From positions 1,309,501 through 1,373,500 of the forward strand of contig CM049319.1 of the NCBI GenBank assembly GCA_026874595.1: a DNA stretch of 64,000 bases, written 5' to 3'. Below the pieces are notes generated by a model, which worked only from the letters and a program-made list of their open reading frames with translations, did not search any database and had not been told where the DNA came from. Of this stretch, positions 1-64,000 are shown in pieces. The position numbers and the translations under genes were made by a program. The first letter of the stretch is position 1. Each line of letters begins with the position of its first letter. The stretch comes from Sipunculus nudus. Taxonomy: Eukaryota > Annelida > Sipuncula > Golfingiida > Sipunculidae.

Positions 1-2324
1 TCATTCTTTTATACATTTTCTATGAACATACCAAAAATTAGGTCAGTATTGAGTATTATTTTGAAGTTATGGGCCAACACATAATGCAATTTTTAAAAAA
101 TCAGGAAATATATTTACTCACATGAGAATTGCTGAACCTAGAGACCTTTTTTCAGGAATATAACTTTATTTAATCAAAATTCAATTGTTTACCCAAAATT
201 AGATCTGAATTTTGCAAATTTTTCAAGTTATTAGCATAAATAAAAAACAATACCTTAAATTTTGTCCAACTTTGGCACTGTTGATTTAATTTTCCCAGCA
301 TATATGCATAAGGATTTAATCTTTTAAAATCTGAACTTTCAAAAGAAATTGATTGGAATGAATAGCTTTTATTCATGTTTTCACACACCATGTCAAGTGT
401 TGTTTACATCTAGCCCACCTAGTAGTACAGCCTTCACTTGCATTATGTAACCCACCTCAGGCAGCTTACCTTGGCCCAGCTTGGCCACTACTAGCAGGCT
501 TCCCCTCGCCCTGCACTCATCCCCCCCCCCCCCCCCCCCGTCTGGTGCATAAACTAGATGAATGTTATAATTTTTCTGTATTTTATTTTATTCTTGGACA
601 TGCTACATTTTAGATTTTGTATTGAACCACCAGGGTTACAATGATTAAAGTGTACATTTAATTGTGTCCACAAAGTGGTGTATTGCTGTGAAAGTCTGGA
701 TGTTCATGAGATAAGTAATTCCTTACTTCAGTAGAGTAAAAACTTCACCAGGTGTGAAATTGACTATTAATTCCAGTAATTGATTAAAACTGGGATAGTA
801 ATTAGCACAATGATATTGTTTGTCCCTCATTCAACCAACAGTGTGTATACTTTATTTGAAAAGATGTTTTATTTTGTCAAATTTACTTTTATTTTATTTT
901 GGTGAATAAAATTAAGCATGTCCTGAAAACTCCAATATGCAAAACTTTTTAATAGTGATTCGAGGAATATTCTTGTAGATGCCATGTTGTGGCATTATTT
1001 TCTTTTAAAATCAGTTTAAACATTTATGATTTAAAAATAATAAAATATATGTGTATGCATAATATGACCCAATGTTTTTTACTCTGTATATATAATGAAT
1101 GATTGCAACTTTTGCAACAATTCTAATATTTTAACTTATATTTTCAGGTTTTTTAATTAAAAATTTATAAACCTGTAAATAAAAAAATGATACAGATAAA
1201 AACTTCTTAATGGAAAAAGTGGATCTGCTTAAAAAAATAGGATTATATATAAACTTAAATGCATTATTCTCTTGAAAGTGAAATAAAGGTATTAGTCCAT
1301 TCTGTCCACTTGCCTGTCTATCTGTAAATTTTCGTATGCAACACAGTATCTCAAAACTTTTACTGTTTTTCTTCATGACAGTCTTGTCAGAGTATTAGTT
1401 TGCAATCATATATTTAGAACTTTACTATAACCAAGTAGGAGGGCCCCTTTCCTCTTAGCTTTTCATATTCTTATATAAATGAAAAACATTACAATAGAAT
1501 ATTTCTACATCCACCTTTGTGCTGCCCTCACTTTTCCCTTCTCCGAACCCCATCCCAAAGTCAGCCTCAGTAAGCAAGAACAAGATGAATTAGATATACT
1601 CATACTTTAATATTTTGTATAACTATTCGTCCATAGGTACCTATGTACATGCCAGAAATTATGTCAATATTGTGTAATATGTAGACATAGTGGGCATCAC
1701 AATAATGTACCTTGTCAAGATTAAAGAGATATTGTGTCATACAGTCACAAATTCATAAATCACTTCATCAGCATAGTTAATCATAACATCATATCTGTCA
1801 AATTGAAAGCTTGCAGACTACCATAAACTTTAGATCCTTCAACAAATAGCCTTATCATCATTCTACTACTGCTTATTACTGCTGTCATTGCATTCATATT
1901 TGCTCAAATATATCACAATTTTCAACCCCTCCTAAATAAATAAAAAATAAACCACTATTTTTGACTCTATTAATCCATCAGTCAGGTAATTTCATTTATC
2001 ATTTACTCATATATTACATTACATTCCTTTATAATAGCCCAACATGTCCATGATATTCATAAGCTTTATCGACTCGATATAGTATCACAGTGGAGAAACA
2101 TTTATAGTCCCAATCATGATCAGCTGAGGGCCGTGACCCATGGGTCCCTTGTTTTGTTATGTAATCATAAACAAAGAATGACCTTTCTATAGCCTAACTG
2201 TTTGCATATGACTGGCCTCTGTTTATAGTGTATGAGAGGATAACAAGATTGTATATGTTGATATGATTACTATACCAGACCAGTCTGTGTACCTGGCTTT
2301 TCATATGAATATTATTGTTGACAG
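1..2324 (+). other. Intronic sequence upstream of the first visible ZNF143-type exon
   Basis: AT-rich sequence with no open frame I can tie to a protein family. It holds a 19-base C run (521-539) and a short dispersed-repeat end at 2116-2158 containing cagctgag and tgacccatgggtc, also seen near 13,900. It ends in a splice acceptor (acag before 2325). It is most likely part of an intron, with earlier exons outside the window. Confidence 0.6.
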
Positions 2325-2432
2325 GTGACAGGGGACCAGCTGATGCAACAGCAACAACAGTTGGTACAGGCAGGTGGTTCTGGTTCTGACCATCAGGTTG
2401 CAACACAAGCTAATCAACAAGGACCTCCAATT
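2325..2432 (+). CDS. ZNF143: ZNF143-type exon a: glutamine-rich segment before the fingers
   Basis: Acceptor acag precedes 2325 and donor gtaagt follows 2432. It encodes 36 residues in phase 0, starting VTGDQLMQQQQQLVQAGG and ending QQGPPI. The glutamine-rich composition resembles the activation region N-terminal to the fingers in this family. No domain is recognisable from this exon alone; assignment rests on strand, phase and position. Confidence 0.8.
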
Positions 2433-2736
2433 GTAAGTAATATCAGAAATATTTATAATACTTAATATTTGTTAGTTCCTTATTTCTCATTTTATGGTTA
2501 AAAAAATTCTTTGAAGATTACAATGATAGCTTCTGTAATGACTGCCTGAAGTGACCAATTTTGATGTATCTTTACAGAATATCACATTGAAAGAACAATA
2601 AAAACAAATCCCAATAATTCTAAGAGCTAATTGATATGAATTTGATTGAATTTTTATGATCTGAAATGTCCCATGGATAAATAATACTGAAATGGTTCAT
2701 TTGATATTGAATAGAAGAACTATTTATAATTAACAG

Positions 2737-2862
2737 AAGGTGCATGTGAGCCTGTGTCAGCCCCGAGCGGGAGGAGAGAAGGCTATCAGTCTGGGAGAGA
2801 AGGCTTACAGGTGTCCGTATGAAGGCTGTGGCAGGCTCTATACAACATTTCATCATCTCAAG
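2737..2862 (+). CDS. ZNF143: ZNF143-type exon b: start of zinc finger 1
   Basis: Acceptor aacag and donor gtatgt; 42 codons in phase 0. It encodes [23 protein letters not shown], the two cysteines and helix of finger 1 up to the splice; the histidines come from the next exon (VHERSH). The 3' part of this exon together with its donor is repeated four more times in the following intron (2901-3310), in progressively decayed form. Confidence 0.92.
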
Positions 2863-3310
2863 GTATGTCAAATCTTACTTATACGTATGAAATATAAAGC
2901 CTGGGAGAGAAGGCTTACTTGTGTACATATGAAGTCTGTTGGAGGCTCTATACAACATTTCATCATCTCAAGGTATGTTAAATATTACATATACGTATCA
3001 AATATAAATACCTGGGAGAGAAGGCTTACTTGTGTACATATGAAGTCTGTGGAAGGCTCAAAACATTGTTTCATAATCTTAAAGTTTGTCATCTTACTAA
3101 TCAGTATAACAAGTATCAAATATAAAGCCTGTGGGAGAAGGCTGACTGGAGTCCATATGATGGCTGTGGTCAGGCTCTATACAACATTTCATCATCTCAA
3201 TGTATGTTAAATTTTATGAATATCAAATATAAAGCCTGTGGGAGAAGGCTGACTGGAGTCCATATGATGGCTGTGGTGGGCTCTGTAAAATGTTTCATCA
3301 CTTCAAGTTA
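2791..3310 (+). repeat. Tandem copies of the finger-1 exon tail plus donor (decayed exon copies)
   Basis: The real exon tail begins ctgggagagaagg at 2791. Copies follow at about 2901, 3012, 3127 and 3235 (period about 107-118 bp), each comprising exon tail and about 40 bp of intron. Copy 1 (2901-2972) still encodes a finger-like [18 protein letters not shown] and keeps a gtatgt donor. Copy 2 keeps the frame but has lost the donor (aagtttgt). Copies 3 and 4 have lost the first cysteine, and copy 3 also has a one-base insertion. None has a convincing acceptor, so I read them as non-coding relics. Confidence 0.88.
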
Positions 3311-3516
3311 TGCTTTCCTTATTGGAGTAATGTGGAGTGTTAGTAACAAAAAGAGAAGATTTCATCAGGATCTCACTTGTTATAAGCCAAGTTATAGGCT
3401 CAGGCATACAGGTGAATGGTTATATCAGAAGTGTCGAAACCTGTACATGTACCAAAACAGTGATTAAGCTGATAATTCATAGTCATGTACTTGTATTTTA
3501 ACAATTGTTATCTCAG

Positions 3517-3718
3517 GTACATGAGAGGTCCCACACAGGAGACAGACCGTTCAAATGCGAGTACCCGAGCTGTGAGAAGGCTTTTGCCACAGGTTACGGT
3601 CTTAAAAGCCACACACGTGTTCATACAGGGGAGAAACCTTACAAGTGCCCAGAGGAGTCATGTAACAAAGCATTCAAGACGTCCGGTGACCTGCAGAAAC
3701 ATATAAGGATACACACAG
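3517..3718 (+). CDS. ZNF143: ZNF143-type exon c: zinc fingers 1 (end), 2 and 3
   Basis: Acceptor ctcag before 3517; donor gtagga after 3718. It encodes [14 protein letters not shown], then finger 2 ([19 protein letters not shown]) and finger 3 ([19 protein letters not shown]), closing with the linker RIHTG split in phase 1. The bases of that last linker are the seed of the large tandem array that begins at the donor. Confidence 0.95.
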
Positions 3719-6478
3719 GTAGGATAAAACACACAGGTAAAGCAATATACACAGGTAGGGTTATACACAAAGGTAAAGTTATACACACAGGCAGAGTAAT
3801 ACACACAGGTGGGCAAAACTAACAGGTAAAGTTATACACACATGTTGGGTAATATATGCAGGTAGAGTTATATACACAGGAAGGGTAATACATGCAGGTA
3901 GAGTTATATACACAGGGAGGGTAAAACATGCAGGTAGAGTTATATACACAGGGAGGGTAATATATGCAGGTAGAGTTATATACACAGGGAGGGCAATACA
4001 TGCAGTAAGGGAAATACACACAGGTAGGGTAATACACACAGGTAGGGTAATACATGCACATAAAGTTATACACACAGGTTGGCAAAACACACAGCTAAAG
4101 TTATACACACATGTTGGGTAATACATGCAGGTAAAGTTATATACACAGGGAGGGTAATACATGCAGGTAGAGTTATATACACAGGGAGGGTAATACATGC
4201 AGGTAGAGTTATATACACAGGGAGGGCAATACATGCAGGTAGAGTTATATACACAGGCAGGGCAATACATGCAGGTAGTGTTATATACACAGGGAGGGTA
4301 ATACATGCAGGTAGAGTTATATACACAGGGAGGGTAATACATGCAGGTAGAGTTATATACACAGGGAGGGTAATACATGCAGGTAGAGTTATATACACAG
4401 GGAGGGTAATACATGTAGGTAGAGTTATATACACAGGGAGGGTAATACACGCAGGTAGAGTTATATACACAGGGAGGGTAATACATGCAGGTAGAGTTAT
4501 ATACACAGGGAGGGTAATACATGCAGGTAGAGTTATATACACAGGGAGGGTAATACATGCAGGTAGAGTTATATACACAGGGAGGGTAATACATGCAGGT
4601 AGAGTTATATACACAGGGAGGGTAATACATGCAGGTAGAGTTATATACACAGGGAGGGTAATACATGCAGGTAGAGTTATATACACAGGGAGGGTAATAC
4701 ATGCAGGTAGAGTTATATACAAAGGGAGGGCAATACATGCAGGTAGAGTTATATACACAGGGAGGGTAATACATGCAGGTAGAGTTATATACACAGGGAG
4801 GGTAATACACGCAGGCAGAGTTATATACACAGGGAGGGCAATACACGCAGGTAGAGTTATATACACAGGGAGGGTAATACATGCAGGTAGAGTTATATAC
4901 ACAGGGAGGGTAATACATGCAGGTAGAGTTATATACACAGGGAGGGTAATACATGCAGGTCGAGTTATATACACAGGGAAGGCAATACATGCAGGTAGAG
5001 TTATATACACAGGGAGGGCAATACATGCAGGTAGAGTTATATACAAAGGGAGGGCAATACATGCAGGTAGAGTTATATACACAGGGAGGGCAATACATGC
5101 AGGTAGAGTTATATACACAGGGAAGGCAATACATGCAGGTAGAGTTATATACACAGGGAGGGTAATACATGCAGGTAGAGTTATATACACAGGGAGGGTA
5201 ATACACGCAGGCAGAGTTATATACACAGGGAGGGCAATACACGCAGGTAGAGTTATATACACAGGGAGGGTAATACATGCAGGTAGAGTTATATACACAG
5301 GGAGGGTAATACATGCAGGTAGAGTTATATACACAGGGAGGGTAATACATGCAGGTAGAGTTATATACACAGGGAAGGCAATACATGCAGGTAGAGTTAT
5401 ATACACAGGGAGGGCAATACATGCAGGTAGAGTTATATACAAAGGGAGGGCAATACATGCAGGTAGAGTTATATACACAGGGAGGGCAATACATGCAGGT
5501 AGAGTTATATACACAGGGAAGGCAATACATGCAGGTAGAGTTATATACACAGGGAGGGCAATACATGCAGGTAGAGTTATATACACAGGGAGGGTAATAC
5601 ATGCAGGTAGATTTATATACACAGGGAGGGTAATACATGCAGGTAGAGTTATATACACAGGGAGGGTAATACATGCAGGTAGAGTTATATACACAGGGAG
5701 GGTAATACATGCAGGTAGAGTTATATACCAAGGAGGGTAATACATGCAGGTAGAGTTATATACCAAGGAGGGTAATACATGCAGGTAGAGTTATATACAC
5801 AGGGAGGGTAATACATGCAGGTAGAGTTATATACACAGGGAGGGTAATACATGCAGGTAGAGTTATATACACAGGGAGGGTAATACATGCAGGTAGAGTT
5901 ATATACACAGGGAGGGTAATACATGCAGGTAGAGTTATATACACAGGGAGGGTAATACATGCAGGTAGAGTTATATACACAGGGAGGGTAATACACGCAG
6001 GTAGAGTTATATACACAGGGAGGGTAATACACGCAGGTAGAGTTATATACACAGGGAGGGTAAAACACGCAGGTAGAGTTATATACACAGGGAGGGTAAA
6101 ACATGCAGGTAGAGTTATATACACAGGGAGGGTAAAACACGCAGGTAGAGTCATATACACAGGGAGGGTAAAACACGCAGGTAGAGTTATATACACAGGG
6201 AGGGTAATACATGCAGGTAGAGTTATATACACAGGGAGGGTAATACATGCAGGTAGAGTTATATACACAGGGAGGGCAATACATGCAGGTAGAGTTATAT
6301 ACACAGGGAGGGTAAAACATGCAGGTAGAGTTATATACACAGGGAGGGTAATACATGCAGGTAGAGTTATATACACAGGGAGGGTAATACATGCAGGTAG
6401 AGTTATATACACAGGGAGGGTAATACATGCAGGTAGAGTTATATACACAGGTAGGGTAATACACACAGGCAAGGTAGT
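3719..6478. repeat. Array A: 18/36-bp minisatellite starting at the exon c splice donor
   Basis: The intron opens with 18-bp units that each end in acacag or a close variant and are followed by gta, matching the last 18 bases of exon c plus its donor. Further in, the unit becomes a 36-bp dimer: one half begins gtagagtta and ends acacag, the other begins ggaggg and ends catgcag. There are about 75 dimers, with variants such as ataca-c-gcag and gggcaat clustering in blocks that point to secondary block duplication (for example 4,790-5,160 and 5,190-5,560). The unit is a multiple of three without stops, so frames stay open for hundreds of codons on both strands. In the host frame it reads as repeats of the zinc-finger linker (KHTG, IYTG, IHTG). 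Confidence 0.97.
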
Positions 6479-7151
6479 TGTAGTTGCAGTTACTATGTGC
6501 AGTAGGATAGTGCTACTGCTGCCCTCTACTTATGTGCCAGGAAACCAAATTGATAACCAACATGAAGGTCTCGGCAGCTTACAATAGTATGCTGGACTTT
6601 CTACTATGGATCATCAGGGATTTTTCTGAAAGAGGGCTCACACATAGCAGATGTTGTCCACAATTTTAACATAAGGAACTACATAATGAGTGATCAGGAA
6701 AAATTGGGAGGAAATCAGTAGTGAGACAAGATCACTGAGAGCTCAGGAATTTTTAACATAATCAAGTATTTCCTGATTTTTTTGGGGTTGAGTGGTGTAA
6801 GGATAACATTAGGACACATCTGGATACATTGGTAGACTTTGGTAAACCCTACTGTTAACTCAATGTTTATAAGTCTCTCAAGATACAGTGGAACCCTGCC
6901 TTGGGACCTCCAGACAATTGCGACCATCCCCGCAATAACGATTACTTTTCCTGGTCCTGAATATATGATTCACGTAATCTAGAATTTCACAAAAAAGACC
7001 ACCCCCAAATTATGACCACTATGGTCAGTCCGCAAGATGGTCGTAATTGTGGGGTTCCAGCATTTTTACTGTTTTTGCTATTTTTCATCATTCTTTATCA
7101 TCAGGGTAACTTTATTTCCACATTCTGATGGCTGTGATCTGTGCGTTTTAG
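6479..7151 (+). other. Rest of intron c with a MITE-like element
   Basis: Between the array and exon d there is no coding signal. 6,886-7,062 is a small inverted-repeat element (separate entry). The tract before exon d (7,060-7,150) is T-rich and provides the acceptor at 7150-7151. Confidence 0.6.
6886..7062. mobile_element. MITE-like inverted-repeat element
   Basis: It starts cagtggaaccc directly after a TA and ends ggggttccagca. Internal parts also pair (ttgcgaccatc near the left, gatggtcgtaattg near the right). Length is about 177 bp with no coding capacity. CAGTGGAACC termini next to TA occur in many pogo/Tigger-like non-autonomous elements; that family assignment is inference, and the right end is imperfect. 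Confidence 0.5.
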
Positions 7152-7331
7152 GGGAGCGACCATTTAAATGCCCTTTTGAGGGTTGTGACAAGTCTTTCAC
7201 CACCTCCAATATCAGGAAAGTCCACATCCGCACGCACACGGGGGAGCGGCCCTACATCTGTAACCATGAAGGGTGTGGAAGAGCGTTCGCCAGCGCTACA
7301 AATTATAAAAACCATATCCGAATTCACACAG
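7152..7331 (+). CDS. ZNF143: ZNF143-type exon d: zinc fingers 4 and 5
   Basis: Acceptor tttag before 7152, donor gtaagc after 7331, phase 1 at both ends. It encodes [19 protein letters not shown] (finger 4) and [19 protein letters not shown] (finger 5), ending RIHTG. The linkers are canonical HTGERP. Confidence 0.95.
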
Positions 7332-7815
7332 GTAAGCACTTTTCATTTTGAAAATTGTTAAGTCTCCTTCCTTATCTAAGATTCTGAGTATCTCTTGCTT
7401 TTATTTTACATAGTTATTTATCTAGACTAAATTTATATACAAAAATCAAAGCCCCCTGGACTGAGATTGTTCTGCTTTGAACAAACTTATAACTGTTGCA
7501 TGTCTTTTGTACCTTTGGTGGAGATATACATGTAATATTAAACAAGTAAAACATTGGAGGAGTTCAACATGTGATGATGGAGTTACATTTGGTTGAAGGG
7601 TCCAAAGAAAATTATATCACTTCAGATGTTCAACATAAGGCATTGGATTAAGAAGGATTTTATTTAGTCCTGCAGGGACTTACAACTGGAACATTGGAAG
7701 AGAAATGATGTCATATCAGTTTGATATGTCGGTGATTTGTGCAGAATGATGTTCATTAGATATTGACGAAGCTGGTATGTGCTTGGTCTCCATAATCTTA
7801 ATTTGATCATTTCAG
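7332..7815 (+). other. ZNF143-type intron d
   Basis: 484 bp intron with gtaagc and ttcag ends. I see nothing else in it. Confidence 0.8.
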
Positions 7816-8055
7816 GGGAGAAGCCGTATGTGTGTACAGTAGATGGATGTGGCAAGAGATTTACAGAATACTCAAGTCTGTACAAGCATCATGTAGTTCA
7901 CACGCTCACCAAACCCTACTCTTGTAACCACTGTGGGAAAACATACAGACAGACATCCACCCTTGCCATGCACAAAAGGACAGCGCACGGCGAGGACACG
8001 GTCATCGACATCGATATACACCTGGCCAATCAGCAGGACATGTTACCTGAGAACT
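7816..8055 (+). CDS. ZNF143: ZNF143-type exon e: zinc fingers 6 and 7 and post-finger acidic stretch
   Basis: Acceptor ttcag before 7816; donor gtaagt after 8055. It encodes [20 protein letters not shown] (finger 6) and the shorter [17 protein letters not shown] (finger 7, CX2C spacing). The family hallmark AHGE follows, then an acidic [20 protein letters not shown]. Finger 7 has the short cysteine spacing typical of the last finger in this family. Confidence 0.95.
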
Positions 8056-9194
8056 GTAAGTTGTTAATTATTGGGGCTGTAAAGAAATATTTCTCCTACC
8101 GGTTTCTGTGGTCAGGGGTACAGCAGAGACTCAAAGTCGGGAGATCATGAGTGAATCTCAGCCCAGGAGAGGTGAGATTTTTCACGGTCCGCCACCACCC
8201 AGGGTAAGCGCTCTGCAGGCTTAATGGGGAGACTATGCCAGCAATCATGTTTCACTCACAAACTCTCATTGATTTTTAAATATCTTCACCTTCTCATTAA
8301 TAAATTCCTCTTAATTTCTAGATCATTAATCAAATTCTTTGTTTGCTGTGCTTTGGACAAAGTGTGTAGAAATAACATCTCAAATGACCCTTTTTGTTGA
8401 TTTATTCTTGTGGCTGTTTGCAGATTGTTTCTCACCAATCACATTTCACCTAATATGTGCTATATATCACTGAGAGACAAATTTTTAAATGTTAGATATC
8501 CCTTTCCAAAATAAGATCAGATATCACCAACACACTACCCAGAAATCTGAGGTGTCTTATTATTCTAACAGGAAATTTCCTTGTATATTTTTGTATGGTA
8601 AAGAGTGTACAGGATGACCAGTCTGTCTTGTCCCAACAGGTGCTATGTATCTGTATTGACCAGCTGTTGACTGACCTTCAGACTGACACACTACATGTAA
8701 TAATAATGATAATGGGCACACAGTGGCAATACGCAGTGTCAGTTTGAAATATACCATTAACCTTGCTTTCATTTTGATTTTCTTCCTTCAAACTGTTCAT
8801 ATGAGGGCAGTTTATATTTTATTTTATAAGTTACACTTTTAATAATTCACCACGTGAGTTCTGTGGTATAGGTAGTCAAAGGGGGAAGTCAAACAGAAAA
8901 GTAAATTACCAACAAGAAAGCATATCAATAGTAGCACTGTGTCTCTGTCCAGTTAGCTTGAGGGTCACATTAAGCATTTGGATCTCATTTTGGTCCATTT
9001 TATGCAACCATTAGGTGTAACATCAGTGTTCCAGACAGTTCCAGATATTGCTTCACCAGACAATGTTTAACTGACTGACACCGGTCTTCTGTAACTGTCG
9101 ATCCCATACAGGTTCATGCGAGTAGATTTAGGTGAAATAGGGTTATATGTTATGATGTATGTAATTTATAGTCATATGGTTTCCATGGTGACAG
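8056..9194 (+). other. ZNF143-type intron e
   Basis: 1,139 bp intron, gtaagt to gacag. No coding signal or array; nothing distinctive seen. Confidence 0.75.
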
Positions 9195-9313
9195 ATGAGC
9201 ATGAACCTCCTCAGAAACAGCCTCATCTCCAGCTTCAGGGAGGCGTAGCAACGAGTGGAGATGTCACTTCAGGAGCTCTCGTAATTAATACCTCAAGCGC
9301 CACACAACAGCCA
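9195..9313 (+). CDS. ZNF143: ZNF143-type exon f: C-terminal region
   Basis: Acceptor gacag, donor gtaagt; enters in phase 1, leaves in phase 0. It encodes YEHEPPQKQPHLQLQGG followed by a Ser/Thr-rich stretch ending SSATQQP. The PPQKQP motif resembles the PPPK-type stretch after the fingers in vertebrate ZNF143. No folded domain. Confidence 0.85.
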
Positions 9314-10633
9314 GTAAGTGGTATAGATAAATTACATATTCTTAAGGAAGCTGGGAGAAAATGTAAGTTACATAAGACATGTACTTTCTGACTGTTGTAT
9401 TTATATACAACTGGATGTCTACAATGTTTTGTCAAACTTTTCAAAAAATTCCTCAAATATTATATCAGGTAGCATATTATTGTTTGAACCTTCATTTAAT
9501 TATATATTGTGTATCTGCTGAAACATGATGTTGTGACAGGTTTACATTTTATCAAGTATTATTTGTAAAGAAGTAAATTATCTTTCAATCTTAAACTGAA
9601 ATCCTTGGATAATTAGCCGTCCTAGCCACCAAATGTTTCTGGCAAATTTTCTATCCCTACAGGTCCAATCACTGGGAAACACTGCACAAAATTAATTTGT
9701 GCCTGTTCACTGTCCCTTGAGTATCTTTATGCCGTATTTCCTTGCCCTTATTAGTCACTATCAGTAACTCTTTACTCTAATTAAAACTAGTCCCTTGGCA
9801 AATACTGTTTTCATACATTTGGGATAGTACACAGCCTAGTGGTAAGGCTATTGGACAGTGGAACATAAGGACACTCTGCAATCCACATGCAGTCTATTCC
9901 AAAGCTCAAAGTGGAAGTGGAGACTGGAGAGACCCCTCAGCTGATCCTCAGGGACATACCAGTACTCTTGTCTTAGACTGCAGGTTATGACTTCTTGGTT
10001 ATCTGTAACTATGGCTCAAATGTGCAAAATCTAAAAGGATCCTGTTCCTGAGTTCCCTCCTCCTTGTATATACTGAGGCTTGCTTTATATTGGCGAGGCT
10101 GAAATTTCGTGATTTCTGTTTTTTAATGTTGTGCAGGGGTTTCATTTTGTGATTGTAACAGAAGCTATAATCTTAGTACATGCAGTAGCATTTGGATATA
10201 TTTTAAATATATAGAATAAATCCTTCAATACCTCACTCACCACTGGTTCATTCATAAGATTATGACCTGTGTCACAGTGGATATATTCCCTTTGATTACT
10301 ACATGTTTTACAATAACTAACGCTTGCATGCATGGGCCAGTTTCAGTAGAATTCAAAGATACGGTTGATGATATGGTTGTTTCCAGAGGTGTGATAACTA
10401 ATCTGTTTGTAAAGCTGCATCATCCCTTCTTGATCATCTTAGTTGATGAGGCATCTTTTCCCCCGAGGATTTCATATTCACGATCATTTCACATTCATGA
10501 AAATCCCAAAATTAAAACCTTCGCATACAAAAAGGCAACCACAGTAAGTCCATTCCCCAAAGAGGCCTGTTACCTGCTTAATTTATTTTATTTTCCTGTA
10601 TTTGTAAAACACATATAATTTTCTTTTCAACAG
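9314..10633 (+). other. ZNF143-type intron f
   Basis: 1,320 bp intron. Near 9,830-9,860 the string agcctagtggtaaggc resembles a Pol III A-box as in tRNA-derived SINEs, but I could not find a convincing B-box. An open frame at 10,262-10,618 has no recognisable protein features and is treated as chance. Confidence 0.6.
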
Positions 10634-10816
10634 ATGATGGTTACTGGAGAAAATCTCAACATGGCCAACCTGGTGACTGACAGCCAGACATTACAGAATT
10701 TACAACAAAATATAAACGGACAGGGGGGACTCGGCCAGCCAGCTGTGATGGTGGCTGGAGAAAGTGAACAACAGATATACGTGGTCACAGACCCCTCACA
10801 AATACAGTACTTTCAG
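10634..10816 (+). CDS. ZNF143: ZNF143-type exon g: C-terminal activation-type region
   Basis: Acceptor caacag, donor gtaagc, 61 codons in phase 0. It encodes MMVTGENLNMANLVTDSQTL and a glutamine/hydrophobic stretch ending DPSQIQYFQ. Alternating Q and hydrophobic residues fit the C-terminal part of ZNF143, which ends in similar Q-rich sequence. Confidence 0.87.
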
Positions 10817-11499
10817 GTAAGCTGGCTCACTCTCCTGTAAGAAAATGAGTGTCCGTGTATGGGCCAGAAGGAACAGTCCTTGTAGTACATGAAATAAGCA
10901 GTGACACAGAGTAATATCCTAGTAAAATTGAGAGACAAACGTCTACTCCCAGTAATCATCACCAGTTATGGTGTCGATGGTTAATGATTAAGTGACTCCA
11001 ACACAAATAGTTGCACCAACAATTTTCTTTATTCCTGTTCCTGCAGGCATGCAAGCATACTTGAACATTTTCCTACTTCCAACTCACATTAATATGCTAT
11101 TTTATATTTCTTTAGTGCTCACTAGATTGCAGCACATTACTTTCAAGACCCTACTGTGTTCTTATGGAAAGTACTAATATAAGGCAGTCCTTAACCACTA
11201 TATTTGTTTCATTTATAACTGAAATGTGTTTATGATGGGACTTAAAATATTGTGTGTTGCTTCAGTGCATAAAACTAGCACATGTAATTATTGTACATAA
11301 TGGCCTGCAATAGTTATAAATCTGACTAGTGATCAGTAGGCAGTGTGCTATTTTAGACCTGTCAGATCGGTCAGCAGAGTGCTGCTTAAAATGATTTTAT
11401 CCCTTAATTGTTTTACCCCTTCATACCCATGAAAGATCAGTGTAAAAAGGTTGCAATATATATTCTGAAACATTCATTATTACTATGTACTGTTTTAGC

Positions 11500-12610
11500 T
11501 CAGCTGACTTTCAGTCATGCTGGGCTATAGCGATGGGTCTTTGTCCGTCGTCCTTCCGTCTGTCCGTCCGGCCGGACGGCCGGCCGTCCATCCGTTAGCA
11601 GGGCACAAATCATAACCGTAGGGGCTAGGGCCATGAACCCTATGCAGTCTTAGAGGTTATAAAAAGATCTCCTTGCAAACCTGAAATTAGGTCACTGCGA
11701 CCTATATTCTCAAAGTTATGGGTCGTGTTTGCACCCCCCAGAAATAACTCTTTGAGAAAAAATTTTCATCCCAAACCTTCCATCTTTCACATACAACTCA
11801 CCTACCAACAGGGGAAGAACCATAATTTTTTTTAGGTCCAAAGGTCAAGGTCACAGGAGCCTCTTCTTTGAAAAGCCTGTGGATGCATTTTAAGCCAACC
11901 CTTTCATCCAAATTCTTTGATTTTTCACATATAGCTCACCTACTAAGTTGGAGAAGAATCCTATAGATTTTGAGGTCACAAGGTCAAAGGTCAGGGTCAC
12001 AGGATCCACTTCTTTGAAAAGGTTGTGGACACATTTCAAGCTAGACTTTTCATTCCAAACCTTCCAGCACTGATATCGCTTCTCTGCCAACAGGGGAAAA
12101 GACCTGTTGATTTTGAGGTCAAAGGTCAAGTTCACAGCACCCACTTCTTGCGTGGAATCATTTTCAGGCAAACTTTTCAATCTGTACCTTCCATCTCTCA
12201 TATATGGCTTACCTACCAATAAGGGAAGAAGCCTATTGATATTGAGGTCAAAAAGTCAAAGGTCAAGGTCACAATATTTAATTGTTCTAAATGCTTGTGA
12301 GCATATTTCAAGTGTAACTGTTCAACCCAAACCTTCAGTCTTTCACATATGCCACATCTATGCATCACTCAGTTTGACTCAAACTTCATATTTATGGGTC
12401 TTTTTGCTTGAATAAATAACTTATTGATTTTGGGGTCAGCTGGTCAGCAGGTTAAAGGTTGCAGGTCAAAGTTATTCACCCATTGGTTGCCAAGTAATTA
12501 CACCAGATTTAAGTGGTTAGTAGTTACCCATCATTTAGAAAGAATCCAGTTGATATATGGGATAAAGGCCAAGGTCATAGGTCAGGGATGTTCACAATTA
12601 CTTATTTTAT
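11500..12610. repeat. Dispersed repeat with degenerate ~140-bp tandem units rich in AGGTCA
   Basis: It begins with gctcagctgactttcagtca and a CCGTC-rich head (ggccggacggccggcc palindrome near 11,570). Four to five degenerate units follow, each with a stretch like ccaaaccttccatc, tttcacatat, caggggaagaa and aggtcaaaggtcaaggtcac. Related ends (gacggacagac, then an agctca/gagcta pair) recur at 36,220-36,325 and 62,800-62,900. The family name is unknown to me; I believe it is common in bivalve genomes. Confidence 0.65.
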
Positions 12611-13059
12611 AGACCATCTCTATTTTTCTTGTATATATAACCATCCCACTCCAGCTGTAACATCTCCCTGTGTGGCTGTAATTGTGAGTGACACTGGTGA
12701 CATATGACTCCCTTTTGTATCAGCCTATTAAGTGATAAGGCTCAGTGATAAGTACCTGGTTACTTCATAACAAAAACACTGTTGTCAGAATGCTTCATCC
12801 AGGCATTAAGACATGAGAGTATAGTGTTAAGGTTTAGCTACTGATTTATAAGATGATGGGAACATTTTGCAGTTTATTTCTATGGAATCCTAGCAATAAA
12901 CTTAGTTTCCTAGATATCTGAATATTTTAATATATATCACCACATATAAAAGCAAGAGTTTGTTCTCATAATATGTGGATGTGTACCTTGATTTAGGATG
13001 GCTTTTTGTTTTATTTCAAGACTCTTAGTCATGCTTTCTGCATTTCTTTTCTTTCAGGT

Positions 13060-13935
13060 TTGGCAGTTTACCTACCCTGCTGACCCCATTAAAAAGCAGA
13101 GTGATAATAAAAAAATATTGGACTTACACTTTTTACAATTGCATATCTATAAATCTGATATGAGGGCCTGGACATGCCTTTTGAATTATTTTGGGCATTC
13201 ATTACTGGATAATTTGCCCAAGTTTGGTCTCTTATTGGAGAATGTGGGATATCAAATGTCATACTTGTCAGAAATCCATTATGTCTGCCAGTTAGCCACC
13301 TTAGAAATTCTTTCTTCAGTGCAGTTTCAGTAATTTTTCTTTAATGTTTGGTCCGATTTAGAGAATGTTTGTTGTCTGATTTCAGACTTGTCAGAAGTCC
13401 AATATGGCCACCAGGCAACCATCTTTTAATTCCTTTTGATTATATTATCTCAAGAACAGTTAAAGTGAATGCAGTTGGATGTATATTTATGTAATCTTGT
13501 AAAGGATTGGGTCAAATATTTCTGAATAAATATTACCATCATTTATAAAAGTGCAGTACAGTTGGCTTGTTAGAATAAAAATTCATACAGAAGCACCTGT
13601 TTCTCAATAATTCTTGCATGTATTTCCTTGATTTTTGCTATATATTTTGATCTTATATTTTCCCTTTGTGGTGTTTCTTTGAGACTGACAGGTTTCAAGC
13701 AAGCTGTTGGAATAGTTCCTGATAGCTTAACAATCATGCATTTTCCTCAGACCATCAATTCACTGTGTTTTAACCAGACATAGGTGATATATATTTCTGT
13801 TGTCATAGAAAATTTTCAACAAATTGGCAAATTGGTTCTTCAAAATTTGACTGGAAGTTGTGAATCTCAGTCCATGATGTCACAGGTCATGCTTGGCAGC
13901 TGAGCATCATGACCCATGGGTCACTTGTTGAGTTG
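13060..13935. repeat. Dispersed repeat fragment
   Basis: It contains aatatggccaccaggcaacc and ends cagctgagcatcatgacccatgggtcacttgtt. The same end occurs at about 2,120-2,158 and, diverged, at 34,075-34,112. Similar mid-element wording (ccatattgg, ggccacactgga) appears at 52,050-52,205. Non-coding; boundaries approximate. Confidence 0.5.
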
Positions 13936-14083
13936 CTGAAACCTCCCTCAACTGAGTGCCACATGGAGATATTTATTTCAAATTAAGAATGTAAGTGACA
14001 GTAAATAAAAATGAAATAAACAGGGAAAGGTGCAACAGAATTATTGGAAATAACATCAGAACATATGTTTTGTTTTCCTGCAG

Positions 14084-14257
14084 GTGGCGTTACAGCAGCA
14101 ACAGCAAGCTCAGAACCAGAATGAGGCTGTGACCGGTGACCAAGATCTAGGTCATCTCCAAGGAGACACAGGCCAACCAGTAACAGATGTATCAGAGGAA
14201 GCAAACATGAATATGAATACACAAACAGACGGGTTACCAGAGTCACCACTAGCTTAA
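14084..14257 (+). CDS. ZNF143: ZNF143-type last coding exon
   Basis: Acceptor ctgcag before 14084; 57 residues then TAA at 14255-14257. It encodes VALQQQQQAQNQNEAVTG, an acidic stretch, and ends TDGLPESPLA. The Q-rich opening continues the activation-type region. Phase agrees with exon g. Confidence 0.88.
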   Translation: MALQQQQQAQNQNEAVTGDQDLGHLQGDTGQPVTDVSEEANMNMNTQTDGLPESPLA

Positions 14258-14908
14258 CCCTGCATCCTTTTGTGCTAGTTTTGTTGCTTTTCATCACATT
14301 ATTTGCAGATCTCACCTTTTGTCACTTAGAATGACATGAACTTAGATTGTGGTTCAGTGACAAATGTCATGACATACTCATTACTTAGGTGTTCACAGGT
14401 CTTTAAGCACATCTTCCTCCCACATCATTTACATGTTATAACAGGTTGCTTATTATTTAGGCAGGTATCCATCACTATTGTGGTAACACTGCCCTTACCT
14501 TATCTAGCATATCCACTATGAAATACCTGCAATTTCAAATTATTTGGTCTCAGGAAATTTACCATGGTTTATCTTAAACAAAATTTTATGCAGTTATTGC
14601 TTCCGACAAAGAGGTTTTCACCTGTATGTGTTTGATGGTCTGTTAGCAGGATAATGCAAGACTCCTGAACTAGTTTGGTTTTCGGACAATTCTTCTTAGA
14701 GGAGTGGCATGTTGACCAGGGAGGACACTATATAAGTTGTGTGAGGAACCAGACAGAGGCAGGTTCAGTGAGAAGTATGTGCTGTATGGAGGGCCATTTT
14801 GGTCAGTTTTGTTCCTTATTGGTGTATACCTGATTTATTGGAGCATCCAATTCTGATCAGGGGTTCACACTTGATGGAAATATTCTGCCTATCTTTACAG
14901 CTGATCGT

Positions 14909-14919
14909 AATAAAATAAA
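14909..14919 (+). promoter_or_regulatory. Candidate polyadenylation signal of the ZNF143-type gene
   Basis: Two overlapping AATAAA hexamers about 650 bases after the stop codon. This is the first good cluster downstream; AATAAA also occurs near 17,568. Choice is tentative without transcript data. Confidence 0.35.
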
Positions 14920-17597
14920 AATTACAAAATTAATTAACACACACATTGTTGAATGTTATTGAAAAAGAACCATGACATTTTATGCACAAACAAAATTCTG
15001 TTTAAAAATGGCTGATTTGTGTCAGTTGATATTGTGGGCTGAGAGTATCAGTGCAATACTGGTAATAGGAGAAGGTACCAGTCTATATTCATACGTAGGA
15101 CAATGTCACAGAGTAAAATGTTATGGTGTTTAAGCCACCTTCCTCTATCTTTGACATCAGATCTCCGTCACTGCACTAACATCGCATCTCTCCTTGTCAC
15201 ACAGCTTCAGGATCTCAAAACGTATTAGAGTGGATATGGCAGATATATTTAAATAATAGAAAAGATGTAAGAATATGGAACCATTTATAAGCCATATAAA
15301 CAAATCACTGAAAATGTCAGCTTGGCCCTTGTAAAGTATATGAACCCTTGCTCTTCGGACTATTTTTCACATGTTAAAGAGTATTTGTTTCATTTGATCA
15401 AATCACCTCTCATCCCTTGCTGTTTCATATTAAAGGACTGGTATCTGAGTATCGATACACATCAGAATGATCAGATAATTGAAGCACAGAGAGACAGCTG
15501 TACACTTTCAGGGTGGTCACTCATTCATACTCGACCACTACATCATCTTTTGTGTTATCTACAAGAAAAACAACACATGTCATCTGCTTAAGCACTTGGT
15601 GTCCATGTTTTTGGCATTATTTTCCTTGAAAACCTTTATACAGAAGCCTGTATTATGAGCATCTTTATTGCAACCAACACCCTGTAAGTATCTGTCAGGC
15701 ATGGTTTTCTGTGCATGTGATTGCTGTCCATGACCATGTACTGGTTGGTTACTGATAAATGTACACCGTGAGAAATGATTTTTAACCTCTCCATTATTTT
15801 ACTTGTACATTTCTAAAAGTTTTTTTTCTGGTCTTTCTGTGTTTATGGTTGTTTTCTCAAGTACATGATGCAGCTTTTGATAATTAATTGTGGAGGAGGA
15901 GTAAAACTGCCAAATGGATTTATGCTGAGTTGTTTTAAGAGTACAAGTTTTCTCACTAGTAGAATGGATTTAATACATAAGCTAGCTTTTGAACTGATTA
16001 TTAGTAAGACTGAACTGTTTGAATTATTTAACGTTTAAATTTCTGTCACAGTCCACCAGTAAGTTAAGAATCAGTTGTTTTAAGTTATTTTGTAGATATT
16101 CTAAATCCTGTGAACAGAGTATAACTGAAGTTTCCTAATTCTTTAGATAAAGAGACCTAGAATTATTTCTGAATTACCTCAGAGGACAAGGAAACAGGTA
16201 CATTTGCTTAAATATTTGTAACTGAAACATTTTTTCTATTTATACTTTTACTACACATTTCTCAAGCTATGATTGGCGTCTTAAAATATTAGAAATTCAA
16301 ATATTCTGCTCTGAACACTACAGACTGAATACTTATATCATTTATGTTATTATACCTGGGTAATCAGTAAGGCTTACCTACCCAAGTCATATATCCAGAC
16401 TGCACTGAATATACACCACACTCCACCCTCAAGCTTCACCATATATAACAAGTTTTGGCACTTGTTCATCACTGAGATTTTCAATTTGTGCACTTGCACC
16501 CCTTTCACGTTGCCCTGAACAGTCTGTGTACTTTGTTTAGCTTATTGTCATTGGCCTTGGTTGCACTGAGAAGTAAGACAGATTATTGCAACATCACAGG
16601 TTCTCTTGTAATCACTTGATCTGCATGTCAAGATGTATCAAGATAAGTTTAATTAGTCCAGATGTCAGTTTAATGAAACATTTGACATGGTTTTAGAAAA
16701 TTGGGGGTTTGAATAATTAGAGGGGTCAAATAATTAGAATAAATATTGTATCAGTGAACAAACATGCTCAGCATGTTATCAAGAATGTGGAATATTTAGG
16801 ATGCACTAAATGTTTCATTGGAGATAAAAAGTAGGCAGCATTCTGAAGTTGGAAAATCCATGGCATTTGATGAGATATTATCACAGTGACTGACCAGGAG
16901 TTCTGTACAACAGTACACAAGATGTTTTTATTTAGAATATTACACTTGTCTTAGATCTGCATCACTTGTTCACGTAATCATCAGGATTGGCATTCTGGTG
17001 CTACATTTATCTTCATCTTCCATAAGAGTTTGATAACATCTGGAAATTGTTCCCTTGGCTACTGAATCTGCCTGTCAATAGTGTCTCACATGAGACTTTT
17101 GCAGATTTCATGTCCACGGGAGCAGAAATGGACATGTATGATAACTTCTTTCATTTTTGGGGGGAAGTTAATCCTCTTTCAAACTTCTTACCTCAATTCC
17201 ACAAGGTATGCATAGTTAACCCTGTATTGTACTATCGAATGGTTATGGCTTACATGTCCCAATGTTATATTACTTGCTGTAGTTTATCTGTGTCTATGTA
17301 CACAATATATTTAAGCATATCAATGATAACCTGCAGTGACAAGGGTAAATTCATTGACCTGAAATTTGATACGATATATAATTATTCCATAATGTGTAGA
17401 TTTACTGTAATCAAAGCTCTCCAACCTGTGGGTGATTCAAAGACTGAGATGTACACATCATACTATCATGTTGTTACTTGCCTAACGATAATATAACTGT
17501 TACAGCTGCACATTTGGAATAGGTTCTAGGATATTGTTATATAGAATGGGTTTCCTTGAAAATCATGAATAAATTAATTTGTATTTGTGTTCATGTA

Positions 17598-17625
17598 TGT
17601 ATATATATATATATATGTGTTCATG

Positions 17626-17660
<35 letters not shown>
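17598..17660. repeat. (TA)n microsatellite
   Basis: Two TA/TG-rich runs separated by a repeated tgtgttcatgtatgt. Confidence 0.95.
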
Positions 17661-17665
<5 letters not shown>

Positions 17666-19145
17666 CATATTTATTTTTTCTATCACAAGGCATTTTTAAT
17701 AAATGCTAGTAACACTAAACTATATGGCCTTGTTTATGATCTGAGCATCATTAGCATGTGTGGTAAAAATGTGTGTGCCTGAAAGGTGTACTTATGGATC
17801 ATAGTTTGCGATCAAGAAAGTGATTATCACAGTGTAGTGTCTTTCAGTATGTGTGTGTATGTAGGAGGGGGCAGGGTTACATGCTGTGTGTTCCATCTGC
17901 CAGTGGCATACTTTGTAACACATTTTGGCTGTTCTAAATCTATGTCACTGGAGGGATCAATCTCTTGTTAGGATGTTGTCTGTTATTGTTGTCTCTTATT
18001 GATAAAAGTACAGACTTGACTAGTTGAGTGGCCTTGTGTCTGGTAGGAGGTGCCCCCTGTCTTTACCTCCCTGAATCACTGAATCTTAGTATAACCTGTC
18101 CCCCCTCATTCCAGTAACAATGGATCAGGCATGGAGAGGTAACTCACATGAATTATGTTCCTGCATTAGATATCAAGATACTGTCACTTCTTTCAACTGT
18201 TGCACAATGGACTTTATTACAAATGTAAGGGATTTCATGTATAAAGCAAATAGAAGAATGTTCCTGTAAAATCTTTTTAAGAGTGATTGAGGGAAATGTT
18301 TGCAATTATTTTGGCCACGGTCAGTTTGAATGTTTCTGCCAGAAATTCATCTGAAATAACATCAGAACTGTACATGAGAAGCACAAATTTGAAATGCATA
18401 AATTTTCTGGATCACACTTAGAGGGACATAATAAGGAGCAATATTATGGCTTTTCTTTCAAACTATCAGTTCACTTTCACTTTCCAGGCAAAACCATCCC
18501 AGCATCCTGGTACATTCCTTTGAGCTGTTTACCACATTGTTATGGTTTTGCGTCTCTGTAAACACAGTCCACGTGTATCTGTTTACAATAAGGTCAACAA
18601 GGTCACGTGACTTGAGGTACTATCTTGTGCATGAGCAACGGAGCCCAAACAAAGTAGTCCAAACTAGTCCATGCATTGACCTTCATGTCCTTTGATATAT
18701 CTCTGCTGGATGGACATTATGGGTCGAATGTAAATTTATTGTAGAACCTGTCACGACAGATTTTGGGGCCTCAGCAGAAATGGGTAGCACAGGTCATGTA
18801 TTGTCCCCCAGGCCTGATGTTTCAGCTAGCAGGAACATGTATTACATTTTTGGGACCAAGTCAGGACATCTCATGATTAACAGGTGTTGTGGCCCAAGCG
18901 ATGCATGTTGTCCCACACACTATGTTTATGTTGACGCCTGTGATCCCGCCCGGTCCTTTGTTTTAACACTTGTGTACAGGAGTAAACTGACAGTTTCAGG
19001 GCAATATTTTGGCAGGTACCAATTTATTTCAAAGAGAAGACACTTTTATTTGTGTTAATTCAACATGCTTTATAGGTGATTAGGCCCCTTTAAAAGTTGC
19101 AAACAAAAATAACAGGAAATATTTATACACAACAGAATACTTAAG

Positions 19146-19151
19146 TTTATT
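19146..19151 (-). promoter_or_regulatory. Candidate polyadenylation signal of the thrombospondin-like gene
   Basis: AATAAA on the - strand about 420 bases after the stop at 19,568. Another lies at 19,023-19,028. Tentative. Confidence 0.35.
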
Positions 19152-19567
19152 TAACAATGAAGGGACCAGCCCTTAAAAACAGAGTAAAACTGTACAAAGC
19201 TACTTAGCAGTAGGAAAGTAGGCATACTTATATATAAATATATATAAAGTAAAATAATATCACAGGTGTTGGATCCTTGGTCATATAGCATATAAATGTA
19301 AATAATACAAATATAACATGAATATTCATAACATGCTGATATCACAATACACAGGCCCTTAAAATATTATGTACAACATTTCATACAAGCTGCAGCAAAA
19401 AAAATCTGGAAGACCACTTGGATTTTTAATTTTTCCATGGAATTAGGTCTTAACCATAGTCATGCATGGATTTCCCCCATAATACATTAAATAACGGTGC
19501 CACCGAAAATTCAAATGCATATATTCAGGATATGCAGTTAATACTAAATGTATTATGAGGTCAAAGA

Positions 19568-19732
19568 TTAAAGTTCATGATGTATGTAACGCGAGGCATC
19601 TTCGTAAGGCTGGGCCCCATAGTTGACATTGTTGTCCATTGAGAGGAAGGGCATGTCCCATCGTACACTTCTACGTCTGCGACGAGAGTTGTTGGGATAT
19701 GTCAGGACAAATCGGTGCTGATCCATGGAGCT
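19568..19732 (-). CDS. Thrombospondin-like gene, last exon: basic tail with furin-like site
   Basis: Acceptor tttcag, phase 0, 54 residues then TAA (19,570-19,568). It encodes SSMDQHRFVLTYPNN, then SRRRRRSVRWDMPF, ending SRYIHHEL. RRRRRSVR is a strong proprotein-convertase consensus, unusual so close to a C-terminus. No known domain. No transmembrane segment, so the protein is predicted to be secreted. Confidence 0.85.
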   Translation of the reverse strand, partial: SSMDQHRFVLTYPNNSRRRRRSVRWDMPFLSMDNNVNYGAQPYEDASRYIHHEL

Positions 19733-20346
19733 CTGAAATGTTAAACAGCTGCATACATGAATAATTCATGAACCAGCTGTTCAAACAGTGTGTATTTCAG
19801 CAGCATGGGAACATTTCTACATGATATTCAAATGGGAAAAAATAGCTCTTAAATGTTACATTAAGATGATTTCTTGAGTAAAATAAATTGTATGTATAAA
19901 AACTAAATAGTGAGCTTTATGGAAAACTTTCACAGACATTAGTATTATTCAAAAAACATGTCTGACTGGATTATTCTCCTGGGCTGTTTCTAGAAATAAT
20001 AGGGAGGTAAGAGGGGACAAACCAATGACCAAAAATTTATAGGATATATGATATGTCTCAATATGTGGGAGTGGGAAGGTTTAACAAACAATGTAATTTG
20101 ATTAATATCAAGAGTTAATAGAGTTTGACTGTGATGTTTAAATCATTTCAATATAAATGGACTTACAAATAACTTGTTTTATATAAACAACATTTAACAA
20201 TTATCACTGTACTTGGTCTTCGTTTTACACCAACACAACAAGTGATCCTACATTCTATTATATGACTAGACATAACTTATTACACTGAATATTACTCTTA
20301 CCAGTCACTATTACCAAGCATTATTGCATTATACACGTGTACTCAC

Positions 20347-20417
20347 ATCAACGAACGTGACCCCTCCCTGCATCAGACCATTTGTACCAGCATATCCCTT
20401 GTCTTCTACGTGGGTGG
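20347..20417 (-). CDS. Thrombospondin-like gene exon: short linker before the tail
   Basis: 71 bp, acceptor ttgcag, donor gtgagt, phase 1 in and 0 out. It encodes PTHVEDKGYAGTNGLMQGGV and TFVD. Unrecognised; called from splice sites and phase. Confidence 0.75.
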
Positions 20418-20760
20418 CTGCAAAGTGATTAAAATCCACATTAATCTATTTATAAAAGTAAAAATGATATTTCTGAAGTGTCATCATAATACTGAAACTT
20501 CAACTTTACATCATTCTAATGACCAAGAGTCACATAAATGTCCATTCAAACCTAAGATAGTACAATTGTTGAAATTTTTAGATAACTGAAAAATTATTTT
20601 TAATGTCCATACGTACGGTATGTTTTGGTGAAGTTAATCCAAAATTCATTTAGATATATTTTACAGTGATGGTTTAAACTGGTGAGATCATTATTACATG
20701 ACTGGGTACCTCCAATAAACTGGTCCTACCAGCAGTTTGATTCCCCATTCCTCATAATAA

Positions 20761-21816
20761 TGGACTTTGAGGTATATTCACGGCTGAGGTTATGGTCAAA
20801 GTTATGAGGAACTTTGAGGTATACACACAGCTGAGGTTATTGTCAAATTTATAAGGAACTTTGAGGTATACTCACAGCTGAGGTTATGGTCAAAGTCATA
20901 AGGAACTTTGAGGTATACTCACAGCTGAGGTTATTTTCAAAGTTATAAGGAACATTTAGGTATACTCACGGCTGAGGTTATGGTCAAAGTTATAAGGAAC
21001 TTTGAGGTATATTCACGGCTAAGGGTTATGGTCAAAGTTATAATGAACTCTGAGATATACTCACAGCTGAGGTTATGGTCAAAGTTATAAGGAACTTTAA
21101 GGTATACTCACAGCTGAGGTTATGGTCAAAGTCATAAGGAACTTTGAGGTATACTCACAGCTGAGGTTATTGTCAAAGTTATAATGAACTTTGAGATATA
21201 CTCACAGCTGAGGTTATGGTCAAAGTTATAAGGAACTTTGAGGTATACTCACAGCTGAGGTTATGGTCAAAGTTATAAGGAACTTTGAGGTATACTCACG
21301 GCTGAGGTTATGGTCAAAGTTATAAGGAACATTTAGGTATACTCACGGCTGAGGTTATTGTCAAAATTATAATGGACTTTGAGGTATACACACAGCTGAG
21401 GTTATGGTCAAAGTTATAAGGAACTTTGAGGTATACTCACAGCTGAGGTTATGGTCAAAGTTATAAGGAACTTTGAGGTATACTCACAGCTGAGGTTATG
21501 GTCAAAGTTATAAGAAACTTTGAGGTATACTCACGGCTGAGGTTATGGTCAAAGTTATACGGAACTTTGAGGTATACTCACGGCTGAGGTTATGGTCAAA
21601 GTTATAAGGAACATTGAGGTATACTCACAGCTGAGGTTATGGTCAAAGTTATAAGGAACTTTGAGGTGTACTCACAGCTGAGGTTATGGTCAAAGTTATA
21701 AGAAACTTTGAGGAGTACTCAGAGCTGAGGTTATGGTCAAATTTATAAGGAACTTTGAGGTGTACTCACAGCTGAGGCTATGGTCAAAGTTATAAGGAAC
21801 TTTGAGGTATACTCAC
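20761..21816. repeat. Array B: 47-bp minisatellite starting at a splice donor
   Basis: About 22 units abutting the 3' end of the exon 21817-21943. On the - strand each unit has about 40 bases of exon tail (tacctcaaag, then aactttgacc and aacctcagc) plus gtgagta, the donor and nothing more of the intron. Most units keep the donor as gtgagta. 47 is not a multiple of three. The array stops about 340 bp short of the next acceptor at 20,418. Confidence 0.96.
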
Positions 21817-21943
21817 GGCTGAGGTTGTGGTCAAAGTTATAATGGACTTTGAGGTATCGCTTGTGGCTTTCCCATTCCATCCCTGCCTTCTGCCAATGTT
21901 GATTGACCTCAGCATCTGGGATGTAGATGTCGTAGATACGAAC
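21817..21943 (-). CDS. Thrombospondin-like gene exon: end of LamG-like domain
   Basis: Acceptor tttacag, donor gtgagt, phase 0 in and 1 out. It begins VRIYDIYIPDAEVNQHW, the classic closing strand of LamG/concanavalin-like domains (DEVRIYDRAL type), then a charged segment ending YNFDHNLS. Its last 40 bases seed array B. Confidence 0.9.
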
Positions 21944-21959
21944 CTGTAAAATACAGATA

Positions 21960-21962
<3 letters not shown>

Positions 21963-21998
<36 letters not shown>
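21963..21998. repeat. (TA)n microsatellite
   Basis: Perfect TA run 20 bp inside the intron, beside the acceptor of exon 21817-21943. Confidence 0.95.
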
Positions 21999-22001
<3 letters not shown>

Positions 22002-22330
22002 TCATCATATAAACAGAAATCTATGGCTGTTACTGTCACAAACTTTTTTCTAGTAGGGGGGACATATTTCAAAGTTATACAACACCTAGCTGACTGAATC
22101 CTTTTTTATGATGCCTATGGAGACAGGTAGAGGTATGAATCCCATAAAAAGATGAGCTTTTAGTTAATTCTTGTCACAGCTAGAGCATATTTAAAACAAT
22201 GAAATTTAACAATTTTCTTCTATATTTATATCATATAATATACTGGACTGGGAAATAATGAAGCCATTTGGACTTTGCAGTGCACTATTACAGCTGTATC
22301 ACATTTTACCTGTTACCAGTATCCTTCAGC

Positions 22331-23385
22331 CTGGAGTAATCTCTGAACTAGGGTTATCTCTGGTTAATAACTCAGCGCACAGTACTGATTAATCTCTTAG
22401 CTAGGGTTATCTCTGGTTAATGACTCAGTTCTCAGTACTGAGTAATCTCTTAGCTAGGGTTATCTCTGGTTAATGACTCAGCTCACAGTACTGAGTAATC
22501 TCTTAGCTAGGGTTATCTCTGGTTAATGACTCAGCTCACAGTACTGAGTAATCTCTGAGCTAGGGTTATCTCTGGTTAATGACTCAGCGCACATTACTGA
22601 GTAATCTCTTAACTCATGTTATCTCTAGTTAATGACTCAGCTCACAGTACTGAGTAATCTCTTAGCTAGGGTTATCTCTGGTTAATGACTCAGCTCACAG
22701 TACTGAGTAATCTCTTAGCTAGGGTTATCTCTGGTTAATGACTCAGCTCACAGTACTGAGAAATCTCTTAGCTAGGGTATTCTCATGTTAATGACTCAGC
22801 TCACAGTACTGAGTAATCTCTTAGCTAGGGTTATCTCTGGTCAATGACTCAGCTCACAGTACTGAGTAATCTCTTAGCTAGGGTTATCTCTGGTTAATGA
22901 CTCATCTCACAGTACTGAGTAATCTCTTAGCTAGGGTTATCTCTGGTTAATGACTCAGCTCACAGTACTGAGTAATCTCTTAGCTAGGGTTATCTCTGGT
23001 TAATGACTCAGCTCACAGTACTGAGTAATCTCTGAGCTAGGGTTATCTCTGGTTAATGAATCAGCGCACAGTACTGAGTAATCTCTTAACTCGTGTTTTC
23101 TCTGGTTAATGACTCAGCTCACAGTACTGAGTAATCTCTTAGCAAGGGTATTCTCATGTTAATGACTCAACTCACAGTACTGAGTAATCTCTTAGCTAGG
23201 GTTATCTCTGGTTAATGACTCAGCTCACAGTACTGAGTAATCTCTTAGCTAGGGTTATCTCTGGTTAATGACTCAGCTCACAGTAGGAGTAATCTCTTAG
23301 CTAGGGTTCTCTCTGGTTAATGACTCAGCTCACAGTACTGAGTAATCTCTTAGCTAGGGTTATCTCTGGTTAATGACTCAGCTCA
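22331..23385. repeat. Array C: 53-bp minisatellite inside an intron, not at a splice site
   Basis: About 20 units of form tactgagtaatctcttagct, agggttatctctggttaatg, actcagctcacag. It lies about 390 bp from the nearest acceptor and 270 bp from the nearest donor and shares nothing with either exon. A useful contrast to the donor-anchored arrays. Confidence 0.96.
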
Positions 23386-23653
23386 TTATTGTACTCACAG
23401 TAATGAGTCTAACAATCTTCTTTAAAATCACAATAATGTTAATTAATTCAAAAGGAATTCATTCATTTTGAATTTTGTCTCTGACATTAGCTCACAACTG
23501 CACCTAGTGTTGTCATCACAATAATGAATCCTATTTAATATCACCTTGATCATTTTCTCATAACAATTAAATCATCGTGAATTTTATCAGATATCACATG
23601 TATGAATGCCTTGTATTACTTAGCAGTTCTCGGTTTAACATGGTATTACTCAC

Positions 23654-23734
23654 CTCATCCATCTGTCCCAGGTAGAAGTTGTACTCGTCTCGTCCCAGGT
23701 ACATCATTGTGCCATTACTACTGGTGTCATTACC
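23654..23734 (-). CDS. Thrombospondin-like gene exon: LamG-like domain, third part
   Basis: 81 bp in phase 0, acceptor gtgacag, donor gtgagt. It encodes GNDTSSNGTM then MYLGRDEYNFYLGQMDE, matching the LamG pattern 'yiGrd...f.G.iDE'. Two NxS/T glycosylation sequons. Confidence 0.88.
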
Positions 23735-24164
23735 CTGTCACCAACAAATAAGTAAAATAGTACTCAAAGGAAAAACTCAGATTTTGACAAATTATCAACT
23801 GTTATTTTAATCTTGGTTTCAGGTAAATCTTGTGTCAATACTCCATTCAAAGTTACTCTTACCCTCTATATTAGTATGAAATAATTCCTAACATGCATAC
23901 ATAACGGAGTGATCAGGGCCATCATGAGAAATATATTATCATGTACCAGGTTCCAGAATAACAATAAATGTGTATCAGTTTTAATATTGTTCATTACACC
24001 ACAACCAAACAAACACTGATTGAAACTTAACCTCCTTGAAGAAAGATCATAACTTACCTGTGGCAGTTACAAGCAATGCAGACATTAGTATGTGATCTTA
24101 TAACACAACTACAAACTTAAAGCATTTATTCACGGCTGCTACTGTTGATACTGTGTGGACCTAC
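23735..24164 (-). other. Intron
   Basis: 430 bp, gtaggt to gtgacag. Nothing else seen. Confidence 0.75.
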
Positions 24165-24244
24165 CCAGTAAACTGGTGGTACGTTGCTAATGTCAGCATC
24201 CTTCCCTCCTCCAGTCCCATTTACAAACAACGTCAGTTTATAAT
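24165..24244 (-). CDS. Thrombospondin-like gene exon: LamG-like domain, second part
   Basis: Acceptor ctgtag; I chose donor gtaggt at 24,164 because it ends in phase 0 and joins the next exon as PPVYWGNDTSSN. A later gtgaat would lead into a stop. It encodes DYKLTLFVNGTGGGKDADIS, the strand typical of LamG domains (lyvNG). Confidence 0.82.
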
Positions 24245-25106
24245 CTACAGATACATGAATTTTTCTGCTTTTTTCATTTATTATATATGGAAAGCAACAA
24301 AAACAATGAAAACTATGAAAAATATTGAAACATGATAAATAACCTATAGCAATCAAATTGACTTAGCTATTAAATAAATAAGATCAACAAAATTAAAATG
24401 GGAATCAGAAATATCCTAATATAGACACTGATGAAGCCATCCATTCACTTCTTTAGTAAATTAACATGGAAATCATGCATCAAACCAAGGGGACAATGAC
24501 CAATATTTCATCAGCGTGTCCTTCTTTTCTAAAAACAAATGTGCAGTTTTCACTTATAATCTTAATACTATTTCAATTTCAGGCAAATTATCATTCTTGC
24601 ATAATATTTGAAAATTGGTTGAAAGGTGAATTAGCATTGAGATTTTAAGGAGGTCTTGGCCCTGATAAGCACTGTCTAGTCTACTGATCATGTGCTTTAC
24701 AGTATCTTAGGCCAAAATAAAAAAAAGTATGGTTCTGGGACACTTTTTTCAGAAATCAATGTGAGTGGGCAGTTTTTTATTTTTCTAAAATTGGTAAGTT
24801 TCTTTTGAAAATCAAAATAGAAATTTTTGATGCGGGGGTTTAAAATTGATGCAGGCAGTACCTGAGAACCATACCTTTTATTTTTTTTGCCTTAGGAACA
24901 ATGTTTGATATCAAAACTTAACACCATTTCATGTTAGTGTTATCTTTAAAGTACTCATTTACCATGTACAAACAAATATTTTTTGTGATGGCTCTGTATA
25001 AGGAAGAAATCATGAAAATAATATTATAATGATTCCTGAGAAATCTGACATTTTGAATACAAGCTAACCATTATGGAGAAATTTGCATAATAACAAGTTC
25101 TGATAC
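24245..25106 (-). other. Intron
   Basis: 862 bp, gtatca to ctgtag. AT-rich; no array or coding signal. Confidence 0.75.
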
Positions 25107-25390
25107 CTTCTGCATCATATCTCATGGCCACATGATTCCATATGTCAGCTTTGAGAGTAGTTGCCCCGGTAGCCACCACTGTACCATACTGTCCACTTAG
25201 CCTGCTGTTTTGTATGTACATGCACAGTGTGCCATTTGAGTTACAGATCAGGGGAAGCCGGGCTCCAGTGGAGTTGGTCGGGAACTTGATCCATGCCTCC
25301 ATGGTGAAACTTGTGTTGATTCTCAACGTGTAGATGTCACTCACTTCTACAGCGTCGTCCACCCCGTCAAAGGACAGAGCCTCGTTCTCT
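25107..25390 (-). CDS. Thrombospondin-like gene exon: start of LamG/concanavalin-like domain
   Basis: Acceptor gtgacag, donor gtatca, phase 2 in and 1 out. It opens RENEALSFDGVDDAVEV and continues INTSFTMEAWIKFPTN, then LKADIWNHVAMRYDAE. These are textbook strands of a LamG type 3 (pentraxin/concanavalin-like) domain. It follows directly after the thrombospondin C-terminal domain, where classic thrombospondins end. Confidence 0.93.
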
Positions 25391-25892
25391 CTGTCACATA
25401 AGGTAGGACGTCATTAGATATCAGGATATGTTCTTACCCACATATACTATATCAACCATCATGTGTTTTTTTTTTACTTGTTTAAGGGTGTGCTTCAGAA
25501 TGGTTACAATAGGTTTAATGCATCCACAAGGGCAGGAGTTAAATTTGAATTGCAGTAATTCATTGAAAGTCTGCCTCAACATAGAGAAGAGCATATTTCT
25601 GTTACTGCCATAAAATCAGCACATTTTATACAACAGCATGTTGTTTTCATTCACTTGTTATTGTGTTTCAATGCTGAGATAAATCATAAAGTTTTCTTGC
25701 AGAAAACACATGACAGGTTTTTACTTGATTTCTTTTGTACACGTTTCACTAGGTACTAATTTTTTCATAAAGTTTTATCAATATAAAGGTTGGATGAGCC
25801 AACCTACTTCTCAGCAGTACAGTGAAATAACAGCCATGAAGGCTGATGACTATTTTTCAATATAAAATGATACATTGGATGTGCCCCTCTAC
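25391..25892 (-). other. Intron
   Basis: 502 bp, gtagag to gacag. Nothing else seen. Confidence 0.75.
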
Positions 25893-26036
25893 CTCTCTGC
25901 ACACTGATACCAGATGTTTGAGAAGATGGCTCCAGACTGATGATGAGCAAACACGCCGACGCGACCTCCCATTATAGTGGTATCATAAATACTGCCAGAG
26001 TCAGCAATCACTGTGTCCTTCAGTTTTATCATCACT
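25893..26036 (-). CDS. Thrombospondin-like gene exon: end of TSP C-terminal domain
   Basis: Acceptor tttcag, donor gtagag, phase 2 both ends. It encodes VMIKLKDTVIADSGSIYDTT, then MGGRVGVFAHHQSGAIFSN and IWYQCAER. This aligns with the closing part of TSP_C (adSGpiyD, GGRlGvFvfsQ, YeCrD). The final cysteine is kept. Confidence 0.95.
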
Positions 26037-26289
26037 CTGAAAGTTACATGGGAAATATCTTCTCAAACAGAGTCATACTGAGACATATGGAATAAAAAAA
26101 AATAAATGTACTACTGCTTCATCTCAAAGTTAAGAGTTAAAATTGGTTGACTTCTATGAACTAAATCCTGTTATCACTATGTGATATTTAAAAATATTGG
26201 TATCCTACTTTCATTTTGAGGCCCTCACTGACAATTATCACTTTACATATGGACATGGGAACAGTATTTGTCCGGTGATGGACTTGTCA

Positions 26290-29200
26290 GCAGCAGATGC
26301 TCAGTACAATATGAGGTGTGATTAGAACAGTCAGCTGATGTACATACCTGATCAGATGCTCAGAACAAAATGAGGAGTGATGAGAACAGTCAGCTGATGT
26401 ACATACCTGATCAGATGCTCAGGACAATATGAGGAGTGATTAGAACAGTCAGCTGATGTGCATACCTGATCAGATGCTCAGGACAATATGAGGAGTGATT
26501 AGAACAGTCAGCTGATGTACATACCTGATCAGATGCTCAGGACAATATGAGGAGTGATTAGAACAGTCAGCTGAAGTACATACCTGATCAGATGCTCAGG
26601 ACAATATGAGGAGTGATAAGAACAGTCAGCTGAAGTACATACCTGAGGAGTGATGAGAACAGTCAGCTGATGTACATACCTGATCAGATGCTCAGGACAA
26701 TATGAGGAGTGAGTAGAACAGTCAGCTGATGTACATACCTGATCAGATGCTCAGGACAATATGAGGAGTGATTAGAACAGTCAGCTGATGTACATACCTG
26801 ACGGATGCTCAGGACAGTATGAGGGGTGATTAGAACAGTCAGCTGAAGTACATACCTGATCAGATGCTCAGGACAATATGAGGAGTGATTAGAACAGTCA
26901 GCTGAAGTACATACCTGAGGAGTGATGAGAACAGTCAGCTGATGTACATACATGATCAGATGCTCAGGACAATATGAGGAGTGATGAGAACAGTCAGCTG
27001 ATGTACATACCTGATCAGATGCTCAGAACAATATGAGGAGTGATGAGAACAGTCAGCTGATGTACATACCTGATCAGATGCTCAGGACAATATGAGGAGT
27101 GATGAGAACAGTCAGCTGATGTACATACCTGATCAGATGCTCAGGACAATATGAGGAGTGATTAGAACAGTCAGCTGATGTACATACCTGATCAGATGCT
27201 CAGGACAATATTAGGAGTGATTAGAACAGTCAGCTGATGTACATACCTGATCAGATGCTCAGGACAATATGAGGAGTGATTAGAACAGTCAGCTGATGTA
27301 CATACCTGAGGAGTGATGAGAACAGTCAGCTGATGTACATACCTGATCAGATGCTCAGGACAATATGAGGAGTGATGAGAACAGTCAGCTGATGTACATA
27401 CCTGATCAGATGCTCGGGACAATATGAGGAGTGATGAGAACAGTCAGCTGATGTTTATACCTGATCAGATGCTCAGGACAATATGAGGAGTGATGAGAAC
27501 AGTCAGCTGATGTACATACCTGATCAGATGCTCAGGACAATATGAGGAGTGATGAGAACAGTCAGCTGATGTACATACCTGAGGAGTGATGAGAACAGTC
27601 AGCTGATGTACATACCTGATCAGATGCTCAGGACAATATGAGGAGTGATGAGAACAGTCAGCTGATGTACATACCTGATCAGATGCTCGGGACAATATGA
27701 GGAGTGATGAGAACAGCCAGCTGATGTTTATACCTGATCAGATGCTCAGGACAATATGAGGAGTGATGAGAACAGTCAGCTGATGTACATACCTGATCAG
27801 ATGCTCAGGACAATATGAGGAGTGATTAGAACAGTCAGCTGATGTACATACCTGATCAGATGCTCAGGACAATATGAGGAGTGATGAGAACAGTCAGCTG
27901 ATGTACATACCTGATCAGATGCTCAGGACAAAATGAGGAGTGATGAGAAGAGTCAGCTGATTTACATACCTGATCAGGCGCTCAGGACAATATGAGGAGT
28001 GATGAGAACAGTCAGCTGATGTACATACCTGATGAGACGCTCAGGACAATATGAGGAGTGATGAGAACAGTCAGCTGATGTACATACCTGATCAGGCGCT
28101 CAGGACAATATGAGGAGTGATGAGAACAGTCAGCTGATGTACATACCTGATGAGACGCTCAGGACAATATGAGGAGTGATGAGAACAGTCAGCTGATGTA
28201 CATACCTGATGATATGCTCAGGACAATATGAGGAGTGATTAGAACAGTCAGCTGATGTACATACCTGATCAGATGCTCAATACAATGTGAGGAGTGATTA
28301 GAACAGTCAGCTGATGTACATACCTGATCAGATGCTCAGGACAATATGAGGAGTGATGAGAACAGTCAGCTGATCTACATACCTGATCAGACGCTCAGGA
28401 CAATATGAGGAGTGAAGAGAACAGTCAGCTGATGTACATACCTGATGAGACGCTCAGGACAATATGAGGAGTGATGAGAACAGTCAGCTGATGTACATAC
28501 CTGATGAGATGCTCAGGACAATATGAGGAGTGATTAGAACAGTCAGCTGATGTACATACCTGATGAGATGCTCAGGACAATGTGAGGAGTGATGTGAACA
28601 GTCAGCTGATGTACATACCTGATCAGACGCTCAGGACAATATGAGGAGTGATGAGAACAGTCAGCTGATGTACATCCTGATCAGACGCTCAGGACAATAT
28701 GAGGAGTGATGAGAACAGTCAGCTGATGTACATCCTGATCAGATGCTCAGGACAATATGAGGTGTGATGAGAACAGTCAGCTGATGTACATACCTGATCA
28801 GATGCTCAGGACAATATGAGGAGTGATGAGAACAGTCAGCTGATGTACATACCTGATCAGATGCTCAGAACAATATAAGGAGTGATGAGAACAGTCAGCT
28901 GATGTACATACCTGATCAGATGCTCAGGACAATATGAGGAGTGATGAGAACAGTCAGCTGATGTACATACCAGATCAGATGCTCAGGACAATATGAGGAG
29001 TGATGAGAACAGTCAGCTGATGTACATACCAGATCAGATGCTCAGGACAATATGAGGAGTGATGAGAACAGTCAGCTGATGTACATACCAGATCAGATGC
29101 TCAGGACAATATAAGGAGTGATGAGAACAGTCAGCTGATGTACATACCTGATCAGATGCTCAGGACAATATGAGGAGTGATTAGAACAGTCAGCTGATGT

Positions 29201-30799
29201 ACATACCTGATCAGATGCTCAGGACAATATACGGAGTGATGAGAACAGTCAGCTGATGTACATACCTGATCAGATGCTCAGGACAATATGAGGAGTGATG
29301 AGAACAGTCAGCTGATGTACATACCTGATCAGATGCTCAGGACAATATGAGGAGTGATCAGAACAGTCAGCTGATGTACATACCTGATCAGATGCTCAGA
29401 ACAATATGAGGAGTGATTAGAACAGTCAGCTGATGTACATACCTGATCAGATGCTCAGGACAATATGAGGAGTGATCAGAACAGTCAGCTGATGTACATA
29501 CCTGATCAGATGCTCAGTACAATGTGAGGAGTGATTAGAACAGTCAGCTGATGTACATACCTGATCAGATGCTCAGGACAATATGAGGAGTGATGAGAAC
29601 AGTCAGCTGAAGTACATACCTGATCAGATGCTCAGGACAATATGAGGAGTGATCAGAACAGTCAGCTGATGTACATACCTGATCAGATGCTCAGGACAAT
29701 ATGAGGAGTGATCAGAACAGTCAGCTGATGTACATACCTGATCAGATGCTCAGGACAATGTGAGGAGTGATTAGAACAGTCAGCTGATGTACATACCTGA
29801 TCAGATGCTCAGAACAATATGAGGAGTGATGAGAACAGTCAGCTGATGTACATACCTGATCAGATGCTCAGGACAATATGAGGAGTGATGAGAACAGTCA
29901 GCTGATGTACATACCTGATCAGATGCTCAGGACAATATGAGGAGTGATTAGAACAGTCAGCTGATGTACATACCTGATCAGATGCTCAGGACAATATGAG
30001 GAGTGATGAGAACAGTCAACTGATGTACATACCTGATCAGATGCTCAGGACAATATGAGGAGTGATGAGAACAGTCAGCTGATGTACATACCTGATCAGA
30101 TGCTCAGGACAATATGAGGAGTGATGAGAACAGTCAGCTGATGTACATACCTCGTCAGATGCTCAGGACAATATAAGGAGTGATGAGAACAGTCAGCTGA
30201 TGTACATACCTGATCAGATGCTCAGGACAATATGAGGAGTGATGAGAACAGTCAGCTGATGTACATACCTGGTCAGATGCTCAGGACAATATAAGGAGTG
30301 ATGAGAACAGTCAGCTGATGTACATACCTGATCAGATGCTCAGGACAATATAAGGAGTGATGAGAACAGTCAGCTGTTGTACATACCTGATCAGATGCTC
30401 AGGACAATATGAGGAGTGAGGAGAACAGTCAGCTGATGTACATACCTGGTCAGATGCTCAGGACAATATAAGGAGTGACGAGAACAGTCAGCTGATGTAC
30501 ATACCTGATCAGATGCTCAGGACAATATGAGGAGTGATGAGAACAGTCAGCTGATGTACATACCTGATCAGATGCTCAGGACAATATGAGGAGTGATGAG
30601 AACAGTCAGCTGATGTACATACCTGATCAGATGCTCAGGACAATATGAGGAGTGATGAGAACAGTCAGCTGTTGTACATACCTGATCAGATGCTCAGAAC
30701 AATATGAGGAGTGATGAGAATAGTCAGCTGAGGTACATACCTGATCAGATGCTCAGAACAATATGAGGAGTGATGAGAATAGTCAGCTGAGGTACATAC
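26290..30799. repeat. Array D: 59-bp minisatellite starting at a splice donor
   Basis: About 76 units adjoining the exon 30800-30972. On the - strand each unit begins gtatgtacatcagctgac and ends gcatctgatcag, followed by the next gtatgt, so every unit ends with a copy of the last 8-12 exon bases and reproduces the donor. Most of the unit is intron-derived. A shortened unit that skips gatcagatgctcaggacaa recurs at 26,640, 26,920, 27,305 and 27,580. The far end stops about 250 bp before the next acceptor. Confidence 0.97.
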
Positions 30800-30972
30800 C
30801 TGATCATGCCGATGGACGGACGGTGGAAGACATACCACTTGTACGACGTACGACACTCCCAGCTGGCAAGAGCTGGGTCATGCCACAGGATCTTAACCTC
30901 ATTGGCTGTGTCAACAGTGTGCCACAACGCATCAGAGAGGGCAGCAGAGGGGCCAGATGCAGAGTCTACTAC
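30800..30972 (-). CDS. Thrombospondin-like gene exon: TSP C-terminal domain, middle
   Basis: Acceptor cttgtag, donor gtatgt, phase 0 in and 2 out. It encodes VVDSASGPSAALSDALWHT, then VKILWHDPALASWECRTSYK and WYVFHRPSIGMIR. This matches TSP_C (LWHTG, vrtLWHDP, yRW.l.HRP..G.IRV). The cysteine in WECRT is not in the classic pattern. Confidence 0.95.
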
Positions 30973-31569
30973 CTACAAGTACAAAAGGCTATATAGTAAA
31001 ATAGGTCTGTCAAATTATTCATCTGTCAAATTACAAAAGGGTATTTATTTACTTTACATATGGGCACAAGGCTCAGTAATACCAGTAATAACAAACAGGG
31101 AGGACACAACTTAAAAACAACATTTGTTTAAAATGAAGAGAAAAAAAAATTTTAATACTTATATAAATGTACATGTAGTAATTTAATCTCCCACCTTACT
31201 AAAACCCTGGTAAATTATGACCAAGACACTATGATGACCACTTGTTCATGTCCTGGTAAAACATATGACAGCTTACTATTAATATATCTGGCACAAATCT
31301 TCTCATTGTATGGAAAGTTGTTGATATTAATGGGGACTTAATGTATGTATTATAATTGATAAATAACCTTTATCTTTTATTCAAGTTGCAAACATTCACA
31401 AAACAAACTTTCATGACAGTTTTATTCCACTAAGCAGTGTTCCAAGTATATGTATATGTATGTATGTATGTATATATATTTATATATATATATGTATATA
31501 ATATATATAAATCTCATCAGTATGCCATCTCCCATAACCATGGAAACATTTAACTGTGGTAACACTGAC
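30973..31569 (-). other. Intron
   Basis: 597 bp, gtcagt to cttgtag, containing a TA/TG-rich microsatellite at about 31,447-31,510. Confidence 0.75.
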
Positions 31570-31763
31570 CTTGAGCTGAAGGCCTTTGATGCCGGCTTTG
31601 TACGGGGAGCCAGTTCCGATGTTCATGTGCTGGTGGCGCCATATGAGGGCATAAAATTTACGGTTGTTTTGGTAACCAAATATGACCCCGATGTAACCAG
31701 CACAGACGTCTTGGTTCACAAACATGGTCCCTGTGTAATCCATGGGGCCCAGGTTGTCCATAC
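31570..31763 (-). CDS. Thrombospondin-like gene exon: TSP C-terminal domain, second part
   Basis: Acceptor cacag, donor gtcagt, phase 1 in and 0 out. It encodes GMDNLGPMDYTGTMFVN, then CAGYIGVIFGYQNNRKFYAL and IWRHQH, ending KAGIKGLQLK. It closely follows TSP_C (vDFsGTfFiN, dYaGfvFGYQ.sSrFYvvmWKq, aGysGlsvK). An extra cysteine replaces the aspartate-rich turn. Confidence 0.95.
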
Positions 31764-32266
31764 CTGTGTAGTTAGTTAACATATTTTGCTGAGTTCAAAA
31801 GACAGAGACAGTGACACAGATATTAATATGGAAAAACTTTATCAGCACCTACATACACTGATAAAGCTACTGACATTTAATAAAAAATGAAGAAGTGAAG
31901 CCACAATTATTAGGTTATGTTAACAATGTTAAAGGCAAATTAATGAAGTTTAATAAAATCATTGCCTAACAACTACCTCGGTTTAGTAACAACCGCAAAA
32001 GGATGACCATTTTTTTTTTTTTTTTTTTTTGCATAAGCATACAGCAACAAGTGGTCAGTTATTCTGAGTGCATTGTAGCATTTGTATTCTGTGCATATAA
32101 GAGATATGGGTTGGGAATTAAAACACTGAATATTGTTATAAGAATTCATCAAAGGAAAAAGTTATGTGTCATCACTAAAATAACAACATTTATTGAAAAC
32201 ACATGTATCACAAAATCACCTATATGTTCACTCTAGTTCAGTTTGTTGTAAAGGAAAGTTACTCAC
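31764..32266 (-). other. Intron
   Basis: 503 bp, gtgagt to cacag, with a 21-base T run (32,010-32,030). Confidence 0.75.
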
Positions 32267-32494
32267 CTACAAGCATTGCTGTGACATTTGTGACCTCAAT
32301 TTGCCGTAGTTCTCGGCCCTGGTGTAGAACCTGCCAAGCTGGAGCCTTCATGCCGCCAGCTGGGTTGACGGTAATCTGTATGTTATCTTTCAGACTCGGT
32401 GTCTGCTTGAGTTTGTTACGAGGACAGTTGTCTAACTGATCGATGACTCCGTCTCCGTCATAGTCATTATCACAGGCGTCACCAACATGATTAC
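32267..32494 (-). CDS. Thrombospondin-like gene exon: last type 3 repeat and start of TSP C-terminal domain
   Basis: Acceptor tttcag, donor gtgagt, phase 1 both ends. It begins NHVGDACDNDYDGDGVIDQ and LDNCPRN (type 3 repeat). It continues MKAPAWQVLHQGRELRQIEV, which matches TSP_C (dPnWvv.hqGkElvqtvn). The classic cysteine of the NCDPGLAVG segment is replaced by NVTAMLVG, which creates a glycosylation sequon. Confidence 0.94.
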
Positions 32495-32837
32495 CTGAAA
32501 ATCACAAGTGACATAATTATACACACCTATGTCAAAATCTAACAGGTACATTTAATTTTAAGAATTTGTTCCAAAGACCCATCAGACAAGTTCTTAAATT
32601 TAAATTAAACAATTTCCTGCATCATCAACATAATTATCTGAAACAGACAGGTTACAATCTAAATTATATTCAAGTTTGTCTTTTTCTTAACAGATGAATA
32701 TAATTCTAAGACTTGGTTCGAAATGCCCATCAGACCAGTTGCTCAATTGACTAACAATATCCTGATAATCAACATGATTACGGGGAATATATGAGGTAAC
32801 CATAATATACACAGATATGTAGTATGACAGGATAATT

Positions 32838-33447
32838 GTATTTGCTTCACTTAATTTAAACTTGAGTAACTGAGTATAATCAACACTCATGAGCTCCCGC
32901 AACCCTTGAGGCTACCATTTACAGTGAAATCATTTGAGAGTGAAATAAATACTGGCTATGTATTTGCTTCACTTAATTTAAACTTGAGTAACTGAGTATA
33001 ATCAACACTCATGAGCTCCCGCAACCCTTGAGGCTACCATTTACAGTGAAATCATTTGAGAGTGAAATAAATACTGGCTATGTATTTGCTTCACTTAATT
33101 TAAACTTGAGTAACTGAGTATAATCAACACTCATGAGCTCCCGCAACCCTTGAGGCTACCATTTACAGTGAAATCATTTGAGAGTGAAATAAATACTGGC
33201 TATGTATTTGCTTCACTTAATTTAAACTTGAGTAACTGAGTATAATCAACACTCATGAGCTCCCGCAACCCTTGAGGCTACCATTTACAGTGAAATCATT
33301 TGAGAGTGAAATAAATACTGGCTATGTATTTGCTTCACTTAATTTAAACTTGAGTAACTGAGTATAATCAACACTCATGAGCTCCCGCAACCCTTGAGGC
33401 TACCATTTACAGTGAAATCATTTGAGAGTGAAATAAATACTGGCTAT
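32838..33447. repeat. Array E: 122-bp tandem repeat, five near-identical copies
   Basis: Copies start at 32,838, 32,960, 33,082, 33,204 and 33,326. I see no differences between copies, which suggests recent expansion. Not at a splice site: the nearest exon edge is about 340 bp away. Confidence 0.97.
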
Positions 33448-34121
33448 CATGATTGCAGTTACATACAGAGGTAAGCAATTAGACAGTCTGAAACAGCTTC
33501 AGCACATATACATCCAGCAGCTAGAAATCTTCTGTTGGGTTTAGTTTAAATACAAGTATATATTTGATATTTATATTATCATGAAAATAAATGGTTAATA
33601 ATTGTAAATTGATTCTGAGATATGTTTTAACTTTTATTTGTGGCCCAGCTGTTAGCAGCAAATGTGTCTAAATAGCAATTTCACAACAGTAAACCAGTGG
33701 TTTAACAACCCTAGGAAGCTGGCCCATCTATATACGGTTAACAGGACGTCTCCGATTGGAGGTCGAGAAGAAGCAAGATTACTGCCCCAATGTAGCTGTT
33801 CATTCATTTCTGAAGATTGATGACTGAGGTACAATTAGCCTAAACAATGTCACCCTGTCACCTTCTACATAACCTTATAAGGAAAGATGATCACGGAGGT
33901 TTACACAACTTTACACCTTTGGTATGGTACCCTCCAGGTACCTGACCCCCCCCCCCCCCCCCTCCACCCCTGTTTGTAAAATCCTCAATTTGCCCCTGGG
34001 TAATACAACTATTTTCAAGATAGGTTTCTGCCAGGCCAGTAGTAGTCTACTGTTGATACTAGTCAGTCAAGCTACTCAGCTGGGCTTCACGACCAATTAG
34101 TCACTTGTTAATTTCTTTTTC

Positions 34122-34608
34122 ATACATACCATTGACGTCACTTTGTGTAGGGTTCTGTATACATACTGTTGACGTCACTGTGTAGGGTTCTGTATACATA
34201 CCATTGGCGTCACTCTGTGTAGGGTTCTGTATACATACTGTTGAAGTCAGTCTGTGTAGGGTTCTGTATTCATACCACTGGATTCAGTCTGTGTAGGGTT
34301 CTGTATTCATACCACTGGTGTCAGTCTGTGTAGGGTTCTGTATACATACTGTTGATGTCAGTCTGTGTAGGGTTCTGTATACATACTGTTGATGTCAGTC
34401 TGTGTAGGGTTCTGTATACATACTGTTGATGTCAGTCTGTGTAGTGTTCTGTATTCATACCACTGGTGTCAGTCTGTGTAGGGTTCTGTATTCATACCAC
34501 TGGTGTCAGTCTGTGTAGGGTTCTGTATACATACTGTTGACGTCAGTCTGTGTAAGGTTCTGTATTCATACCACTGGTGTCAGTCTGTGTAGGGTTATGT
34601 ATACATAC
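34122..34608. repeat. Array F: 37-bp minisatellite starting at a splice donor
   Basis: About 13 units adjoining exon 34609-34704. On the - strand each is about 31 bases of exon tail (atacagaaccctacacagac, tgacgccaatg or variants) plus gtatgt. The intron contribution is therefore just the 5' splice site. Variants gatgtc/ggtgtc/gacgtc and attcatac/atacatac alternate along the array. Confidence 0.95.
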
Positions 34609-34704
34609 CATTGGCGTCAGTCTGTGTAGGGTTCTGTATCAGCAGACAGTTGTCATTCTCATTCAGTACACCGTCATTATCCATGTCAGGGTCACAACCG
34701 TCAC
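34609..34704 (-). CDS. Thrombospondin-like gene exon: type 3 repeat
   Basis: Acceptor tttcag, donor gtatgt, phase 1 both ends. It encodes [20 protein letters not shown] followed by [13 protein letters not shown], a calcium-binding type 3 repeat (DxDxDGxxDxxDNC). Its last 31 bases seed array F. Confidence 0.94.
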
Positions 34705-35146
34705 CTGAAAAGTAGAAAGTCAACTAAAAAATGATGTACTGAATTGTTTTGTGGATTGATATTCATTATACAAGTGTCCATTGCACAGCCGTGAACATTC
34801 TGTAATGACTTGGATATTTCAGACACTATCAAAACATTTACTATGGCTGAAGAATTTACATGATGATCCCTTCATGATTTGAGGAGGTCAAGAGTTATTT
34901 ACAATATAAGAACCCCCAACTGAAATAATGATATCCAGTAGTAAACATAATACAGGTAAGGGTCCCACTTTATTTGGTGAGTCTAGAACCATTATTATAG
35001 GTTCAATAGAATCCTTGATAATTATTTCACAAGAGACCAGATTTACTCTTACAACTTTTTCTATTTCATGACTAGAAAATCCTATGTAGCTGTACTGTCA
35101 TGATCAATATCAGTTTAAAAGATTCCTAGGTTTTAATTATCTCTAC
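34705..35146 (-). other. Intron
   Basis: 442 bp, gtagag to tttcag. Nothing else seen. Confidence 0.75.
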
Positions 35147-35232
35147 CTGTTCCATCCCCATCAGTGTCCAGCTGATCTGCATTAGGGGTTGTCGGGCAAT
35201 TATCCAAAGAGTCAATGATTCCATCACCATCA
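35147..35232 (-). CDS. Thrombospondin-like gene exon: type 3 repeat
   Basis: Acceptor ttatag, donor gtagag, phase 2 in and 1 out. It encodes DGDGIIDSLDNCPTTPNADQ and LDTDGDGTG, a canonical type 3 repeat. Confidence 0.93.
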
Positions 35233-35602
35233 CTATAAACAAAAAGGTCAGGGTGGGTCAAGAGGTACTGTATTGTTTGTATTAATTCAAACTTTATATT
35301 AGTTCAACCAAGTGCTGTCATTTATCAAGATCTATACTCATATATGAAATATTTATTAAATTTTTATTAATAAATACATAATGGTTACTATAAGATTTTT
35401 ATGTCACAATATCGAGTCCATATGTTTTTTGCATTTAAGTTCCATTCAACATACCCAGCTGATTTTTCTCTACTATATAATCCAGCCTACAATTTGACAG
35501 GTTATAAATCTGTCAAAAAGCAAAATAACATGAACAAAAGAATTACAAATAAAATACTCAATCTCTGTCAGCAATATTCACCATGCTGGCCTTAATACTC
35601 AC
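35233..35602 (-). other. Intron
   Basis: 370 bp, gtgagt to ttatag. Nothing else seen. Confidence 0.75.
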
Positions 35603-35726
35603 ATATCAAGTCCATCACATGCATCACCATTGCCGTCCATGTCGGTGTCAGTTTGTGTTGGGTTGGAGACGGCAGGACAGTTGTCACACAGGTCACCAAC
35701 CCCATCACCATCACCATCAGCTTGGG
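35603..35726 (-). CDS. Thrombospondin-like gene exon: type 3 repeats
   Basis: Acceptor taccag, donor gtgagt, phase 1 in and 2 out. It encodes [20 protein letters not shown], then [20 protein letters not shown]. Confidence 0.93.
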
Positions 35727-36402
35727 CTGGTATTCAAGTAAGGGTCAAAGTTCAGACATGATAAAATTTAAACAATGTAAATATTTCAGATTATTACTCA
35801 AAATCACAGTGTCCAGGTATGCCTTATCAATAAATATGACTTACCCGGTAAACATAATTGAAAGTTAACAAACAGGCTTTCAGAAAAATTGTGCATATCA
35901 ATAACCAATGTTTGGTTGTATCAAATGAGAACATCAATGACATAGTGTCCATCCAGCACCTTTGCAACATAAAATGATGCAACTTTCACTGAGTGCATGT
36001 AATGAACTCACTGATGATAACAGGCCCCACCTGTTGATTAAAAATTCTTTGTACGGAGAAGAAGTAATTTTTTGTGATTTTGAGAGTTTGCATAAATTTG
36101 CATTATTAATGAAATTTTAAAATTCTGTGTAAATCTTTTAAAGCCCACATCTAGCCCTATCAGATAAAACAAAGTCAAAATCAGTAAAGAAATAAAGTTG
36201 AAGAAGCATGTTTTGTAGACAGTGGATGGATTGCAAACAGACGGACAGACAAAAGGAAACCAGGTGCTGAATAGCCATAGCATAAGCTCATCAGGCCTAT
36301 GTCCAGATGAGCTAAAAATATGGATATTTGTAAAACAAATGTATTCACATAATTACATCTGCTTTCGAATATTTGTTGTATGTTTGTTAAATCCCAGCTC
36401 AC
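35727..36402 (-). other. Intron with dispersed-repeat fragment
   Basis: 676 bp, gtgagc to taccag. 36,220-36,325 carries gacggacagac and an agctca/gagcta pair, the end of the repeat family seen at 11,500 and 62,800. Confidence 0.7.
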
Positions 36403-36607
36403 CTGGATCAGCCACATTTGGACACTTGTCGACACCATTCAGAATGCCGTCACCATCTATGTCATTGTCACACAGGTCTCCTGTACCGTCACCATCCGTG
36501 TCTTTCTGATCGAGGTTATATAGACCTGGACAGTTGTCACACACATCTCCTGTCAGGTCACCGTCACCGTCCGCCTGGTCAATGTTGTAATGATTCGGGC
36601 AGTTGTC
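36403..36607 (-). CDS. Thrombospondin-like gene exon: three type 3 repeats
   Basis: Acceptor tgtag, donor gtgagc, phase 0 in and 1 out. It contains [37 protein letters not shown] and [19 protein letters not shown]. Dense DxD calcium ligands as in thrombospondins. Confidence 0.95.
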
Positions 36608-37455
36608 CTACAATAAAATAAGCATATTTATGTTTATGTCATGCTTGCAAGAAAGAAATAAAGCAACATTCCAACAGAAACAGTTATTAACAAAAAGAAC
36701 AAAAAGAACAGTAAGCTACTAAATATCCAATCTCTGTGCAGGTCAAAATGTTCACTCTGGCACTATGGCTTCTCACATGTAATACAAATATTATACAGAA
36801 TCCTATATACAGGTGGATGATGTGTTAACAGCTCGACTTTACTTGACTGTCAGTCAAATTTGCAAAGGAACACATCATTTAAATGTTGTGACAAACATAA
36901 ATATTTGAAATTAGATGAAAATTATCAAAAGTTGCCAGAAGAGAAGATGAAAAAGAGTCAGTTTAAGCCAATAAACCTGACTTTTGTCAAGCATTACACT
37001 ATGTACTGCTCATGGACAAATTTAATGAATGCAAAAACAGTGGTATGAAGACCAAGTCTCCCCTTCAAGTTTTTAATTATTTTTACAAAAACATTTTTCT
37101 GTCATATAGACTGCATCACAATGGTAAAATACAACTTCACTCATACAAAGGAACAACCCTCAGTTTTAAAAATGTTAAACAAATGTTAAACAAATATGAG
37201 CTACCTGAAGAAAATGGTGAAAGTCTTGAACACAAAAAGTATTGGCAGTGCTGGAATTGGTCTGTTAATAATTTGTAATAATATAAACACTACAATTAAT
37301 TGATTTTTATCTATCAAATACAACCCAAGCACCCTGTGTAATAATTACGAAGCTGACATTAGAGCAGTCCATGTTCTCCAGTGATTATCAGGTTTGTACC
37401 TCTGAGCTGGTGTATCAAGAGGTACAGGTCTCAATATAACTGTGTGTATACATAC
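36608..37455 (-). other. Intron
   Basis: 848 bp, gtatgt to tgtag. AT-rich; open frames on the + strand here have no family features. Confidence 0.75.
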
Positions 37456-37563
37456 CATAAGATCAAATATTGTATCATTGTCATCATCGTCATCACACGG
37501 ATCACCCTGGCCATCACGGTCATTGTCTTCCTGCCCGCTGTTAGGGGTGTCAGGACAGTTGTC
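37456..37563 (-). CDS. Thrombospondin-like gene exon: first full type 3 repeat
   Basis: Acceptor ccccag, donor gtatgt, 36 codons in phase 0. It encodes [20 protein letters not shown], then [16 protein letters not shown], matching the first thrombospondin repeat (DNCPNLPNSGQEDyDkDGiGD). Confidence 0.95.
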
Positions 37564-37986
37564 CTGGGGACATGAGAATAGAAAAATTTAAATATAATGT
37601 CTCTAACATGTGGATTATAAACCCAGACAGTAAGCTGGCAGCAGGTTACAAGCTCTTCTTCCACAGAATATACAGTTCATATATAATGTATGTCTGTGTT
37701 CCAATGTAATGTGAGTAAATGTTCACAAATTCAAAATATTTGTGTGAGATAACATATATAATAAAGTGAGAGATTTTTTGCAAATATTCACATTTATTTT
37801 GAATAACAAAGACAATTAAATCTAAAAAGTATAAGATACTCTTTTTTCATGACTTGATTAATGATAAATATAGTGTTTGAATAAGCATTTCTGGTACCAC
37901 AATTTGGTGACACGTAGAGACATATGATATGATCCATCTGGAGTTCCCTGGACTTTTGTTTAAAAAAAAAATACAAATCCACCTGC
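37564..37986 (-). other. Intron with apparent GC donor
   Basis: 423 bp. It begins gcaggt, not gt, if the reading frame and the family's CKKDNCP junction are to be kept (see next exon). It ends ccccag. Confidence 0.7.
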
Positions 37987-38091
37987 CTTTTTACAACCTT
38001 CCTCAAGACATGACAGTGGTATAGTGACAATACCGTCTTGATCTGGATCCAGGCCACAGAGTTTCCCGTTCCCGGCCCAGCCATTATTGCA
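37987..38091 (-). CDS. Thrombospondin-like gene exon: end of EGF region, lead-in to type 3 repeats
   Basis: Acceptor tttcag, 35 codons in phase 0. It encodes CNNGWAGNGKLCGLDPDQDG and IVTIPLSCLEEGCKK. Classic thrombospondins have GyaGNGi.CGeDtDlDG and then HCKKDNCPN, so the junction CKK|DNCP fixes the exon end at 37,987, giving a GC-AG intron (aag|gcaggt). The nearest GT donor, four bases on, would break the frame. Confidence 0.87.
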
Positions 38092-38293
38092 CTGAAATAT
38101 CAAATTAATTGTCATTTAATAACTGCAAGAAGGTACCAAACCGTACTTTAAGGTAGAAAATATAGAATGTTAAAATATCCCAAGTACTGTGTCATGGAGT
38201 CAAATCGAAGCAAGAATGACTGTTTAATGCATGGTAACAGGTGGAATAGTGGTGGTCATAAGTTTTGGAATTATTTCTTTAAAATCTTCATAC

Positions 38294-38443
38294 CTCACAC
38301 TTGTACTGTCCTGGACCTGTGTAGATGCAGGACGCCTCCTGGTGGCAGTCATGGACACCGCTGGCACAGAAGTTGGCAGGCTTACAGCCATAAAATGAGC
38401 TGCCAATCCAGCCAGTCTTACATGGTCCACATATAAAACTTCC
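38294..38443 (-). CDS. Thrombospondin-like gene exon: EGF-like domain
   Basis: Acceptor ttgaag, donor gtatga, 50 codons in phase 0. It encodes GSFICGPCKTGWIGSSFYGC, then FCASGVHDCHQEASCIYTGP and GQYKCE. GSF.CG.CktGw.G is the second half of a thrombospondin EGF-like domain; the six-cysteine pattern of the next domain starts in the same exon. Confidence 0.93.
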
Positions 38444-38847
38444 CTTCAAATAGAATATTTATGAATATATATCACAAATTATCAGAAAATTATCCAGTAA
38501 AATCAAATGAATTGTACATATATGCACATGGCACTATGACAAGCAAGGTCAATATAAATTTAAATGTTAAAACTTCTGTAATGAATAAATATATACCTGT
38601 GTTACTCATTTCTAGTTTACTTAATCTTTCAGCATTAGTTAAAGTTTTACTTCACAAATGGACACTTTAAAGTATGCAAAATATACACAGCAATTTTAAT
38701 ACTGACCAGAAGTCAGTGGATTAGTGCTTACAACTTAAATGCTACATACCAGCAGGAAAAAACTGATTATCAAAGCAGGTTATTAAATGTAATAAATATA
38801 ATTAAATGTAATTATAAATATAATTTAACGCCAATAGTAAATCTTAC
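38444..38847 (-). other. Intron
   Basis: 404 bp, gtaaga to ttgaag. Nothing else seen. Confidence 0.75.
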
Positions 38848-39102
38848 CACTGTGTTATAACAGTAAGCATTGGGATCACATCCTCCATTGTTGGTGGCAC
38901 ATTCATCCACATCCCAGCAGCGCTGTGTAACCACGGAGTCATGCTGCCCATTACAGCTATCCAGGAAGTTCCTCCGCTTGAGGGTGGCTCCCAGGGCGTC
39001 CTCGTACGTCCCCTCATAGCCCCATGGACATTCCTTACACTGGTAACCCGGCACCATGTTCTGACAAGTTGCGGGGTCCCAGCATGGGTTGTATGCTGTG
39101 CA
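38848..39102 (-). CDS. Thrombospondin-like gene exon: EGF-like domains
   Basis: Acceptor tttcag, donor gtaaga, 85 codons in phase 0. It includes CTAYNPCWDPATCQNM, YQCKECPWGYEGTYED and DVDECATNNGGCDPNAYCYN, the last a calcium-binding EGF start. The organisation resembles the EGF region before type 3 repeats in thrombospondins (vDECa..nGgCdp...C.Nt). Confidence 0.94.
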
Positions 39103-39686
39103 CTGAAAAGAAAAACAATTTACTATTGATAAAGTATTTTCCAAAGATGTGACTTTGTGAATTCTGTGTTTGGTCCAGGCAGAGTTTTGGTTGTTCGCCT
39201 CACATAATTAATATTTAAGAGACAATGAGTTGGTTGTAGGTTTTGCCATCAGATGGCAACACTAGTCCATCATGTAGTCAGACCTGTAAGACCATAACTT
39301 GTAACTGTACCATACAATAAGATGGCAAACAACATAAATGATCTGGCTATGTAAAGAAATATTAAAACTGATTATCAGCCCGATTAAAGTGATTGAATTA
39401 ATTAGTGATAAAATAAAAGCTTACCAAGATAAAATGTTAGTAGTGATTACTGACTGTGTCATCAATATGATGGAGTGAAAATATTTATACAGGGTAACCT
39501 TGGTTACAGATAATTACTGTACAGCAGTCGTAAAGTTATTATGACTTGAAAATGTACACAGAATAATCTAAATTCTACAGTCTTAATTAAATACCTTAAA
39601 GTAACAAAAACAACAGACAGTCCAAGGGAAGAATTAACAGATTTAGTGTTCCACTTACTGTAGCTTTGTTATAAAAATATACCAAC
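39103..39686 (-). other. Intron
   Basis: 584 bp, gttggt to tttcag. Nothing else seen. Confidence 0.75.
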
Positions 39687-40021
39687 CTCATTGATGTCAG
39701 TGCATGTGGTGCCATCTCCAGAGTATCCTGTAGGACAGTCCAGACAAATATGGGTGTGTGCTCCGCCACTTTTCACATTGACACACTGGGCATCTGCATC
39801 TGCGGACGTGAAACACGGCTTAGTTGTGGCCATGCAGGGACACTGGGTGGTGTCTGTACACAACTGGCAGCGGCCCCCTGCCTCGTCTGCCCAGCTTCCG
39901 TACGGGCAGGGTTCACATCGATCTTTCATCTTACTGGAGCTGTACCCAGCAGGACAAGGAAGGCAAGCAGTGGCCATTGTAGCATTTACGTAGAAACCAG
40001 GATTACACATGGTGCAGTATT
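39687..40021 (-). CDS. Thrombospondin-like gene exon: GCC2/GCC3-like cysteine-rich region and EGF lead-in
   Basis: Acceptor tttcag, donor gttggt, phase 1 in and 0 out, 335 bp. It has YCTMCNPGFYVNATMATACL, CPAGYSSSKMKDRCEPCPYG and SWADEAGGRCQLC. This is the 'C..CP.G....g...C..Cp.G.y' pattern of ephrin-receptor-like/GCC2-GCC3 modules. It ends CPTGYSGDGTTCTDINE, an EGF boundary. Confidence 0.93.
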
Positions 40022-40472
40022 CTGAAATAAATAAAACAAATGACAGTTTTATAATCATTCATGAAATACTGTGGGAGTGGTTAATTTAAAGTGTCTGAAT
40101 ATTCATACTTTTTTCATTTTACAGCATTAGCACAGTTCAAATTTTCAAACAAATCAATATGTACAAGTTGTTCATTTCAAATCAAATTATGACATTATTT
40201 AAATGATCATATAAAAAAATGTTTACAGCACAACCTACCTCCCACCTAACAAGCTCTGGTTGACCGCATATATGCTACAGGTGACTAGTACCTTGACGGT
40301 AAGGTGTAAATAATATGTGATTAACCATAAAAATAACGTTTGATGATGCAATGGTATGGCACCCAGCCAGTCTAAGCAGCCCACAAAGTGTGAACAAAAA
40401 ATAAAGCTAACAAGAATCATCAGGCTGGCTCTCTGTCATACTTCAAAGCCAGGGAGAGGAGGGTCTAAAGTG

Positions 40473-42154
40473 GTCCCTCTGTACACTGGTAATGCTGTCC
40501 ACCTCTACATGCGTGCCCTGGCTCACACTGAGTACAGGTGGTTGGACAGTGTGTTACTTACCTACATGACCTTCAGACAACATTCCCTCTGTACACTAGT
40601 ACCGCTGTCCACCTCTACACGCATACCCTGGCTCACACTGAGTACAGGTGGTTGGACAGTGTGTTATTTACCTACATGACCATCAGACCATGTTCCCTCT
40701 GTACACTGGTACTGCTGTCCACCTCTACATGCGTACCCTGGCTCACACTGAGTACAGGTGGGTGGACAGTGTGTTACTTACCTACATGACCATCAGACCA
40801 CGTTCCCTCTGTACACTAGTACCACTGTCCACCTCTACACGTGTACCCTGGCTCACACTGAGTACAGGTGGTTGGACAGTGTGTTATTTACCTACATGAC
40901 CATCAGACCACGTTCCCTCTGTACACTGGTACTGCTGTCCACCTCTACATGCGTACCCTGGCTCACACTGAGTACAGGTGGTTGGACAGTGTGTTACTTA
41001 CCTACATGACCATCAGACAACACTCCCTCTGTACACTAGTACTGCTGTCCACCTCTACACGTGTACCCTGGCTCACACTGAGTACAGGTGGGTGGACAGT
41101 GTGTTATTTACCTACATGACCATCAGACCACATTCCCTCTGTACACTGGTACTGCTGTCCACCTCTACATGCGTACCCTGGCTCACACTGAGTACAGGTG
41201 GTTGGACAGTGTGTTATTTACCTACATGACCATCAGACCACGTTCCCTCTGTACACTAGTACCGCTGTCCACCTCTACATGCGTACCCTGGCTCACACTG
41301 AGTACAGGTGGGTGGACAGTGTGTTACTTACCTACATGACCATCAGACCACGTTCCCTCTGTACACTAGTACCACTGTCCACCTCTACACGTGTACCCTG
41401 GCTCACACTGAGTACAGGTGGTTGGACAGTGTGTTATTTACCTACATGAGCATCAGACCACGTTCCCTCTGTACACTGGTACTGCTGTCCACCTCTACAT
41501 GCGTACCCTGGCTCACACTGAGTACAGGTGGTTGGACAGTGTGTTACTTACCTACATGACCATCAGACAACATTCCCTCTGTACACTAGTACCGCTGTCC
41601 ACCTCTACATGCGTACCCTGGCTCACACTGAGTACAGGTGGGTGGAGAGTGTGTTACTTACCTACATGACCATCAGACCACGTTCCCTCTGTACACTAGT
41701 ACCGCTGTCCACCTCTACACGCGTACCCTGGCTCACACTGAGTACAGGTGGTTGGACAGTGTGTTACTTACCTACATGACCATCAGACCACGTTCCCTCT
41801 GTACACTAGTACCACTGTCCACCTCTACACGTGTACCCTGGCTCACACTGAGTACAGGTGGTTGGACAGTGTGTTATTTACCTACATGACCATCAGACCA
41901 CGTTCCCTCTGTACACTAGTACCACTGTCCACCTCTACACGTGTACCCTGGCTCACACTGAGTACAGGTGGTTGGACAGTGTGTTACTTACCTACATGAC
42001 CATCAGACCACGTTCCCTCTGTACACTAGTACCACTGTCCACCTCTGCACGTGTACCCTGGCTCACACTGAGTACAGGTGGGTGGAGAGTGTGTTACTTA
42101 CCTACATGACCATCAGACCACATTCCCTCTGTACACTGGTACTGCTGTCCACCT
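40473..42154. repeat. Array G, distal part: 110-bp repeat (about 15 units)
   Basis: On the - strand each unit consists of about 102 bases matching the tail of exon 49877-50039 plus gtaagtaa. In the host frame units encode CEPGYxCRGGQQYQCTEG and a TWSDGHV-like end. Units differ at a few positions (gcgtacc/gtgtacc, ggttgg/ggtggg, gtgttac/gtgttat). It ends at the four-base target duplication acct next to the retrotransposon. Confidence 0.96.
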
Positions 42155-42887
42155 TGTTGCATGGACGTCACCCGGACATCGGAAGATGGCGCCACGAAGT
42201 GGTGTGGCCGCCCCCGTTTCCACGCTTATGGATCCACCCCGCTATCAGTGACTACTGACGCACTTTTAGAAACATAAAAACTATTCTTGGACCATTCAGT
42301 ACTGGTTTTGCAGTTCTGCCGGCGCTATCGTTTCTCTCAAGCAAAACCACAAACTTCTGCGGTTTCCACCCATTGTTGAAAACCTATAAAAGAACTCGCC
42401 TGCAGTTCGAGGCGGGACTATTGACTTCGCCAACGCCACGTTGCTGTTATCCCCGGGGACCGTGACCGTGGGCTCTTGGTCCCCAAGCCCACGGAATGCC
42501 ATAAACCACGCCATGAACTTTATTATTTAGGAAGAGGAGAGACTTTATGTTTGTTTGGTGCCACATGGATTAATACAGGACTTCAGTTTTGTGTGTGCCC
42601 GAATTATGTGTTGATGATGGACTTCAGTTTCTCGTATACCGGATTCAGTTAAGTATTTCGTTACAGTTCGTTATTTAGAGACTCGGTTTTCGTCAGAGAC
42701 TTGGTTATAAATTACGTTATGTATTGACTATTATATTATTTGTGTATGAATGTAAATATTGTAATCTAGTAATATAGTACTGTTTTTGCACCCATATTTT
42801 GGTTACGTATTCATTTGAAGAGAACGTGTCTGAGCATATGTGTTACGGTTCGGCCTGAGTTGTTTGGTGTGAAAAGGGACCGTAACA
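42155..42887 (+). repeat. 5' LTR
   Basis: Begins TGTTGCATGG and ends GACCGTAACA. It carries a TATA-like cctataaaa. Near-identical to 48,092-48,825. Confidence 0.96.
42385..42391 (+). promoter_or_regulatory. TATA-like box of the 5' LTR
   Basis: TATAAAA in a plausible U3 position 230 bp into the LTR; the right LTR has the same at 48,322-48,328. Right-copy context is tataaaacg, left is tataaaag, one of the two LTR differences. Confidence 0.6.
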
Positions 42888-42890
42888 TAA

Positions 42891-42908
42891 TGGCGACCGC
42901 GACGAGAC
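42891..42908 (+). other. Primer-binding site
   Basis: TGGCGACCGCGACGAGAC, three bases after the 5' LTR. The leading TGG pairs with a tRNA CCA end. I did not identify the tRNA. Confidence 0.7.
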
Positions 42909-43045
42909 CCTGTATTTCGTAATAACGGCTACATTTGGATGTAAAATTTCACAGTGGTCTCTATAACTTCTAGGTATTGAACTAGTATTTAACTACAATT
43001 GAACTCGGATATTTCTCAGACACGTTATCTTGATACTTTGCAAAT

Positions 43046-46000
43046 ATGGGTACGGAATTTAAACCAAATGAAATTATACCACAATTAAGAGAAAATAGGA
43101 GCTTATTGTATACGTTAAAGAAAAATGAACTTGAAATTGTTGCTCTACATTTAAATATTGACATCATGGATGTATGCACTGTAGAGGGTTTAAGAAATGT
43201 ACTTAAGAAATCATTATATGGTGATGTAGAAAGTAAAGAGGAATCTGATTTGGAGGAAAAACCTATTAAGGAACCTCTTGGGGCAACGGCTATTGACCCG
43301 ATAGAACTAGAATTGAGAAAGTATGAACTTAAATTGAAATATGAAGCGGAAATCCGTAGATGTGAAATCGAAAGAGAAACGCAAATTAAGTTGAAAGAGT
43401 TAGAGTTACAAAATCCTCAAAATCGTAAAGCACATGAGCCGTCTGAATTCCTATTCAGAAATTCGACAAAAGTACCTCCCTTCAATGAAAATGAAGTGGA
43501 GCGTTATTTCAGTTATTTTGAACGGGTGGCCACTTTAATGGCTTGGCCTAAAGGCCAGTGGACCCTGTTGTTACAAAGCGTTCTGGTTGGTCGCGCACAG
43601 GACGTTTACACTGCGCTCACAGACCAACAATGCAGGGATTACGACACTGTAAAAGAGGTCATTCTGAGAGCCTATGAATTAGTCCCCGAAGCGTATCGCT
43701 TAAAATTTAGGAATGCCACCAAAAGAGAAAATCAATCTCATGTTGAATATGCTAGAGACAAAGAAAGTGCATTTAATAGATGGTGTCAGTCTATGAAAAT
43801 TGATCAGGACTTTGAAAAACTCAAACAACTAATTTTGATAGAAGAGTTCAAAAGGCATATCCGTAGTGACATTAAAATATTTTTGGATGAACATAAAGTA
43901 AGGAATGTAAACGAGGCTGGTGTCCTGGCAGATGAATTTGCCTTGACGCACCGCCCCAGTTATACCAGTCACAGGAGGAGGTATGGTGAGAAAAGAGAAG
44001 GTAGCAAAAGCCCAAAACTGGGTCGGAGAAAGGGTAGTCCCTACTATCGGGGTCACTCCGGCTCAGGTAAACCACAGTCCGATCATGGTAAACCCCAGTG
44101 TAAAAGTCAATCTGACTCTCCTGCTCAACATAAAGAGGGACAACCTAGGACTGGACCCAAATATTGTACATTCTGTGAGTTCAAGGGGCATACAGAATCT
44201 GAGTGTTACAGAAAAAGATACGGTCAAAGTAAGCCTAAACCTAATGCATTGACTGTTACGCAGAGCATGAAACCGGTAACAATGCCCAGTAAACTAGAGA
44301 CTAAAGGTGAAACACAAAGCCCTGTCCACGAGAGCTTTCAGCCCTTTGTGTCAGATGGCTTTGTTCAGTTAGAGGGTAACCATGCAAGAAAGGCCCGTGT
44401 TAAAATCTTAAGGGATACCGGGGCAACCCAAAGCCTCGTTTTGAAATCTGTTCTTCCCTTCTCTAAAGAGAGTTACGCGGGGTGTTCAGTTCTAGTCCAG
44501 GGCGTTAATTCGGAATTTTTAGAAGTTCCATTACACAGAGTGAAACTAGAATCTGATTTAGTCTCTGAATTTGTAACTGTAGGAGTTTGTTCAAAGTTGC
44601 CAGTAGAGGGCGTTTCGCTCCTCCTAGGCAACGATTTAGCTGGTGACAGAGTGAAAATTGATCCCAGAATGACAAAATTGCCGAGCACTGATAGGGACAC
44701 AGACCTGCTCCAGCAGGAGTTTCCGGGCGTATTTCCAGGCTGTGTAGTGACTCGAGCGATGAGTAAAAAGGCAAGTCTGAAACCAGAGAGTTCTGTACTT
44801 GACCTCTCGCAAACCTTTATGGCGCATTCTAACGATGACGTCAGTGGCTTAAAGCCCGTTACGCGAGTAAATATTAAATCGCCCGTATGTGACCCAAGTG
44901 GCACACCCAGTCCAAAGGACTCGACTACAAATGTAGTACAGGGCAAACAGACCCTGAATAGAAATCTCCAAAGGAGTACAAACGGCGTGAAATCGCCTGA
45001 TCAAAATGGGCATGAACAGTTAAAGAAGGATAGGAGTGTAAAGAATGTAGAAGTTAGCATGAAAACTGATGATTTGATAGAAATGCAAAAGAAAGATCCT
45101 GATATTGCCTCCCTTAGAGAAAATGCCTTGACTAAAGAGGAAGCAGATAAAGTTCCAACTTGTTTCACCTTACAGAATGATGTACTAGTCAGAAAATATA
45201 GACCTCCCACCACACCAGCGGACGAAACGTGGAATACTCTTTATCAAATTGTAGTTCCCCCCGAGTATCGCCCAGAAATCTTAAAACTTGCACATGATCA
45301 TCCTATGGCAGGACATTTGGGTGTCAGGAAAACCAAACACAAAATTCTCCAACACTTCTATTGGCCCAAGTTAAAACGAGACGTGGCGAAATACTGTAAA
45401 ACTTGTCATGTGTGTCAAATGATTGGAAAACCAACCCACCAAATTAGTCCTGCGCCACTCTCGCCCATACCAGCAACACATGATGCGTTTGAATCAGTAA
45501 TACTTGACTGTGTAGGACCGCTAAGAAAAACTAAACATGGCAATGAATATGTTCTAACAATCATGTGTACTGCAACTAGATTTCCAGAAGCAATTCCTCT
45601 TAGAACTATATCTGCAAAGAAAATTGTTGAAGCTCTGGTTAAATTTTTTACTACTTTTGGCTTACCAAGAACAATACAAACGGATCAAGGTTCAAATTTC
45701 ATGTCAAATATATTTGCCCAGGTTATGGAAGAGCTAGGCATAAAACACTACAAATCCAGTGCCTACCATCCTGAGAGTCAAGGTGCTCTAGAGCGATTTC
45801 ATCAAACTCTCAAAAACATGATTAGAGCTTATTGTCTTGACACTGGGAACCAGTGGGATGAGGGTTTACCCTTTTTGATATTTGCAGCCCGAGAAGCAGT
45901 GCAAGAAAGCTTAGGGTTTAGCCCTTTTGAATTAGTGTATGGGCACTGTGTAAGAGGCCCCCTGGCGGTGTTAAAAGACACTTGGATCGAAAACAGTTCT

Positions 46001-47857
46001 CAAAGTAGCTTGTTAAAATATGTTCAGGAATTCAAGGAGAAATTAAGTAGGGCAAATGAAATCGCCCAAGAACATTTAAAGAAAGCCCAAAACAAAATGA
46101 AAGTATGGTATGACAAAAAGACGACAAAAAGAGAATTTAAACCTGGTGATAAAGTTCTGGTATTATTCCCAATTCCAGGACATCCCCTGCAAGCAAAATA
46201 CTCTGGACCATACAAAGTTGTTGAGAAGAAATCAGATTTGAATTATGTGATTGATACTCCTGATCGTAGAAAGTCGCATCAACTTTGTCATATAAATATG
46301 TTGAAAGAATATCATGACAGATCAGCAGAAACATGTCAATCTAGTCCTCCCCAAACAAATTTGATACTCATTAAAGAAACTGAAAAGAATGCCGAGGATA
46401 TTCTCATGAAGAAAACTGAACATCCTGTAAAACTGAACAACTCTGATATTTTAAATAATTTAGATCAGAAATTGTCACATTTGGATTTCGATCAGTTATC
46501 AGAGTTGAAGGAAATCCTGCTAAATTATGACTCTTTATTTCCTGATGTCCCCAGTAGAACTAATGTACTACAGCATGATGTAGACGTAGGAGATGCTTCC
46601 CCTATTAAACAGGCACCATATAGAGCTGGTCCCCAAAAGTTACAAGCCATAAAGAATGAAATCAAGTATATGATAGAGAATGATATTATTGAAAACAGCA
46701 GTAGTGCCTGGAGTTCCCCATGTTTGTTGATAAAGAAGCCTGATATGACCTACAGATTTTGTACAGACTATCGAAAAGTTAACACTGTAACAATAACAGA
46801 TACTTACCCTTTGCCCAGAGTGGAAGATTGCATTGATAAGATTGGATCTGCTACGTATATTAGCAAGTTAGATCTGTTGAAAGGTTATTGGCAGGTACCT
46901 CTTACCGAACGGGCTAAGCAAATATCTGCGTTTGTAACGCCAAACGGTTTGTTCCAGTACAAAGTTATGCCCTTCGGAATGAAAAATGGGCCAGCCTGCT
47001 TCATGAGACTTATGAATTGTGTATTATCTGGCTTAGATAACTGTACTTGCTATATTGATGATGTTGTTGTATACAATCACATATGGGAAGATCATAAACA
47101 AAGTTTGGTAGAACTCTTTGAGAGACTGAAAAAAGCAGGATTGACAGTTAATCTTGCCAAGAGTGATTTTTGTCGTGCAACTGTAACATATTTAGGGCAC
47201 GAAGTAGGTCAAGGTTGTGTAAAACCAATTGCCAGTAAAGTATCTGCTATCGTAGAATTTCCAGTTCCTACTAATCGCAAGGAACTAATGCGATTCTTAG
47301 GAATGACTGGGTATTACAGGAAATTTTGTCAAAACTTTGCAGAAGTTGTAAATCCGTTAACGGACCTATTGAAAAAGGACAGAAAATTCCATTGGAATAA
47401 AAACTGTCAAAATGCTTTTGAAAGAGCCAAAGCTATATTACAAAGTGCACCTGTGTTACAGGCTCCAAATTTTGATAAACCGTTTTCTCTCATGACGGAT
47501 GCCAGCGATTGCGGTGTAGGCGCTGTGCTCATCCAAGACGATGACTTTAACATAAGTCATCCGGTTTGCTACTATTCAAAGAAATTTTTACCTCGTCAAA
47601 AGAATTATTCTACTATTGAAAAGGAAACTCTGTCACTATTGATGGCGTTACAGCACTTTGAAGTATATTTGGGCTCTACGCCGTATGATATAACTGTTTA
47701 TACAGATCATAATCCCATAACATTTCTTCATAAGATGAAGAATAATAATCAGAGATTAATGAGATGGAGTCTAGCCCTGTCAGAGTTTAACCTAGTTATC
47801 AAACACATCAAGGGCTCCGATAACATAATCGCTGATACGTTATCGAGACGTCATTAA
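43046..47857 (+). CDS. Gag-Pol polyprotein of the Gmr1-type retrotransposon
   Basis: One uninterrupted 1,603-residue frame, with no gag-pol frameshift. Gag occupies about residues 1-400 with a charged segment near 75-130 and a CCHC zinc knuckle (CTFCEFKGHTESEC) near 374. An aspartic protease-like DTGATQS lies near 456. Integrase has the HHCC zinc site (about 748-790), catalytic Asp near 820 (LDCVGP), Asp near 879 (TDQGSNF) and Glu near 915 (ALERFHQ), with a GPY/F-type end (KYSGPYKVV, about 1,050). RT follows, with LDLLKGYWQVPL near 1,280 and catalytic YIDDVV near 1,335. RNase H has TDASDCGVGAVL near 1,483, Glu in TIEKETL and Asp in VYTDHNP; the frame ends IADTLSRRH. All catalytic motifs look intact. 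No envelope frame. The first ATG after the PBS is used. Confidence 0.95.
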   Translation: MGTEFKPNEIIPQLRENRSLLYTLKKNELEIVALHLNIDIMDVCTVEGLRNVLKKSLYGDVESKEESDLEEKPIKEPLGATAIDPIELELRKYELKLKYEAEIRRCEIERETQIKLKELELQNPQNRKAHEPSEFLFRNSTKVPPFNENEVERYFSYFERVATLMAWPKGQWTLLLQSVLVGRAQDVYTALTDQQCRDYDTVKEVILRAYELVPEAYRLKFRNATKRENQSHVEYARDKESAFNRWCQSMKIDQDFEKLKQLILIEEFKRHIRSDIKIFLDEHKVRNVNEAGVLADEFALTHRPSYTSHRRRYGEKREGSKSPKLGRRKGSPYYRGHSGSGKPQSDHGKPQCKSQSDSPAQHKEGQPRTGPKYCTFCEFKGHTESECYRKRYGQSKPKPNALTVTQSMKPVTMPSKLETKGETQSPVHESFQPFVSDGFVQLEGNHARKARVKILRDTGATQSLVLKSVLPFSKESYAGCSVLVQGVNSEFLEVPLHRVKLESDLVSEFVTVGVCSKLPVEGVSLLLGNDLAGDRVKIDPRMTKLPSTDRDTDLLQQEFPGVFPGCVVTRAMSKKASLKPESSVLDLSQTFMAHSNDDVSGLKPVTRVNIKSPVCDPSGTPSPKDSTTNVVQGKQTLNRNLQRSTNGVKSPDQNGHEQLKKDRSVKNVEVSMKTDDLIEMQKKDPDIASLRENALTKEEADKVPTCFTLQNDVLVRKYRPPTTPADETWNTLYQIVVPPEYRPEILKLAHDHPMAGHLGVRKTKHKILQHFYWPKLKRDVAKYCKTCHVCQMIGKPTHQISPAPLSPIPATHDAFESVILDCVGPLRKTKHGNEYVLTIMCTATRFPEAIPLRTISAKKIVEALVKFFTTFGLPRTIQTDQGSNFMSNIFAQVMEELGIKHYKSSAYHPESQGALERFHQTLKNMIRAYCLDTGNQWDEGLPFLIFAAREAVQESLGFSPFELVYGHCVRGPLAVLKDTWIENSSQSSLLKYVQEFKEKLSRANEIAQEHLKKAQNKMKVWYDKKTTKREFKPGDKVLVLFPIPGHPLQAKYSGPYKVVEKKSDLNYVIDTPDRRKSHQLCHINMLKEYHDRSAETCQSSPPQTNLILIKETEKNAEDILMKKTEHPVKLNNSDILNNLDQKLSHLDFDQLSELKEILLNYDSLFPDVPSRTNVLQHDVDVGDASPIKQAPYRAGPQKLQAIKNEIKYMIENDIIENSSSAWSSPCLLIKKPDMTYRFCTDYRKVNTVTITDTYPLPRVEDCIDKIGSATYISKLDLLKGYWQVPLTERAKQISAFVTPNGLFQYKVMPFGMKNGPACFMRLMNCVLSGLDNCTCYIDDVVVYNHIWEDHKQSLVELFERLKKAGLTVNLAKSDFCRATVTYLGHEVGQGCVKPIASKVSAIVEFPVPTNRKELMRFLGMTGYYRKFCQNFAEVVNPLTDLLKKDRKFHWNKNCQNAFERAKAILQSAPVLQAPNFDKPFSLMTDASDCGVGAVLIQDDDFNISHPVCYYSKKFLPRQKNYSTIEKETLSLLMALQHFEVYLGSTPYDITVYTDHNPITFLHKMKNNNQRLMRWSLALSEFNLVIKHIKGSDNIIADTLSRRH

Positions 47858-48091
47858 TTTTGATCTGATGATTGCCTCTTGTTATAGCCTCGGACATGTT
47901 TTGTCCTTTGGAAGAGTTGTATTACATATATTACATGTATTAAGATATTGCTGATTATACTATTTGTGATGATGATAATTAATTAGCTGTAAGAAGCATA
48001 AACTAATGCTTAAGATGTCAAACTACTCATATACTCGTCATACAGTGCTAATGCTTTGCTCTCCTTACCTTCTTTCTTTTAAGGGTGGGGG
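47858..48091 (+). other. 3' untranslated part of the retrotransposon with polypurine tract
   Basis: Non-coding. The last eleven bases (48,081-48,091, aagggtggggg) form the polypurine tract directly before the 3' LTR. Confidence 0.75.
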
Positions 48092-48825
48092 TGTTGCATG
48101 GACGTCACCCGGACATCGGAAGATGGCGCCACGAAGTGGTGTGGCCGCCCCCGTTTCCACGCTTATGGATCCACCCCGCTATCAGTGACTACTGACGCGC
48201 TTTTAGAAACATAAAAACTATTCTTGGACCATTCAGTACTGGTTTTGCAGTTCTGCCGGCGCTATCGTTTCTCTCAAGCAAAACCACAAACTTCTGCGGT
48301 TTCCACCCATTGTTGAAAACCTATAAAACGAACTCGCCTGCAGTTCGAGGCGGGACTATTGACTTCGCCAACGCCACGTTGCTGTTATCCCCGGGGACCG
48401 TGACCGTGGGCTCTTGGTCCCCAAGCCCACGGAATGCCATAAACCACGCCATGAACTTTATTATTTAGGAAGAGGAGAGACTTTATGTTTGTTTGGTGCC
48501 ACATGGATTAATACAGGACTTCAGTTTTGTGTGTGCCCGAATTATGTGTTGATGATGGACTTCAGTTTCTCGTATACCGGATTCAGTTAAGTATTTCGTT
48601 ACAGTTCGTTATTTAGAGACTCGGTTTTCGTCAGAGACTTGGTTATAAATTACGTTATGTATTGACTATTATATTATTTGTGTATGAATGTAAATATTGT
48701 AATCTAGTAATATAGTACTGTTTTTGCACCCATATTTTGGTTACGTATTCATTTGAAGAGAACGTGTCTGAGCATATGTGTTACGGTTCGGCCTGAGTTG
48801 TTTGGTGTGAAAAGGGACCGTAACA
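48092..48825 (+). repeat. 3' LTR
   Basis: Begins TGTTGCATGG and ends GACCGTAACA, followed by the target duplication acct. One base longer than the 5' LTR. Confidence 0.96.
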
Positions 48826-49876
48826 ACCTCTACACGTGTACCCTGGCTCACACTGAGTACAGGTGGTTGGACAGTGTGTTACTTACCTACATGACCATCA
48901 GACCACGTTCCCTCTGTACACTAGTACCGCTGTCCACCTCTACACGTGTACCCTGGCTCACACTGAGTACAGGTGGTTGGACAGTGTGTTACTTACCTAC
49001 ATGACCATCAGACCACGTTCTCTCTGTACACTAGTACCACTGTCCACCTCTACACGCGTACCCTGGCTCACACTGAGTACAGGTGGTTGGACAGTGTGTT
49101 ATTTACCTACATGACCATCAGACCATGTTCCCTCTGTACACTAGTACCACTGTCCACCTCTACACGTGTACCCTGGCTCACACTGAGTACAGGTGGTTGG
49201 ACAGTGTGTTATTTACCTACATGACCATCAGACCATGTTCCCTCTGTACACTGGTACTGCTGTCCACCTCTACACGTGTACCCTGGCTCACACTGAGTAC
49301 AGGTGGTTGGACAGTGTGTTATTTACCTACATGACCATCAGACCACGTTCCCTCTGTACACTGGTACTGCTGTCCACCTCTACATGCGTACCCTGGCTCA
49401 CACTGAGTACAGGTGGTTGGACAGTGTGTTACTTACCTACATGACCATCAGACCACACTCCCTCTGTACACTAGTACCGCTGTCCACCTCTACACGCGTA
49501 CCCTGGCTCACACTGAGTACAGGTGGTTGGACAGTGTGTTACTTACCTACATGACCATCAGACCACGTTCCCTCTTTACACTAGTACCGCTGTCCACCTC
49601 TACACGCGTACACTGGCTCACACTGAGTACAGGTGGTTGGACAGTGTGTTACTTACCTACATGACCATCAGACCACGTTCCCTCTGTACACTGGTACCGC
49701 TGTCAACCTCTACACGCGTACCCTGGATCACACTGAGTACAGGTGGGTGGACAGTGTTTTACTTACCTACATGACCATCAGACAACATTCCCTCTGTACA
49801 CAAGTAATGCTGTCCACCTCTACACGCGTACACTGGCTCACACTGAGTACAGGTGGTTGGACAGTGTGTTACTTAC
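48826..49876. repeat. Array G, donor-proximal part: 110-bp repeat (about 9-10 units)
   Basis: Continues the same 110-bp register from the retrotransposon to the donor of exon 49877-50039. It resumes at acctctacac, the exact continuation of the unit interrupted at 42,154. Each unit holds catgtag|gtaagt. Confidence 0.96.
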
Positions 49877-50039
49877 CTACATGACCATCAGACCACGTTC
49901 CCTCTGTACACTGGTACCGCTGTCCACCTCTACACGCATACCCTGGCTCACACTGAGTACAGGTGGTTGGACAGTATGTGCCGTTACATTCTGAATATGT
50001 TGTTGGTTCACACTTTGTAGCGTAGCCATCATGGCAAAT
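49877..50039 (-). CDS. Thrombospondin-like gene exon: cysteine-rich region (parent of array G)
   Basis: Acceptor taacag, donor gtaagt, phase 0 in and 1 out. It encodes ICHDGYATKCEPTTYSEC, then NGTYCPTTCTQCEPGYACRG and GQRYQCTEGTWSDGHV. Cysteine-rich, GCC2/GCC3- or EGF-like. I chose the donor nearest the unique exon part. About 102 bases of its tail form the unit of array G. Confidence 0.88.
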
Positions 50040-50460
50040 CTGTTAATGAAACAGAATAGTGAATAAATCAAATCAAACAAAAAAGGATAACTTGCCTCTA
50101 ATTATCCTTTCTGTACCCTTACAACAAACCTTGAAGCCTGGACTTAAAAGTGCCATTGTATGAGCAATTAAAATATACCTTGGGACTCAATTGGTTTTTT
50201 TCATCATAGCTTTATCAAATAAATTACATGTGCTCTTATATTATAATTAAAATCTCAGAGTCCGGCTATAATGGGTTTATTGATTTTACCCTGTCATCTC
50301 TCACTGATATTGCCAGATGGTACTTACTTCCACAACAATGGCTACTTCTGTTGAACAATCAAGTTATGATTACAGGTCTAATCATTGTCTATGATATATT
50401 ATCCAAAATACTGGTATTAGGAAGGATCAAAACTAAACATTAATGCCTAATGGTCCATAC
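50040..50460 (-). other. Intron
   Basis: 421 bp, gtatgg to taacag. Nothing else seen. Confidence 0.75.
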
Positions 50461-50630
50461 CCATCCCAGAGGGCATGGAGAGCACTCCTGTGCCAGACCA
50501 AATGAATGTTCTGTTGGATTCCTCCCACAAGTTGAGTTGCTCATAGGTGGATCACAGCGACCACAGGGAAGTTGTACACCATCTCCAAGACAGTACCACG
50601 AGGTCTCACAGCGCTGGCAGGAAGTATCAT
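50461..50630 (-). CDS. Thrombospondin-like gene exon: cysteine-rich GCC2/GCC3-like region, first part
   Basis: Acceptor ttacag, donor gtatgg, phase 1 in and 0 out. It encodes DTSCQRCETSWYCLGDGVQL, PCGRCDPPMSNSTCGRNPTE and QECSPCPLGW. Pairs of cysteines and 'C..CPlGw' fit ephrin-receptor-like modules. Confidence 0.9.
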
Positions 50631-50843
50631 CTGTAATCATGAAGTTATTGCTTTATCAAACTAGGATGGCACTTAGTCAAACACACACCTCAATAAGCCA
50701 AAACAAGCCCCGTGAATCCCAGTCCCATCATTTTGTTGTCTTATTTCATATGTACAGTTACTCATTAAATAATAGGTTGAATTTTGCTCCCTCTGTGTTC
50801 CCATTTCATTGACCGATTATGACTTTAAGACTATTTCATCTTA

Positions 50844-51122
50844 GCCATGTAGCCATTGCCAGTGAATAGGATACCTGCCTAGCAAGAAGCACACAGAGCC
50901 AATGTTGTTACATTTCATTTTGACTGACAGCTCACCAGCCCAGCAATGGGTGTGCATTGACCACAGGCTGAGAAAGAGAGACCTAACACCCGTCAGCACA
51001 GAGCCCAATGTATGCAGATTGCTGGGCCGCTGAGCTGTCAGTCTAAGGAAATCTATCAACATTGGCTCTGTGCACTCCTTGCTGGGCTGGCATCTGTTTT
51101 GCTAGCAATGGATATATGGCTA
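50844..51122. mobile_element. Foldback/MITE-like palindromic element
   Basis: Left arm cacagagccaatgttg pairs with right arm caacattggctctgtg. Inner gacagctcaccagcccagca pairs with gctgggccgctgagctgtc, and outer tagccattgcc/tagcaag pair near the ends. About 280 bp with no coding capacity. Termini are approximate and no target duplication is certain. Confidence 0.55.
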
Positions 51123-51445
51123 TGATAAAACAGTTGTTATGTCACAATAGGTCGATGAAGTGGGCATGCAGAGGGAGCGAAATTTGGTGTATTATTTTAT
51201 AAGAGTTATGTACAGTATTTTTATAAACATTCATACCCTTCAATAATTCAATTATGATTCATTCAACGAAGACATTTTCATAATTTTTTAAGAATCAAAT
51301 TGACCAAGGTCTACAAGGTCTACAAGGTCTACAATCAAACTACAAGGTCTGTGAGAAATGATTCTTTAATTATGTTCAATTCATTGAGCTGTGAGGAGAT
51401 CGAGTTCTGAATATAACTTTGCAAAGTAATACACTTTAACTAATT

Positions 51446-51644
51446 AACTGTTTCTGTGTTTTAAAAAAGATTGGCTTGGTTTCTGTATTATTTATAATGA
51501 TTATACAATAATCCACATTGAATTTATGCTCAAACATTGTTTCTGTGTTTTAACTGTTTCTGTGTTTTAAAAAAGATTGGCTTGGTTTCTGTATTATTTA
51601 TAATGATTATACAATAATCCACATTGAATTTATGCTCAAACATT
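51446..51644. repeat. Twofold direct repeat, 106-bp period
   Basis: The segment from aactgtttctgtgtttt to tttatgctcaaacatt occurs twice. On the host (-) strand it starts about 8 bases after the donor of exon 51653-51809, so it is donor-adjacent but contains no exon sequence. Confidence 0.93.
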
Positions 51645-51652
51645 TGACTTAC

Positions 51653-51809
51653 AGAATTTTTGTTCCGCATAAGAACAGCCAATCAGCTCAAAGCGTAGGC
51701 CAATATGGTTGTTCCATGTCTGTGGGTTGATGCGAATGTACTGTCCATACAGAGGGGGGTCCAGCTGTACTTTAGTGACCGTGTGCTGGTCTGTTGTCCC
51801 TGTCAGAAT
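51653..51809 (-). CDS. Thrombospondin-like gene exon: end of F5/8 type C domain
   Basis: Acceptor tttcag, donor gtaagt, phase 0 in and 1 out. It encodes ILTGTTDQHTVTKVQLDPPL, then YGQYIRINPQTWNNHIGLR and FELIGC. This is the canonical discoidin ending (a.yvRi.P.tw...i.lR.El.GC). Confidence 0.96.
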
Positions 51810-52335
51810 CTGAAAGAAAAAAGCATTAATCCACATAACAATATTCTTATTCATATATTAATATTCTTACTATTCAAATGATGATCTATACAATCTATAT
51901 GATCTATACAATACAGCATTATTACATATAATTGTTTCATTTTTATTGCAACTAGCAAAATGCTCCATGTTACTATCTCACAAGCACAATAATTCTCATT
52001 AACTTTAGGTATGAGACCCCTCAGTTTTAGCCCTGTGTTTTTCAGTTTCTACAAATGGCAGCACTGTGGCCACACTGGATGTCAGATAATTCTGAAATTT
52101 ATCACTTCAAATAATCTAAAAGAGACCACTTCTCAGAAAAATCACAGCATATTATAAAAAGTTACTATGAAAGGATTTAAGCCTGGCAGCCATATTGGAT
52201 TTAACAGGAGTCTAAAATAAGAAAGGACAATTGATGTGATAACTGACTATGTAGTATCATGTGTCCATGCAGCAGTTGATTTATTGTTTTCATTCAATGT
52301 CAAATCATTACATTGTAAACAATGTTAAATCTCAC
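51810..52335 (-). other. Intron
   Basis: 526 bp, gtgaga to tttcag. 52,050-52,205 resembles a diverged dispersed repeat (ggccacactgga, ggcagccatattgga). Confidence 0.65.
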
Positions 52336-52544
52336 TGTATTTCCATTGGTGTCATTATACACACTGAATCCTGTGTTATTATTGGCTGAGAGCAGACGGA
52401 ACGACGTGACCCAGCTGGCCTCACTGTCATGTCCCTGGATCCACACCTCCCGAATCTTGTAGTACTCCTGTAGATCCACCTGGATCCACTGGTTGGTGTC
52501 ATCGGTCAGCGGCATCCAACCTCCAGTCAGACCATCCAAGGATA
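52336..52544 (-). CDS. Thrombospondin-like gene exon: middle of F5/8 type C domain
   Basis: Acceptor atgcag, donor gtgaga, phase 1 in and 0 out. It encodes VSLDGLTGGWMPLTDDTNQW, IQVDLQEYYKIREVWIQG and VTSFRLLSANNNTGF. Matches discoidin domains (gW.p..d...qWiqVDL......v..i..QG). Confidence 0.96.
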
Positions 52545-52894
52545 CTGCATGGAGAATGACAGGTCACAACCAACATGACATTCATGAATATTAAACTTAA
52601 TGAATATTTGGAATTTATTAAACAATTAAATATAATTACATCAAATATTTATGAACTAAAGGAAGTCAAATATTTTTATCCATATACTTGGACAGAAAAA
52701 TAAAATCTTGGCTTCCTTAGACAGGTTTACTTTTCTTCTATCAATAAAAGCTAGCCTTTATAAGCCAATGCTATAAGCCACATAAAAGATTCTACAGAAA
52801 TTTAAATATCTATAAAAATAAAAGCAGAGTATTTGTGATGAAATGAAAGTTTGAATTGTTACAGGTAAATCAGTGGCTGTGGATAAAAAAGCCC

Positions 52895-55800
52895 ACAGTG
52901 TGTACTGCATGTACTGACATGTAAACTGTAACCTGGGAGAGTAGTCATGTTGATTCTGCCTCGGTCCGGTTTACAGTGTGTACTGTATAGGATTACTGAC
53001 ATGTGAACTGTACCTGGGAGAGTAGTCATGTTGATTCTGCCTCGGTCCGGATTACAGTGTGTACTGTATAGGATTACTGACATGTGAACTGTACCTGGGA
53101 AAGTAGTTATGTTGATTCTGCCTCGGTCCGGTTTACAGTGTGTACTGTATAGGATTACTGACATGTGAACTGTACCTGGGAGAGTAGTCATGTTGATTCT
53201 GCCTCTGTCCGGTTTACAGTGTGTACTGTATAGGATTACTGACATGTGAACTGTACCTGGGAGAGTAGTCATGTTGATTCTGCCTCTGTCCGGTTTACAG
53301 TGTGTACTGTATAGGATTACTGACATGTGAACTGTACCTGGGAGAGTAGTCATGTTGATTCTGCCTCTGTCGGGTTTACAGTGTGTACTGTATAGGATTA
53401 CTGACATGTAAACTGTACCTGGGAGAGTAGTCATGTTGATTCTGCCTCGGTCTGGTTTACAGTGTGTACTGTATAGGATTACTGACATGTGAACTGTACC
53501 TGGGAGAGTAGTCATGTTGATTCTGCCTCGGTCTGGTTTACAGTGTGTACTGTATAGGATTACTGACATGTGAACTGTACCTGGGAGAGTAGTCATGTTG
53601 ATTCTGCCTCGGTCCAGTTTACAGTGTGTACTGTATAGGATTACTGACATGTGAACTGTACCTGGGAGAGTAGTCATGTTGATTCTGCCTCTGTCCGGTT
53701 TACAGTGTGTACTGTATAGGATTACTGACATGTGAACTGTACCTGGGAGAGTAGTCATGTTGATTCTGCCTCTGTCCGGTTTACAGTGTGTACTGTATAG
53801 GATTACTGACATGTAAACTGTACCTGGGAGAGTAGTCATGTTGATTCTGCCTCGGTCTGGTTTACAGTGTGTACTGTATAGGATTACTGACATGTAAGCT
53901 GTAACCTGGGAGAGTAGTCATGTTGATTCTGCCTCCGTCCGGTTTACAGTGTGTACTGTATAGGATTACTGACATGTAAACTGTACCTGGGAGAGTAGTC
54001 ATGTTGATTCTGCCTAGGTCCGGTTTACAGTGTGTACTGTATAGGATTACTGACATGTAAACTGTACCTGGGAGAGTAGTCATGTTGATTCTGCCTCGGT
54101 CCGGTTTACAGTGTGTACTGTATAGGATTACTGACATGTAAGCTGTAACCTGGGAGAGTAGTCATGTTGATTCTGCCTCCGTCCGGTTTACAGTGTGTAC
54201 TGTATAGGATTACTGACATGTAAACTGTACCTGGGAGAGTAGTCATGTTGATTCTGCCTAGGTCCGGTTTACAGTGTGTACTGTATAGGATTACTGACAT
54301 GTAAACTGTACCTGGGAGAGTAGTCATGTTGATTCTGCCTAGGTCCGGTTTACAGTGTGTACTGTATAGGATTACTGACATGTAAACTGTACCTGGGAGA
54401 GTAGTCATGTTGATTCTGCCTCGGTCCGGTTTACAGTGTGTACTGTATAGGATTACTGACATGTAAACTGTACCTGGGAGAGTAGTCATGTTGATTCTGC
54501 CTCGGTCCGGTTTACAGTGTGTACTGTATAGGATTACTGACATGTAAACTGTACCTGGGAGAGTAGTCATGTTGATTCTGCCTCGGTCCGGTTTACAGTG
54601 TGTACTGTATAGGATTACTGACATGTAAACTGTACCTGGGAGAGTAGTCATGTTGATTCTGCCTCGTCCGGTTTACAGTGTGTACTGTATAGGATTACTG
54701 ACATGTAAACTGTACCTGGGAGAGTAGTCATGTTGATTCTGCCTCGGTCCGGTTTACAGTGTGTACTGTATAGGATTACTGACATGTAAACTGTACCTGG
54801 GAGAGTAGTCATGTTGATTCTGCCTCGGTCCGGTTTACAGTGTGTACTGTATAGGATTACTGACATGTAAACTGTACCTGGGAGAGTAGTCATGTTGATT
54901 CTGCCTCGGTCCAGTTTACAGTGTGTACTGTATAGGATTACTGACATGTAAACTGTACCTGGGAGAGTAGTCATGTTGATTCTGCCTCGGTCCGGTTTAC
55001 AGTGTGTACTGTATAGGATTACTGACATGTAAACTGTACCTGGGAGAGTAGTCATGTTGATTCTGCCTTGGTCCGGTTTACAGTGTGTACTGTATAGGAT
55101 TACTGACATGTAAACTGTACCTGGGAGAGTAGTCATGTTGATTCTGCCTTGGTCCGGTTTACAGTGTGTACTGTATAGGATTACTGACATGTAAACTGTA
55201 CCTGGGAGAGTTAATAAGTCATGTTGATTCTGCCTAGGTCCAGTTTACAGTGTGTACTGTATAGGATTACTGACATGTAAACTGTACCTGGGGGAGTAGT
55301 CATGTTGATTCTGCCTCGGTCCGGTTTACAGTGTGTACTGTATAGGATTACTGACATGTAAACTGTACCTGGGAGAGTAGTCATGTTGATTCTGCCTAGG
55401 TCCGGTTTACAGTGTGTACTGTATAGGATTACTGACATGTAAACTGTACCTGGGAGAGTAGTCATGTTGATTCTGCCTAGGTCCGGTTTACAGTGTGTAC
55501 TGTATAGGATTACTGACATGTAAACTGAACCTGGGAGAGTAGTCATGTTGATTCTGCCTCGGTCCGGTTTACAGTGTGTACTGTATAGGATTACTGACAT
55601 GTAAACTGAACCTGGGAGAGTAGTCATGTTGATTCTGCCTCGGTCCGGTTTACAGTGTGTACTGTATAGGATTACTGACATGTAAACTGTACCTGGGAGA
55701 GTAGTCATGTTGATTCTGCCTCGGTCCGGTTTACAGTGTGTAATGTATAGGATTACTGACATGTAAACTGTACCTGGGAGAGTAGTCATGTTGATTCTGC

Positions 55801-58800
55801 CTCGGTCCGGTTTACAGTGTGTACTGTATAGGATTACTGACATGTAAACTGTACCTGGGAGAGTAGTCATGTTGATTCTGCCTCGGTCCGGTTTACAGTG
55901 TGTACTGTAAAGGATTACTGACATGTAAACTGTACCTGGGAGAGTAGTCATGTTGATTCTGCCTCGGTCCAGTTTACAGTGTGTACTGTATAGGATTACT
56001 GATATGTAAACTGTACCTGGGAGAGTAGTCATGTTGATTCTGCCTCGGTCCAGTTTACAGTGTGTACTGTATAGGATTACTGACATGTAAACTGTAACCT
56101 GGGAGAGTAGTCATGTTGATTCTGCCTCGGTCCGGTTTACAGTGTGTACTGTATAGGATTACTGACATGTAAGCTGTAACCTGGGAGAGTAGTCATGTTG
56201 ATTCTGCCTCGGTCCGGTTTACAGTGTGTACTGTATAGGATTACTGACATGTAAACTGTACCTGGGAGAGTAGTCATGTTGATTCTGCCTTGGTCCGGTT
56301 TACAGTGTGTACTGTATAGGATTACTGACATGTAAACTGTACCTGGGAGAGTAGTCATGTTGATTCTGCCTCGGTCCGGTTTACAGTGTGTACTGTATAG
56401 GATTACTGACATGTAAACTGTACCTGGGAGAGTAGTCATGTTGATTCTGCCTCGGTCCGGTTTACAGTGTGTACTGTATAGGATTACTGACATGTAAGCT
56501 GTAACCTGGGAGAGTAGTCATGTTGATTCTACCTCGGTCCGGTTTACAGTGTGTACTGTATAGGATTACTGACATGTAAACTGTACCTGGGAGAGTAGTC
56601 ATGTTGATTCTGCCTCGGTCCGGTTTACAGTGTGTACTGTATAGGATTACTGACATGTAAACTGTACCTGGGAGAGTAGTCATGTTGATTCTGCCTCGGT
56701 CCGGTTTACAGTGTGTACTGTATAGGATTACTGACATGTAAACTGTACCTGGGAGAGTAGTCATGTTGATTCTGCCTCGGTCCGGTTTACAGTGTGTACT
56801 GTATAGGATTACTGACATGTAAACTGTACCTGGGAGAGTAGTCATGTTGATTCTACCTCGGTCCGGTTTACAGTGTGTACTGTATAGGATTACTGACATG
56901 TAAACTGTACCTGGGAGAGTAGTCATGTTGATTCTGCCTCGGTCTCGTTTACAGTGTGTACTGTATAGGATTACTGACATGTAAACTGTACCTGGGAGAG
57001 TAGTCATGTTGATTCTGCCTCGGTCCGGTTTACAGTGTGTACTGTATAGGATTACTGACATGTAAACTGTACCTGGGAGAGTAGTCATGTTGATTCTGCC
57101 TCGGTCCGGTTTACAGTGTGTACTGTATAGGATTACTGACATGTAAACTGTACCTGGGAGAGTAGTCATGTTGATTCTGCCTCGGTCCAGTTTACAGTGT
57201 GTACTGTATAGGATTACTGACATGTAAACTGTACCTGGGAGAGTAGTCATGTTGATTCTGCCTCGGTCCGGTTTACAGTGTGTACTGTATAGGATTACTG
57301 ACATGTGAACTGTACCTGGGAGAGTAGTCATGTTGATTCTGCCTAGGTCCGGTTTACAGTGTGTACTGTATAGGATTACTGACATGTAAACTGTACCTGG
57401 GAGAGTAGTCATGTTGATTCTGCCTAGGTCCAGTTTACAGTGTGTACTGTATAGGATTACTGACATGTAAACTGTACCTGGGAGAGTTGTCATGTTGATT
57501 CTGCCTAGGTCCAGTTTACAGTGTGTACTGTATAGGATTACTGACATGTAAACTGTACCTGGGAGAGTTGTCATGTTGATTCTGCCTCGGTCCAGTTTAC
57601 AGTGTGTACTGTATAGGATTACTGACATGTAAACTGTACCTGGGAGAGTAGTCATGTTGATTCTGCCTCGGTCCAGTTTACAGTGTGTACTGTATAGGAT
57701 TACTGACATGTAAACTGTACCTGGGAGAGTAGTCATGTTGATTCTGCCTCGGTCCGGTTTACAGTGTGTACTGTATAGGATTACTGACATGTAAACTGTA
57801 CCTGGGAGAGTAGTCATGTTGATTCTGCCTCGGTCCGGTTTACAGTGTGTACTGTATAGGATTACTGACATGTAAACTGTACCTGGGAGAGTTGTCATGT
57901 TGATTCTGCCTCGGTCCGGTTTACAGTGTGTACTGTATAGGATTACTGACATGTGAACTGTACCTGGGAGAGTAGTCATGTTGATTCTGCCTCGGTCCGG
58001 TTTACAGTGTGTACTGTAAGGATTACTGACATGTGAACTGTACCTGGGAGAGTAGTCATGTTGATTCTGCCTCGGTCCGGTTTACAGTGTGTACTGTATA
58101 GGATTACTGACATGTAAACTGTACCTGGGAGAGTAGTCATGTTGATTCTGCCTCGGTCCGGTTTACAGTGTGTACTGTATAGGATTACTGACATGTAAAC
58201 TGTACCTGGGAGAGTAGTCATGTTGATTCTGCCTAGGTCCGGTTTACAGTGTGTACTGTATAGGATTACTGACATGTAAACTGTACCTGGGAGAGTAGTC
58301 ATGTTGATTCTGCCTAGGTCCGGTTTACAGTGTGTACTGTATAGGATTACTGACATGTGAACTGTACCTGGGAGAGTAGTCATGTTGATTCTGCCTCGGT
58401 CCGGTTTACAGTGTGTACTGTATAGGATTACTGACATGTAAACTGAACCTGGGAGAGTAGTCATGTTGATTCTGCCTAGGTCCAGTTTACAGTGTGTACT
58501 GTATAGGATTACTGACATGTAAACTGAACCTGGGAGAGTAGTCATGTTGATTCTGCCTAGGTCCAGTTTACAGTGTGTACTGTATAGGATTACTGACATG
58601 TAAACTGAACCTGGGAGAGTAGTCATGTTGATTCTGCCTAGGTCCAGTTTACAGTGTGTACTGTATAGGATTACTGACATGTGAACTGTACCTGGGAGAG
58701 TAGTCATGTTGATTCTGCCTAGGTCCAGTTTACAGTGTGTACTGTATAGGATTACTGACATGTGAACTGTACCTGGGAGAGTAGTCATGTTGATTCTGCC

Positions 58801-60959
58801 TAGGTCCAGTTTACAGTGTGTACTGTATAGGATTACTGACATGTGAACTGTACCTGGGAGAGTAGTCATGTTGATTCTGCCTCGGTCCGGTTTACAGTGT
58901 GTACTGTATAGGATTACTGACATGTAAACTGTACCTGGGAGAGTAGTCATGTTGATTCTGCCTCGGTCCGGTTTACAGTGTGTACTGTATAGGATTACAG
59001 ACATGTGAACTGAACCTGGGAGAGTAGTCATGTTGATTCTGCCTCGGTCCGGTTTACAGTGTGTACTGTATAGGATTACTGACATGTAAACTGAACCTGG
59101 GAGAGTAGTCATGTTGATTCTGCCTCGGTCCGGTTTACAGTGTGTACTGTATAGGATTACTGACATGTAAACTGAACCTGGGAGAGTAGTCATGTTGATT
59201 CTGCCTCGGTCCGGTTTACAGTGTGTACTGTATAGGATTACTGACATGTAAACTGAACCTGGGAGAGTAGTCATGTTGATTCTGCCTCGGTATGGTTTAC
59301 AGTGTGTACTGTATAGGATTACTGACATGTAAACTGAACCTGGGAGAGTAGTCATGTTGATTCTGCCTCGGTCCGGTTTACAGTGTGTACTGTATAGGAT
59401 TACTGACATGTAAACTGAACCTGGGAGAGTAGTCATGTTGATTCTGCCTCGGTCCGGTTTACAGTGTGTACTGTATAGGATTACTGACATGTGAACTGAA
59501 CCTGGGAGAGTAGTCATGTTGATTCTGCCTCGGTCCGGTTTACAGTGTGTACTGTATAGGAAAACTGACATGTAAACTGAACCTGGGAGAGTAGTCATGT
59601 TGATTCTGCCTCGGTCCGGTTTACAGTGTGTACTGTATAGGATTACTGACAAGTAAACTGTACCTGGGAGAGTAGTCATGTTGATTCTGCCTCGGTCCGG
59701 TTTACAGTGTGTACTGTATAGGATTACTGACATGTAAACTGTACCTGGGAGAGTAGTCATGTTGATTCTGCCTCGGTCCGGTTTACAGTGTGTACTGTAT
59801 AGGATTACTGACATGTAAACTGAACCTGGGAGAGTAGTCATGTTGATTCTGCCTCGGTCCGGTTTACAGTGTGTACTGTATAGGATTACTGACATGTAAA
59901 CTGAACCTGGGAGAGTAGTCATGTTGATTCTGCCTCGGTCCGGTTTACAGTGTGTACTGTATAGGATTACTGACATGTGAACTGTACCTGGGAGAGTAGT
60001 CATGTTGATTCTGCCTCGGTCCGGTTTACAGTGTGTACTGTATAGGATTACTGACATGTGAACTGAACCTGGGAGAGTAGTCATGTTGATTCTGCCTCGG
60101 TCCGGTTTACAGTGTGTACTGTATAGGATTACTGACATGTGAACTGAACCTGGGAGAGTAGTCATGTTGATTCTGCCTCGGTCCGGTTTACAGTGTGTAC
60201 TGTATAGGATTACTGACATGTAAACTGAACCTGGGAGAGTAATTATGTTGATTCTGCCTCGGTCCAGTTTACAGTGTGTACTGTATAGGATTACTGACAT
60301 GTAAACTGAACCTGGGAGAGTAATTATGTTGATTCTGCCTCGGTCCGGTTTACAGTGTGTACTGTATAGGATTACTGACATGTAAACTGAACCTGGGAGA
60401 GTAATTATGTTGATTCTGCCTCAGTCCGGTTTACAGTGTGTACTGTATAGGATTACTGACATGTAAACTGTACTTGGGAGAGTAGTCATGTTGATTCTGC
60501 CTCGGTCCGGTTTACAGTGAGTACTGTATAGGATTACTGACAAGTAAACTGTACCTGGGAGAGTAGTCATGTTGATTCTGCCTAGGTCCAGTTTACAGTG
60601 TGTACTGTATAGGATTACTGACATGTAAACTGAACCTGGGAGAGTAGTCATGTTGATTCTGCCTAGGTCTGGTTTACAGTGAGTACTGTATAGGATTACT
60701 GACAAGTAAACTGTACCTGGGAGAGTAGTCATGTTGATTCTGCCTAGGTCCAGTTTACAGTGTGTACTGTATAGGATTACTGACATGTAAACTGAACCTG
60801 GGAGAGTAGTCATGTTGATTCTGCCTAGGTCCAGTTTACAGTGTGTACTGTATAGGATTACTGACATGTGAACTGTACCTGGGAGAGTAGTCATGTTGAT
60901 TCTGCCTAGGTCCAGTTTACAGTGTGTACTGTATAGGATTACTGACATGTAAACTGTAC
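52895..60959. repeat. Array H: 81-bp minisatellite of about 100 units starting at a splice donor
   Basis: 8.1 kb adjoining exon 60960-61079. On the - strand each unit opens gtacagtttacatgtcag (donor and intron part), continues with about 40 bases matching the exon tail (from gtaaaccggaccgaggc) and ends actactctcccag. Every unit therefore rebuilds cccag|gtacag. At 81 bp (27 codons) without stops, units run on in the frame of the host exon, which yields the open stretches on this strand. The first stop in frame is a CGA-to-TGA change near 60,424, after about six or seven units. Units carry an NMT sequon. Variants (gtgaactg, gaacctg, taggtcc, cagttta) cluster in blocks. Confidence 0.97.
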
Positions 60960-61079
60960 CTGGGAGAGTAGTCATGTTGATTCTGCCTCGGTCAGGCTTA
61001 CTCTTCTCTTGGTAAGATGAGGCTGTGATCCAGTCATCAGGAATGAATGCCTTCTCCATCCCTATCACCTTCTTACATT
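60960..61079 (-). CDS. Thrombospondin-like gene exon: start of F5/8 type C domain (parent of array H)
   Basis: Acceptor tcccag, donor gtacag, phase 1 both ends. It encodes ECKKVIGMEKAFIPDDWITA, then SSYQEKSKPDRGRINMTTLP. C..vlGme.g.ipd..ITASS is the standard opening of a discoidin domain. Spliced to 52,544 it reads NMTTLPVSLDGLTGGW without a break. Confidence 0.96.
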
Positions 61080-61888
61080 CTGGGACAAAAAAAAGGGCAC
61101 ACACCTGGATTTTATCTCTTGAAACAATAGCTACTGTCTGCTTAACAATTCACAAAATCTTGTGAAATATACAAACACAATCAACCGACTCTCATTAGAA
61201 GAGGTAGCATAGCAATTCAGGTAGGTATTAAATAAACGTATTTACTATGAGACAATTTTGACCTGTCTTTGATGAGGAACAACCTCAGAGTGGTCATTCC
61301 TGTTTATCCTGGGGATAACAGTGGCATGGACCTTTAAATTTGAATATGACACAATGACGCCATCTCTCTTTTAATGTTGCGCACACACATCTGAGAGATG
61401 GAGTACATGGATGGAGTCATTGTGTCATATTCAAATTTAAAGACCATACCACTGTGGTGTCATGTCTGATGTACTGCCAAAGGTACATAGTGTATGATCA
61501 TTGGCTTCATCTGGCAGATAAATGTTTTTTTACAATGGACCATTATCTCATATTTTAGCTTCAATTTACTGTATGGAATTGATAAAAATAAGTATAGTAC
61601 TTTGCTGCACACTTAATCACAACAATACTTTCCTGTTATACTGCAGGGGCTGAAATTGTAAACTTTGGTCTTTATTACAAATTATCCGAAACAAAAAGGT
61701 GGAGATGGGTAATGACAGAGAGTATAATCTCCACTGTACATTCTGTACAACAAACAACCACAAATTATACATTCCATGCAACACTGGTCTTGTATGCCTA
61801 GGCTTGGAGTTGGTTTTGAGCTATCTCCTATGCTTCTAAGTTAATTTTACTGCTAATTAAAGTTGATTGAAATCCCTCAGATCCTTAC
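61080..61888 (-). other. Intron with a 41-bp-arm inverted repeat
   Basis: 809 bp, gtaagg to tcccag. It contains the hairpin-forming repeat at 61,318-61,457. Otherwise plain. Confidence 0.75.
61318..61457. repeat. Inverted repeat / hairpin element
   Basis: Arms 61,318-61,358 and 61,417-61,457 share ctttaaatttgaatatgaca and flanks (acagtgg.atgg, caatgac) with about two mismatches. The spacer is about 58 bp and has a further partial match (ccatctctc/gagagatgg). It could form a long hairpin; perhaps a MITE remnant. Confidence 0.8.
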
Positions 61889-62142
61889 CAAAAATGTACT
61901 GGTAGTATCCAGGGACCCTCAGGTATACCTCGCCTGTCACATTATTTACAACAAAATCATAAACGATCGGGAAGAACTCCACATCCACCAGACACGAGTT
62001 GCTCAGCACCACAGTGACATTGGCGTATGTCCCACGTGTAGGGACGCCTCCGTCAGTGACAATAACGACAAATGTGATGTTGGTTGTCTGGGAGTAGACG
62101 TCCCTCAGTAGGTCCAGAGAGTCATTGTATGACACTGGGGGG
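61889..62142 (-). CDS. Thrombospondin-like gene exon: cadherin-like repeat end and linker
   Basis: Acceptor tgacag, donor gtaagg, phase 2 in and 1 out. It encodes PPVSYNDSLDLLRDVYSQTT, NITFVVIVTDGGVPTRGTYA and NVTVVLSNS. The strand 'i.vtDgG.P.rg..a.vtv.l.' is characteristic of cadherin repeats. The rest (EFFPIVYDFVVNNVTGEVYL) is not assigned. Confidence 0.9.
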
Positions 62143-62916
62143 CTGTCAGAAACAATTGTTACTCTTAATAAACTTTTCATTTATCTTAAATCTTGGTAAA
62201 ATATGGAGAAGCCATCTTCATTACAATAGCAATTCTTGATACATGCCTTTTTTCTGCATGAAATGTTAATAAATTAAACAATCCACTAGGAATGGTTCTA
62301 GTATAATGTCCTAAAAAACTTTCCTTTACAGGACACTGAAGTATTTGTTACTTAACTAAATTTTTAAAGCAAGTGTCCTATTCATGTAAAATAATCAATT
62401 TAACTCAGAGCAGACTGTGACATGCACATATATATTTCTATATATGGTGATAACTTTCAATGTTATTAACACATTAACACACTTGAGAGTGAACCATCAC
62501 TTGAAAACAAGGCCAGTAACTTCTATGAATTATGCAATAGTGACCTAATTTTTGACAGGTCCATATAGTATATACAAATGAATATTTATGTAAAATACCA
62601 ATAAACAATCCTATTGCTTTTGAAAGTAGGCAGTCTTTAAATGTAACTGTTCATAGAATTTTATTGGCAAATGCAGGTTTTGCGTAATTTCATTGTGAAC
62701 AAAGCCAGAGTGACTCAGTTTCAGGTTTGGAAGGAGAACTGAGGGACATCTAACACTTTGCAGAATTTTAGATTCCTGGGGATAATGGTTTCAAAACATG
62801 TCAGTTTAAAAGATGGACAGATAGACCGGCAGAGACGAAAAGCCAATAGCAAGGACCTTCACCATAGCTCAGTTAACTTATAGTCTGAGCTAATAACATA
62901 CAGATACATGGCTTAC
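62143..62916 (-). other. Intron with dispersed-repeat fragment
   Basis: 774 bp, gtaagc to tgacag. About 62,660-62,890 ends with gatggacagatagaccggca, an agctca and a gagcta, the same family as at 11,500 and 36,220. Confidence 0.65.
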
Positions 62917-63086
62917 TCTTCCACAATGTTCTTCCTCTGGAAGAAAAGCTCCTGGTTGATGGTGCTGTCAGCATCTGAAGCATTCGGGGTTATTATGGCA
63001 GCCATCTGGAGGGCGGGGTCAGCCACCACTTCAAATACTCTCTCCTGAAGGATTGGGCAGTTGTCATTCACATCCTTGACCTTGAC
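62917..63086 (-). CDS. Thrombospondin-like gene, first visible exon: cadherin-like repeat boundary
   Basis: Acceptor attaag before 63,086, donor gtaagc, phase 0 in and 2 out. It begins VKVKDVNDNCPILQERVFEV; VxDxNDNxP is the calcium-binding inter-repeat signature of cadherins. It continues ADPALQMAAIITPNASDADS. An upstream exon must exist because the frame opens at an acceptor. Confidence 0.92.
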
Positions 63087-64000
63087 CTTAATAAAAAAAT
63101 ATATAACATCACTGACCTTGATGACCCTGACATGGTTAAAATTCATCCTCATTTAGTATGACCTGAATAACCAATACACTTAATTCAGTTTTGTACTAAT
63201 CAGTTGTTCCATGGGGCATATACACCTAAAAAATATGAGTGATTATATACTTTTAACACTTATTTTAATTTCTACAAAAGACATTGTAAAAAGTACACTG
63301 TAAAATAAAACACTTGATTTAATCGATTTGCTTGAATTATTTTTAAAAATGAAAGAAAAATGTAATATCAATGACAAAATAATGATAACTACCTATCATA
63401 CCATGGAGGATGATCAGAGTAACAGGAACTTGCTTCAGGCATTTAAAATACAAGTTATAATGACCTTTAATGTGTATTCATCAAAGCTATAATTAAACAG
63501 AACTTGGATAAATATAATTTATCATGACAAAGTTCATCTGTTTGAATCTGTTTAAGTCAGTGTCAGAAATATCAAACAATATCTGTTTCAACCAATGTAA
63601 AAGTCAGTGTCAGATATATCAAACTATACCTATTTCAACCTAACTTCAGATCTTATTCAGGTCTAAAATCTGATCATTTTTCCTCACACATGACAAACAC
63701 TGAATATGAAAAACTGGACATATCCAATATATCAAGTTCTTCCATTCTATAACTTTCCTATGATCTCCTGTGCTGCATAATCTGACCACCAGCAGCAGGA
63801 TAAGACAGAGTTCCTCTTGATCAATAAAGAAACGCTGCCTTTATCCTGAAGCCAGAGGTCAAGGTCACTTAAAAGTGTCACATTCTGGCCCTGACATAAA
63901 ATACAGACCCTCTCCTTACTTGAACAACTATTTCAAACACTTCTCTAAAAAACCCTCCAAATAACAGACACCACTATATTACAGACACCTCCCTGTAACA
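63087..64000 (-). other. Intron reaching the window edge
   Basis: No further exon of the gene recognised. A small tandem duplication (agtcagtgtcag, atatcaaac) lies at 63,556-63,640. Confidence 0.65.

Follow-up and report, generated by a model that had tools for sequence, protein, structure and literature searches.

The window (the whole 64-kb stretch of DNA analysed here) contains two host genes, which, as an earlier note on this DNA had claimed, lie on opposite strands: a ZNF143/ZNF76-like gene on the forward strand and a second gene, here called gene B, on the reverse strand. Exon ends were inferred from reading-frame continuity and from orthologues, and the resulting gene models, which are incomplete, comprise 28 donors and 29 acceptors (not counted are two donors and one acceptor, as well as exons near 24.3 and 20.4 kb). 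Two exons of the ZNF143/ZNF76-like gene are relevant here, one at 2737..2862 (donor AAG|GTATGT), placed by homologues and by frame continuity with the next exon (12 protein letters, not shown), and one at 3517..3718 (donor CAG|GTAGGA), from which the frame continues as RIHTG|ERPFKC. Five exons of gene B, all on the reverse strand, are listed with their donors and the orthologue evidence: 21817..21943 (GCC|GTGAGT; orthologue P0124 matches to 21827 and resumes at 20442, a weak piece with E 0.02), 30800..30972 (CAG|GTATGT; P0121 residues 860-919, with the next exon at 26056), 34609..34704 (ATG|GTATGT; a thrombospondin type-3 repeat, the phase of which fits the next exon at 32494), the cysteine-rich exon 49877..50039 (TAG|GTAAGT; P0121 residues 158-209, resuming at 40022) and 60960..61079 (CAG|GTACAG; start of a discoidin-type region, matched by P0122 residues 149-186, weakly with E 0.33, resuming at 52530, and consistent in phase). 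The orthologue alignment of exon 34609..34704 is ambiguous because of its repeats.

The closest relatives of gene B are bivalve and tubeworm proteins. In a tree without a lancelet row, the ZNF143/ZNF76-like gene groups with six molluscs with support of 89/90, which is not decisive; a single clade of the window's gene with the three vertebrate rows was rejected (AU p = 0.005), and its placement within deuterostomes was not (p = 0.117). From these protein comparisons, the host is probably a mollusc or another lophotrochozoan; a lancelet, which the literature on 'mirages' (see below) would suggest, is an improbable host on the same comparisons. Scans of the window with Rfam, at the gathering threshold, and for tRNA genes gave no matches.

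Tandem Repeats Finder, with a period of at least 15 and at least four copies, returned all nine tandem arrays that had been claimed. Seven of them overlap a donor (last exon bases 2862 and 3718 on the forward strand, and 21817, 30800, 34609, 49877 and 60960 on the reverse strand) and repeat a unit made of exon tail, donor and intron head, again as claimed. On the forward strand, these are a 110-bp array of 4.7 copies at 2791..3312 (approximately 72 nt of exon tail and 38 nt of intron per unit) and an array of 18-bp units at 3709..6469 (approximately 10 nt of exon and 8 nt of intron), organized in a 36-bp higher-order unit in whose consensus GG replaces GT at every second donor. On the reverse strand, we identified a 47-bp array of 23.4 copies at 20757..21857 (approximately 41 nt of exon and 6 nt of intron), a 59-bp array of approximately 78 copies at 26294..30806 (approximately 7 and 52 nt), a 37-bp array of 14.1 copies at 34122..34639 (approximately 31 and 6 nt), a second 110-bp array of approximately 26 copies at 40474..49979 (approximately 103 and 7 nt) and an 81-bp array of 99.8 copies at 52912..61001 (approximately 42 and 39 nt), the exon and intron shares being set by the edges that Tandem Repeats Finder reports. 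The reverse-strand 110-bp array is divided into two blocks, 40474-42154 (15.3 copies) and 48826-49979 (10.5 copies), by a Gypsy-type LTR retrotransposon on the forward strand (42155..48825, edges approximate), which carries direct repeats (237 and 300 nt, 100% identity) and has AGGT at both flanks. The two arrays without donor overlap, both intron-only and on the reverse strand, are a 53-bp array of 19.9 copies at 22334..23385, which follows the donor at 23654 by approximately 270 nt, and a 122-bp array of 5.0 copies with 100% matches at 32837..33447.

The seven boundary-spanning units range from 18 to 110 bp and are unrelated, as claimed, since local alignment of the consensus units gave a score below 24 for every pair; within arrays, the copies vary in sequence. 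The earlier note also stated that the arrays start exactly at a 5' splice site: they do span the junction, but they begin 7-103 nt inside the exon, and the remainder of each array is located in the intron that follows. Its observation that some units contribute only 6-8 intron bases holds for four units (18, 47, 37 and 110 bp) rather than three, and the four units with at most 8 intron nt compare with 1.25 expected (P(≥4) = 0.016), in a test that was chosen after seeing the data.

The association with donors was evaluated by placing random units in the collapsed sequence, assuming uniform duplication rates. With the 28 modelled donors, 0.48 of nine units would be expected to cover a donor by chance, compared with seven observed; none of 200,000 trials gave seven or more donor-covering units in this window, and the binomial P is approximately 4e-8. 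In a broader set of all 13 loci reported by Tandem Repeats Finder with a score of at least 50 and a period of at least 15, 7 of 13 lie on donors (P = 7e-7). The claimed donor association is thus far beyond chance, although these P values describe the window and not the genome, because the window was picked for looking odd. A quarter of the modelled donors (7/28) bear an array. No array among the nine lies wholly within an exon, and target size predicts intron-only and donor arrays in a ratio of approximately 15:1, whereas two and seven were seen. Donors would account for 6% of the arrays among the tolerated classes (P ~1e-7, or 1.7e-6 with the 13 loci), and their excess over intron-only arrays is 54-fold, 34-fold when a perfect 106-bp duplication that begins 9 nt after the donor at 51653 is added, and 21-fold with the 13 loci. 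At the other 21 donors, no low-copy duplication with p ≤ 0.1 spans the junction.

On the acceptor side, the claim that no array touches an acceptor is correct for the nine arrays. Nevertheless, a degenerate tandem duplication with a period of approximately 143 bp, missed by the finder (32476..32780, reverse strand), appears to extend across the acceptor of the exon that begins at 32494. Its intronic copies, 32780-32646 and 32636-32503, align with a score of 105 (maximum of 500 shuffles, 59), and the copy in which TTTCAG precedes 32637 scores 44 when aligned to the authentic acceptor and the first exon bases, against a 99th percentile of 36 and a maximum of 46 in 300 shuffles. In blind scans of the 29 acceptors, this acceptor was among four and five with p ≤ 0.1 (its own p values being 0.044 and 0.045), values that alone would fail correction for 29 tests. 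Taken together, the alignments indicate that this duplication very probably spans the acceptor, and therefore that donors are not exclusive. The donor-to-acceptor asymmetry is weak once it is counted, with p = 0.07 for counts of 7:1 compared with p = 0.016 for 7:0.

Tandem duplications of exon/intron boundaries are known from amphioxus as 'mirages', a term that was reportedly introduced by Canestro and others in 2002. The earlier note knew of no description of anything like its 'donor satellites', and this cannot be maintained in view of the amphioxus genes Adh3, globin BflGb6 and BflGb9, troponin C and PGBD5, for which the available portions of two papers describe mirages (PMC3087553, PMC3902484). 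Mirage units range from 10-72 bp in Adh3 to approximately 160 bp in globin, occur in 2-7 copies where counted and involve both 5' and 3' boundaries; in PGBD5 the first copies abut 5' splice sites, AG/GT signals are present in many but not all copies, and the authors infer regular splicing (PMC3087553, PMC3902484, same portions). The seven arrays resemble mirages in having units that span the exon/intron boundary, as far as the inferred exon ends go, and in having minisatellite-size units that are unrelated between loci. Unlike the lancelet cases, as far as these are described there, they reach approximately 100 copies and 8 kb in what is probably a lophotrochozoan, and they involve seven donors in one window and one degenerate acceptor case instead of both boundaries; the difference in host is one of taxonomy and not of structure. 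The boundary-copying arrays are real and striking, but they are not a new kind of structure; they are probably an unusually dense and long case of the mirage-type structure in another phylum than lancelets, the phylum being suggested by the grouping of the ZNF143/ZNF76-like gene with molluscs and by the bivalve and tubeworm relatives of gene B.

Other systems share single features with the arrays. In the intron gain described in the available part of PMC3443670, exonic tandem duplication of an AGGT-containing segment makes a new intron, and tandem duplication likewise multiplies AGGT-like splice sites here; however, the introns of the window carry many copies, the modelled acceptors lie outside the arrays, and no case was found in which both splice sites derive from the duplicated segment. 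Human UBC and VCX3A are tandem repeat genes with dual-specific splice sites (PMC10809524, as far as accessible); their array units also carry an AGGT site, but the UBC array is coding and its site is used both ways, whereas two of the seven arrays here have no AG|GT at the authentic donor. Large minisatellites are likewise present in an intron of earthworm metallothionein genes, an annelid example, with no mention in the accessible text of an exon boundary within units (PMC12783039), and a paper on amphioxus VCBP mentions, in its available part, that introns hold exon-like copies with splice sites, for which it shows no data (PMC2632668). Among the matches listed, including PMC7931591, PMC12783039 and PMC4732748 in their accessible portions, we recognised no boundary-spanning array outside lancelets, which is weak evidence of absence because the subscription literature was mostly outside the coverage of the search.

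We consider it likely that the arrays are minisatellites of mirage type that arose from junction-spanning tandem duplications, that such duplications are promoted in the vicinity of donors, and that they are tolerated since the first donor remains functional. If microhomology or replication slippage duplicated a local segment spanning the junction, neither the first donor nor the coding sequence would be altered; splicing from the 5'-most donor would presumably still yield normal mRNA, and the array would then grow and homogenise through unequal exchange or slippage. The lower number of duplications over acceptors may reflect the extra exon sequence that an acceptor copy lying upstream would bring in. 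The earlier note had proposed that either a seeding mechanism or survival explains the arrays. Pure survival, in which duplications arise uniformly, those over donors are harmless and no hotspot exists, agrees with an intact first donor in all seven arrays, with the lack of exon-interior arrays among the nine and with a single, degenerate acceptor-spanning duplication. It is nonetheless unlikely as the sole cause, since duplications confined to introns are expected to be no less tolerable and offer approximately 15 times the target, yet account for only two of the nine arrays (P ~1e-7); this shortfall is why we regard duplication or expansion as favoured near donors, a seeding or expansion bias being what remains of the proposal. 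A stronger reading, which we put forward only tentatively, is that exon/donor junctions are a true hotspot of satellite birth in this lineage, independent of lancelets, with seeding that depends on the 5' splice site, or on transcription or splicing there; it is suggested by the proportion of array-bearing donors and by the four of seven units that end 6-8 bases into the intron, approximately the span that pairs with U1.

Two further readings give the copied splice sites themselves a role. If unit edges served as both donor and acceptor, as in human UBC, the arrays could be trimmed unit by unit or be intermediates of intron gain, in line with AG|GT at five of the seven authentic array donors, with the 81- and 36-bp units being multiples of three and with the enrichment in human tandem repeats of introns spliced at such sites (PMC10809524, accessible part); this is very unlikely, as AG|GT is not clearly commoner at array donors (5/7) than at the others (11/21), no AG precedes GT in the 37- and 47-bp arrays, and the acceptors of the next exons, where modelled, lie outside the arrays. 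It is highly improbable that the donor copies are kept by selection as U1 snRNP decoys or as regulators of splicing or premature polyadenylation. GT is indeed retained in 305 of 314 scorable later copies of the seven arrays (with the 36-bp unit counted in the GT phase only), but divergence in the donor columns matches that elsewhere in the unit (Stouffer p = 0.12 for GT and 0.54 for the 9-mer), and donor copies that evolve like the rest of the unit argue against a maintained splicing role; in addition to GG at alternate donors of the 36-bp consensus, the mean donor score of the later copies does not exceed that of the authentic donor in any of the seven arrays, and donors that bear arrays are no weaker than the rest (p = 0.54). 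The suggestion in the earlier note that the copies could act on splicing thus finds no support, the donor columns showing no sign of constraint and the array donors not differing in strength from the others. That the whole pattern is an artefact of wrong exon ends or assembly errors we regard as extremely improbable: the exon ends come from reading frames and orthologues, and assembling long arrays is difficult, but for four of the five gene B arrays the orthologue alignment picks up again in the following exon (two with the weak pieces given above), the zinc-finger frame is uninterrupted across both forward-strand arrays, units vary within arrays, and two genes on opposite strands are affected.

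With these arrays, a lancelet curiosity would extend to probably another phylum, and what had been described for single genes would become a dense local pattern. The arrays also pose a clear quantitative puzzle, since most of them would be expected in intron interiors and yet donors host them. A donor-linked source of tandem duplication can therefore be tested directly in any genome with good annotation, and it would bear on intron growth, on intron gain and on how the spliceosome chooses one donor among dozens of near-identical ones.

Three candidate physical causes were considered and rejected. Donor strength, scored with a matrix, is 8.0 bits for the array-bearing donors (n = 7) and 7.4 bits for the others (n = 21; p = 0.54). 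With regard to a shared fold, two of nine sequences fold better than every one of 200 shuffles, and each of these two contained more than a single unit. R-loop-like GC skew has mixed signs, three positive and four negative. Along the arrays, polarity in divergence reaches p < 0.05 (Spearman) in two of the seven, both with the more divergent copies on the exon side.

Seven of the nine tandem arrays in the window repeat an exon tail, a donor and an intron head, and the arrays are real and strongly non-random within this stretch. All nine were recovered by Tandem Repeats Finder (TRF) where the earlier note had placed them, and their host genes do lie on opposite strands; the association of seven arrays with donors also stood, but their starts fall inside the coding-exon tail, not exactly at the splice site. 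The donor-spanning arrays, named here by unit length, are A110z (2791-3312) and A18/36 (3709-6469) on the forward strand, in a ZNF143/ZNF76 relative, and A47 (20757-21857), A59 (26294-30806), A37 (34122-34639), A110 (two blocks, 40474-49979) and A81 (52912-61001) on the reverse strand, in a large extracellular protein gene (gene B). The remaining two are intron-internal, at 22334-23385 and 32837-33447 (122 bp, 5.0 copies); the latter is recent, since its copies match at 100%.

With the arrays removed, 35.8 kb remained, in which nine random units were placed against 28 donors and 29 acceptors (counts that exclude two gene B donors, one acceptor, an exon near 24.3 kb and the exon at 20.4 kb). 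The expected cover was 0.48 for donors and 0.50 for acceptors; none of 200,000 trials put seven or more units over donors (binomial P about 4e-8), and in a wider set (TRF score of at least 50, period of at least 15) 7 of 13 loci lay on donors (P = 7e-7), these P values applying to one window, chosen for its odd look, and not to the genome.

The absence of arrays from acceptors holds for the nine, but a degenerate tandem duplication with a period of about 143, directly upstream of the exon at 32494, very probably extends over the acceptor of that exon. Its two intronic copies (32780-32646 and 32636-32503) gave an alignment of 105, where 500 shuffles reached 59 at most. The second copy opens with TTTCAG followed by ATAATTATGTTGATGA from 32637, a stretch that scored 44 against the authentic acceptor and first exon bases (300 shuffles: 99th percentile 36, maximum 46). 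It is on these intronic and exon-side alignments together that the case for the duplication rests; blind scans of the 29 acceptors placed it among four and among five with p ≤ 0.1 (about 0.045 for this one), a yield expected by chance from 29 tests. Counting it, the donor to acceptor ratio is 7:1 (p = 0.07). The recent 122-bp array adjoins this old duplication.

Preferential survival of duplications where the original donor still works, one of two explanations proposed earlier, is disfavoured as the sole cause in the window, and the donor bias is the interesting part: under a survival-only filter, intron-internal arrays should outnumber donor-spanning ones about 15:1, but the observed ratio is 2:7. 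Such scarcity of intron-only arrays argues that duplication or expansion is favoured near donors, if rates are otherwise uniform. No physical cause emerged: the arrays share neither a common fold nor a common skew, and array-bearing donors did not differ in strength from the other donors. The weak bias of donors over acceptors could stem from selection, since splicing to an acceptor copy farther upstream would lengthen the exon.

It had also been suggested that the competing donors act on splicing, which the copies do not bear out. Of 314 scorable later copies, 305 retain GT, but GT columns showed no significantly lower divergence than other column pairs (Stouffer p = 0.12), and the same was true of the 9-base donor relative to other columns (p = 0.54). 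In the consensus of the 36-bp higher-order unit of A18/36, one donor is retained (CAG/GTAGAG) and the other lost (CAG/GGAGGG), so that alternate donors are GG. Since donor columns are not less diverged and every second donor of this unit is GG, there is no sign of copies kept as splice sites. Read-through of the intron would meet a stop after 2-34 codons in five of the arrays (A110, 2; A37, 4; A59, 18; A47, 24; 18-bp units, 34) and later in A110z (115 codons) and A81 (179 codons).

From the TRF edges, the exonic share per unit is 72, 10, 41, 7, 31, 103 and 42 nt, and the intron share about 38, 8, 6, 52, 6, 7 and 39 nt (A110z, A18/36, A47, A59, A37, A110 and A81, respectively). Units holding little beyond the donor do exist, numbering four (18, 47, 37 and 110 bp) and not three; four intron shares of ≤8 nt compare with 1.25 expected (P = 0.016; 0.03 if the 18-bp array is dropped; both post hoc). 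Final copies run out past the donor in A37 and A81, and in the exon-derived part in the 47-bp and gene B 110-bp arrays. TRF matches are 80-97% across arrays, and 65% for the second array in 18-bp units.

Exon ends were placed by frame and by orthologues. The exons of the ZNF143/ZNF76 relative join in a single frame. Gene B pieces match Pfam EGF-, ephrin-receptor-like and laminin-G-type models, and the best relatives, four bivalve proteins (41-43% identity over 83-100%) and one from a tubeworm (47% over 63%), carry accessions that we take to denote discoidin-type, thrombospondin type-3 and C-terminal, EGF and laminin-G domains; lancelet matches among the rows listed are partial (≤37% identity over ≤26% of the query). 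Orthologue alignment breaks at the array and picks up beyond it for A110 (49881 to 40022), A59 (30793 to 26056), A81 (60970 to 52530, the first piece at E 0.33 only) and A47 (21827 to 20442, E 0.02); at A37, thrombospondin type-3 repeats make it ambiguous, and phase and the next exon (32494) are consistent. Gene B exon 37983-38091 has no GT donor at its end in the needed phase; AAG/GCAGGT (GC-AG) would fit.

Among the best 120 of 6723 matches to the ZNF143/ZNF76 relative, the top two are gastropod proteins (66% identity over 87%), vertebrate rows exceed that identity only where the aligned part is shorter (87% over 56%), and no lancelet ZNF143 appears, for which a length filter is possibly responsible. 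A tree of 17 chosen rows places it with six molluscs (89/90); a single group with three vertebrate rows was rejected (p = 0.005), and placement somewhere among deuterostomes was not (p = 0.117). With 33 rows it falls within a lophotrochozoan group lacking internal resolution (84/89). The host is thus probably a mollusc or a different lophotrochozoan.

Such arrays had been thought undescribed, but amphioxus mirages are already known. As presented in the relevant passages of the globin paper (PMC3087553), these are minisatellite-like tandem duplications of exon/intron boundaries, 5' and also 3', with units of 10-72 bp (Adh3) up to about 160 bp. Their length is unstable, and that paper's own data and those on Adh3 indicate regular splicing. 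For PGBD5, passages of PMC3902484 describe repeats of 60 and 108 bp that directly adjoin 5' splice sites with their first copies; troponin C is also named there. The window arrays fit these descriptions in all testable features, but their host seems to belong to a lineage other than lancelets; they are of the same kind, probably in a new lineage. Their density and length are unusual for boundary-spanning minisatellites.

The gene B 110-bp array contains a Gypsy-type element (42155-48825) whose direct repeats show no differences over 237 and 300 nt, so the array predates a recent insertion. The element has AGGT on each flank and holds a region matching the Pfam SCAN model. Among 120 matches listed to its reverse transcriptase, mostly without a name, the closest named relatives (65-67%) are from a bivalve-symbiont bin, a freshwater mussel and a limpet; further named ones, at 61-63%, include a ciliate, a sea cucumber, a coral and a carp. 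Elsewhere, a perfect 106-bp tandem duplication (1.9 copies, 51444-51644) begins 9 nt downstream of donor 51653, which it does not include, and a 19-base C run occupies 521-539.
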